This document shows positions 1 through 64,000 of a stretch of 64,000 bases of DNA, in pieces (position 1 is the first letter of the stretch; the number at the start of each line of letters is the position of its first letter). The notes beneath the pieces are model-generated. The model worked only from the letters and a program-made list of their open reading frames with translations, searched no databases and was not told where the DNA came from. The stretch covers positions 7,132,501 to 7,196,500 of the forward strand of contig NC_135243.1 in NCBI RefSeq assembly GCF_947623445.1, in the 5' to 3' direction. Source of the stretch: Clavelina lepadiformis (lineage: Eukaryota > Chordata > Ascidiacea > Aplousobranchia > Clavelinidae). A program made the position numbers and the translations under genes.

Positions 1-10
1 TTATAAACAG

Positions 11-2383
11 GTATTTGATTGATGAGTTCCACCTGGTAAATGCTATTAATCTAGATGGCGGTGGTTCAGCTACTCTTGTTTTGAACGGCTCACTTGCAAG
101 TTATCCATCTGACCACTGTAAGGGTGCCCCCAAGTGGCGATGTCCTCGTTCTGTCACTACGATAATCTGCGCCCATTCGCCTGACTGTGAGCCGGTATGC
201 GTTAATGGAAAATGCATTGATGGAAGGTGTGTAAAATTGCATTGGAAAGCTCATTAGTAAAAGGTGGCAAGTTTTTGTTATGCCACTGTACTGTAGTGTT
301 CATTTACTTTTGTATGTACGCATGTAGCCGTCCTCACATCCTGTTAATTTACGCTACTGTCTTCTACGTTCGCTTTCCTTTGTTGTTTACGTAGAAATAT
401 TTTTAAAAGAGTATCTCATTTTACCTCATTAACTGATTTCCTTACAAAGATGAAAAAACGAATTTGCAATAGTAGCCTACATGGGACTACAGTAATTTTA
501 TGTTATAGCTGCATTTGTGAAAACAACTGGCATGGTGAAGCATGTGACGTCTTAAGATGTGCTTTTCACAACTGCTCAGCTCATGGATCTTGCAATCAAA
601 GTATGAAATTTAAACTGCTGTTCATTGCTTGTCTGAGAAAGCTCTCATGCATTGAGTTGCTGATGTTTATTGAAAATTTATCACAGCTTGGCTTTTTTCA
701 TGTCACAATATCTGGCCAGTTTTATTAGTTTTTTCGCAAAACTAACAACTGGCAATGTAAACTTTATATTACAAAAAATAAACAAAAGCTGCGAAATTTG
801 TGTTGATAGTAATTCCACATCGACTGCACTCGTATGTGACTTGTCATTTCCCACCCAAAAGGTGTTTGCTAGTCTACCATTTACTACTACCAGTAGCATA
901 CTTTTTACTGTCACTTAGACGGATGCTTTTGTTACCCTGGTTGGTATGGTGATGATTGTAGTCTTCCTTGTCCTCGAAGAAGATATGGCACCAATTGTTC
1001 ACAGATATGTTATTGTGAAAACAATTCTTCTTGTAACCCAGTCTCTGGGGAGTGCGCTTGTCTATCTGGATTCATGGGAAAAGCTTGTGATCAAGGCAAG
1101 TAGACTTGAAAAACTGCCCCCGAATCTCCCGTAAAACACGGCACTTATGCTTATTGTCATTTTATTTTCTTGTATGATATTTTGGATGTTTCAATATGAA
1201 ATTTGTCAGTAAGTCTCGCTATTCAACTACATGCAATTTAAATTTTATAGCAAACTTCATTGCACTATCATTACTGCAGTTAGATTGGTGCATCACTTTG
1301 CTGTAGTTTGGTAAATTAATATTTTATGTTCTTCTTTCTTGCTCATTTTAGCCATTCTACCTCTCCACGTTTTTACCTTTCCTTATTTTAGGATGTCCCG
1401 CTGGAAGATATGGGAGGGATTGCAGCTTCTCTTGCCACTGCAGTGATACTTGTCTCTGCGATTCTGTCACTGGAGCTTGCGATGCTCACATCAATACCTC
1501 AATTTACAGCACTTTACTCAATGGTAAACACTGTGGTTGTTTTATGTGGTTGCTCAGAGTATTTTATCAAATATTTTCTCTGCTTAGTTTATGAATTGTA
1601 TCACCTCATATAAAACAATTGAATTGCAAGTCTTATTAAATTTGTGATTGATTTTCATCAAGTTTCCCAGTGCCTTGCTAGAAACTTTTGGTCTACGACA
1701 CAAATGGATACCCCCGATGTCAACTCTAGACAATATCAATAGTAAGTGAATTCTTACGACTACAAGTATACCATATGACAAGCTTAGCGGGAAAACAATA
1801 CATTATTAACGGTCCGTATTGATGTGATACCTATACTTCCAATCTTATGTCAAGCTTTCAGCAATGTCTACAAAATTCGAATAAGACTTTTGTTTTTATT
1901 TAATTGTCATTGGATGAACTTAAATTATTACGGTCGTTATGTTATGATCAATTGATAATACTTTATAATCGCGCCAAAGTTCAAATTATGCTACAATGGT
2001 AATTGCATGTACAGTGTAGCATACAGTCTTGCAGTTTTGATTTCATCCTCCCACACTAAATCCTTTTTACTTGTAGCCGGCTGATAGCGCTATTGAGCAC
2101 CGCTTTAGGTGCTCTGGCCATCAGCTTGTCATTGAATGCACTGTGCATGTGGAGATTTGTCAACCGTGAAGATAACGACTCTCCGGCCTCATCTACCGAC
2201 GAGGCATCTATTTCTTCAGAAAGCTCAGATGGCGCCACGGTACGCCAGGCCAATTCCCTGCGTTCTGGTTTATTACGTCACATTGTGCACAGAATATTTC
2301 CTCGCGGTCGATATGAAAAACTGAATGCTAACGGTGACGTCATCGAAATGGAAGAAAGGACCCTTCTGTCGGCGGTCACGTGA
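11..2383 (+). CDS. NAGPA: NAGPA, mannose-6-phosphate uncovering enzyme, 3' part (six exons)
   Basis: Partial at the window's left edge. Exons read as 11-226, 509-600, 919-1095, 1392-1523, 1663-1741 and 2077-2383, with continuous phase and a TGA stop at 2381-2383 (333 residues seen). The first exon carries the phosphodiester glycosidase core motif NAINLDGGGSATLVLNGS and LASYPSDHC, close to the vertebrate enzyme. Exons 2-4 encode Cys-rich EGF-like modules. The last exon encodes a transmembrane helix (ALGALAISLSLNALCMW) and a cytosolic tail with a YEKL and an EERTLL motif. The known enzyme is a type I membrane protein of the trans-Golgi that removes GlcNAc from GlcNAc-P-mannose on lysosomal hydrolases, exposing the mannose-6-phosphate signal. 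The intron after 1095 begins with GC (AAG|GCAAGT) instead of GT. The catalytic N-terminal part lies upstream of the window. Confidence 0.93.
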
Positions 2384-3527
2384 CACGAGGCTTCAGCTGA
2401 CCCAAGTGCAATATGATTTCTATTTGGTTCTCTTCATTCACGACTGAATTAGATAATATAAGGCGTTTTAGTTGTAATATGTTTTATACAGCATATAGAA
2501 TGATTACAGAATGAGGATTTCTATTTTTAGCAAAAAACGTGTGCCAGGACCGTGCAATCTTGTGTCTAAATGTGTTGTCTTTTTATTATTCTAAGATCGT
2601 CATCGTTTCACCGGGTGTACACGCCTTTGTAGACGTCGTTTTAATCCTCGGACCAGCGTCATACCATTTTACGCCTTTCATTTATCGCTTAACATCGGAT
2701 GTGGATAGTCTGTAGTAGGCACTTCATATTTCAAGAGCATTTGCTTATAAACGGTCGAAGTCTTCTGTGCGGTAATCTTGTATGGAACAAGTTTTTTCAG
2801 ACAGTCAAGTTTTTTGTTCGGTTTTATGGTAGTTGACTTGCTGATTAATTATCTGGATTGAAATGTTGTCTCTCCCTTTAACCGCAAGTACCTACAATGG
2901 CTTGATCCTTTGGTTTAAGTTTAATTCGAATGTTCTCTGTTGTAGTGTACCTTACAAATTTCTAGGTTTTTTTGGAAATATCTTTGCTGGAAAATATTTG
3001 GAAATGCTCTTAGATTTATTTTATTGATTGTGCAATATCTCGCTTGCAATTTTCCTGTTGTTTTAGTCCAGTTTAAAGGCAGAGAGTTTCTTCATATCGG
3101 CTGAATTCTGATATATGCAAATATTAATCTTTCGTTTTATTGCATGTTGTGCCTGTCTGTTCCTATGTGGTTTTGTTCACCAAGATCTGAACCTTTTTTG
3201 TATTGTATTGTTTATTTTTCGCCATTAACTGTGCGGAGCGAAAGTTAAGATGCTAACCGTTGTAGTTGAAGAACCATAAAACACATGCTCACGAACTATT
3301 ACCGAGCAGAAAAAAGTGGCAAAGCCCAAGGGCTTAAAACATGCAGGCTTCTTTTGTTACTCGCAAGCGAAACTCAGATGTAATCTGACACGTTTGACAT
3401 TTGTTTTCTGCCATACAGCTACTATTTCTGTGAATGGAAAAAGTTCCGATATCTTAATATTTATTGAATTATTTTTATTGTTATCTGTCTTGCGCATTTA
3501 CTGTTGCATTGTGTGATAAGACGAGCG

Positions 3528-3533
3528 AATAAA
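3528..3533 (+). promoter_or_regulatory. Poly(A) signal of NAGPA
   Basis: AATAAA about 1.15 kb after the NAGPA stop, the first good signal before the convergent neighbour. The stretch 2384-3527 between stop and signal has no other gene and reads as a long 3' UTR. Confidence 0.55.
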
Positions 3534-3578
3534 AATGCCTTAAACACTTCAAGAAAGTCAATTCAAGAATTATGATGT

Positions 3579-3584
3579 TTTATT
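3579..3584 (-). promoter_or_regulatory. Poly(A) signal of the TSP1-repeat gene
   Basis: TTTATT on the plus strand is AATAAA on the minus strand, about 320 bp after the stop of the TSP1-repeat gene and only about 50 bp from the NAGPA signal on the other strand. Confidence 0.5.
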
Positions 3585-3900
3585 CACAAATGAAACACTG
3601 AAGTTAAAGGGGACAGGAAAATTAAAAATCAGCCAAACGGGCATCAAACAGAGAATTGTAAATAATTTATGTTCAATATCTAATGCTCACAAAGTCAAAA
3701 TAACTTTAATTAATGAAATTCTACTTCAAAATTTCAAATAAAAACAAGCTTAAGAGATACCGGCGACGGAGTAGGCCTAAACTCAAACAAGAACGGCTTT
3801 GTTGGCTGTTATATATTGTTAATATACCGCGTTTAAGCAGCGTCGTTTTGGTGGTTAAAAGAATGTTCGGTGTTTTCATCACCAAGCATTTGTTGAAGTT

Positions 3901-6900
3901 TCATTGGGGGTGACAGGGCACAGTACAGGATATGGTTATGACGTTGCTACCATGACATTTAGTGGAAGGAACCTGGGAAAAATCAATACTGTTGTTAAAA
4001 TCTAATCTAACCAATTTTGTATATAAATTTCATAACTATCTTCACCTCACGGGAAGAGTTAGTGAACTGGAGACACTTTCGAGTTCGGCGCTTTACGCCA
4101 TGGCCACAGTGCCCGGAACGTGGCCGACATCTTGTGAAAGCTGACCATGGCCCCCAACCGTACACAACTCGACCTTTTAAAACTCAATTCTTAAAACTTT
4201 TCAGTTAAAACCGATTTCTCTATGGGCTAATGGATGATAATGGCTGATGATCACTATAAGTTAAATGTAGGCCTATTATCTTGTTGCAAGAAAGCGCTTT
4301 TGCCAGAGTCAGGCAATACAGGCTATACGGTAGCACCAAAGCACATGAGTACAATATCATGTGTTAAGCCCGACACTACATGAAAGTTGATAAGACGTGC
4401 AAAACAGATTCCGCAAGAGTCAACAGAGTTCCACCGGTCTTGCTGCGGCCATGCATGTGATGTGTGTGACGTACGAGCATTTGTAAATTGAACTAATGTA
4501 TGACGTTAAAATGGCCATCATTCTAACCATGGCATGAAAACGAGCATTCACATTTTGTTCAAACCGAATGAAGAACGTTTTCATGCTAATACTTACAACG
4601 ATCATTAATGCACGCAATCAGCTGTCTGTTGAAGTTTTCACCGCCTGGACAGAGGGAATTTGGCACCGGACTTCTCCCATTGAACAAACAAAGGCGAACC
4701 TGCTGCCGTTTTCCCCATCCGCAAGTTTTAGAGCAAGGTCCACTGACCCACTTTCCCCATCCGTAACTATGTTGCTCGTTTGGTGACGGGCATCTACCAC
4801 CTCTACAAGATCGTGCCTGCCATTGTTCGCCACTTTTGTGTCCGTACCGTGACTCACAGTCTTGCTGTCGCCATCTTGTCTGCGTACAGTTATTCCAACA
4901 GCTCGACCAGTCTGTCCACGGAGTGTAGACCACAGTCTGCGAACAATCCTTTTGGGGCTGTGGAGTGGTGCAGTATTCTGCTTGTGATGGGCAATCTCTA
5001 GCCTCTGTCGATTCACCAGGGCACGCGTTCGATAAACGGGAGGGGTTTTGACCATCACGGCAAGTTCGTTTTCGCATTTGCTGATGCATCCCGCACTTCT
5101 TCGGGCATTCGCTCCACGCGCCCCACGTGGACCAGTAGGGATCTTAAATTCACACAGATATGTCAAAACAATATTCTATCTCGGCGTCGTGTCACGTAAC
5201 TTACGCAAGCGTGTTAATAGTCTATCGCGGAGGAAACAGGCATTACGTAATCGTCCTGTTGTGTTTAAAAACTTTTTATATCAATACATTTAGGCTATTG
5301 TAGCGCAAAAGCTAAGAAACGTTAAAAATATTTTTAAGATGTATATAGTTTTAAAACGACGATATTTAAAAAATATTTTGAGCTGATTATGGATATATGT
5401 GACATAAAACCGTAATATTTACAATATAACAATCTGCCATTACTCTGTTTCTGAAAATTTTTGTAAAGATTTTTGTGTTTTACGTTATTAAATATTTTTT
5501 CACCTGGTGGAAAGAAGTCGACTCCGCAACGGTCTAGCGGTGACCTCAGTTCAGAACCGGGCTTGCTCAAGGCAACAAATCGGAATGGCCAGGACGGCTT
5601 TTGGGTGTTTTGCGTGACTGGAACAGAGTCACATCTGAATGCATGAAAAATACAATGAGAATCTTTATCTTCCGCAAGAAACTCGATGCTTATTTTGGAC
5701 AAATTTAGTCGGGTATAAGCATTCAAGAATTCACAATGGTAGCAATCTACAATCCACAGCAGGCCAACGTCTGCACAATTATACTGGTAAAACTAGTTTA
5801 GTATTGTTTATTAAAATACGCCGTTAGCTGTTACTCACGGATCTTGTGTGTGGCTTCGTACAAATGCTGACAGCCTTTGAAAATTCAACCTGTTCCTGCC
5901 GGTTTCGAATGTTACAGCCGTAGAAAGACATTCAGAATATTCAACGACGACACTATCCTGCTGCATGATGGGACTCGACGCCGATGATCTTTTTGATCTG
6001 GAGTTTTCATATCGATCTGCAAATATACAAAGGACCGTATATTTATTTTTCAGAGATTGTGTATTTCCTACTTACGCATAAGTTAAAACGTAAAGTGAAC
6101 TACAAATTGAAACTCCATGTGCAACAAGAGAGAAACAAACTTGAGACTTGCATCCAGCTTCTCACAATATAGAGCTTCCTATCTCTGTAATTGTTTACAG
6201 TTCAGGAAAAAGCGGAAATTAAAGCAAGTTCTTACTTCTCGGAGGTTGGGAATTGACGTCTTCCGCATATTGAGCAATACATGTTTGAGCAGAGTTCAAA
6301 ACGTTATCGTCATCGGTGATCAGAAAACTTTTGATGCTTTCCTGCCAACATTCTTGTGTTGATCCTCCACCGGCAGCGCTGTAAAGATGACGTTAGCATT
6401 AAAAGCACGGCAAGATGTGCCAAGTCTAAAAAATATTTTAGCATAATTTTTAAATATACCAAAATTCTAGGGTAACTTTGATTCAAATAAAAATGTTCTT
6501 CCCTGGAAACTTATATTCGGTTAAAAGTGTTCTTTGACTGCCTTTAAATCTGGATTGTGTTGCACACAAACAATACGTTGCCTCATTTACCTGCAATACA
6601 CCTGAGCCGTGTTGGCGAACCACTGGCTATCAAGCACAGTAAAATCAACATTTGTCCTCCAGGCGAATTGTGGAGACTCTCCGCTTGGAATCTATGAAAT
6701 CATGTCGCGTCACTTTGCTTTTAAACCGCGTATCGATAATTTCTCCGACAACAACATAAAGTAAACAGGAATGACGACAAACAAATATAACCAATTATTA
6801 ATTAAACAAAGACAAACTTAAAAACAAAGGACGGCGTAAAAAACGATTCAGAGGGCTCATAGCATAGATTACTGTACAGGTGTTATCGCAAAAACTGACC

Positions 6901-7489
6901 ATGGCTTCCATGCATGCCGTGAAGTAGTCGCGAAGAAATTTCGTCTGTCGAACTTCACCCTCGGATTCGACGTTGCGTCTTTTCCGAAGTCCTTCCAGCT
7001 CTCCTTCTTCCTCCAAGTCGACGGAAGCGTGACAACCTGTGATGTAGACAGGGATTAGATTTTGATAGTCGATGTAATAATACTGTACCCTATGGTCATG
7101 AATTAACAGTTAATAGTTGCTGATTGTCATAGCTGAGACAATTAGTTGGGTCATTTTTAAACATTTGTCAGGACAAGTTTGTCAGGTTTATTTTGGTTGA
7201 AGTTCAAAATCAGAATAATGTGAAATCGTATAGCTGAAAGGCTGCTGTAGATGTTATCTGTGATGGCCATATACAAAGCAGAAAACTTGTTATCATAGCT
7301 ATTAAAGTAATTTCGCTATGGCGACAGGCCAGAAGTAGGAATGTTACAATAATAAACTGTTTCGTTTATAAGCTTTGCTTTAAACGTGTTTGTTTTGATA
7401 AATAACAAAAGAGCCGTACTTTTAGCCGTTCTCCCGATGCTCAAGACGAAAATTACTAAAACCAAAATAGTTTCTCGATCCATCTTCAT
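3901..7489 (-). CDS. Secreted protein with four thrombospondin type-1 repeats (nine exons)
   Basis: Exons, 5' to 3' on the minus strand: 7489-7420, 7036-6900, 6691-6591, 6378-6236, 6016-5839, 5634-5504, 5142-4597, 4173-4046, 3972-3901. All junctions are GT-AG with matching phase; 501 residues. Residues 1-22 (MKMDRETILVLVIFVLSIG) look like a signal peptide. Then come about 240 residues that I do not recognise, rich in Cys and holding two furin-like sites (RKRR and RSKR). Four TSP1 modules follow: WSTWGAWSECPKKCG, YTPWTDWSSCWNNC, YGWGKWVSGPCSKTCGWG and YGWGPWSAFTRC. A TSP1 cysteine codon is split T|GT at the 4597/4173 junction, which supports that splice. The protein should act outside the cell, as TSP1 modules bind matrix, receptors or glycans. 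No closer assignment (properdin-, spondin- or ADAMTS-like) is justified because no other known domain is visible. Confidence 0.85.
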
Positions 7490-7926
7490 AAAGGCAAACT
7501 GCAAAAATCTTTTAGAAGGCAGTGTGTTTATTTCTTATTTGCGCTTTGTAAACTTTCTGCAAAACAATGTTTAACTTTTTTTTATAAAAATGGATCATGT
7601 GTAACAGTTAGCAAAAAATTAGCATGATAAAATAATGATCCTTTTAATGCATAATAAAATAATTGTGTATCCTTGCATTTATACTTTAAACTAAACTTAT
7701 TCTGGCTTATTAAAAAAACGTTTTTTATATTTTCCCTCTTCAAAAATTTGAGAAATTTTAGTTTTTAAATATCTAACAAATCTGACTGACAATCGATAAA
7801 GTATACAGATATTTTCCCATGAGACTTTATAGCATCTTTCTTTGACCCGAAAGTTCTTGATTTGTTAGGAATATCTCTGTAACTCCTAGCATGCTTAAAG
7901 GTGCGTCACAAGCTTTGTCCCTAAAC

Positions 7927-7980
7927 TGCAAATCACTGCATACTTTGCAGTGACATAGCCATTTTATGCAGTGATTTGCA
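7927..7980. repeat. 16-bp perfect inverted repeat with 22-bp loop
   Basis: Arms TGCAAATCACTGCATA (7927-7942) and its exact reverse complement (7965-7980). The loop repeats part of the arm (TGCAGTGA). It could form a hairpin or be the two ends of a tiny decayed repeat. Confidence 0.8.
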
Positions 7981-9031
7981 CCTTTTGAAAACGACAATTC
8001 GTTTATAAACAGACGTATTTGCCTTCAGGCCAGAAAACTTTATCTATCTTATGTTCAGCACATTGAATTAACATTGTGTGTGGATAAAATGTAATTCTAC
8101 CACGCGGTTTTTCATCTAAAGTGTTTACAATTAATGTGCTTTTACGTCCCGAGGGCGTGGTTCAAACCACATTTATTTTGGTTAACCCATACGGGGACTA
8201 TTCCATAAACCTGTACTAATACTAGCATGCCCTTCTTGCTTCTGGTGCAAACCGAATGTTCGGTCTATATTTACACACAAAAAGCACGATCATGTGTTGT
8301 GAAGTAGTTTTAGACCTGAAGATCAGAGATATAATTTCGGTATTTTTAACCGCTTTTAAGTTCTATTTCTGTTTGCCAAAACTCCGTCGCTTTTTTTCGA
8401 GACTTTTTGTCTATTACTTGCTATAACCATGACATCATCCCGTTGCTAACCACACGTGTTATAATTAGTTGTCGGCTTTACTCTTAAAATGTGCTTGAAA
8501 ATATACTTCCTTTTTCGGTACGTGCTTATTTAAAACAAGAATCTTTTTAAAATAGGCAAAATTAAATCATTTATATTTCATTAAAATGATGATAAGTAAT
8601 TTTAAAACACGTGGCTTTACACAACGTCGAAAACGATAAGAACTATCTCGGTTTATTTACTATATAGTATACTATATGCCTACATGCATGTTCGTGAAGC
8701 TAAATTGTATAGTCATTTAACCACTTGAAAAAGGTACAATAAGTATCCGATCCAATTTCCAATTTCTTATTAGCCTATATTCTGTTATCAATCATTAATG
8801 GTTTGCATGAACCGATAAATTAATTTGAAATTCATATACGACATTAAAAATCTCAAAGCCTATGATTGAAATTGTTGGTTTTTTTGGACACTATTTGGAT
8901 ATGAAAATAAACGTAAGTATTAACACACTTAAGGCCTATATACAAGTATACAAGTTTTTCCAAATATTTTTGTTAAACCTGAATAGACAGAGAATGATGT
9001 TATCTCACATATATGTGGCTTGGCTTAGCTA

Positions 9032-9075
9032 GCAGTTGTATTTAACTTTTTTCACACCGCGACCCTTTATGACTG
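9032..9075 (+). mobile_element. Possible solitary hAT-type terminus
   Basis: CAGTTGTATTTAACTTTTTT followed by CACACCGCGACCC resembles the common hAT/Charlie terminus pattern (CAGTGGTTCTTAACC, then a GCGACCC block). I could not find its partner end or a target-site duplication. Confidence 0.35.
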
Positions 9076-10186
9076 ACTCAATGTGACCTTATAAACCTCT
9101 TTTCAAAATTGTAAAACAGTTGTGTACATTCATTGGAAGCAAAACATATCACTTTAAAGTAAATCGCTGTACCGTAGGGCGTAAGCCCTATTTTTTTTTA
9201 TAAACAACGAGTAAAAACATTTGTAATTCAGCCGTTGAATACTATACAATAATAAAAATATCCAAGCCTTTTGCAGCCTTCACAAACTATAGCTTTTTAA
9301 TCACTTTTTACTTTGCTGAGAAAAGAAATAAAATTTATTGGAAAGTATACCGGCGAAAACCTTGAAAACCCCGGAAAAAAGACTACCGGTACCTGATCCA
9401 ATATAGTTTGCGATCAACAACATGAAAGCACTAGGCTTATACATAACACATATCGCTCTGCAAAAAGATTTACAGGATAGAGTTTTGTACCGACAAACGT
9501 GTTGTTCGTTGTTTAAAATCCCCGGAAAATTTCGTTCATATTTTCAAAGTGACTAATGCAAAACTTCATTCTACGAAACGGATTAGCGGCACAAGCTAAA
9601 TGCTTAATCACCATATACTGCTTCAAGAAGCACAATTCAAGTCACGTTTTTTCTAAACTTTTCCCAATACTGCCCAACTGACCACAGCAACGCTTTTAAG
9701 TATTTATAAAACATATACGTATTTATATTTATAAAAACATTCTGTATGCCTTCATATAGATATATAATGAAGATAATACAAGTAAATTTTTCACTTTTCC
9801 AAATAGTCGCTGTATTGCTTCAATGTATAGACCCTATTCTTCTTCCTTTAGTTGGCGTCATGTTTCTGATACCATCATACAAACGTGTAGGCTTGTCATA
9901 GGTTTGGGCCAAAACCTTTCCATCGGCATGTATAACAGATTCAAATTCAGTCGAGCCTCAGAAATTGCTGAAATTGCTTGTTTTACAACGGTATTGATGA
10001 CAATAGGTTTGTGCACGAGTGCACAAATTGTAAACCAGGATCGTGTTAACATTGCTATTGTTTTCATTTGAATTTATTTTACCGTATTTGTTAAATAATA
10101 TTATACTACAATTGCTAATTAACCCTAAGCCTACCAATTATCTTCGATTTGAGATTCAATTCGAATCTTGTTATTGTTTTATAGAA

Positions 10187-10226
10187 GGCATAACAACTAT
10201 TGAGAATTATCCAGATAGCATTAACT
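10187..10226 (+). repeat. Dispersed repeat fragment, copy 1
   Basis: The stretch reading TTGAGAATTATCC then GATAGCATT also occurs, with single changes, at about 22177-22211. The shared part is about 30 bp; flanks are weakly similar. Family unknown. Confidence 0.45.
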
Positions 10227-13200
10227 GGTGAGGCGAAGCAAGTTTATATTCGCATCACCGTCTTGTGCTGGTGAAAATTTTCACAAGAATATAAAAGTTT
10301 ATCGGGAATGTTTCGAAAATTGTCAGGTTTTGCAAAATAATTAGTTTTCAATTCAATCATCGGAAAAAGATGTATTTTAATTCTAAAATCTTTAATTCTT
10401 CCTTGTTTCAGTATTGATAATTACTTCATCAAACTCCAATGCTTAATTATCTTTACTTATCAGCATTAATCTTAAAATTCATATTTTTTTCAATTAACTA
10501 TAATTTTGTTTTCTAATCATTTCTATTACAAAAAGGTTCGATTGTTTTAGCTCGCTTATGTATTAGTATATGACTGCATTAGTAAAGCCTATTAATTACA
10601 GTAGTGCATAACTTTGACGTGCTTAAGTTGTAGTAACATTTTGTGATGGAAATATCAGAGACTAAAAGTACTTTTACTTAGCATATAATTTTTTCATCGC
10701 GTCTCTGCATTTTCGGGTTAAATTGCTGGTCAAAATAAAAAAGTCGTTACAAGTTCTTGTGATGTCAGGTCAAATTGGTTTCATAAAAGGGTCAATTTCT
10801 TTCTTTGTTTATTAAAATTACTAAAAGTGCAATTACTTAAAAATTGCCCTCGTGCGATAACTGAAATTTTGCATGTCAACATACTTGCCTTACACTAATC
10901 TAATACAGGAATAGGGCTAAAATATAATTTTTCTACTTCCCGTTACATAGGCCCAAAGTCAAACATGGATTTTTGGGCACAAAAAAAAAACATTTCCTAC
11001 TTTTTCAAGCCAATTTCTATCCAAGTTTTCCGGGCCACCTGGCACTATGGAACGCGTGAACGGCTATCAGAATATCAAGGCTAATAAACAACACCTACCA
11101 TGCTGTCCTTCGATCGGTCAAAGCAAGTTATTTTAAAAAAATACGTAAGAATCGAACAAAATCAGAGAAATCATAAATAAAGATCGGAACAAAGTCAGAT
11201 ACTTGTCTGTGGCTGTTTTGTTTGTTCGTTGTTGAAGTTGTTTTTCTGTTAAATTACTTTTTGTTACCAATTTTAAAAATTATTACTTCAAATACATTTG
11301 TATAAAAGTTAATAAAAATTGTTTCCATTTTTTTTGGAAATAAATACATACAGTTTGTAGCCAATACCGTATGAAACAACCAACTAAAAATCTAAACATA
11401 GCTTTATAAAATCTCAAATAAAGCCGAGTAAATCTAACTAGATTTTTCTTCAAGTCAACTTTTGGTTGTTAACTACATCATTTACATTTTTTAATTTTTG
11501 CAGAACACAAAATTGTTATTCAAAAATTAGTTTTAGAATTGGTTTTTAAATTCAATGACACTTTACAAGTCAAGCGTCTTTAGACTCAAACAACTGCAAC
11601 GAACAATTTTTTAAAGCAATTTTGTTTTTATTAGAAATTGTTTTTGGAACTGGGGCGTATAATGAGCAACGAAGCTATTACTTGCACACAAGACTAGGTA
11701 TCCAGTATTTATTCATTTGAGATGAATTTGCAAGTATACTTTCAGCATTTATATATTTTTCAATTTTTATGAGAAACATTATTATTTAAATTTCTATGAA
11801 CCTATTTAAACTGGTTTAAATTTAGGTGGATTTATTCCAATTCATTTTCATTGGAAAATAATGGTGTTTTCCATTAGTTTTATATGTTCTTGAACCTTAA
11901 TGAATTTATTTTAAATCATAAACTTTCTAACACATGACAAGTGCTATAGCAGAAAACCGATCTATCTAACTGCGATTGAGTAACACGGTTGTGAATTAGT
12001 TACCGGGGCTCCAGTTACTTTTTCAATTCCTTATTCAAAACGTCAAATTGTTTACTCAAAATGTGATTTTTTCTTTTTTTACTAAATTGCACAAAAAATT
12101 GGTAATATGCTGCTCATACAGTAATCACTTATTCAACTAAAAATTAAAATTAAACTGAAAATTATTCATATCACTGAACATATATATAATGTCTTTTTTA
12201 TTTATTTAATGTATCTTTTATGAATGTGTAAAAACCAGGGAACCGGTAGTCAAGTCGATTGCGCCTCGATAAAATAGGTGATAAATAATCGTATAGATAC
12301 AATTACACCTACATATTATTAATCAAAACATTTACAGTAAAAGAATGTTTTTGTAAAATTTTATGGATCCATACGGGAAAAGTTGTAATAAGTCAATCAT
12401 ATCTCATGTAAAGTAACGATAACCTTACAGCTGAGTTGAAACAAATCCAGTTATTTACTCAATGCGATGCGAGTCTATTTATTCATGATGCTAAGAGTAA
12501 AAGCCGCTCGTTTACAAATGACCCATTTTAAGTTCAGTGTTTTCATAGCGTTAAAAACACTTAACATTGTATTTATGTACATAAAAGAATTAGTTTTAAG
12601 GCATTTTATACAGAACCATATGCTACATATGTAACTACTGTTAAGTTGAGTTATTTTCCAAAGGTTACTCGAACCGAGTCATTTAAATCGAGTCAGCTTT
12701 TAAATGTAACTCGTGTGAAGTCAGTTATTGTTCCAAGTTTTTTCAGTTTTGCCATGCGGGAAAAATACGCTAAATCCTTCCATCATTCGGGCTCTCTTTG
12801 TTATATTTAGATAAAGCAGAAACTAGGACGTCAAAAGCTCACTCAGCTCAGACTCTGGGCAGTGTAAATGGCTAAAATGCTTGTAGTTATTGCAGCGATG
12901 ACCGTTCCTGAGCATTACGACACTTTTTAGCAAATAATTATTGCAAATATCCCAAAATCTTTTGCCGTCTCGATTTGTATTTCGTGATATGATGTCACAC
13001 TTCTTTAGGCTTGATAACTGGACTCAAAGAACACTTTTCGTGTAAGAAGGTTGCGGATCGCTGCAGGCCATTAGCAAATAAGCAAATAAATAAAAATAGG
13101 TTCATTAATAAACGTCCAATAAAATATGACTCTGTGGTTGTATCATCAGTTGAACTTTTTTGAACATTTTGCAATGCTATTGTGCTGATCAGATATGACG

Positions 13201-14157
13201 CATTATCACACCAAAAAGCTCTTCAGTACCTCTGGGCGGTTGCTTATAGTTACTCAAATCATTCTCATGTACTTGTAGAAGTGATCGTAAATTGAATTGT
13301 TTTCTTAGACTTTAACATTAAAATAGTATTATCATTGAACAACTATATGTTAGCTATATATGCGCCATTTCCACACAAAATACGGAATATGAAGGTACAG
13401 TAAAACTATATTGTAGATATATGTATAATTTGTCGACGAATTTCACACAAACTAAAATTTGTTAAAACATCCAACATTTCTGTAAATGCTTAGTTTGAGT
13501 ATTTCTTATAGTTTCGGCATTATTGTTAAAAAAAAAACTGGAAAAACATTTCATTAGGATTTTTATTGCGACCTTTGGGGTATTCCAGCTTTGAAAATAA
13601 GTTCTGCAACCTGCCTACAAAAAGTCAATGATTGCATAAATCTATGTTTTAAAAAATCAAGTTGTCATTCTTTATGAACAAGAAGTGACGTTGTTGAACA
13701 GGCTTTTTACTTAATTGGAGAAATACTATTTTTTCTTTGTCTTTTTCTATGTTCAATATATATTCAAAGGAACCATGGCTGTTCAATTGTCATTCTGTAT
13801 ATCCTTTTATTGAAGCTTTGAATTATAGGAAACAACGTGACCGTTTTTACTGCCATCAGTTTTTGTACTCTACAAGGAATAATCGATATTTTTAGCCAAA
13901 CAAACGTAGATTTTTTTGACCTTAACAATGTAAAGGTATATACTATATAGGAAGAAAACTGGATGTAAGCAAGAAAGGTTTGCGGTTTTAATATCTGCAT
14001 TAGTATTGTTGATGTCATGGGCAACGTCTACAACAAAAATGGTTAATATGTCAATAGTGACCGATCAGTCGAATGGCAAAGCGCTTCAATGGCAAATCAC
14101 TTAAAAAGTGTTTAGATGGTGAGTAACTTTATCGGTTGTTCCTTATGCGTAGTAGTA

Positions 14158-14215
14158 TGCGCAATCGCGCACAAGACATTACGCAATTGTACACAAGACA
14201 CACGCAATTGTATAA
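14158..14215 (+). repeat. Short tandem repeat, about 21-bp unit
   Basis: Three degenerate units of the form CGCAATTGTACACAAGACA follow each other directly. Confidence 0.6.
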
Positions 14216-14359
14216 GAAGATCGCTCAATAGCTTCTCCATGTTTTACGGACTCCACTTGAACTAAAAGATTATACCGCATATGTATAACGTGCAAGTAAA
14301 TTAATTGTATATAAAAACGTTTTTTATTATACCATGTTGAGCCAACGTTTTAGAAGCAG

Positions 14360-14392
14360 CTCTCAAGCGAAATAAGTTTTGGGCACCACTGG
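14360..14392 (-). mobile_element. Possible hAT terminus
   Basis: The plus strand ends TTTTGGGCACCACTG, the reverse complement of CAGTGGTGCCCAAAA, a typical hAT end. The other end and target duplication were not found. Confidence 0.3.
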
Positions 14393-15107
14393 TTTAGATG
14401 AAAGTGCTTTGTTTTTTTTACATCACTATCTCCTTAGAGTCTTGGTTAAGATCTTTCCATTTTAATGTGTCCAATCTATGGATGAAAACGTGTAGGTTAG
14501 GCATACTAGCTATTTAAGTTACTCTTCGGCTACTTATAATGAACTACATTGTGCAATAAATCAAACCAATGAAACAATAAAATAGTTTGGCAAGTTAAGG
14601 GTTTAACTGCATCGCAATAACATTAAAAATAAAATCTAAACTTATATCAGACATGTGACAGTCTTGTGCTTGTGTACGGTGAGTAGTATTGATAAGCAGC
14701 GTTGAAAAAACCTGAATCACGAGACTACTTAAGCATAAGCAGTTAGAATAACAATAAAAATAAAAACTATCAAACATGTGACTGTTTTGTGATCATATCT
14801 AATACGTATAGTCAACTTCTGATTATGTAAGCGATGCTAAAACAGCTGTATCACATGACATAGTATTTGCTTCATGGCAGCGTTTGAAAGAACAAGCATT
14901 GGCAGAGATTGGTTATTTAACTTAGTCCTTAAGTGTGTTAAACTGACAATACAAAATCATATTAGTGACAGTCGTTAAGGCATAAACCCTTAACGCCGGC
15001 AAATTGTTGCAGTCCAACATGGCAAGTTTTGTGTAGAGCAGTATTCATAAGCGGTACTTTAGAAAAATAACAAAAACGGAATGCATACAGTGTGTCAACC
15101 GAACACG

Positions 15108-15115
15108 TATAAATA
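15108..15115 (+). promoter_or_regulatory. TATA box of gene A
   Basis: TATAAATA lies 66 bp upstream of the ATG, inside CGTATAAATAGCCATGATC, a block kept in gene B at the same distance. Confidence 0.7.
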
Positions 15116-15173
15116 GCCATGATCGGGTACAATCTCCAGTTTTCACTTGCAAGTCGAACGTTGGTGAAAAAAC

Positions 15174-18100
15174 ATGAAGCTCTTGTTAGTTCTCTTGGCG
15201 TGCGTTGCCGTAAGTGTTAATTTCGAGATCTGTGCAATACTTTGAAATGAACTAGACTTCTATTGATCTGAAACTAGATATTTTGACTTGTTCTTTTTCA
15301 GGCTGCCAATGCTTACTCTTACAGCTACTGGTGTGGACACCAATTCTATGTCTACCCTTCAAGCTATTGTCTCCGTTACCGTGTTGCCTTCAACCCATAT
15401 TGGTGCTCTCTCAGTTACTACTCCAAGGTTTTGAAGACCTACCCCGGTGAAAAATGCGGCGAAGCTGGATGGACAGGTGAAACATTGAACAAATTAAAAC
15501 TAATACAAGTTGATCTAAAACCATATTGAAAATGAATGAAACCAAACGTTTTAAAATCAATGTTTAACTCGTTACAACCCAATGCAATCGGGAAAAAGTA
15601 TTCAAAAACGCACCAATACTTTTGCCAGAAACTCCCGTCGCCACTTTGACCGGTCAGGTTTCTAGCGCTTTGAAAGCTGAACTCACCAAGATCACCGGTG
15701 ATCTTAACGCTGCCAGGACCAAGTGGTACAACGAAGTTACCGGCGTCTACAACAACTTCATTGCTGAACATCAGAAGTACATCACCATCTACTACAACTG
15801 GCTGTAAGTTCAGAAAGGTTTGCCCTGCGTAAATACAGTGTTGTATTCATAACTTTCTCAAACACTTGATAAATCAACTTGTCGTTTTTGGCTTGTCACA
15901 GTAAAGTGAAGTTCCCCGCCGAAGCTGCCAAATACAACACTGAAATGCAAAAGAAGTGCGCCGAATACAAGAAGAAGCTCGATGATCAAAAGGCAACAGC
16001 CGATGCCGCCTACAGAAAGGCCATCACCGATAAGATCAGCAGCGTCGCTGAATACCACAAGAAGGTCGTCAAGGCGTAAGTGGGCTTTGCAATAAATAAA
16101 CAAACTCATAAAGCACTGTAAACAAAGCTCTATACAAGCTACCGCGGTTTCACGATCGGATTATTTTGTTTAGTTTCTCTGACTGTTTGACCACTCGTGC
16201 CACCAAGCTTAGCGATTACAAGGACGCCTCTGCTAAAAAGATTCAGGAATACGTCCAGAAATTCGTCACTGCCAAGTTTGCCATCATTGAAAAGAACAAG
16301 GAAGCCTACAAGAAGGCTTTGGTTAAACTTTTCGGTAAGGTTAAAACATCAACTAGATGACATTTGATAATAAATCATAATCATGCTAAACTTACAATAA
16401 ATTGGAATAACCATTGTTTCAAACGTATGAATTATTATAGTTTGTGTTTAAACAAACAGCTCATGATATGCTAAATGCTTATTCTGTCAAACGTTTTGTA
16501 CAGCAATTGGTTTATGGATATTGGTACAAGCTATTTTTCACAGTAGGCTATAACGAATGATCATCATGACATTTTTTATAAGATATATACTTTTGTGATA
16601 ATTTTAAAAATGTTTCCTCAAATCCATTGATATTCTCATCCAATAACACTTTAACATGTTCAGATGCCCAGCCCGCTGCTGTCGACCACGCCACCACCTA
16701 TTACAGGGAACAAATGAAGATCAAGGTCTACGGTGAAAGCAGAAAATACCTCGACAATCTTGTCAAGTACTACGCCGCTCTTGTCAAGGCTTACACTTGC
16801 GCTTACAGCTGTTCCGTCGGTGGTTGTCTCGGTTTCTCCAAGCGCAGCTACTACAGTGGATGGTAAGAGAATCTTTTTAACAACGTTTGACTAATTTCAT
16901 TAAACAAACATGATTTACCAAATAAAATTTGCATAAATATTTATTTAAGTTCCTTACTTAATGAAGTAACGCATCACATACTCGATACTTGAAGCACATT
17001 TGTAATTATAGCACCAGATTGGCTACTTTCAAGTCCGCTATTGGCTGCAAGTACTACGGTTTGGGTGCCTACAACTACAAGGTCCGTTGCGGAACCTACA
17101 AGAACTTGAAGACCTGCGACCTCGGTAGAAAACTGACTTGCTTACTCTGAAGAGTAGCATGATAATTGTTCAATATACTTTTGTTTATGGACGCACAAAA
17201 CATATTTTACTTCAAGTATATTTTTGGAAACATAGATCTGTACCTGTAAATGATCACCCGGTCTTAACCACTTTTCAAAATGTTATCATTCTGTTCTTTA
17301 TAAAGCCGCCGTCGCCAAGGGTAACATCGATCAAGTTGTCGCTGATTTGGAAAAGAAGAGGGATGACACCGTCACCGCCCGCACTACCGCTTTCAACACC
17401 TGGAAGAGCAAGCAACAAGGTTTGAACACCCAATACCTTGCCGCTTACAGGAAGATTGTCTGCGACAGGCACACCTGGTATATCAATTACCTCACCGCCA
17501 GAGCTAACTGCGAGTAAGTTATAATGGCATTTGCATCACCTTTTTAGATCGCACCGTCATCTACAGATAGAATGAAATATCTGTTTTTGATTTTGTGCAG
17601 CGGAGTCACCACATCTGCCGAACAAACTGAAATCAACCAAGAACGTAGCAGACTTGCCGCCGAAAAGACCAAGTTGTACAACGCATACAAGGCTAAGCTC
17701 GACAAGATCATCACTGACGCCCAAACCAGCTTCAACAAGAGAATGGCCGACTACAAGAAGGCTGTCGGTGACCTTATCACCAAGATTAGAGGTTACTTCA
17801 ATGCTTGCACTACCAAGCGTACCAAGGCCATCAGCGATTACAAGAAAAAGCTCGAAGACAAACGTGACGCTTACAAAGTTGAACTTAACAAGAAGCTCGT
17901 TGCTGTAAGTTATTGCAGTGACTTATAATAAAAATATAAAGTAAGCCAGAGAAATTAAGTTTTAAAAACATCCTTGTTATTAATCAATTTCGTGCTCTTG
18001 GTTCTATAGTCCAGGACTGCCCACTTGGCCCATTTCCAGAAGATGCTTGATTGCTACCACGGTGAAGGCTCCACAGCTTCTGCTGTCACTCAGTTGAAAT

Positions 18101-18424
18101 CCACTTACACAAACTACATCGTCGGTAAAACCAACACCATGGTCAGAAACTTCTGCACCGAATATCAAAAGAAGATCGACAACCTTGTCAACCATTACTC
18201 CTGCAGCTACAAATGCAGAGTCAGTGCCTGCTACAGTTTGCCCAGTTACCACTGCGGCAGCTACTACAGCTGGCACTTTTCCGCCCCCAAGGCTAGCTGC
18301 TACACCTTCAAGTACAGCCTTTATTGGTAAGTGTGCTCAACTTTCGGCAAAACCGATTTCCTTTTTATTTGGCACAAGACTAATGATTTCCTTTTTTGTT
18401 TACAGCAACAGGTTTTACTGTTAA
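15174..18424 (+). CDS. Secreted Tyr/Lys/Cys-rich helical protein, copy A (11 exons)
   Basis: Exons: 15174-15209, 15302-15476, 15629-15803, 15902-16075, 16174-16334, 16664-16862, 17012-17124, 17306-17513, 17601-17904, 18010-18326, 18406-18424. Junctions are GT-AG and in phase; 626 residues. The signal peptide starts MKLLLVLLACVAAANA. Exon 2 encodes a Tyr/Cys-rich module (YSYSYWCGHQFYVYPSSYC). Exons 3-6 and 8-10 encode Lys/Ala-rich helical segments with recurring YKxxL/V units (YKKKL, YKKAL, YKAKL, YKKAV). Cys/Tyr modules follow each: YTCAYSC in exons 6-7 and YSCSYKC with YHCGSYYSW in exons 10-11. I recognise no family. Codons are strongly biased (AAG, TAC, GTC, GCC) against the AT-rich flanks, as in highly expressed genes. 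The donor after exon 7 (GTAGAA) is the weakest; without it the frame would end eight codons later. Role inferred only: a secreted structural or adhesive protein. Confidence 0.87.
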
Positions 18425-18438
18425 CTGACTACAAGAGA

Positions 18439-18444
18439 ATAAAA
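18439..18444 (+). promoter_or_regulatory. Poly(A) signal of gene A
   Basis: AATAAA 15 bp after the stop codon, conserved in copy B. Confidence 0.65.
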
Positions 18445-18674
18445 CCAACTTTCCATGAACATTTAGTGGAACAGTAGTTGTCATATAATGTACTAAAAAT
18501 AAACTGAAACCGAAAAGCAATGTTTCTTGTGATATCGATTCATGACCGAACAGAATTGAAGCAGTTAGGGTCAGACAGATATCATAATTATTTTAAAAAT
18601 TAAATCATTACCGAATAAAATAGGATATGAATCTACGCTTTGATCTATAGTATTTATTCAATGTTGTCTATATG

Positions 18675-18968
18675 CAGGGTTTCCAAAGTTTTCAGGCCAT
18701 GGACCCCTATTTGTGAATCTGTTATTTCTCGGTCCCCAGTCTTATGTCGAATCAAATTTTTCTGCGCAACCGGTCAAACATAACAAAAATAAATAACACC
18801 GAATCATAATTACTGACAAACTAGTGAGACGGATGGTGTTGCATATACGATTGCCAACGCTTCGAAATTTTTTCAATTACGAATCACTGTGTCAATTAAT
18901 TAATTATCTATGTCTGACTTTTTGTATTTTCTGTCATGTCGTCACGGACGCTAGTTTGGGAAACCCTG
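18675..18968. mobile_element. hAT-like MITE, 294 bp
   Basis: Perfect terminal inverted repeats CAGGGTTTCC / GGAAACCCTG, with GGACCCC-type subterminal sequence as in Charlie-like hAT elements. The flanking 8-mers (TCTATATG and TTCTACAA) are only partly alike, so the target duplication is eroded. It lies in the spacer between genes A and B. Confidence 0.7.
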
Positions 18969-19261
18969 TTCTACAATCTACACTGCTTACATTCAGACTT
19001 TAAAGTGCTATTATAAAAACATTTATCCTGGCTAAAGAAATAACTAATTTATTTAACGTTTCAGATCAAGACATAATATGCAAAAAATAGATTTCACAAA
19101 TAAACTATGTAATGAAAATCGAAAACCGTACACTTCTTTTACAAATTAGCTTTCTATCAGCTCTTAAACATTTCATACAAACTCTAGCCAAGTTTCACAC
19201 AACACGATAGGAAACCTCAATAGACACTCACGTTGTGATTACAAAGAAAGGGCTGTTTTTC

Positions 19262-20910
19262 TTTGAAAACTATACCGTTCTTTAAGTTGAGTCACGGCGC
19301 TAACCAGAAAAGGATAAAACGCTGCTCTTCTCCAGTAAGTGGAGACTGTATCAGCGGGAACATTTACCCGAAGAAGTTGGCGGGCTTATTTTCCAGGCAC
19401 GCCAATCGGACTTCCGTAAAGAATTTCTGCCCGAGTGAGATAATTGTAATATGTGTCGTCGTATGTCTTGCCAGGTGTGAATTGAGTTCTTTAAGGAGAC
19501 CATCGCTTGATAAATCCCAACAAAAGATGATTGTAGCAAAGTAGAAAACGTTTTTGTAACTTCCATCATTCTTGAGAAGCTGAAGACAACAGACTGTTAC
19601 TCCACCCACCGTGTTTGGCAATGCTGTTGCAGCTTTTTTTCGGGAGCTCTCTGGGCATTCCGACGCAATAATTTTCTGAACAACTGACATACCTTTGTTT
19701 GATTCTGCAAAAAAATGACAGTGGCTTTCATGACTGTGGAGCTGATGAATTGAACGAAAGTAGCATAAGTGTGGCACAGATTGAGATTATTATAGCACAA
19801 TGTACACAGCACATGCTTTTGAACACCATTGTAATTCTCTGACAAAGCTGAAGCACTGTCGTATCCTTGGGCAACCTTAAAAAAAAACATCCACACCTGA
19901 TTCTTTCAGAATTCGAAGAAACTGATCTGCTAAACCTGCGCCTGTGAGATCAAGTGCAAGAGAGAAACAAAAGAATCTTTCATACCTGCAAGAATCTTTT
20001 ACGTATCGCAGACAAACAATCAGCTGCTCTTGTTTCGAAAAATCCGTTGTTTCATCGGCCATGAGAGTAAAAAATTTGGTGTTGCACACTTCTTCCACGA
20101 GGACCTTTCTCTGTGCGACTTCAATAGCATTGATAAGATCGTCTTGTGTACTAGGAGATATGTACGTCGAATTACGAGGAGCATGTTTTAGATTGTTTTT
20201 TGCAATATGGGGATGATGATACATCATCTCCGCATTGCATCATTCAATGGAGAAGAGCTCGAAAATTTCCCTCGTTGAACGCTATGTCAATAGATAGCTC
20301 ACCACCATCCCTGTGTCTACGCAAAGTTAACCCAAGTTGTCCCAAGTGTTCAATTCCTTTGAAAATTCCTTTCAAGCACTCTCGATTCTTCGCTCGCTTC
20401 TCTGCAAAAGCACAGTCCAACTGCATAGCAGCGCTTCCAGTGTCGTTTCTCAATCGAAGTCCCTGTTCATTTTCCTCTCCCACACAGTGTGCATGGAAAT
20501 CCGTTTGAAGGTGACTGGTTAAACAGCCATGCTTCCCTGTTAAGGGAGCATATTTCTGCAACGGAAACTTCGCAAGAAGACTCAGCTTGATACCTCGAAC
20601 TGCCTTCAGTGCAAATATCACGCAATACTTGCAAAATAAGCCATTTTTCAAAAGAGAGAAAGCAAAAGATTCATTTGAACCAGAAATATGTTTCTTTCCG
20701 AGATACTTTTTTTCGCATTTTTTGTCGTCTTTGGGCACGTTGAAAGGCCAAACAAAGCTGTCAGAAGGACACCACACTTTGCCCAACAGTTCAAGACGCT
20801 TTCGGTCATCTAACAAAGAAGTGTCAATGGCATGTCCAATATCAAATTGCGACACTGCATCCGATAAACATGTGGCATATTTTTTACTATTTTTTCTGCT
20901 TCTTTGACGT
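19262..20910 (-). pseudogene. Decayed hAT transposase (TTF zinc finger / DUF4371 type)
   Basis: Reading 3' to 5' on the plus strand, four overlapping ORFs (20855-20244, 20227-19877, 19896-19597, 19777-19364) and a short tail to 19262 match consecutive parts of a ZMYM1-like hAT transposase. Visible are the N-terminal LLGKVWCPSDSFVWPF and FCKYCVIF (TTF-type finger), the catalytic-domain motif FTLMADETTDFSKQEQL, GYDSASALSENYNGVQ, CQTRWVE near the middle and YWRRAAFYPFL near the end. The ORFs use three frames, so at least three frameshifts are needed, and the C-terminal dimerisation domain appears lost. It is a DNA transposon relic inserted in the spacer of the A/B palindrome. A domesticated gene is unlikely given the frame breaks, though unseen introns could mimic some. 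Confidence 0.85.
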
Positions 20911-21242
20911 TGAAAAATAAGATTCTATTCCTCGCTTCGACTTCACTGAACTGAAACTGAAACGTTGCTATCTGCACAAACTTCTAATAAATAAATGTAT
21001 TCTTTACAAAGCTGAACCAATGGCCATTTGAAACAGTATTAAGAAAAATAATCATTGCTCACAACGGTTTTTATTTCAAAATTAAGGCTGTCTAAACTTT
21101 TCCTAAAATAAAAATTAGAATATACAGGTAAAGTAGCGTTCTAAGGGTTAACTAATGCCCCCGCCCCCCTAAATACGCTAGTGTGCACAGTGTACAATTT
21201 TCTTGAAGTGTCAGTTTTAACAATGTCAAGTTAAAATCGTTC

Positions 21243-21510
21243 ACTATGAATATGGAAATCCACCAGGGGTGTGTGCTGTCACCTCTTTTCGTCATAGTTT
21301 ACATGAATTGGAAAGTCAGGCATAACTTTTGTGATGATCGGTTTGTTCTGATTGGAGGCAGTAGAATCAGTCACATACTCCAGGAAAGACTTGCAAATCA
21401 AATTATGTTTGCCACAATAACCGACAAAAGAGCAACCGGTTGACCAAGAACCAAGTGGCATAATTACATCACTGACTTGGCCTGGTCACGACTAGATATC
21501 CCTTTAGCGT
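21243..21510 (+). mobile_element. Internally deleted LINE fragment (RTE-like reverse transcriptase)
   Basis: The start encodes HQGCVLSPLFVIVYMNW, a reverse-transcriptase palm motif. It runs almost directly into ERLANQIMFATITDKRATG and then PRTKWHNYITDLAWSRL, which in intact elements of this type is the C-terminal tail. The middle of the RT domain, including FADD, is missing. Confidence 0.75.
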
Positions 21511-22176
21511 CTCTTTCGTCACGTCTGAACTGACGTGACGAACCGTAGACGTAGTAAATAATCTTGTTTTAGGAGCTCCAAGAGCTACTATTCCCACAAC
21601 TCTCCTGTGAGAATGAATGAAAATTTTGCAACGAGAGAAAGAGAGAAAGTGAGCATATAAATAATCTATGACATGGCCGATGGTAACTGAACGCAGTTAT
21701 GCAAAGCACAAGATACGAGTAAGCACAGCACACCATCCGTGTCTCGAATCTTTTCAATGCAATTAGCAAAGGTTATCGACGTATTCATAATAAATTTTTG
21801 TGAAATTTACTAAAAATATATGACCTAGGTGGTTTAAAGACATCTGGCCAACACAACGACAACAACGATTTAATGTCATGATGTGTTTATTTGCACAGGA
21901 TAATATCTTTCGGTCAGGATTCATATAAATAGTTATCTCTATTTCGAGCTTAAGAGGTAATTTGTTAGTGCACTAGTTTTTTAATTAAAAAGAAAGCGAC
22001 AACTGAGCAAAAATAAACAGACGTGTTTTTCGTGCTTATTATATTTTTCTTCCATAAATAGGTTAAATGTTCAATTGGAGCTTCAGTTCGGAAATTGTTA
22101 CGCCATTGATTTAAACATTAAACGAGTTCATTACACATTTATAATTGTTTACAACACACTCGTAGTTTATAACACA

Positions 22177-22211
22177 TTGATAACTGTTGAGAATTATCCG
22201 GATAGCATTGT
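22177..22211 (+). repeat. Dispersed repeat fragment, copy 2
   Basis: Counterpart of 10187-10226: TTGAGAATTATCC, GGATAGCATT. Both lie in AT-rich non-coding DNA. Confidence 0.45.
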
Positions 22212-22214
22212 ACC

Positions 22215-23255
22215 ACAATCTCATGATGATTATACACAGCGTTCTTTTAAAGGTTGACTTTGGCAACCGCTGAGAAGTTTCAATAGACCGCAGTTATGTT
22301 ATCTAAGTATGTGAAAGGCATATACGGTAATTGGTATTTTTTTGCTATAGTTGCAGAGAAACATTTTTTGAGAGACCGTTGGAGAAATTCAACAAATCGT
22401 TTCGGTTCCTCAAAACGCCTTAAAAACACCGGTTATACAAAACGATTTTTATAAGTTTGTGGTGAGAAAATGTTTCTATAACTCTACAAAACAATCAATT
22501 TCACATATATACATCGGCAATTTAAATATTTTCGGCTGAAATGTTCCCTTATCCATGCTTGTTTTCTTTTTTAAAATAAATCGATAGCATTTTTATTAGT
22601 ATTTTTAGTTTTTTTTATTCACTAGCTTTGGTAAAATTTTTAAACTTGACTTTTCGGAAACTGGTGTATACCATATGTACAAAATACATATATGAACCGG
22701 AATAATCCCAAACACGAAAAAGAACAAAGGAAAAATTTAGAATTAACTGAAAATAACTAACAATAATAAGGATTAATTTAACTGATGATGATTTGTTTTT
22801 TGTTGGTATTGGCTATTGGGGTAGAATATAACAGAAAGAATGCTACATGCATATAAAGATTAATTTTATTAGGTCTTTGGGGTTAAGGTGTACAAATAAA
22901 AAAAACATTTGCATTGTTGCCAATCTTTCAATCGACCTACCATTTCCTTATTTTAAAAAGTTATTGAATTGTTAAACAGTCCATTGCCAAAGTTAGATTA
23001 GTCAAAAATCCTATACTTTCGATTTCTATATTAATGTTGGTGATGTAGTTGCGAGAACAACAATCTAAGCAGGGAGACTCTTGGTAAAACATTGGTTTTG
23101 GGTAATAACGTTTTATTTTAAATGCAACTGTCTGACTATAATTGCAACTGCATTTAAGCGACGGTTTAAACTTTTTTTAAATTTTCCTTCTATCTAACTC
23201 GATCAGGTCCTAAATTCTTCGACAGGCAATTTATATCACAAACCAATTCTTTCAT
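22215..23255. other. Remainder of the A/B spacer
   Basis: AT-rich sequence; I see no gene or clear element here. Confidence 0.45.
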
Positions 23256-23318
23256 GAGTTTATTTTAGTTATATTTTATGACAACTACTGTTCCACTACA
23301 TTTTCATGGAAAGTTGGT

Positions 23319-23324
23319 TTTATT
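23319..23324 (-). promoter_or_regulatory. Poly(A) signal of gene B
   Basis: AATAAA on the minus strand, same place relative to the stop as in gene A. Confidence 0.65.
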
Positions 23325-23337
23325 CTCTTGTAGTCAG

Positions 23338-26300
23338 TTAACAGTAAAACCTGTTGCTGTAAACAAAAAAGGAAAGCATTAGTCTTGTGCCAACTAAAAA
23401 GCAAATCGGTTTTGCCGAAAGTTGAGCAAACTTACCAATAAAGGCTGTACTTGAAGGTGTAGCAGCTAGCCTTGGGGGCGGAAAAGTGCCAGCTGTAGTA
23501 GCTGCCGCAGTGGTAACTGGGCAAACTGTAGCAGGCACTGACTCTGCATTTGTAGCTGCAGGAGTAATGGTTGACAAGGTTGTCGATCTTCTTTTGATAT
23601 TCGGTGCAGAAGTTTCTGACCATGGTGTTGGTTTTACCGACGATGTAGTTTGTGTAAGCGGATTTCAACTGAGTGACAGCAGAAGCTGTGGAGCCTTCAC
23701 CGTGGTAACAATCAAGCATCTTCTGGAAATGGGCCAAGTGGGCAGTCCTGGACTATAGAACCAAGATTACGAAATTAATTAATAACAAGGATGTTTTTAA
23801 AGCTTAATTTCTCTGGCTTACTTTATATTTTTATTATAAGTCACTGCAATAACTTACAGCAACGAGCTTCTTGTTAAGTTCAACTTTGTAAGCGTCACGT
23901 TTGTCTTCGAGCTTTTTCTTGTAATCGCTGATGGCCTTGGTACGCTTGGTAGTGCAGGCATTGAAGTAACCTTTAATCTTGGTGATAAGGTCACCGACAG
24001 CTTTCTTGTAGTCGGCCATTCTCTTGTTGAAGCTGGTTTGGGCGTCAGTGATGATCTTGTCGAGCTTAGCCTTGTATGCGTTGTACAACTTGGTCTTTTC
24101 ACCGGCAAGTCTGCTGCGTTCTTGGTTGATTTCAGTTTGTTCGGCAGATGTGGTGACTCCGCTGCACAAAATCAAAAAAAGATATTTCACTCCATCTGTA
24201 GATGAAGGTACGATCTAAAAAGGTGATGCAAATGCCATTATAACTTACTCGCAGTTAGCTCTGCTGGTGAGGTAATTGATGTACCAGGTGTGCCTGTCGC
24301 AGACAATCTTCCTGTAAGCGGCAAGGTATTGGGTGTTCAAACCTTGTTGCTTGCTCTTCCAGGTGTTGAAAGCGGTAGTGCGGGCGGTGACGGTGTCATC
24401 CCTCTTCTTTTCCAAATCAGCGACAACTTGATCGATGTTACCCTTGGCAACGGCGGCTTTATAAAGAATAGAATGATAACATTTTGAAAAGTGGTTAAGA
24501 CCGGGTAATCATTTACAGGTACAGATTTATGTTTCCAAAAATATATTTGAAGGAAAATATGTTTTTGCGTCCATAAACAAAAGTATATTGAAAAATTATC
24601 ATGCTTCTCTTCAGAGTAAGCAAGTCAGTTTTCTACCGAGGTCGCAGGTCTTCAAGTTCTTGTAGGTTCCGCAACGGACCTTGTAGTTGTAGGCACCCAA
24701 ACCGTAGTACTTGCAGCCAATAGCGGACTTGAAAGTAGCCAATCTAGTGCTATAAATACAAATGTGCTTCAAGTATCGAGTATATGATGCGTTCATTCAT
24801 TAACTAAGGAACTTAAATAAATACTTATAAAAATTTTATGTAGTAAATCATGTTTGTTTAATGAAATTAGTCAAACTTTTTTGAAAATATTTTCTTACCA
24901 TCCACTGTAGTAGCTGCGCTTGGAGAAACCGAGGCAACCACCGACGGAACAGCTGTAAGCGCAAGTGTAAGCCTTGACAAGAGCGGCGTAGTACTTGGTA
25001 AGATTGTCGAGGTATTTTCTGCTTTCACCGTAGACCTTGATCTTCATTTGTTCCCTGTAATAGGTGGTGGCGTGGTCGACAGCAGCGGGCTGGGCATCTG
25101 AACATGTTAAAGTGTTATGTGATGATAATATCAATGGGTTTGAGGAAACATTTTTATAATTGTCACACAAAAGCATGTATCTTATAAAAAATGTCATCAT
25201 GATCATTCGTTATAGCCTTATGTGAAAAATAGCTTGTACCAATATTAATACACCAATTGCTGTACAAAACGTTTGACAGAATAGGCTTTCAGCGTATCAT
25301 GAGCTATTTGTTTAAACACAAACTGTAATAAATCATACGTTTGAAACAATGGTTATTCCAATTTATTGTAAGTTTAGCATGATTATGATTTGTTATCAAA
25401 TGTCATCTAGTTGATGTTTTAACCTTACCGAAAAGTTTAACCAAAGCCTTCTTGTAGTTTTCCTTGTTCTTTTCAATGATGGCAAACTTGGCAGTGACGA
25501 ATTTCTTGACGTATTCCTGAATCTTTTTAGCAGAGGCGTCCTTGTAATCGCTAAGCTTGGTGGCACGAGTGGTCAAACAGTCAGAGAAACTAAACAAAAT
25601 AATCCGATCGTGAAACCGCGGTAGCTTGTATAGAGCTTTGTTTACAATGCTTTATGAGTTTGTTTATTTATTGCAAAGCCCACTTACGCCTTGACGACCT
25701 TCTTGTGGTATTCAGCGACGCTGCTGATCTTATCGGTAATGGCCTTTCTGTAGGCGGCATCGGCTGTTGCCTTTTGATCATCGAGCTTCTTCTTGTATTC
25801 GGCGCACTTCTTTTGCATTTCAGTGTTGTATTTGGCAGCTTCGGCGGGGAACTTCACTTTACTGTGACAAGCCAAAAACGACAAGTTGATTTATCAAGTG
25901 TTTGAGAAAGTTATGAATACAACACTGTATTTACGCAGGGCAAACCTTTCTGAACTTACAGCCAGTTGTAGTAGATGGTGATGTACTTCTGGTGTTCAGC
26001 AATGAAGTTGTTGTAGACGCCGGTAACTTCGTTGTACCACTTGGTTCTGGCAGCGTTAAGATCACCGGTGATCTTGGTGAGTTCAGCTTTCAAAGCGCTA
26101 GAAACCTGACCGGTCAAAGTGGCGACGGGAGTTTCTGGCAAAAGTATTGGTGCGTTTTTGAATACTTTTTCCCGATTGCATTGGGTTGTAACGAGTTAAA
26201 CATTGATTTTAAAACGTTTGGTTTCATTCATTTTCAATATGGTTTTAGATCAACTTGTATTATTTTTAATTTGTTCAATGTTTCACCTGTCCATCCAGCT

Positions 26301-26589
26301 TCGCCGCATTTTTCACCGGGGTAGGTCTTCAAAACCTTGGAGTAGTAACTGAGGGAGCACCAATATGGGTTGAAGGCAACACGGTAACGGAGACAATAGC
26401 TTGAAGGGTAGACATAGAAATGCTGTCCACACCAGTAGCTGTAAGAGTAAGCATTGGCAGCCTGAAAAAGAACAAGTCAAAATATCTAGTTTCAGATCAA
26501 TAAAAATCTAGTTCATTTGGAAGTATTGCACAAATCTCGAAATTAACACTTACGGCAACGCACGCCAAGAGAACTAACAAGAGCTTCAT
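23338..26589 (-). CDS. Secreted Tyr/Lys/Cys-rich helical protein, copy B (11 exons)
   Basis: Exons, 5' to 3' on the minus strand: 26589-26554, 26461-26287, 26134-25960, 25861-25688, 25589-25429, 25097-24899, 24749-24637, 24456-24249, 24161-23858, 23752-23436, 23356-23338. The protein has 626 residues and nearly equals copy A. Differences I can see include VQKF to VKKF and KEAY to KENY in exon 5, LVKYY to LTKYY in exon 6, LAAEK to LAGEK and KIRGYF to KIKGYF in exon 9, and KSTYTNY to KSAYTNY in exon 10. Domain layout is as in A: signal peptide, Tyr/Cys module, helical YKxxL segments, Cys/Tyr module, then a second round. It faces gene A tail to tail. All frames are open, so both copies look functional. 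Confidence 0.87.
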
Positions 26590-26650
26590 GTTTTTTTTCA
26601 CCAACGTTCGACTCTGCAAGTGAAAACTGGAGTTTGTACTGGATCATGGC

Positions 26651-26658
26651 TATTTATA
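26651..26658 (-). promoter_or_regulatory. TATA box of gene B
   Basis: TATAAATA on the minus strand in the same context as for gene A. Confidence 0.7.
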
Positions 26659-26879
26659 CGTATTCGGTTGGTACACTGTATGTTTTCCGTCTCTATTCTT
26701 CTTACCAAAGTACCACTTATGCATTCTAGTGCAGTGCATGGATCAACATAAGCATTGTGAGTGTTATGAGTTTTTGCCTTAACGACTGTTTCTATTATGA
26801 TTTTGTGATTAGCATAAGACCCTTAAGGACTCAACTTAGCAGTCCATCTCTGCCAATGTTTGCAGTGTTAACGGTGACG

Positions 26880-29800
26880 AAAAGAAAACATTTATCATAA
26901 ATTAGTCATGTGATCTTTTGTTTTGATCGGAAATCTTTTTTGCACTTCGAGTAATATTTTTCACGTAATGATGGTTTTTTTGTAATTTTTGACTTTGAAA
27001 TTTCATTTGTTCCTGATTAAGTTTGATTAAAATTAAGGCAAAATTACAGTCTTCTCAAACATTTTTGAGCAAATATACAAGTAAATGTGCTGCTCATCTT
27101 AAGGATATTAAACTTATTTTTATTCGAAATGTGAGAGGTACACGCGGTAACTGTTATTTTTTTGTTTTTGTATAATAAAACACAATAAAGTATAAGTTAC
27201 CAAATCGATTTTGATGAAAAACCGGTTATTAGAAGAGATTGTGCTGTCAATAAATTTCGCAGCCTTTCCATGGGTTTAAAATAATTCCTGTTGTATAGTA
27301 TTACAATATTCGCCTCACGTAATAAGCGAATTGATAAGGATAAAGTGAAATGTAAAAAAATTTGATGAAAATCTTTGAGTAGCTCAACTCACGGTCAAGG
27401 TTTTAACATTTTAACTTTGATTTCCTAATAATCGTGTCTGTTTTGCAAGAGATCATAGTTGAAAATCACAAATGACGATTGTTGCCAAAGATATATTTAA
27501 ACATTGGCTACCTTGCAAATGAACATACGTTTCATTGTGCATATATTATTTTAAAGAATCTTGTATAGCTCTTGGCTTGTAGTCGATATGTAACAAAATG
27601 TTTGGTGAGATTTTGTTTGCCCTTTAACAGGTAAATTTCCCAAGGTTTACGTTTTATAAATATAGCTTAGATATTTTTGTTCAACAAAAACCGTTATTAT
27701 TTACTTTAATTGCAGTTTTAATATGACCATGTAAACTACATTGTTTACCCATCATGGCGTGTCACTGTAAGACTGCTACCGTGCAGTATTTTCGGTAAAT
27801 TAAAAACAGATTTTATACCAAAGAAAATACATGAGGTTAAATTCGACAAGAAAAACTTTCAAATGAAGCAGAAAGTTTTGTTTTGAACTCAAAGCCTTGA
27901 TGCTGTTACAAAAGAGAATTGTAAAGAAATACATTTCAATTTTTTCGTAAGTTTTCTCGGAGCATTTTGATTGACGACCTAATACAGATGACACTGTGAA
28001 CTCTATTCTTTACAATATGTAAAACTTGGACAGACTCGGGCTATGTTTTCGCACTTTACACAGCTTGTCAGTCCTGGTCAATCATCTCATGCAATTTACA
28101 ACATGACAAAATTGGCTTTTATATAAAGGTTCAAGGTTCATTTTGATTAGTTATCAAAACGTTAGACCACTTTTGAGTAGGCTATATACTTGTCTTAATT
28201 CAGACAAGCATAATAAATGAAACGTAAAACTCTAGCATTCCCAATTAAAAGTAAATAAAATTTGTTTTATAGTGAAATATAAGAAAGTCCTTCGAAGAAT
28301 CTACGGTAAATACATCAAAGCGTTCACTTGCAGAAAGCAGCTTTGATGGCCGAAGTCCGATGAATATACAACGTGACGGCTAAATAAACATCATTAACAA
28401 TTGTTACTGTATCCCGCTCTTGTGACGTTGTTATTATAATGACGCTTATTTAACTGATTACCCCGTGAATTAAAAACGTAATCACAAGACCAAATGTGAT
28501 CACGAGACTACCGCTATACACGTTTGTTGATGTTAAATTTTGTATTACTTCCTCGAACTAGTAAGTCAGAATGACTATGGTATCCTTATTTTAATTTTTA
28601 AACGTCTAGCTGAGTCTTTAGCGACCTGAAACCATCTTTGTCTGCTTATATCTCAATAAACTCGGGGAAATTTACTCGAAACTCATTCAGTATTTTCCTA
28701 TTATAGTTTTGTTTCAAATTTGCACTGTCTTCAACAAACGTTGTGCAAAATGTTATGTTTTTGACACAAAAGTTATATCTATAGCGACCTAATGAAGTTT
28801 GATTGTTTTTTATTTGTTGTTTTAATTATAGGCTTCACTGTTCTACTGGAAAAAAATCGAACGGTTGAAGCTTTTTTCACAGTTTCTTGTTAACTTAACT
28901 GAAAATTTATAACGTAATATTCTAAATCTATCCTATATCTTCCTTCTAATTTAAATTTAACTTGAAACGGGCTCAACGAAATTAACTTTTTGTATACAAT
29001 TTTTCTAACCTAACCGCCTATCTTTAAACATAACATTACATAAACAGTCTTTATTAGTCTTGTGCGAGGGTTTAATCATGAATTCTTAGGCATGGTTTAG
29101 TGTTCATTCAACGGTTGACTGTATTACAACATAAAATGGTTACTGTTAAATTTTGTCGGTAAAAGCTTTTATCTTCAAGTCATGCTGATTACTTGTATCT
29201 TAGCTACACTAACAAATAGCATTGTCTTAGAGCACCTGAGCCATTTCAAATGCATCTGCGTCAATATCAGCAATAATGAAGGATTTTTAAAAACTGGGTT
29301 GCTATAGGCACCCAGTCTGTTAATAGTGTCACGCAAAGCAGTTAATGGCCGTTCAATAGTTAAAATCCATATCTCTTCTTCATGAAATGTATTCTTTATG
29401 CGTTTGGCATACTGTGTTTGTAACTCTGATGTGTTTGTTTGATTTAACCAGAAAATAAAAAAATATATTTGCAAAGGTAAACACCAGCTGGTAATAATTG
29501 TAATGCAACTGCGTGCATTTACTTTAGGTTCTCTTTGTAGCTGATATTCGTCAGGGGCTGTGCCAATATTAGACTAAGGTTATCTTTGCACAATGCATGT
29601 AGGCTTATTTAAATTTTGTTTCAAATGTAAGGCTTAAAAGTAAAAAAAATATTAAATCTTGTTAAAACAACTGCTTGTTAACAAGTTGGCATAACCTGAA
29701 CTTTTTGAACCTCACTTACTTAAAGCGGCTTCAAAAATTAAACCACTTCACTGGACTTGCAAAGTGTATTTTGTCAAACCTTTCAGTTAAAGAGCTGGTT

Positions 29801-29985
29801 GTTTTTACAGCGTTTTAGCACTCGAGAAGTTTGCTAGTTTAAGCTTAGTTTTCCGGGGGCAGGTGATTTTAGAGGAAGAAAAAGGCAAGACAAGAGTTGG
29901 GTCGCAACAAATCAGAATCTTTTAACATCATTGTCAAATGTTAAGGCATTCAAGTCTTCACCTGTCTCAAGCATTGAGTTATGAC
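26880..29985. other. No recognisable gene
   Basis: AT-rich DNA. The only ORF of note is 29175-29474 on the minus strand (99 residues, with KRIKNTFHEEEIWILTIERP). It reads coding-like but matches nothing I know and has no visible splice partners. Confidence 0.4.
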
Positions 29986-30785
29986 TAGGGCCCGCAAAAG
30001 TCAATAAAGTCAAAATTTTTTAAGGACCTCGTCTGACCACGAATCAAAGAATAAAGTTGTTTTCAGCACCTAGGGGATTGTTTCTAAGAAGTTTATAGGT
30101 CAAAATAAAGTCAAAATTTATAATAAAGTCAAAATTTTCAATAAAGTCAAAATTTGTCAAATTATGGCTTTTTACAAAGTTTTTGTGTTTCTTGAGAGTA
30201 ATTTTTGTAAAAATCCTCGTGGAAGCATTGTAAATCAGGAACTGCGACACAATTAAACCATATTAACCCATAAAAGCAGGAAATAAGTCACAATGCCCAC
30301 TTGGATCAGCAGTAACTTTTATTTCAAAAAGCTATTGAGAAAAGACAGAAATTTCAAGCCTGAAAATGTTAAAAATTACATGATGCTGTATTACAATAAA
30401 TAAGTTGAAACACTTTTCTGTAGTGATTTCTTTAAGGCCGCGTGAAGGGGGTTACATTACTTCTTCCCTGTTTAATTTGCTGTTTATTAGAATTTACCAT
30501 GCGGAGAAAATCGAGGCAAAGTGCCCTTTTCACAAGGACAAAATAACACAAGCTACCTAAATCTATCGCCAAAAAACACGACGCACTTTTTATAATCCAT
30601 AAAACACCTTGACTTTTCGACAAAATATTACGTTTGGGTCTGAAATCGACAAAATATTATGTTTGGGTAACTGGAGGAAGAACTGTGGCCTCTACAAATA
30701 AGCAATTTCGTTAGGTCAAAATAAAGTCAAAATTTGATAAAAATAAAGTCTTTTAGGTCAAAATAAAAATGGCCCTAGTTATGAC
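29978..30785. mobile_element. Non-autonomous hAT element, 792 bp, with 8-bp target duplication
   Basis: Element at 29986-30777 with ends TAGGGCC / GGCCCTA, flanked on both sides by GTTATGAC (29978-29985 and 30778-30785), a perfect 8-bp duplication as hAT elements make. The motif AATAAAGTCAAAAT occurs near both ends and three times at about 30104-30153, like subterminal transposase-binding repeats. No transposase is encoded. Confidence 0.88.
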
Positions 30786-31952
30786 TCATTAAAATATTGA
30801 AATTATTGAACATAACTTGATTTTTATCAAGGATATGTTTTAATGCGATAACAGATTACGGTTTACAGAAGATCAGGCAACGGTTTGATTTTAATTTATT
30901 TAAAGTTTAAGAAACAGAAATTTAAGGAGATTGTTTAATATAGAAACCAAACTGCTTATCATACAAATTTATAACTTATAATTGTTAAAATAATCTAAAA
31001 CCGTCACGTGGTTTAATTAGGAAGATATTTAGCAAACTTGTAACTTGCATTCAAATACCTTTTAAAAGCAAGACACCATGCAGATATAAGCTTAACTAAC
31101 GTATATACAATATTTGTCATACAGGGTTTGTCGTTGTGGATGGAGAAAATGTAATACAGAATGTTCAATACTTCACACGTGGGTATAGTCAGGTAAAGAT
31201 GTTTGTATATATCTGTGGTATAGAACTCGCGGCAATTGGCTTTTCAATATTGCAATAAAAAGCTTGAAAATGTTTAATTACCTAAATAAAATCGCTCGAT
31301 TGATGTTACGTTTTTGTTACTTTTAGCGTTGAAACACGAGCGCTTTGAACTGTGTGGGTCAACTTTGTTTTATAGAGAGATGAGACAGATTTAATCGTAA
31401 ATAGAAAGTTTTTTAGGTTTCCAGAATTTTTAAGATTAAAAGAGAGTTATAGATTTTAAAATATCTAAAATTAAAATAATTAAGTGCCCAAATGGAAACT
31501 ATTGTATAAAGACAAATTATTTATTGACAAACTTAGGGTAGCATAGTATGTCAAAATTTTATTATTACACCATTTTGCTTTCCAAGGAAAAACTTCACCA
31601 CAAAATGCAAATATTCGTCCTATAATATACAACACAATCGCAGTGCTGTTTACTCAAACGTATTCGTAAAGGTTTTACCTATTTTGGGAAAGATGTATAT
31701 TTGCTATATATTCAACCATACGGCATTTTTCCCTTTTCAGTCGCGTGTTGTTGTTAGTACAGTATGTTTTTATTAACATTTTCAAATCCAACGAAAACCA
31801 CAAACCCACACAAGTTACATATACGTCACATAAGTCAAACGTTGCTTCTATAATACTTCATTTACGCCGCTTTTGAAAAACAATTTTCCATTCACTGTAT
31901 GCTACAATTTCATAACATCACCTGTCGTACATGAAATTGGTTGGCCAGGCTT
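30786..31952. other. No recognisable gene
   Basis: AT-rich; nothing found apart from scattered AATAAA-like strings. Confidence 0.4.
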
Positions 31953-32613
31953 CTACTGCTGGTTGACTGGAATTTCGCAGACTCCATAGAGGTTAGCATA
32001 GCATGAGTAATCGTTCGTCTTGTAAAGGCGTGAGCTGTCTACTTCACCACAGTACTCATTGTAGCTATGGAAATTGTTGGGTTCGTTGGCGGCCCAATGC
32101 TCGTTGCCATGACTTTGGTCCAACCAAGTCCATCGTCTGTTGTGTTGAGGATCAGAAAGCCCGATCCAGTACCATCTTCCCTGTGGAATGCTGCTGAAGA
32201 TTTTTCTGTTAAAAAAAGGACATTAGTTAGGACTTTAACCGTCGATGATAAACAAATGTGTTAGTTTAGACGAAACACAAAAGACAGCTTGGAACTTTTT
32301 TGAAAGATTAATTGAACAACTTGAGTACACAACAAATTTGCACTAAAACTTACTTTCTTGCTTCAAAGTCTTTGGCTCCGGCCACTACCAGATCTCCGCC
32401 TAGCTGTTGGCAGGCTCTGCGACTAGCTGACCAGCTTTGTGTCGTTGCTGTCACTTGATAACGATATTCCCTACTTGGCTGCGCATTGTTGTTGTTGTTG
32501 TTGGCGTTTGACGCTGCGTCACATCTCTCTATGATGTAAAGAGGAGGACAGCGTGGAACTCCTTCCACGTTTACCCACAAAATCAAACCCAAAATCAGAG
32601 TTTGGTGAAACAT
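31953..32613 (-). CDS. Secreted C-type lectin (two exons)
   Basis: Exons 32613-32354 and 32205-31953 (minus), 170 residues. A signal peptide (MFHQTLILGLILWVNVEG) is followed by the Cys pair CPPLYIIERC, as in long-form lectin domains, and an Asn-rich run (NANNNNNN). The lectin fold then shows ACQQLGGDLV, WYWIGLSD, WTWLDQ, EPNN, YCGEVDSS and YSCYANLYGVCE. The EPN motif and an ND pair in place of WND suggest Ca-dependent binding of mannose- or GlcNAc-type sugars; this is family knowledge, not shown here. Ascidians and other invertebrates carry many such single-domain lectins, often in immunity or mucus. The AA|A codon split at the intron restores the frame. No partner genes lie nearby. Confidence 0.88.
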
Positions 32614-35600
32614 AATTATTGCAAATTAAGCACACTACCTAAATTTTACAGTTTAAAAAGATCTCTTTATTTGCTGAAGGCCAAAATAAACTTGTGTTGC
32701 AAATTACCACGATAAGCGCGGTTACTGAGCTGTGCTTGTTTTTAAGGCTTTGCAATTTCAACTAACTGAGTAATTCATACAGTACGAATATATATATAGG
32801 TTAGTAACAAATTAAGTTGTTTGAAGTTGTTAAACTGGTCCTATACTGGTATAGGGCAGTAAAACAAGTAAGAAATGAAAACTATGCCAGAAACTTCTTA
32901 TCAAAACATTCATAAATCACTTTGATAACGGAAAGATTCACTCTGAGCTGAAGACAAATCGTATAAAAGTAAGACAAATATTTTTCTATTTAACGAAAAC
33001 ATCTGTCTCTTTCGATTGAGATAAATCTGTTCATTACTGCTGTAGGGAATGACGTCAAGTTGTTATACTTATAAATGGCAACTGCTAGGTAATTTTAAAG
33101 GCTATCTTTCTGTTTTGCTGGAACCAAAAGTTAGTATAAATATATTATGATATCGTCATCATAATGGTTTCAAGTATTAGTAATAATATGACACCTGTCC
33201 ATTTGCACCCTGCAAAACTCAATACACTTCATTCATAAATTTCTAAGTTCAATTAAAGTAACCAATAGTACAGTTAGTGTAAAGTCATTATGAAATAGAA
33301 AGGCGGTAAATTAAATATAGAGAACGTTATAAGTACAAGTTGATTGTACGTAATTACAGTAATATTAAAGTTGACTTAAATAAAAAATATTTAATAAATA
33401 AAGTTTAACCTATGTAATACGTTATAACTTTTAATTTTATACCTAAAAGGATCCAAAGAGAGGATTTAGGATAAACAATGTATTCTGATGAAATAGGACA
33501 ATCTTTCACATGTTTTTGTTTTACTCGTAAAAGTAGTATTGCAGCACAGGTTGCCTATAAATAAGTACTCAATATTTTATACTCTAACCTTTGAAATAAG
33601 CGTTTCCACAAGTTTATAGTGATATATGTCTCCTTTTACAAGTCTATCCATGATAAGAAGAACTGTCGGTTCTCTTGATAAAGACAAATGCTTTTTAACG
33701 GAAACTCATACCAAAGAAACATCTATTGAACACAGCAGAAAATAACGTTGGTTTTACCATGTTTTTCTAACTGCTTGGCGTTGGAAAGGTTTTTTTGGCG
33801 GTTATCAATGAACAAACAATAAAAACGTGCTTTGAAGTGCCAATAGGCTAATATTTTATTTATCTTCACTTAAAGGTTGTTTGACAATCACTCACAAGTT
33901 TGAAGTTTTAAACATAATAATGACTATGTACACTTCACTGGTTGTTTTAAGCATATTTAAAAACAACTTTAATTCACTTAAATATAATTCATTGCATACT
34001 TTTAACAATGTATTAAAGAAAATCAACATAAATTCAAGTATAACCACGAAATAATTGTTGCTTACAGTATTTTTAGTTTTAGTTCCAAAACAAAAAGTAA
34101 GCTCACTGATGCTTTAGCCGACGGTCTAGCCACTTATTCGTTTAAGCAATACTATTTTTTATTGAAAATAAATTATTTTTGGTTTTAGCTTTTATGTTAA
34201 GCAACAAATGATTGCTAATTGCCAAGCAAGTATAAGCACCATTATTTCACAGCCAGTCGCCACTATGCCTTCTGATGGTCGGTAAGTAACTTTCAAGTGT
34301 AAAAATTTACTATTTAGTGTGAATAGAAATATAAGTTGTTAGCATTCACTTGCTTGATGTATATTCATGAAGGAACAAACAAAAAAGTGTCATTATTTTG
34401 ACCAACATATTTGCGAAACATTTGATTGCTGCAACTGCAATTACTCTGCAGCGAACCTTGCTTCTGGGTTAATTATTGATATTGATAGCTTGCTTAGCTT
34501 TTCATACACTCCCCTTCGCAACACGCATAAACGAGCTTTTACTGCAGGCTAATTTTGATTAATCTGCTTTTTCCAACCAATAAATATTTCTTGAAAATTA
34601 CTGCAGAGAAAAGAAAGGGCTTGAAAAGGAATTTTGTTGTTGCTGAAAGATTGTTGGAAAACACCTACTTTTGCCTACTGTACGTCGATAATGAATTGAG
34701 TCGCCGAATATAATTTAGCTTAAACTGCCTTTTTCCCGACCGCAGCAAGCGAAAAATTTTGTTATATGTTTTTGTTTATGTTTGTACGTATTTTATTTTC
34801 ATTTGAACGTCTCCCGACTAAGATGTCTTTAAAATAATATTTGCAAATATTACCTTACACTGTAAAAGAGCACACTGAAAAAATTTTCCTTCGATTACAA
34901 ACTAAGCTAATTACTTATCAGCTTTAAACCTTTCATTTCTAATACTGTAAATTGCCGGAGCAAGGTTACGGAGTGTTTGAAATGCTGAAATAAGTTTGCC
35001 GATAGGAAAACCTTTATAAATGCATAAAAATGCAAAGAGATGCTAGATTTTCGACATAAACCTTATAGTCCGTATAGCGTCCATGTAACGAACTTGCGGG
35101 ATGCTCACGTTTCATTAGTTACTATGTTGTGTGTCTTTCTTTCATCTCTTTGTTTGGAATTTTCGGAAGATATATAAACGTTCTGCGTGTATTTTTCAGG
35201 GGTTAGTCGGTGTCTGACTGTGGGGAAATAAATGTGGCTTCATAACGATCGGTTAGTGACATTCGTCTGGCAACGCCACACTGTATATAGTTACTAATAG
35301 TCATGGGTGTCACGGTTCGCTGTAAACGTGAAATTGAACCTGGTTTCATGACCGAGAGACTTCTCGCTGCACACGCACGTACGTCAAATGAACGGCAGTA
35401 TTCGTCATTACTCTTGAAGCTGTTTCTATTGATATTGATCGATGTTGATCCTGCAAACATGAAAAATATCTTTGCTGTCATCTAGAGGCAACACAAGTCA
35501 GTTTATTTACCTTTTTTTTTATTTAATTCGAATCCAGAGCTGTAAGACGATAGGTCTTTGACATGCCATATGGTGGTTTGAAATAACAAATGATATTTCA

Positions 35601-36000
35601 AATTTTAGGTATATAACCTTTAATCGTAACGTTTCATATTGGTTGTAACGTGTAACAATTTGTTTGACAATTTGATTTGGTTCATCACAATATGAAACGT
35701 TGCGAAAATAATTACTGAAAAATTAATTCCCTATCGGTAGGTTTTAAACGTCATAAATCGGGGAAGTAAGATGACACGCTTTTCGTTCTTGTTAAATTTA
35801 GTTAAAAAGCATAGTACACTTATAGAAGAACCAACGGGAGTAATACCAACGACGCAGGCGACATACAGGCAACAACATTTTGTACTTTTCAATTTATAAT
35901 ATACAAAAAAAATAATTGCTTTTGCGAGTGCTGAACTTCACGCTTTATAGGATAAAAACTACGGGGTCATATTTATAGTATTTTTGAAACGTAAGTTTTC
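32614..36000. other. No recognisable gene
   Basis: AT-rich, stop-dense. A plus-strand ORF at 35303-35485 and its minus shadow (35203-35481) have no motif I know. They sit in a less AT-rich patch, perhaps a decayed repeat. Confidence 0.4.
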
Positions 36001-36260
36001 CATGTCGCAAGCCAGCTTGTTCTTGAGGGAGTTTGGGTCAACGATTAGGTCTAAGCGTGCGAAAGGTATTCAGATCGGATATTATCAGGCCCTTGAGCTT
36101 TTCCAAGCTTTTGTTGGTTGAATGCAGCGGTGAGTTCTGCAGCAGAGAAGGAGGTGGATAATTCTCCGTCAGCTCTTCCCGCTCTCCAGGGAGATCAACA
36201 TTCATTCTTTGATTGACGTGGCGGGTCTTTGCCTGAATGTTCAATAGAAGCTGTTCGGCA

Positions 36261-36391
36261 ATACTGTTTACAGTGATTGTTTACTGTTACTGATGTTACT
36301 GATGTTACTGATGTTACTGATGTTACTGTTATTACTGATGTTACTGTTACTGTTATATTGTTATGCTACTAATACTGTTTACAGTGATTGG
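36261..36391 (+). repeat. 9-bp tandem repeat flanked by a 20-bp direct repeat
   Basis: About 75 bp made mainly of TGTTACTGA units (36285-36360). The 20-mer AATACTGTTTACAGTGATTG lies on each side (36261-36280 and 36372-36391). Confidence 0.85.
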
Positions 36392-37353
36392 GTTGGGTTT
36401 GAGATATTTTGGGTTCGAGATACATCCGGCGAGGATGTGAAAATCTCTCCACTTTATCCTGCAGGAATGACCAAAGTTTGCACCTTGTATTGTTTCCTTC
36501 GCCCATTCCTTACACTTTTATCCAAATAGTTTGGCAACTTAGGGCCTTGAGGTCGGAATCCTCTATATGGTTAAGGTTGATGAAGCCCCCATAGTCGGAT
36601 GGACAAATATTCATCGTCTCACGTTGACTTAACTTTTGGGCATCGTCCATGGTGGATGATTTTCTTGACTGAAGTGCTTAGCAAGCAGCAGAAGACGTTA
36701 CAGGCTTTGGTTGAGTCGGGCAAGTTAAGGATATGCAAACTGGCCGATCCAAGTTCAATCATATTGGTAAATTCATCCCTCCTAGCTTTGCGAAAATGTC
36801 ATCTCTTTACAGGCTTTAACTGAGTAGGCGCATTTGGTTTATGCATAATGCTACGGATGATGTCTTGTGTTGGGATCTTGGGGACTGGTCAAGCATAGTC
36901 CGCCTAGGTAGTGAACCCGGTAAGCTGCCCGGATTACTTGGGGTCAAAGAGGAAGTGGACATGAGCAGCTGAAACCCAATCTTCCAACGTTTGCCCGTTT
37001 TGGTTTGTTGAACCATATCCATGTGGAGCTGCTGCAATTATAGTCGCAAACATACATAGATGAGCTTTTGGTACTGGAAATAGAACCTTCATGTGGCACT
37101 GCTGGAAGTGGTTTACATATGTTAGTGATGGTAACGCCCATTAACTCCACTACCAACTATTTCACTTCGGAGCTAGTTGACCCGATTAAAATTGTCGCCA
37201 TGGTACAGGCGCATCAACGAACATTGCTATAAGCTATGAATATTGTTCTCAATGTAGCTGATCAACTTATAGTAAGGAATTTTTAGGTGAGCCCTAACTC
37301 TTGTGGTATTGCCTGGTTGGTATTGTCTTAGTTTTAGATGGTTGTATAACTAC

Positions 37354-37672
37354 AATGGCTACTTCAAAGAAACTACCACCGAAGCTCAAGGACGATGGCA
37401 TAATCACAATTTAGCGCAATAAAATTGATATGTGCCGGATGATCATCAGTGTTGCGAAGAAGAAACAACGTATTGTTATTAAATTCTTTGGAAGGGCTCA
37501 AAAAGCTGTGTCGGAGTTGAGAGTTGACCAGCTACATGGTGAAGGTGGACTAAATACCCTTACAGACTCGCAGAACAAGGCATGGAGCTATGTACATAGA
37601 GCTGTTTTAGCCTTTGTATTTCCCTATGCAGCCGATTTAAAGCCAAAAGAAAGACAGCTTGCACTTACTTAA
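37354..37672 (+). mobile_element. Fossil retroelement fragment, gag-like
   Basis: The translated stretch, with SKKLPPKLKDDG, SVAKKKQRIVIKFFGRAQ and VSELRVDQLHG, resembles the start of gag in invertebrate and fish LTR retroelements. It is broken and only this part is recognisable. The 36.8-37.3 kb DNA before it may belong to the same insertion, but I cannot define LTRs. Confidence 0.5.
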
Positions 37673-37699
37673 TGTAATGACCTTAAGCAAAATTATTCG

Positions 37700-38456
37700 T
37701 AATCTGCCTTAACGGATCAAAGTCTCATTTGAATAAGCATATATGACAGAACAAGCTTTCTGTTGCATATTCCACAGAGGGATCCTGTAATCTGGTTCTT
37801 CATTAGCTTTTACTCGGGAGATTATTTTTGCACTTTCTGACATTGACGTTGAACAAACTTATGTTAGAAGAAATATATTATAATTTCGATAAAGAAAGTG
37901 AGAAGTGATTGGACATAGAAACTGACCGTGGTGAGGCTCGGGCGTAGGTCGGATTAACGCAAAACGTTTAAGGGCCTGTAGTAGCATTTTAAGCAGTTTT
38001 GAAACGGCAACACGGCGACTGTGACGAAGGGCTTATGCACGACGTCACTATAGAAAAACTATAATTGGTTCCGGTCCAGTGCGCATGTGACGTTATTTTG
38101 GGATGGCTCATTGTAGTTATGGCTTTTGCTGAGTGTAGGTCCAGGCTAAAGTTGACATTTTGTGTTGGTTCAAAATTAAGGCTTTTTGGCTGCTTTTTTG
38201 AAAAAATGTAAGGAAAAACGTTGTATAAAAGTCGAAGCATTTAGTTGTGTGAGAATTCCAGATACGAGAATTTGCTCAAAATACTGCATTAAGTCCTTTT
38301 ATCCTACATATTGGTGGATACAAAAACTTTGCTAGGGGACCGGGTTTGTTTAGTAGCCAATGCACATTGAAAATATTTACTTTGCATTGTTTAAGATAGG
38401 GCTTCGGATGGGCCCACAGCACCTTAAAAAATCAATAGTTGTTGCTGAAACTAACC
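37700..38456. other. No recognisable gene
   Basis: Contains a GC-richer patch (37970-38120) with an 83-residue minus ORF of unknown nature, perhaps repeat-derived. Confidence 0.35.
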
Positions 38457-38636
38457 ATAGGTTGATCTGGAATGTGCGCTTTAATGAGACGGTCGACATA
38501 TCTTGCGAGTTTGTGTTCCGATGGAATAAATATAAGCTCAATTATTTTGCAAACTTTTTCACAATCTTTCAAATATAAAAGATGCTTCATGTCTGAAGGT
38601 AAACTATCTTTCAACAAGCAACATTTAGAGAAACAA

Positions 38637-38642
38637 TTTATT
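38637..38642 (-). promoter_or_regulatory. Poly(A) signal of gene C
   Basis: AATAAA on the minus strand, about 95 bp after the stop. Confidence 0.55.
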
Positions 38643-38736
38643 GTAATACAAATCACAATAAATGCAATTCTATTTTAAAACGCAATTTCAAATGCAAAGG
38701 ATTCGTTATTAGTGCCGGTCAATTTTCCATCGATGC

Positions 38737-41559
38737 TTACCTTTTAGTGGTAGTATAGCTGTAAAAATTAACACAAGAATTTAGTTTCTCTTTTAACTGC
38801 AAAGGCACATTTTAAACAATATTTCTACTTTAAATCACACACAAAACTTACCACCAAAGACGGTATTGGAAGCAGTAACTAGTGGGGGTGGGAATTTTGA
38901 CAACCCAGTTGAAGTAACTGCCGCAGTGGTAGGTGGGAGCGCAGTAAGTCTTCATAGTACACTTGTAAGAGCAAGCGTAATGTTGAACAAGATCGTCGAT
39001 CTTCTTTCTCCAATCAGCATCAAATTGACGTATCACGACATTACAATTAGAGACAAGCCTATCAGCATAGCAGCTGTACATCCATCTAACATAAGTGTTT
39101 TTATAATAGCAACTTCCGTGGTAGAATTCAAGCATGTCATGGTAGGACCTCCAGTGGACATTTTTAGCCTGAAATCGAATTGAAAACCATGGATGAAATT
39201 GGTGCATAAACTATTGATTGCTACCTACCTACATGCTAGTTTTATAATAATTATACCTTGTACATTTTCTCTATGAAATTTTTACGAGCAGCATCGCGTT
39301 GAGCTTCGAGCTTCTTCTTGTAAGCACCGATGGCAGCTGTACGTTTGGTTTTGCAAGTTTCGAAACTTGCTTTAACCTTGGCAATGAGATCATTAACGCT
39401 CTTCTTGTAAGCGGCAATCCTGGCAGTGAACTTGGTAACGCAATCAAGGATTTGAGCAGCAAGCTTAGCCTTGTATTCGGCGACCAATTTTTTAGATTGT
39501 GCTTGGAGAGCGGCGCATTGTCTGTTGATCTCAATGACGTAGTTGTAACTGATGACGCCACTGCATAAAAACGAGGTAATTACTTAAGCGTTTTGTGCAA
39601 GAAAAATGTTGGCGTCACATAAATTTTTACGTCAAACATACTTGCAAGTGTATTTGGTGCGGAGATACTGAATGTACCAGTTGTGCCTGTCCTTGATGAT
39701 CTGTTCGTACTTGGCAATGTATTGCAAATGGATGCTGATCCACTTGGATTTCCAAGAGCTAAAAGCAGCAGTACGGGCCCGGACAACTTCGTCTCTCTTC
39801 TTGGTTAATTCAGCAACAACACCATCGATGCTACCAGCGTCATCTTTTAAAACGAATTCAAATTAAAAAACTAACTATCAACAGAGAATTTAGTCTATCG
39901 GGTGTATACTTACTGACGTCACACTTCTTCAAGTTCTTGTAGGTGCAGGAGCGGTATTTGTAAACGAAAGGAGACAAAGAATAACGAGCATATTTGTAGG
40001 TGTTCTTGTAACAATACCAGGTACCAAGGCTCTTGCTAAAAAGTGTTGTGTATCAAACGAGGCTCATAATAATAATTTTTGTTAAATATATAAACATCAA
40101 CTCACCAGTTGGTGTAGTAAGTTTTGCTGGAGAATCTGTTTCCGTATCCGGCGTAGCAACGATATGCGCAGGTGTAGTACTGGACAAGCTTAGCACGGTA
40201 TTGAGCAAGATGTGCAGCGTATTGTCTGGACAAAGAGTAAACCCTGAACTTTTGGGATGAGTGGTAGCTGGAGACGACCCAGTTGAGCTTCCAGTATTCC
40301 CAGTAAGATTGACCATTATCTGGAGAAATTATGTTTTACATTAAAATCTCAGTGTATCAAGTTAGAGCATGTGATGAAACTGCCAAAGCAAATTATTCCC
40401 TCACCGTAAAGTTTGTGCAAAGCTGCTCTGTATCCGGCAACGTTCTTTCCGCAAATTGCCAGATTCATGGCGGTGAATTTGTTGACGTAATCCTTGATCT
40501 TGGCATCGAGTTTAGTTTTGTATTCGGCAAGCTTTTGGAGACGGGTGTTCAAGCAATCAACGGTACTAAATAAAGTTTTAGCTTGTTTGTTACAAGAAAC
40601 GTTTAAGTTTTGAAATCCATTTTTGACGCGAATACTTACGACTTAACCATCTTTTCGTGATATTGAGCGACCATGCTGAGTTTTGCTCTGGCACCTGTGC
40701 AATAACGACCAACAGCGGCAAGCTTGGCCTGGAGGAGTCTCTGCTTGTATTCGTTGATCCTCCTGTCTCGTTCAGCAATGAGAACCGACTTGTTGGCCAA
40801 AGGATAGGCGCAGCTGCAAATATTTTATGCTTTAAATACTTTTACAGGTACAGGTATATAGAATTTAATTGCTGTTCTCTTGTGGACGTTGCTCTCCATA
40901 TGAAATATTTGAACATGGATTATCAGGTTGACACTAAAATGATTTATCTAAATGTAATTGATATTTACTTACAGGTAGTTATAATAGATCTTGATGTAAT
41001 GTTCGAATTCGTTGGTGTACTTGGCATGAGCAGCACAGATGCTATTAATGAATTGACCTTTTTGGCTTGAAATATCCTGTGAGGCCTTGATATAGTGTGG
41101 TCTCAAGCAGCCCCTCAATTCCTTTTCCAGATCAGGAACGGAAGATTCTTTTCAACAAACAATCGGTCAAAACCTTTTATTGAAAATAAGTTTTTTTTTC
41201 ACGTTTACCAAAACAAAATCAAACTTACCCCTCCAACTTGGTTGACCACATCTATCATTGGGGTAATACTTCAAGTAAGGTGCGTAGTACTTAATGTCAC
41301 AATAAGCATGGTTGAATTTAATGCTGTATGTGTAGCAATTGGTAGTGGGAAAGACGCAGAATTTATGCGCACACCAATAGTTGTACGGATGAATGTAGGA
41401 AAGAGCGCTGGATGCCTGTCCGAAAAGAATTGGTTGATTTTATTAATAATACCTTTAAGCGTAGTACGTTATACTAATTAGATATCACAAAGCGTAACTA
41501 AGTTATAACCATAATTTACTTACGGCAATGCACGCGAAAAGAACCAACAAAAGCTTCAT
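38737..41559 (-). CDS. Secreted Tyr/Lys/Cys-rich helical protein, copy C (11 exons)
   Basis: Exons, 5' to 3' on the minus strand: 41559-41524, 41415-41229, 41147-40973, 40813-40640, 40565-40405, 40319-40106, 40035-39914, 39843-39642, 39560-39257, 39168-38852, 38758-38737. Junctions are GT-AG and in phase; 637 residues. It is a paralogue of A/B: six of the eleven exons have the same length in both (36, 175, 174, 161, 304 and 317 bp), and intron phases match. It starts MKLLLVLFACIA. Helical segments keep YKxxL units (YKQRL, YKTKL, YKAKL, YKKSV, YKKKL), and the C-terminal module keeps YACSYKC and YHCGSYFNW. The last exon ends CYTTTKR, unlike gene D, because of a 2-bp length difference in that exon. 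Function unknown; a secreted structural protein is inferred. Confidence 0.85.
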
Positions 41560-41620
41560 GGTGCTGTCCAAGATGCTTGTTTAGTCGAATGAAGACTGGT
41601 TAATATATTTCTGTCGAGCC

Positions 41621-41628
41621 GTTTATAT
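41621..41628 (-). promoter_or_regulatory. TATA box of gene C
   Basis: TATATAAA on the minus strand, about 70 bp upstream of the ATG, within AGTATATAAACGGCTCGAC, shared with gene D. Confidence 0.7.
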
Positions 41629-42059
41629 ACTGTTTCTCCTCTACTTCTCCGATGTTTAATTCTGTTGTGTTTTATCACGCAACTACTCATTTATGCAAAC
41701 AAATGCATTTTAAAAACTAGCTTTTTTAATTTAACAAAACAACTTTTAAGAAATTTACTGTAAAGTACTCACATGCGAATATTTGTTCTAAATGTTATGA
41801 CGGCTTCCAGGTTACCATTTCCATACGACATTAATATATTAGTCGTTATTTATTAAAATTTTGTTGTTTTAACCCTTTGTTGTGATGATTTGCAACATCA
41901 TTTGTCAAACGATTTGTAACAAATATAGTTCTTTGTTGTTTGCAGAAGCAAGGTTAATTGTTTTTACATTTGAGCTGTTTATAATCACACTTCAAAAACC
42001 TACAACGCAATGCATCCACTTTGGCGTTAGAAACGTCTCGCAAAACACAACAAGAAATC

Positions 42060-43847
42060 AATACGTTCATCGTTTCAGATTTTTTCTCGTTAAGTGACGT
42101 AGTTATATTTTTAACAATTATATCTTGTTTTCTTCTAGGCTTTTAAGAAATAAAATCTGTCGCTGGGTCAACAATTGATATAGGCATCCCAAGAGAAACA
42201 CAAATTGATATGGACTAGCGACTAGATTTGACAATCAGTTGAGTTATAAATTTTATTTCTATAACATACTTTTTGACAAATTTGACAATATCAAAAACAA
42301 GGTTAACGAAATGTAACGGTAGATTGAGTAAGTCAATCAATGTAGATCGAAGTCGGATAAAAAAGAATAAAACAGGAAAACATTAATTTTAAATCTTGAT
42401 CTAAAACACAATGTTTTGTTTAAAAATAACTCATAGGCACACCTATTGACTATTGCATACAAAATAATAAACGCTCTATTTCACAAGAGATTTTATTGGA
42501 AATATTTTATCAACGAAAAACATTTTTTCGCCAATAACATACTGTATAAGTGTATATGAAGGCATTCTTATCACAGAAAGTCTAAAAATTTTCTTCGTCC
42601 TATATAGATATTTATGTTTATCAAGTATCGACAACAATCCCAGTAAAAAAATTATCTATAGCGTAAAGTAATTCAAATCAAATTTATACATTGTTGCAAC
42701 TATTAGTAATAAGCGAACTGATAGACTGGTGATAACTGCTTCTCCTTCCAGGATCTCTTCCACACGATTCTTCAATGTTGAAAGTTACAACAAGGTATCC
42801 ATGCAGAAATGAAATTTTCGAAACAATACTTAACGTTTTTCTTTGATCTTCTACCTTAAAAGTGTTAAATAGAACAAAATGATAAAAAAAGTCCTTTAGA
42901 ATCTTATAGATAAAAAAGATCGCTTCAATCTGCTTAAATTATACATCTTCCAAGTTATTAGTCCAACATGCACCTCATATACAAAGACATAGAAAGTCAT
43001 ACTCTGATACGCAAAATATTGAATCAGGTGTAAGCCATCCTCATCCCAGTCAGTTACTGCTTCCAATAACGTCTTTGGCGGTAAGTTTTGTGTGTCAGTT
43101 CTGCTTTTTGCAAAGTCACAGATATTTGCGAAAACATTAACTTCAAAAAACTTTCAAATCTGTTTTCGAAGACTTCATTTTTTCCACAAAAAGCGAAATA
43201 TTAAGACCTTTACAAAACATGATCAGAAAAGATGTTTGACGAAGATATGTAAGGTTCAGGAAGATTTGCCAACCTTCAGCGGAGCGTTGCAGTGGTGCGC
43301 GTACTCCAAAGGGTTCTGGGTGTATTATTAGGATTTATTACCAAACGCAAAGGAGAGATTTTGAAGCACTACGAGAAGTGGTATACACTGTCTCACCGTA
43401 TCCTAAAACTAGATTTGTATATGTGTATATTTTTGGCTTGAACTATTTTAGTGTTTTAATTTGAACTCTGTGTGACTGATGTACTTCTTTCTACCGATGT
43501 ACTTTTTTCTTTTGTTGTTATTCTTTAAAGTGAGGGGCAAGTCCAAAAACAAGTTGATCTTATATGAACGAACACTATTAAGAACAGTACTTACTGAATA
43601 TTGTGGAAAATAGTTTTGAAAAATAATTCTGGGTTAGGTAATAATAATCAAAAGAAAATAGCAGGATTGGCGAATCGAACTTTTTGATCGAAAAAGTAAA
43701 CGTTCGGGTGAATACAAGAGTGAAGCTCGAGTTCGTGACAACACTTAAAATGGTGACGTTCGTGCTGGACGTTCGGGCTCGTCGGCCTGATCGGCAAATT
43801 CCAACAAAATACACTGGCATGCAAAAACAGATACGATGAACACTTTA
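42060..43847. other. Spacer between genes C and D
   Basis: 1.8 kb of DNA unique to neither arm, AT-rich, holding the exon relic at 43037-43098 and no other recognisable gene. Any promoter shared by the two divergent genes would have to reach across it. Confidence 0.5.
43037..43098 (+). pseudogene. Relic of exon 10 of a further family copy
   Basis: The stretch containing AGTTACTGCTTCCAATAACG and GTCTTTGGCGGTAAGTTTTG matches the end of exon 10 and the donor of genes C and D with only a few changes. It stands alone, without neighbouring exons, in the spacer. Confidence 0.8.
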
Positions 43848-44276
43848 ATTTCTTGTTGTGTTTTGCGAGACGTTTCTAACGCCAAAGTGGATGCATTGCG
43901 TTGTAGGTTTTTGAAGTGTGATTATAAACAGCTCAAATGTAAAAACAATTAACCTTGCTTCTGCAAACAACAAAGAACTATATTTGTTACAAATCGTTTG
44001 ACAAATGATGTTGCAAATCATCACAACAAAGGGTTAAAACAACAAAATTTTAATAAATAACGACTAATATATTAATGTCGTATGGAAATGGTAACCTGGA
44101 AGCCGTCATAACATTTAGAACAAATATTCGCATGTGAGTACTTTACAGTAAATTTCTTAAAAGTTGTTTTGTTAAATTAAAAAAGCTAGTTTTTAAAATG
44201 CATTTGTTTGCATAAATGAGTAGTTGCGTGATAAAACACAACAGAATTAAACATCGGAGAAGTAGAGGAGAAACAG

Positions 44277-44284
44277 TATATAAA
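44277..44284 (+). promoter_or_regulatory. TATA box of gene D
   Basis: TATATAAA 70 bp upstream of the ATG, same context as gene C. Confidence 0.7.
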
Positions 44285-44346
44285 CGGCTCGACAGAAATA
44301 TATTAACCAGTCTTCATTCGACTAAACAAGCATCTTGGACAGCACC

Positions 44347-47161
44347 ATGAAGCTTTTGTTGGTTCTTTTCGCGTGCATTGCCGTAAGTAAATTATGGTTA
44401 TAACTTAGTTACGCTTTGTGATATCTAATTAGTATAACGTACTACGCTTAAAGGTATTATTAATAAAATCAACCAATTCTTTTCGGACAGGCATCCAGCG
44501 CTCTTTCCTACATTCATCCGTACAACTATTGGTGTGCGCATAAATTCTGCGTCTTTCCCACTACCAATTGCTACACATACAGCATTAAATTCAACCATGC
44601 TTATTGTGACATTAAGTACTACGCACCTTACTTGAAGTATTACCCCAATGATAGATGTGGTCAACCAAGTTGGAGGGGTAAGTTTGATTTTGTTTTGGTA
44701 AACGTGAAAAAAAAACTTATTTTCAATAAAAGGTTTTGACCGATTGTTTGTTGAAAAGAATCTTCCGTTCCTGATCTGGAAAAGGAATTGAGGGGCTGCT
44801 TGAGACCACACTATATCAAGGCCTCACAGGATATTTCAAGCCAAAAAGGTCAATTCATTAATAGCATCTGTGCTGCTCATGCCAAGTACACCAACGAATT
44901 CGAACATTACATCAAGATCTATTATAACTACCTGTAAGTAAATATCAATTACATTTAGATAAATCATTTTAGTGTCAACCTGATAATCCATGTTCAAATA
45001 TTTCATATGGAGAGCAACGTCCACAAGAGAACAGCAATTAAATTCTATATACCTGTACCTGTAAAAGTATTTAAAGCATAAAATATTTGCAGCTGCGCCT
45101 ATCCTTTGGCCAACAAGTCGGTTCTCATTGCTGAACGAGACAGGAGGATCAACGAATACAAGCAGAGACTCCTCCAGGCCAAGCTTGCCGCTGTTGGTCG
45201 TTATTGCACTGCTGCCAGAGCAAAACTCAGCATGGTCGCTCAATATCACGAAAAGATGGTTAAGTCGTAAGTATTCGCGTCAAAAATGGATTTCAAAACT
45301 TAAACGTTTCTTGTAACAAACAAGCTAAAACTTTATTTAGTACCGTTGATTGCTTGAACACCCGTCTCCAAAAGCTTGCCGAATACAAAACTAAACTCGA
45401 TGCCAAGATCAAGGATTACGTCAACAAATTCACCGCCATGAATCTTGCTATTTGCGGAAAGAACGTTGCCGGATACAGAGCAGCTTTGCACAAACTTTAC
45501 GGTGAGGGAATAATTTCCTTTGACAGTTTCATCACATACTCTAACTTGATACACTGAGTTTTTTAATGTAAAACATAATTTCCCCAGATAATGGTCAATC
45601 TTACTGGGAATATTGGAAGCTCAACTTGGTCGTCTCCAGTTACCACTCAACCCAAAAGTTCAAGGTTTACTCTTTGTCTAGACAATACGCTGCACATCTT
45701 GCTCAATACCGTGCTAAGCTTGTCCAGTACTACACCTGCGCATATCGTTGCTACGCCGGATACGGAAACAGATTCTCCAGCAAAACTTACTACACCAACT
45801 GGTGAGTTGATGTTTATATATTCAACAAAAATTATTATTATGAGCCTCGTTTGATACAAAACACTTTTTAGCAAGAGCCTTGGTACCTGGTATTGTTACA
45901 AGAACACCTACAAATATGCTCGTTATTCCTTGTCTCCTTTCGTTTACAAATACCGCTCCTGCACCTACAAGAACTTGAAGAAGTGTGACGTCAGTAAGTA
46001 TACACCCGATAGACTAAATTCTCTGTTGATAGTTAGTTTTTTAATTTGAATTTGTTTTAAAAGATGACGCTGGTAGCATCGATGGCGTTGTTGCTGAATT
46101 AACCAAGAAGAGAGACGAAGTTGTCCGGGCCCGTACTGCTGCTTTTAGCTCTTGGAAATCCAAGTGGATCAGCATCCATTTGCAATACATTGCCAAGTAC
46201 GAACAGATCATCAAGGACAGACACAACTGGTACATTCAGTATCTCCGCACCAAATACACTTGCAAGTATGTTTGACGTAAAAATTTATGTGAGGTCAACA
46301 TCTTCCTTCCACAAAACGCTTAAGTAATTACCTCGTTTTTATGCAGTGGCGTCATCAGTTACAATTACGTCATTGAGATCAACAGACAATGCGCCGCTCT
46401 CCAAGCACAATCTAAAAAATTGGTCGCCGAATACAAGGCTAAGCTTGCTGCTCAAATCCTTGATTGCGTTACCAAGTTCACTGCCAGGATTGCCGCTTAC
46501 AAGAAGAGCGTTAATGATCTCATTGCCAAGGTTAAAGCAAGTTTCGAAACTTGCAAAACCAAACGTACAGCTGCCATCGGTGCTTACAAGAAGAAGCTCG
46601 AAGCTCAACGCGATGCTGCTCGTAAAAATTTCATAGAGAAAATGTACAAGGTATAATTATTATAAAACTAGCATGTAGGTAGGTAGCAATCAATAGTTTA
46701 TGCACCAATTTTATCCATGGTTTTCAATTACATTACAGGCCAAAAATGTTCACTGGAGGTCCTACCATGACATGCTTGAATTCTACCACGGAAGTTGCTA
46801 TTATAAAAACACTTATGTTAGATGGATGTACAGCTGCTATGCTGATAGGCTTGTCTCTAATTGTAATGTCGTGATACGTCAATTTGATGCTGATTGGAGA
46901 AAGAAGATCGACGATCTTGTTCAACATTACGCTTGCTCTTACAAGTGTACTATGAAGACTTACTGCGCTCCCACCTACCACTGCGGCAGTTACTTCAACT
47001 GGGTTGTCAAAATTCCCACCCCCACTAGTTACTGCTTCCAATACCGTCTTTGGTGGTAAGTTTTGTGTGTGATTTAAAGTAGAAATATTGTTTAAAATGT
47101 GCCTTTGCAGTTAAAAGAGAAACTAAATTTTTGTGTTAATTGTTACAGCTACTACCACTAA
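44347..47161 (+). CDS. Secreted Tyr/Lys/Cys-rich helical protein, copy D (11 exons)
   Basis: Exons: 44347-44382, 44491-44677, 44759-44933, 45093-45266, 45341-45501, 45588-45801, 45872-45993, 46064-46265, 46347-46650, 46739-47055, 47149-47161. Junctions are GT-AG and in phase; 634 residues. Nearly the same protein as C, with few changes in exons 1-10 (for example TGAR-type codons near 45220 read TAAR in D). Signal peptide MKLLLVLFACIA; exon 2 module with YNYWCAHKFCVFPTTNCYTY; helical segments from exon 3; Cys/Tyr module YTCAYRCYAG in exon 6; second helical round in exons 8-9; C-terminal YACSYKC and YHCGSYFNW. It ends CYYH. It diverges from C across a 1.8-kb spacer. All frames are open, so it looks functional; the function is unknown. 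Confidence 0.86.
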
Positions 47162-47262
47162 AAGGTAAGCATCGATGGCAAATTGACCGGCACTAATAAC
47201 GAATCCTTTGCATTTAAAATTGCGTTTTAAAATAGAATTGCATTTATTGTGATTTGTATTAC

Positions 47263-47268
47263 AATAAA
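47263..47268 (+). promoter_or_regulatory. Poly(A) signal of gene D
   Basis: AATAAA about 100 bp after the stop. Confidence 0.55.
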
Positions 47269-47449
47269 TCGTTTCTCTAAATGTTGCTTGTTGAAAGATA
47301 GTTTACCTTCAGACATGAAAGATCTTTTATATTTGAAAGATTGTGAAAAAGTTTGCAAAATAATTGAGCTTATATTTATTCCATCGGAACACAAACTCGC
47401 AAGATATGTCGACCATCTCATTAAAGCGCACATTCCAGATTAACCTAAA

Positions 47450-49870
47450 TTTCAAATGGCCATTGTTTCAACTTAGTCAGAGAACATAATTATTTATATA
47501 GAGTTTTTGCAGATAGCAACGTTACAGTTTCAATACAATGAAATCAGTTACGAAGCATGGAATAGAAGGTTAATTTCAGCGTCAAAAAGCAGAAAATTTT
47601 GTTCGTTTCCGTAACGACCATGGCTGTGAGTGGTCACAGAAAACGATCACAGTAACGTTCCCTGCTTTAGTAAAAAGAATATCACATGTTTGTGGGACGC
47701 AGCGCCATCGCCATTGGACATGTCATTGACACTTTTGTGTTATATGACCGAAAGTGTCTTGTGATAGCTGTTTTTTATGAAAATACATTTTGTGCTTATT
47801 CTGAGGTGACCTTGAGTTTAGTTTAGTTGTAATAACATATCGCGAGGGTAATAAGCTAATAATAAAACTACAATTTATTTCCAGGCATTTTTAAGCGATT
47901 TTTAGACGTAAAATTTCGCTCCGCGCATTTTGGCGGAAAGGGCATATACAGGAGAGTTTTAAATCTAGCACTAAAAATTGTTGGCCCTTTTCTCAACGCC
48001 ATTTTAAATACGCCACTGTATGTAAAGTTTATAGATTGAAGAATGCGAAAGTGTTTATAAAGACTAAATTAATTTACCAAATTACAATTCAACAATTTGC
48101 GTTTTAAAATAGAAATAAGAAAGCTGTGCTTAATTGCCTGGAAAACCAGCATACCGTCAGATGAAAACGCAAGAGAACAGTTACTAGAGTTAGTTGTGCG
48201 GGAATGATTAAACGATACCGATATGCTTCAATGCGCTTATGATGGCAGCAGAGAACAAAATTTTGAAAATAAGACAATATATCAAAAATTACAAAATCAA
48301 ACTTTATAAAACAAACATGGACAGACAGCTGAGCATTTGTCAGGAAAAGTCACCAAATTTCAAGTTTCTACAGCAAACAGTGCAACTGTACACCACGTTA
48401 TGCAGGGTTGGCCACACATAGGGTAGATAGGGTTAAAGTAAAACAGTCGCTTATGCAAACACGTAAATCCTTGCGAAGTATGTTCAAAATACCGTCTGTG
48501 TTATTTACCCGATTTCATCGCTACGTTACCACCATGAATCTGACCTTTAGAGCATTTTTACCTTCACAAAAATTATATTTTTAGGGCTACACAATAATGT
48601 ATAGCGTATAGCCCATAGGCTCCCGAGATTTCTACGGTGGAGGTATATGTTTACACGTTTCCGTTTCTCAATGGTATGGTGGTAAGCGTTTTGCTGTTCT
48701 TAGCCTTAAATCGTAAACTAAAGAAATTTTTGCTTTATGTGCAACCTCCACAGTAAAATGTTGATTTCTTTCCAAGCAGTTGGTGATCAGCAAATTTTGT
48801 GCACCAGACTCCTTAAAAGCTCTTTCGGCCACGATGTGACGATAGGGTGAAGACTAACTATCATTATAATCGAACTAATGATCAATTAAACTAAAATTGC
48901 ACGTCGTTTGATCATTGATTTGTAATTTCGTAAATTTCACAACTAGGTTGACGAGAAAAACATTTTGTTTTTGTTAACACAGTTTGAAGTGGTGAAGCCA
49001 CACACAGTTACAGTAGCAACAACTTTTACAAACTGCAAACGTTAACCCATTTTGCTGGCTGTGATGACTTTCCGAAAAAGTGTCATAAACTTGTTTTAAA
49101 GCAAAGATGGTCAGGATTATCCATCAATAGAAATTATCTAGATTGACGACTGTTCATGTTTGCACATCCTGAAATGGTTTTCATTGGAAGTATTTTTCTA
49201 GTTTTATCGCAAATTAGCGGCATTTGCTGGCAATACCGGGGTCTTAAAAAAGCTAATCACACAGTAATGTTTATAGGCTACATCTAATGAATAAAAAGAA
49301 AGAAATCTCCTCGGTTGCATTCAGGAGTGCATGTTACATATCTTAGATTGGGCTTAAAAAAACTGTTTAGACCAATCAGAAGGCAGCATGGCTGGTGTTG
49401 TTTCCTAGCCTGAGAACAACCCTAGCAGTTGGCGAGTTTCAATGTCCCAGTCCTTTTTTTGTTTGCTTTGGTTTCAAAACGGTATAAATCTCTTTACGCA
49501 AATATCACAGACTCAACAGCATCGGTCAAAAAAAATTAAATAGCTTTTCTGTTTGAAATATAAACATTCCAGTTGTTATTGAACTGGGTATGGTGCGAGT
49601 TGCACATAGCGGTTAAGTTTTTTTTTTCAAGAATATTTAGTTGGTTGAAAATGGTGCATTTGGCCTTTGATTGGTAAACTTCAGTTGAAAATAAGTTTAT
49701 GACGTGATAAGCCAAGAAACTCTGTCGGTAATTTTTACGAGACGAATTGTTCTTAAGCTGCAACTTTCAATTCCTTTCCCAGAGAGTTGCCTTATATCTC
49801 AAGTCAATTAAAGATAGCTTTTGAAGAGATTTGAGAAACCATTCAATCTTCTTATGGCAGACAGACTACA
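47450..49870. other. No recognisable gene
   Basis: Non-coding DNA with several short ORFs. A sequence ending GCCACTGTA near 48021 could be an old hAT terminus, but its partner was not found. The left part of this stretch follows gene D and the right part should hold the 3' UTR of PIGU. Confidence 0.4.
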
Positions 49871-49874
49871 ACAA

Positions 49875-52800
49875 TTAATTAAGTAAACGAATCATCGCCT
49901 TTTCGTTTGATGTCTCTAGTTTTGGACAAACACCCTCTCTCAAATGATAGTGCCATTTGAGATATGCCAATAGAACATCGGTCAGTATGAGCACCTAGAT
50001 ATAAATTGCATAAGTTTAGTATCAGAGTGAAAGACGTTATAGCCTGAAAACTAAAATTCGTGACTCAAAGCAATAAAATCTTAGAGTTTCTTGATATGGT
50101 ACAAGGTGACATGCTAAAAAACATAAACAAAACTGGATTCTTTTTTGATCGGTTTCATATGTGTTGTTTTTTAAACTCGTAAGTGACATTATCAGGAATG
50201 ACTCAATAAAATCAAGCAATTTGGAAAAACTTTATTCTACTTTCGTAGCAAAGATTTAATGCAAACTTTGTATCAATTTTAATTCGGAAAAAGAATAAAA
50301 CACATAAATATTTTTGTTTTGTTAACTTCATATTGCAATAAAGATATGTTAACACAGTTAAATGAGCACCTAACCAACCTGGGCAGTTGTGTAAGCAAGA
50401 GATGAAGCAAAAAAGAAATTAGCATTGGCTGAACGAGCACCAATCCACAGATTCCACATGACTGGGCATACAATGGCTGTTGTTATCAGCATAATTGATG
50501 TCACAATGGCCATTCGTAGATCTAGATGGAAACAGCTACCGTTAAGTTGCAAGAAAATAATCGCTCAAAAATCAATCCATTTTAAGTAGCACCACAGCAA
50601 GTTACAGTCGTTTGTAAGCAAGTTAAATAAAGCAGACCTAAATTTCCAAACAAATCAATATACATTTAAAAGTATGTGACCACAGCGGAAGAATTGATAA
50701 CCAAAGACCAGCATCACCCAAGCTCGGATAACTTTTCAAAGCAGCCACGATTCCGATCAGAATAAAGCTCAAACAAACTGGATGCGACCTAAGCAAAATA
50801 GACATAAGATTAATTCAACTGATCTCTTTATGTCCATATCAATTGCCCAGTCATATCCAGTGGGATGGAACCTATAACCATACTTTTATTCCCTGTAGTT
50901 TATCTCGGTGTAAAATATATTACGTAATTTCACTCACCTAAGCTTAATAGACATTGGGATACTGAAGACGATTACGTTTAATTGAAACACGCAAAGAAAA
51001 AAAGATTGAAAATGGTCGAAGACCTCGGTGAAAAAGTACCAAAACACCCCAACATTTGGAGTTTGGTCAGGCACACGTAATCTAGAATAATATTTCAATT
51101 ATTTCAAATTGTTGCAAATTCTTGTTTACACTTCTTTGTCTGTTTATTGTTAAGGGCAATCACTGTTTAAGACATGTATACATAATAGGGCTGGAAATTT
51201 AGCCGATTTTCTTCAGCCGTTAGCCAGATGGCATTAACCGTTAGCTGCCAAAGTCACTAATCGTTAATTTACATTGTTAATTGCAAGCAAAACTAGAGTT
51301 GCATTAACAACTTATGTCACGATAGACGACAAAGTTTATCAGGAAAATAAGCATTCAAAAATTAAAATGATTAACAGAGCAGTAAATTTCTACGAGCCAA
51401 TGGATTGCCAAACCTGTCGCTCCAAACTTGTTTCTAAATGTATGTTTTCGGCTAATAGCTAACAAAATCTTTAGTCGCTAGCGGCTATTAGCTGGCCAAA
51501 TTTTCCAAGCCCTAATACATAGGTACCATACATAAAGGAATAATGTGAAACAATTGACTCCAGTGACTCATCGTGCAAATATGCGATCACAAACAGCAAA
51601 GACAGCCACATGAGAAAACACAAAGTTGTCAGAAGCATACAGGTGTAGATGGTCCATGATGTTTTCTACACAAAAAGAATTTGTAAGATATTAGCAATGA
51701 ACTAATAACTACAATTGTTGCTAGTAAAGTAACTATGTGAAAAATTAAAAACATTTTCCAGGGTCAAACAACTAGCTTATCCAAGTATTCCTGGGTGATT
51801 GAAAATGTGTGTAAAAGCAGCTTCATGTGGAAGCTTAACTATACTGTCAAAAGAGAGAGAGTGCAATTGCAAAATGACCTACATTTCATAAAATATTACC
51901 AACCTGATACTTATAATAGCACAGAGCAGCTGCAAACAATAAGACAATGGGATAAAGTGATTCGTAAGTTGCCAGAGCCAGAAATAATGTCGTAGAAAAA
52001 ACACTTCCAGATAGCGAAGCATTAAGGAACAAAGCAAGGAACATATTACTGAAAATCAGCGTACATTTGGAAACACAAGTTGCAATGGTAAAAGGATTGA
52101 AAAGATACCTAAAGTAATATGAAACAAAATCAAATGGTTATAAAAACATACAATTACATAAAAACAAGTGATTTAAGACTAAAAGTACAGACAAGTACAC
52201 AACATAAAATAGTAGAATTATAGAATGATGTTATTACTGTACAATGTTGCACTTTTTCATAAATGTTTATATTTATATGAGGGGAGGAAAACTACCAGCC
52301 ACAAGGTCGTTTCCTTTTGCATTGTCTGCAGAGGCAATTACAAACTAAACATGGAATTCAATAAATCCACTTTGTTTATAGCAACAAAAACAAATAACTA
52401 TTATACACCTTAAAGTTAACTTATGTTAGTTAGCTCATGTTATCACCCATTGTAGCATTTCACAACCACGACCACCAACTCCTATAAACAAACAAACGAT
52501 TGAGACAAGATGTCTGAAGTTACAAGTCTAGAAGTCTGTAGAGACCATGCCTTAACTGATCATGAGATGAAGATTTAATTACTTGGCACAGTAAATATGA
52601 GCCAGCTGACCATGTTTCCTGCTGTCTTTCATACCACCATTGTCTGTCTGAACATTCATACAAGAAGCTGCCAGGAGATTTTGTGTGGCTAGTAGAAATT
52701 AGTTGCTAGGATGGTAGCATCCCTCAGAGTCAAGAGGGAAACAGTCAGGGTTTTGGCCATAGTGCAGCTGGCAAAATGCCAGAAAGAACAAGTAGGCGGT

Positions 52801-55800
52801 CATTTGGAGTTGGTTGGTGGCATCCAGTGACAGTTTGTAGGCAGTTAATAATTGGCACGTCAATGGTGTTGTAACTGCTAATGACTCGAATTGAGCCAAT
52901 GGCTCAAGTTACGTGATAACAGTTGTGACTGCAAAAACTAGAGCATTAAGTAAGAAACTGGAATATTTAAAAAAAACTACACTTCTATGAAAAAAGTATT
53001 AACCAAATTAATTTTGTGCCAGTCATAACGTTATCACTCGTAAAACCAATTTAACCCAATGCGTAGTGTGACGTCAAACATGAAGTGAAGTCAAAAACAT
53101 TGATCTTACTTGACCCAAAACACAAGAAATGAAATCAAGTCAAGTCACAAGCTAAATTGGTGCGACTTGACTCAAGTCACTACTCAAACTGACTGGACTC
53201 GAACCATAAAAAATGACATGGTTCACAACCCTGCATTTCAGCAATTCTCGTGTGGGTACTTGTACACCATGCTGGAGCACAATGCTCTGCAGCATAATAC
53301 ACCAAGGCCAAGATAGAACTATCAGTACTGATTGTACCCCTGTATCACCTTTTGCCAATAAGATTTTTCAAGAGTCCAGTTCGAGCTGACACTTTCCCAC
53401 GTAACATTCATCCAAATACATTAGAATCGCATTTAATAACAAAATTAAATCAGTTTTGTTTAAACAAAAGCAAAAAAAAACATGTTAAATGCTTTGGCCA
53501 GATTTGTTCTCTAAAGACTTGACCAAAAACATTAAGCTAATTTTCAAATATATACAATTTTGGAGGCAGAATGTTGCCAACATCCCACCTTGTAAGTAAA
53601 AAGATTCGTCATCAATGATTTGGCAGCATATCATAAGCTTATATTCTAAATGATAAATATCAAATAAGACTTAACGAAAAAGTATTAATACTTACAACAA
53701 AGATATTAATAATGGAATATCTTTCATGCCACTTTCATTTAGCTTGATGCTTTTGCTTTGTGATGAGATATCATTATCAGGCTTGTAAATATCAATCAAC
53801 TACAGGAAAACAAACAAGATAAATTATTTATCAAAAATATGGTGACATTTATAACAAGCATCATTTTATTACCAACCTCATTTCGGATAAACTTTTCAGC
53901 AAAGCGAAGTAATGCCAGTGAAGTTACTATGTCGCATGTCTAGAAAAGCGTTATATCAAAATCAAGTAAAGTTGTCCATGAAAAATCAACAATGTTCCAT
54001 TTTAAGTACATAGTGATATGCTCCTATATACTTTTCTAAAATACAAGTACTAGTATACACTGCTAAATTTAAACAAATAAAATGAAAGTGCAACATTAAA
54101 ACAAGCTTGTCTTAAAAATAAGTACCTAATATCTACTTACTATACCAACATTCGTTTGCCCTAAAATCTCATCATAAATTCAATGAAGTTTTCACTTGCC
54201 CCACCAGCACTCTGATGTCATAACCTGACTTTGGGCATGAATGGCGCAAATGTTTATTCTAATTCACTGGAAAGTACCTGGTGGGCTATGACATCAAAAT
54301 GATTGTGAGGACAGTGAATAATTCCTTGTTTTACTGCTAATTACAGTTATACATTAGAGCAGTATTTCTCAAACTGTCTGCCGTGGAAATTTTAGAAAAT
54401 AAGCTATTCGTGTTACAAATAGGCATGCATGTAAGCATGCGAGACTTGAGTTTGTGCTATCCATTGAAAACTGATAATATTATAGTATTTGTCTTGCCGA
54501 TTTTAGTAAAGGTAATTGTCACATTTTATTTGTATTATATTATTATGTAATAATGTATTTTTAAACAAGACGTCCACCGACTAACAGGAAAGCAATTGTA
54601 TTTAGTCTGATAAGTATTTTAATAAAGCTAATACATCCAAACAGAAAATGCGTAAATGTAAAGAAGATTACATTCACTACGAGTTCAAGACTTGAGAATC
54701 ACCAACGACCTTTCTGCATTATCTGCAATAGAGATCCTATTGAATGACCGGTGCAAAAGCCATCAATCTTATCCATCCATCTTACCATTTGCATCGTCAT
54801 GGCTCCATGAATATGAATTTTCAGCTCTGACAGAAATTAAAAGCAAAAAACGGGAGACTTCTTGGAATTGACGATGAAATGAGGGTGTGCTTGGCAACGA
54901 CGGAACCTTGTTTCAATCTTATTTGTTCCCAAAAACAGGCATCACATTAAAAATTTGCAAAATAAAACTTTATAAAGGAACTTTGTTAGCTCCGAATTTT
55001 TATTTTTCATTTTCTTATTGTGCCGCAAGCTGAAAAGGTTTGAGAACCACTGTACGAGAGTTTTAAAATTAAACATGACTGCGTAAACTAACTACATATA
55101 TATACCCTATTTTAAGACAAATTTGTCTTACTGTTGCACTAGTATTTTATTCTGCACGAGATATCAAATCAATCAATTTAAACATGCCACTACTGCCGCC
55201 AAATTATCTAAACAGTGTTTAAAACCTGGTCAAATGCTAAAAAATTCTTGGTAAATTTAAGGATAAAATAGATAAACATAATTGTTTGTCTTCGCATATT
55301 TTACTTTAAACCAAATATTGGAAATATTCTTACCGCAAACATGAGGTATAGTAAAAGTGGTGAGCATTCTTGCAACCTTGACATAAATATCAAAAGCAGA
55401 GTGCTCTACAAAAACATAATAAGTAATAACGACTAAAAGGTGATGATGAACAAAGAGTTGTTATGCTGATCAATTTTTTTACATGTTTTGCTATATATAC
55501 GTATAAATACTGAAAAGTGTCAGATATATATAAGTATATACATTTGGATGAATAAGCAAAAAAATTTACTGAAAAAGGAAAGTATCTTGAAAATAGTACT
55601 TAAGTATATAAAAAGGTTTATAATCATGTTCACCAACCCCATGATAAGAATCACCTTCGTGAATGGAGCCACCTTGTTTAAGGACTGAAATTCCTTCAAC
55701 AACTAAATAAATAATTAGTTATTTGTTAGCAAAGAATGTTCAATAAACTAACAATCAATAAACTTTTCTAATGAAACACACTACAACTTCTTCAAGTAGA

Positions 55801-56119
55801 ACATAGTATGATAATACAAACGTTTACAAAAAGACAAAAACACTTCTAATTGTTCAAGAACTACAGTGTATAAATACATATATATATAAAAATTCTAAGA
55901 TACAGCCAAAATCAAAATATACATTGCCTTTCAAATTTCCTATACAGCATGTTTCAAATATACAGTACATAAAAATGTAAGAAAAAACTGGAAAATACCT
56001 CTATGCCATGAAGACAATGGAGTTGAAACTTCAGGCAAACTGGAAAGCCAGGACACAAATTCTGGAGCAGCAAACAGCCATGCTCTCAGCAAAACAGCAA
56101 GAGAAATATACAAAAGCAT
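49875..56119 (-). CDS. PIGU: PIGU, GPI transamidase subunit U (11 exons, complete)
   Basis: Exons, 5' to 3' on the minus strand: 56119-55999, 55702-55638, 55405-55334, 53939-53877, 53799-53696, 52108-51904, 51665-51532, 51081-50938, 50788-50664, 50521-50379, 49994-49875; 431 residues against 435 in human. Matches along the whole length: PLSSW near residue 36, [33 protein letters not shown] followed by [37 protein letters not shown] and a C-terminal HYHLREG. It is a polytopic ER membrane protein of the GPI transamidase complex, which attaches GPI anchors to proteins. The start is the first ATG opening the hydrophobic N-terminus. Four of ten introns (after exons 2, 4, 6 and 10) start GTTGGT, an unusual donor. 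Introns 3 and 7 carry hAT MITEs. Confidence 0.93.
51178..51522. mobile_element. hAT-like MITE, 329 bp, in PIGU intron 7
   Basis: Element at 51186-51514 with inverted ends TAGGGCTGGAAATTTAGCC and TAGGGCTTGGAAAATTTGGCC (right end, reversed). Flanks ATACATAA and ATACATAG form a 7/8 target duplication. Interior repeats of GCTATTAGC and CCGTTAGC type. Its edge lies 9 bp past the end of PIGU exon 7. Confidence 0.85.
54352..55060. mobile_element. hAT (Charlie-like) MITE, 693 bp, in PIGU intron 3
   Basis: Element at 54360-55052. Ends CAGTATTTCTCAAACTGT and, reversed, CAGTGGTTCTCAAACCT. The flanks CATTAGAG / TACGAGAG match at only five of eight positions, so it is older than the other MITEs. No coding capacity. 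Confidence 0.75.
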
Positions 56120-56279
56120 TTCTACTGCAGAATGTTTGTTCTGAACTGAACGCAATATAAAATATATATATATTTACATACCAATACAGTAAAAAGGTAA
56201 AGATTGATTGCGACAAAGATGTATCTAATGCTTGATCCAAAACGTCATGAATGACAAGTTAATATTTTCATTGTCCTTA

Positions 56280-56481
56280 ACTGACATCACTCATGAGAGT
56301 AGGGTGACTGGTTCTTTTCTTTCAACCGTCTCTCACCTTCAGCGTTATGTCTACCCATATTTTTACATCCAGGGAGGTGGCAAATGAGCTTTTTTGAAAT
56401 ATCTACAATCCGAGATTCAAACCTTGATTTAACAGTTGCCAGTTGAGTGCTTTAAGCACATGGCCATGAACTCTCTCAATA
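56280..56481 (-). mobile_element. tRNA-derived SINE-like repeat
   Basis: On the minus strand a tRNA-like start (CATGGCCATGTGCTTAAAGC, then ACTCAACTGGCAACTG) is followed by GGTTTGAATCTCG, a good B box (56423-56411), and then an unrelated body of about 130 bp. It does not fold as an intact tRNA by eye. The end of the body is uncertain. Confidence 0.55.
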
Positions 56482-56489
56482 TACAGTAA

Positions 56490-57290
56490 CAAACATAATA
56501 TATATATCGATGTAATTACTTTATAGAATATATTATCTAAAGCGAACAAACCTTAAACGGTGGTGTAACTTACGTAATTCTTCATTATGTATATATATAT
56601 GTGTATCACGGGATATTTTTGTGCACCTGTTCTTTTAGCATTGCATTTTTGTATTATATCACCCTGTTTGTGAGTCACACTAATTTTGCGGGGTAAGCTG
56701 TTTGTTACTATGCATACAGTTTGTTTTTATTCCTACTACTTATTAAGCGCAAATTGTTGTGTGTACGTGCACTGTTTGTTTATATGTGTTAACAAGTACA
56801 GTATTTTTATTAGCGCTGTGCATTGCTTCATTAGTCTGGTTGTTGTTTTTTAAAATGTTCTCACACTGGTGCACTTCTTTAACATAAGCATCTGTTTTTT
56901 TTCGGTTTTTTAACTTCCTCATGACACGTTTCTACGCAGCCCAAGAGGATTTTTCTGGTAATTAGCAGCTCACGCTTATTGTCGTGCAACGTTGCAAAGA
57001 TTGATGGTTTTTGTGCTTTGCTTGCAGGTATGGTAGTGAAGTTTTTCTATGTTTGGGTTTTTACTGAAGGGGAGAAACTAACTGTTGTAAAGTGAAGCCC
57101 TCTTTTACATTGGACTCGGTTGTTTTAGTAAGCTTTCACGCCCAGGCATTCAGTACATTTTTGGTGTACATCTGAAGATATGACAGAGCTGCTACTTTTC
57201 ATTGTGCTGCTTTAACAGTTTTATTCTCACTGTTCTCAATTTCTGTCGGGTTTTACGCAGTTGACCGTAAATTCGAGAATCCAACCTGGT
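56490..57290. other. No recognisable gene
   Basis: T-rich stretch without clear ORFs; may be part of the insertion that carries the gag-like fossil to its right. Confidence 0.3.
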
Positions 57291-57722
57291 AGAGTTTCAC
57301 TTACCAACCATAACAGGCAGACAACGAAAAGAAGCGTTACAATGGGCAAGTCTGTGAAGAAGAACATGCTGATTGCTGCATGCTATTGATTGCAGTTTTG
57401 CCAAGGATGTTCAGAGGCGTGACTCCTCTATCTACCTTCTGGAATTTTAGGAGATTGTCAAAAGAGGAAGAGAAATGACTAGCAAGGAAGAACACCTTTA
57501 CAGACTTAGAGACAACCTCTTAAGCCGATGTCAGGGAAGGAGTCAATCCGTTATTTTACAAATGACTTGAAGCGCTTGGGGGAAATTGCTTTTCCCAGCA
57601 GTGAGAAAGCAGCGGTCAAGCACAAACTTGTTTATCAAGCACTTGGAATGGCGATGAAAGATACCAGTAAATACCAGTACCACCTACAAACGATAGACCT
57701 AGCAAGAGTAATGACCGGCTGA
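57290..57722 (+). mobile_element. Fossil retroelement fragment, gag-like (Ty3/gypsy type)
   Basis: Includes a stretch with ESIRYFTNDLKRLGEIAFP and LVYQALGMAMKD, which resembles gag of Ty3/gypsy-like elements. Broken; no LTRs or pol were found. Confidence 0.5.
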
Positions 57723-59027
57723 CCGCCTTAATGTAATTTTAGAGATCCTGCCATAAAAAAAAATATTCGGGAAACTCCCAAAAACTAACAACCACTAAAG
57801 GACAGCAAAGTTTGTAAAAGGTGGCAATGATAAAATATTTTAGGTTGGTAAAAAACAATGAAAATATTTGTTACAGAAATATTAACAACCATTACTAACA
57901 AATTCATTTGGTGCATTCAAACAAACTTTGAGCAGCTAAACCAACGTACAATCGCAATCAACATCATAATTTTGTTCTTAAGTGCAGTAGTGTATTTAGG
58001 ATTCCCTTGAGGTAGGTGGGAAAAAGTTTTGAAGAAAATGTGGGTTTGAAATTCCCTTGTTTGTACACTTCCCTCAAAACAGACAAAACACAAAAAATTT
58101 GGAGTTTCTGCGTTTATAAAAACGCTTTTTAAAGGAAATATATTCTCATATGGATGCGTATGGTGGCTTCCAGTTTTGAAGCGCCGTATATAGGATAGTC
58201 CAATTTTGTAGGCTCGTATTTTTCGTATAAAACAAGTCTGAAACACGGTATATTAGATTATTGTATTGTGGGGAACGACGGATATAAACGTAACGAGGCA
58301 TCTTCTGGATACGCTCCTGAAAGCGTATAGGGTGCAAACTGAGAAGCGACTTGGAAAATGCTTAACGAGCATCGCCCATGACCGTAGGGCAGAGAGAGAG
58401 GTAGCCCCGTCATGACTCCGAGATGATCTGACTCCAGTAATAGCTCTGTGCTCTTCTCGACAAGCACTGCAAGGAAACCGACGTTGCCAGTAAAATGAAA
58501 AACATTGATAAAACTTTTAGGCCTATTGAAGCAAAGTAAACTGAATTGAATGAAACTCTGCGCAGACACGCGCGTTTATACAAAAAGCTTATAGCCTACA
58601 AAAATAGAGGCAATTAGCGGTACGTGTAAAAATGTGTAGCTTAGAATGCGGAGTTTTTGAAGGGAAGTGACCAAACTGTCAAACTATATAGGTTATAGCT
58701 TATAAGTTGTCGCAAACAAGGATGAACAATAAACGAAAAACTGAAAACGTAAAAAGGACTATGGTCCCAAAAAGATCCGTTCCTCAAGGTGGGCATGGCT
58801 CAATGGCCCCCTAAATACGCTAATGCTTGAAGTGGAAATTTCTTCCGACCGATTGGACTGAATTCTGACGCAGGGTCTCGAAATCGCGAATCGCGCAACA
58901 AATTGGTTTAATAACATGCTGATGAGAGGAAACGACTGCATAATTTGGTCATTTGACGTTCTGATGATCGGGATACACAGCATGCAAATTTTGTACAATG
59001 TTTATAAAAGCAAAAGCTACTTTGTTC
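57723..59027. other. Unassigned, probably repeat-derived DNA
   Basis: Holds two minus-strand ORFs of 103-109 residues (58258-58569, 57917-58246) without known motifs. The string CCCCCTAAATACGCTA near 58807 also occurs near 21167, suggesting a dispersed repeat. Confidence 0.35.
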
Positions 59028-59528
59028 GAATTAGGCAGGACCGGATTAAGCTTTTTATGGGCCTGGGGCTCTATGATAGTCAGAGGCCTATTAAATTAAT
59101 TTAGCCAAGCTAAAAACAAAACAACTAAAAACAATATGTTGCTATACTCTAGCCTAGACTATAGCAACAGCTACTCTAGCTACGCCTAGAGTCTCTAGGC
59201 GAGCTAGATTTAGATGACCCTATAGTGGTCTTTCGCTACTGCCTGCATGCGCAATATTGTTATGTGCGTTATTGCGAAATAAACTTGACTTGACTTGGCT
59301 ACTAACAATCCTGCCTAACAGCCGAGAAAAAGCGATTGTTGCGTCATACTGACCAGGTTGGGTTTTACAGTGCATGGACTGTGTTTTCAATAATAGCTGG
59401 GAGATTTGTATTAGCCTAGGCTACCTTAGTTGTTTCATTGACTTAGTGCAGTGGTGGGCCTATATTTGGGTGTGGACCTGGGGCTGCAGCCCCATCAGCC
59501 CCCGCCTTAATCCGGCCCTGGAATTAGG
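59028..59528. mobile_element. hAT-like MITE, 485 bp, with perfect 8-bp target duplication
   Basis: Element at 59036-59520 with ends CAGGACCGGATTAAGC and, reversed, CAGGGCCGGATTAAGGCGGG. GAATTAGG flanks both sides (59028-59035 and 59521-59528). No coding capacity. Confidence 0.9.
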
Positions 59529-59599
59529 CTACAGCCGTCTGCCATGTGTAACAATAATGATACCTGAAATTAGTAAATAAAGTATATCTGGCTCCACAT

Positions 59600-62150
59600 A
59601 TGATGTTGAAGGCAGTGTGTATACATCTCGGCATTGCACTTGCTCAGCTAAACGGCCAACAGATCAATAACGCCTACAGAAAAACTAACAGTGAGGTTAG
59701 AACAAGTAAAGTTCGGCAGCAGTGATATGATTGAAGGAGATCACGTACCTTCAGTAAACTCATCGCTAATTGTGTTGGTGGTTTGACAGACATCTTTTAA
59801 AGATTTTTCAAAAAGTGTTAAAGGAGATATTTCTAGTTTGAATTTGCTCTTTTAATTGGGGTATTACCTCAATTTGTTTCGAATTCGTAAGACTATAAGC
59901 TGACAGCTGAATGCAATTCATTAAAAAACAATATTATAATAAACTTTTGGGCTAACGTTATTGCTATCAAACCCGGCTGGATTGCTGATAAAATTTAAGC
60001 CAGAGGGAGGGTCTGAGAGACTTTCTTGGTCCTTGTAAAGAGAAACTTTATCATTATCAGCTCGAGCGTAGTCACAGTTAAAAATTGGAATCACATCACT
60101 CAGGCTGGCGTTCACATAATTCTTAATACGTTGCTAACAACGACACCGAGCTCAAGGCTGAGGAACAAGTGTTATGTCCATGGCATATAGAGTTCCACCG
60201 ACCTTCACCGTAAAGTGTGCTTATCAGTACCAAATATCGAAACTTAATTGTCAAATCATTAAATTATTCCGATGTTTTTGAATAATTTTCAAAATTGATT
60301 TGTGAATTTTAATTACTGCATTAGTTTTAAAAAGATATCAAGACATTACGAGAATTAGTGATTATTGTACCAAATTAGAACCAGTTACGTGACTTTGATT
60401 ATCCTATAGCGTTGGTAGAAAGATTTGATCAGTATACAGCACGACTTACCTTACCCATTTATCCATTAGTCTCCTGCCTAACAGCGGAACTTAGCAAAAT
60501 GACGCTGTCAAAGCCTTGAATTAAAATAAACAAATTAGTAAATGAAGCACGACTGTAATTAAGCTAATGTAACGTCATATAGGCTTTGCAATATTTATTG
60601 TGTGCAATCATATCCCGGAGCGATAGCCATATGTCGATTGTACGCATGTTTCACAATTAGCTATAAATTATTTATAATACCTCTAGCTTCACCGTGCACT
60701 GTTGATGGCGGTAACCGCGAATCACATATGTTGTTAAAATCGATGCAAACTGAATGAATATTTGATACGCCCAAGGACAGATTGGTTAAAAGCGGTTTAT
60801 TTTGTACCAGGGATTCATCTCCACCGACCACCGTTGAGTGTAAAGATTGTGAGGTCGTGCCATCGCCGACTAATGGAAATATGTTTTTAGTTACAGTAGT
60901 TCAAAACACGAATATGCTTTTATTTAAACTTGCCCAAGCTAACAAATGCGCCATTTAAATAGCAAATAATGGCTACACTAATAGCTGTTTGATATGTACC
61001 TATATAGAAAGCTTGGTAATAATGAAAGTCAGCGGTTTGTGTTGCTGGTGTGAGTCGTGACTTAAAGCATTCACAGTATGCGCGAAGGCTTCCGTTTTCT
61101 TGTTTTGGTTCGTTTTATATATAGCTGATAGTGACGTGGTAGCAAATGCCGGTCTTTAAATTGACAGCTTGCAATAAAGCAAAAAGCACTGCCTGTCGAA
61201 CGGGTGTTGAGGTTGCGTAGCTGATGCTTAGGTATGGAGCTAAAACATCGGTTCCATTTTATGTCGTCATAATAGCTACTAAGTGGTACTCGATTTTGAT
61301 TAGAACAGAAACAAAGCGCTCTTGAAGTTTTAAACGATGGGCGATAATCCTAGGTAGTAGCTGGCAGGCAGCAAGCAAACTCGATTACAAAATTTACGCT
61401 TTGGAAAGCTGTAGACAGGACTAGATTTAATGGGGTTCGTGGCCACCTGAATTGACAAGGTTAATTATACATTGTTGGTAAGCGCTTGTAACAAAATCAA
61501 ACTTAAACAAGCAATCAGTGAGATAAGCGGCATTTGAATTATTTTTACGTCAGTAATCAAAGCTAACTTAAAATATTGCCAATTCAATGCTTATGTTCAT
61601 TTGTCCATTACAAGGCATGTATTTCTATACTCCAGAGACGCGTGAAAGGGCGTTTCCTCTAGGGACATGACGTCACAAATTCTATTTTGCCCAGACACAG
61701 TTAAACTTGGGAGTCTAGATTTTTTTTCACAGTACCGTTATCAACCTTTCCTTTGAAACTTTCTCAAGCGGGCCGCTTAGACAAGGAGGTTTAGCGTCAC
61801 TCACATTTTTTTTGAGGAAATCGTCTTGCTATTGTAATTTGTTTAGTATGGCGCAGAGGAAAGAAATGAGGTTACTGTATAGTGTATAACAGACATGTGT
61901 CATCATCGGTACCGTGTGATATTACTCCTACCAGCTTAACCTAACTTAACCGTTGTAGACCATTTTATTCTAGCTTGGTGGGGATTTCGTACTACGCATT
62001 AGCTATAGTCGATCAGATTTCAGGCTGTTTAATTAGATTGGAATTTAAAAGTGTATTCTTCTGAAACGATAGGAGTGCTTGAAAACCTTGGTTTATTTCA
62101 TAAAATTATAGCTAGAATGAAGTTGTGTCAATTTTAGCTTTCAGAATCTG
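59600..62150. other. No recognisable coding region upstream of fascin
   Basis: AT-rich. It should contain the fascin promoter and any 5' UTR exon, but no start site can be placed by eye. Confidence 0.4.
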
Positions 62151-62185
62151 CTTTGCTTTCGGCCCTTTGAAAGAGTTGTATAAAA

Positions 62186-64000
62186 ATGGGTGAACTGAGT
62201 GAAGCCTTGCAATTCACTTTTGGTTTGATAAACTCCAGCAAAAAGTATCTTACGGCCGAAACCTTTGGCTTTAAAATCGCTGCCAGCGGTTCAAGTCTAA
62301 AAAAGAAACAAACTTGGAGTCTGGAGCAGCAAACAGACGGTTCAAGTGTATACTTCAAGGTAAGTTAGAATTAAAGTTTTGCACACGCGTTAATGTCGTC
62401 CATTAAAAATTTTGCCTCAATAATGTATGGGTAGGTTTACACACAGAAAACGCTTAAGTTAATTAGATATGGCGATAAATTCGGCCGTGTTTTATCGGCT
62501 TTTTACGCTTCATTTGACTGAAAGACCACAATCAGCGTTAGTTGTGATTAATACCGTTAGTTTTTGTTGATACTGTATCGCATTGGTTGGCGTTTTAGCC
62601 CCAAATATTCCGTTTATCGCTGCGCTTCGTGTTTGTAATTCGATTCAGTTTTCAGACTGTGACGTCATCGCTTCCTGTGTACCAAGACGATAACAGCTCA
62701 CAGCGGTTGATGAGATATTTATTGCACTTTTGCGCCAAATGTTGTCAAAATATGAATTGGCTGTTTTGCCTTTAGTGTGAACCGTGTATGGTCTGTAGAC
62801 TGGCCCATCGTGCTTTTCCAGGCCGCGTATTTCCGCTGAAAGTTTATTTTCCCGTTTTTTTCCAAATATGGCCTGACTTCACTTGATTGTCGTGTAATCA
62901 CAAATGCTTGACATTCGACAAAAAGCCTTTATCAAACCACTTTCATTTTCACCTTACGGCTAACAGACTGTAACCTATAAAAAGGGCATCTTCACCGTCT
63001 TATTATTACAGGACGCCGTGTTTGACTAACCATAAAGAATTATTAATTTCGCTTGACTATTAGTTCGGCGTAATAAACTTCTATAACCCCTAAGCGCATA
63101 ATAGGCGGAAGAGCGTCGCGTCGTCATGGATGACAGTAATTTTAAGTCTCTGTAATATAGAGTCTATATAGCATTCACTGTTTGCTCGTAATAACACTGT
63201 TTCCATTTCAATAAAAGAAAGTGTATTCAGCACTTAGGTTTTAATTTAACGCACCCTGCTGTTTTCGTATTCAGAGTTTTCTCGGGAGATACTTGGGAGC
63301 CGATAAAAATGGAAATGTCAGTTGTGACGCGGAAACGCCAGGAGACGAAAACGCGTTTCAAGTCGAGGCTACCACTGACGGACGCTGGGCGATAAAAAGT
63401 TCAAAATACGGGCGGTATTTTGGCGGTAGCGGTGACAATCTCTCTTGCTTCGAACAAAGCGTATCCCCGGCTTACCTATGGATGGTCCACTTGGCAATGC
63501 ATCCGCAGGTATGTTCTTTATTAAATCTTAATTGGATCTATTTTAGTTGCCGTTGTAATGTTATTCCAAGTCAATATTTGTACGGCTTGGAACGCCGTTG
63601 AATTATAATCATTAATTTAATTGGTAGCTGTGTCTGTCTGCTTGAACACGACACAACATCACTGCACGCATAATATACATGTAATATATTTGACCCGCTT
63701 GAGAGTTGAACCAATAACAGCGATCAATTTCAAAAGTTATTAATCGTTATTAATGCTCGTGTATTTACCCAGGTGAATATTTACAACATTCGCCGAAAAT
63801 GCTACGCGAACAACACCGACGACGCAGTACATATGACGAAACGCACCCCTTGGGGCGTGGATACCCTGATCACCCTCGTCTTCAAGGACAAGGGGTACGC
63901 TCTTGTCACATCCAACAACATGTATTTGGCGTCTGATGGGTCCCTGGAAAAAACATGCAGCGACAAGACATTGTTCACTATCGAGTTTTACGCCGGAAAG
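62186..64000 (+). CDS. FSCN: Fascin, actin-bundling protein, 5' part (three exons)
   Basis: Exons 62186-62359, 63275-63508 and 63773-64000 (open at the window end), all phase 0, giving 212 residues of about 490. Protein starts [18 protein letters not shown]. Clear fascin motifs: [70 protein letters not shown] and [10 protein letters not shown]. These cover beta-trefoil 1 and the start of trefoil 2. Fascin packs actin filaments into tight bundles in filopodia and microvilli. The serine in the SGSSLKKKQ segment matches the region of the human Ser39 PKC site, which controls actin binding. ATG context AAAATGG is good. Confidence 0.95.

What the first reader, a model, noticed from the sequence alone, without database searches (positions are those of the whole stretch)
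15174..47161. Unrecognised secreted protein family with YKxxL helical arrays and Cys/Tyr modules
The four proteins have signal peptides and long Lys/Ala-rich helical stretches in which Tyr recurs in units such as YKKKL, YKKAV and YKAKL, alternating with compact modules (YxCxYxC, YHCGSY[YF].W). I know no domain like this. The mix suggests a cross-linked or coiled structural secretion such as tunic, mucus or adhesive material.
Basis: partly seen in the sequence, partly recalled or inferred. Interest (0 to 1): 0.75.

Follow-up and report, generated by a model that had tools for sequence, protein, structure and literature searches.

The report
Tyrosine-striped hendecad rod proteins, sea squirt
A small family of secreted-looking sea-squirt proteins, with no recognised relatives in the databases searched, is built from long helices that repeat every eleven residues and carry a stripe of tyrosines, joined by small cysteine- and tyrosine-rich modules; this looks like a structural secretion, though its use in the animal is not yet tested.

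Summary
The window is from the ascidian Clavelina lepadiformis: contig C4 is 25,070,715 bases, the reported scaffold N50, with chromosome 4 given as 25.07 Mb. Four intact 11-exon genes form two inverted pairs, A1/A2 and B1/B2; a fifth, C, lies 14.5 Mb away. A whole-genome search with A1 at E<=0.01 found only these five. A, B and C share exon phases, are 41-44% identical, and are under coding constraint.

Each protein is an N-terminal Cys/Tyr module plus two homologous units of helices and a Cys/Tyr module (hhalign E 9.4e-15). The YKxxL units belong to an 11-residue hendecad (a-d-e-h), not a heptad; in exon 9, 9 of 12 Tyr sit at d or h. No Pfam model neared its cut-off; PDB sequence hits were sub-threshold (best E 0.0067; ApoA-I 0.02); pattern scans found no viral or prokaryotic relative.

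Most likely a secreted, cross-linkable rod protein of tunic, mucus or adhesive. Function, transcripts and other tunicates could not be tested; the one structure model is low-confidence.

The parts
15174..18424 (+). Gene A1: 11 exons 15174-15209, 15302-15476, 15629-15803, 15902-16075, 16174-16334, 16664-16862, 17012-17124, 17306-17513, 17601-17904, 18010-18326, 18406-18424; 626 aa
   Evidence: open, GT/AG, phases shared with B1 and C
23338..26589 (-). Gene A2: inverted copy of A1, 626 aa, 98.6% identical
   Evidence: coding 25 changes of 1881, non-coding 71 of 1457
38793..41559 (-). Gene B1: 11 exons, 631 aa; last exon uncertain (a 4-nt exon, or an alternative that adds a few residues)
44347..47161 (+). 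Gene B2: inverted copy of B1, 631 aa, 99.4% identical; CDS ends at 47114, or at 47161 with the alternative last exon
15108..15115 (+). TATA box of A1, TATAAATA at -66 from the ATG; similar boxes at -69 (A2), -70/-68 (B1), -70/-68 (B2), -77 (C)
   Evidence: 5 of 5 genes
15302..15476 (+). Exon 2 of A1: N-terminal Cys/Tyr module with 4 Cys invariant in A1, B1, C
15629..16334 (+). Exons 3-5 of A1: first hendecad stretch
16664..17124 (+). Exons 6-7 of A1: presumed short helix (by alignment of the two halves) and middle Cys/Tyr module (YTCAYSC)
17306..17904 (+). Exons 8-9 of A1: second hendecad stretch; exon 9 keeps one 11-residue register over 88 residues without gap in A1, B1, C
18010..18326 (+). 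Exon 10 of A1: short helices and C-terminal Cys/Tyr module (YSCSYKC, YHCGSYYSW)
   Evidence: (low-confidence model)

Best explanation
A secreted, basic (pI about 9.5), 70-73 kDa structural protein made by an ascidian. Shown: a sequence that reads as a signal peptide; an N-terminal Cys/Tyr module, then two homologous units, each of stretches in a hendecad (a-d-e-h) pattern followed by a Cys/Tyr module; Tyr mostly at d and h, on one edge of the apolar face; constraint on coding sequence. Inferred: the stretches are helices that pair into rods with the tyrosines along the seam; the Cys/Tyr modules are disulfide-closed knots that cap or join rods; chains associate into fibres or a gel and are fixed by disulfides and by oxidised Tyr-Lys or Tyr-Tyr links, giving tunic matrix, mucus or adhesive.
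For: Five intact genes; A, B and C with identical phases and 41-44% identity. Tyr (34 of 62), Cys (14 of 26, one in the signal sequence) and Trp (5 of 8) are invariant more often than residues overall (186 of 626), as are Leu (22 of 43), His (6 of 11), Pro (4 of 8) and Phe (8 of 18). In exon 9 hendecad core positions are hydrophobic at 22/32, 22/32 and 19/32 (A1, B1, C) against 2/56, 4/56 and 4/56 elsewhere, 0 of 1000 shuffles as strong; heptads fit no better than chance. Unit duplication E 9.4e-15. TATA boxes in 5 of 5. The genome holds tyrosinase-domain sequences (9 matches), and an ascidian phenol oxidase is reported to be secreted into the tunic (PMC9395347, passages).
Against: No transcript, tissue, chemistry or reliable structure was seen. 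A family of five genes is small for a bulk material. Tyr in the apolar face could simply be core packing. The helix period also fits lipid-binding apolipoproteins. Tyr periodicity alone is not significant in the second stretch of B1, and Tyr lies elsewhere on the wheel in exon 3. The Tyr share (9-11%) is below what I recall for DOPA glue proteins. The only structure model has mean pLDDT 49, below 40 from residue 71 on, over most of the Cys module.
Confidence: 0.5

Rival explanations
1. Lipid carrier that works like exchangeable apolipoproteins: the 11-residue amphipathic helices coat lipid, and the Cys/Tyr modules bind receptors or link chains.
For: Period 3.66-3.68. The best PDB look-alikes of exon 9 are ApoA-I chains, E 0.022 to 0.095, three of the four alignments shown being without gaps over 53 residues in their first stretch. 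The Pfam Apolipoprotein model touches 3 of 3 paralogs at E 0.31 or worse.
Against: All matches are below threshold: 10 and 11.1 bits against a cut-off of 90 for A1 and B1 (bits of C not listed), and the per-domain E of the best ApoA-I match is 1.4. At E<=1 the Pfam model rings in 13 of 14 control genomes, and in this genome its 6 matches are elsewhere, none in the five genes. Proline punctuation, recalled as typical of ApoA-I, is absent from exon 9 of A1, B1 and C; 3-5% Cys and pI about 9.5 are unlike ApoA-I (recalled).
Confidence: 0.15
2. Secreted defence protein of blood cells or tunic: a cationic helical protein with disulfide knots that binds or damages microbes.
For: Basic and secreted in form; inverted duplicates; a C-type lectin domain lies between the pairs.
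Against: Long hendecad array with conserved exon lengths; constraint in both pairs rather than diversification (dN/dS about 0.23 and 0.08); no known domain over a Pfam cut-off. The defence library (PADLOC) was not searched.
Confidence: 0.12
3. Tyr-rich precursor of DOPA peptides (tunichrome-like) or a metal-binding blood protein, not a rod material.
For: 9-11% Tyr with Lys and Cys richness in an ascidian; YY pairs seen in the sequence. A review considers ribosomal precursors possible for such peptides (PMC3039461, passages).
Against: No repeated short peptide units seen by eye; Tyr positions largely follow helix geometry. No vanabin is listed among PDB matches, though I did not check that the copy holds one.
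Confidence: 0.06
4. The inverted pairs are partly an assembly effect (two haplotypes folded into one), so the animal has A, B and C once each. This would change gene number only, not the protein family, and can hold beside any of the others.
For: The arms are 94-99% complementary, which may be near allelic divergence in ascidians (recalled).
Against: The paper reports 117-fold HiFi coverage and curation that removed 9 haplotypic duplications (PMC10884593, passages). The spacers differ and one holds a transposon-like remnant.
Confidence: 0.15

Closest known systems
Hendecad right-handed coiled coils (e.g. ATP synthase peripheral stalk)
   Same: Hydrophobic residues at a, d, e, h of an 11-residue repeat, as defined in PMC6131620 (passages). 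Weak hits to chloroplast b' (E 0.19) and yeast subunit 4 (E 0.45); the same paper says mitochondrial stalks lack the canonical motif.
   Different: Apparently extracellular, Tyr at d and h, separated by Cys/Tyr modules; no significant sequence match.
Exchangeable apolipoproteins (ApoA-I, PF01442)
   Same: 11/22-residue amphipathic helix period; local resemblance in exon 9 in the alignments.
   Different: Below every cut-off; no Pro in exon 9; basic; Cys/Tyr modules.
Oikosins of the Oikopleura house
   Same: Tunicate extracellular proteins, about half without domain modules (PMC3390340, abstract and passages).
Tuphoxin, phenol oxidase of ascidian tunic
   Same: Only a possible partner enzyme: secreted into the tunic, proposed to harden it (PMC9395347, passages).
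   Different: An enzyme, not a relative; whether this genome has a TSP1-tyrosinase fusion was not established (one search was capped).

Membership tests
Hendecad coiled coil | hydrophobic a-d-e-h positions in an 11-residue repeat | tested here: met
   four stretches in each of A1, B1, C: 0-15 of 1000 shuffles as strong; heptad 156-987 of 1000
Hendecad coiled coil | right-handed supercoil, oligomer | not testable with these tools
Exchangeable apolipoprotein (PF01442) | Pfam score over cut-off (90 bits) | tested here: not met
   10 bits (A1) and 11.1 bits (B1); C only by E-value, 0.31 or worse
Exchangeable apolipoprotein (PF01442) | 11/22-residue amphipathic helix period | tested here: met
   period 3.66-3.68
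Exchangeable apolipoprotein (PF01442) | lipid binding | not testable with these tools
   needs protein
Vanabin | sequence match to a solved vanabin structure | tested here: inconclusive
   no vanabin listed among matches to E 1 or E 5; presence of a vanabin in the copy was not checked
DOPA or dityrosine cross-linked structural protein | modified Tyr in the secreted product | not testable with these tools
   needs mass spectrometry
Oikosin | homology to a named oikosin | not tested
   no oikosin sequences were fetched

The most novel reading that the evidence does not exclude
A new class of extracellular fibrous protein: right-handed hendecad rods with an in-register tyrosine stripe on the helix seam, capped by Cys/Tyr knots, assembled and oxidatively zipped into a tunicate matrix or glue, evolved by internal duplication of one rod-plus-knot unit.
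Probability: 0.3. Interest if true: 0.72.

Novelty: new variant of a known kind. Interest (0 to 1): 0.5.

Why it matters
One report finds that tunicates build their outer matrices from radically different proteins (PMC3390340, abstract and passages). If these are matrix proteins, they give a concrete set of genes (A, B, C; five loci) to test, and a natural design in which cross-linkable tyrosines are placed by helix geometry rather than in disordered repeats.

Tried and rejected
Heptad coiled coil: rejected. Chance open frames: rejected by shared phases, paralog constraint, and substitutions concentrated outside exons. Bacterial or viral origin: no relative found by pattern scans, which reach only relatives holding the chosen conserved peptides. 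Large family expansion: not seen at E<=0.01 with A1 as query (37 of 37 matches fall in five genes; the tool calls its counts lower bounds). Link to a TSP1-tyrosinase: inconclusive, since only 150 of 873 TSP1 candidates were scored. Kinship among the three Cys/Tyr modules compared alone: N with C-terminal E 0.0023 at probability 5%, middle with C-terminal E 0.0056 at 2.8%, N with middle E 0.8; suggestive at most. Mitochondrial-code test of tunicate identity: COX1 not found in the held assembly, so identity rests on contig length. Fold search was not run, because the only model had mean pLDDT 49. Paper searches that showed no such protein: (no paper found). Only the listed 8-20 papers of each were seen, by title and start of abstract (for instance 12 of 25,224), so absence from print is not claimed.
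Full report
What the window is. The genome has 209,060,895 bases in 95 contigs. Contig C4 is 25,070,715 bases long. The Clavelina lepadiformis kaClaLepa1.1 paper reports a scaffold N50 of exactly 25,070,715 and chromosome 4 as 25.07 Mb (PMC10884593, passages). C1 is 5,500 bases shorter than the published 28,789,166, and the total and contig number also differ (210.1 Mb in 102 scaffolds), so the held version is not identical.

The genes. Splice sites were placed by hand. A1 and A2 code for 626 residues, B1 and B2 for 631, gene C (C4:21,683,213-21,686,379; L007) for 628. All five have 11 exons; A1, B1 and C were tabulated with the phases 0,1,2,2,1,2,1,2,0,2, and A2 and B2 have the exon lengths of their partners. 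TATA boxes begin 66-77 bases before the ATG in 5 of 5, and the first AATAAA lies 14-151 bases after the stop in 5 of 5. The last exon of B1 and B2 is ambiguous. The signal peptide is read by eye; no predictor was run.

Selection. A1/A2: dN 0.008, dS 0.035. B1/B2: dN 0.0026, dS 0.033. A1/B1: dN 0.56, dS 1.66, near saturation. For C the synonymous rate could not be computed, as saturated. Between A1 and A2, 25 of 1881 coding bases differ against 71 of 1457 non-coding; between B1 and B2, 16 of 1896 against 33 of 1728; gaps fall only outside exons. The proteins are maintained.

Family size. With A1 as query at E<=0.01, 37 matches were found and all 37 fall in A1 (9), A2 (9), B1 (6), B2 (6) and C (7). 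The tool warns that counts are lower bounds. A query with C did not complete and a profile query is not accepted for this genome.

Architecture. Pairwise identity is 41-44%; 186 of the 626 A1 residues are invariant in A1, B1 and C: Tyr 34 of 62, Cys 14 of 26, Trp 5 of 8, His 6 of 11, Leu 22 of 43, Pro 4 of 8, against Ser 3 of 40 and Thr 3 of 51. So Tyr and Cys are well kept, but not alone in that. The two halves are homologous: profile comparison gives probability 98.6% and E 9.4e-15 over 248 columns, and single-sequence alignments give z 16 (A1) and 10.5 (B1). The protein is thus an N-terminal Cys/Tyr module plus two units, each of helical-looking stretches closed by Y.C.Y.C and a further Cys/Tyr stretch. 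Compared alone, the three modules resemble each other only weakly.

The helical array. In six stretches of A1 and B1 (two are parts of others) LIVMFYW residues repeat at 3.66-3.68 residues, 0 of 2000 shuffles as strong in each; this is 11/3. Exon 9 can be written as eight 11-residue rows without a gap in A1, B1 and C. Positions 4, 7, 8 and 11 are hydrophobic in 18, 13, 14 and 18 of 24 cells, the a-d-e-h pattern of a hendecad (definition in PMC6131620, passages). Of the 12 Tyr in these cells, 4 are at d and 5 at h. Across four stretches and three paralogs the hendecad core was matched or beaten by 0 to 15 of 1000 shuffles, a heptad core by 156 to 987 of 1000; the offset was chosen as the best one in data and shuffles alike. 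The mean direction of Tyr lies 35 to 75 degrees to one side of the apolar centre in nine of twelve stretches (exons 4-5, 8 and 9), and at +31, -21 and -5 degrees in exon 3. In exon 9 the YKxxL word is thus the visible part of this register: Tyr at h or d, then Lys, then a core residue. Tyr periodicity alone is not significant in the second stretch of B1 (799 of 2000).

Known families. Pfam: nothing near a cut-off. NCBIfam: none for A1; five weak hits to single other members, best E 0.0035. PDB by sequence: best profile hit E 0.0067 to an NKG2-D chain, then ApoA-I at 0.036 and keratin 10 at 0.094. Exon 9 alone: ApoA-I chains 0.022-0.095, a chain named H12 0.082, chloroplast ATP synthase b' 0.19, with a per-domain E of 1.4 for the best. 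I read these as likeness of helix pattern, not kinship. Exon 10: one hit, E 0.42. PHROGs and PADLOC were not searched.

Structure. The one finished prediction (exon 10 of A1 alone, no relatives) gives helices 2-17, 23-37 and 42-63 at block means of 56-63 and values below 40 from residue 71 on; mean pLDDT 49. It is weak support for helices and none for the module. Exon 9 could not be folded.

How it may work. Shown: signal-like start, duplication, hendecad, Tyr stripe, conserved Cys. Inferred: helices, rods, knots, cross-links and matrix use. Phenol oxidase activity is reported in ascidian tunic (PMC9395347, passages) and tyrosinase-domain sequences exist here, so oxidation of Tyr is possible, not shown. 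The apolipoprotein-like reading is kept as the main rival because the same 11-residue geometry serves lipid binding.

Limits. No transcript data, no other tunicate and no UniProt were available, so the family may be described elsewhere or occur widely. That, and the untested function, keep the score moderate.

Noticed in passing
window 15167-26596 and 38458-47447: Two inverted duplications (palindromes) of different genes of one family within about 32 kb, arms 94-99% complementary, with similar synonymous divergence (0.035 and 0.033); similar age or gene conversion is possible.
   Followed up: partly
window 19367-20924 (-): Transposon-like remnant in the loop of the A palindrome: frame 19880-20239 matches DUF4371 (E 5.3e-9), which I recall as part of hAT-type transposases; frame 20247-20924 had no Pfam match at E 0.01.
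   Followed up: partly
window 31956-32222 (-): C-type lectin domain between the two pairs (E 3.5e-9); the neighbouring frame 32353-32625 may be its upstream exon, but Pfam gave only a sub-cut-off PilX hit there.
   Followed up: no
window 3-254, 4589-5143, 63245-63598: Neighbours: NAGPA phosphodiester glycosidase, thrombospondin type 1 domain, fascin domain.
   Followed up: no
L055-L057 (G000:C9:15642270-15643133): Long open frames with a sub-cut-off match to the Apolipoprotein model (best E 1.5e-4); possibly another long amphipathic helix protein.
   Followed up: no
L019-L024 (G000:C1, C5, C7): Nine tyrosinase-domain matches at four or five places; whether any is a TSP1 fusion like Tuphoxin was not resolved.
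   Followed up: partly
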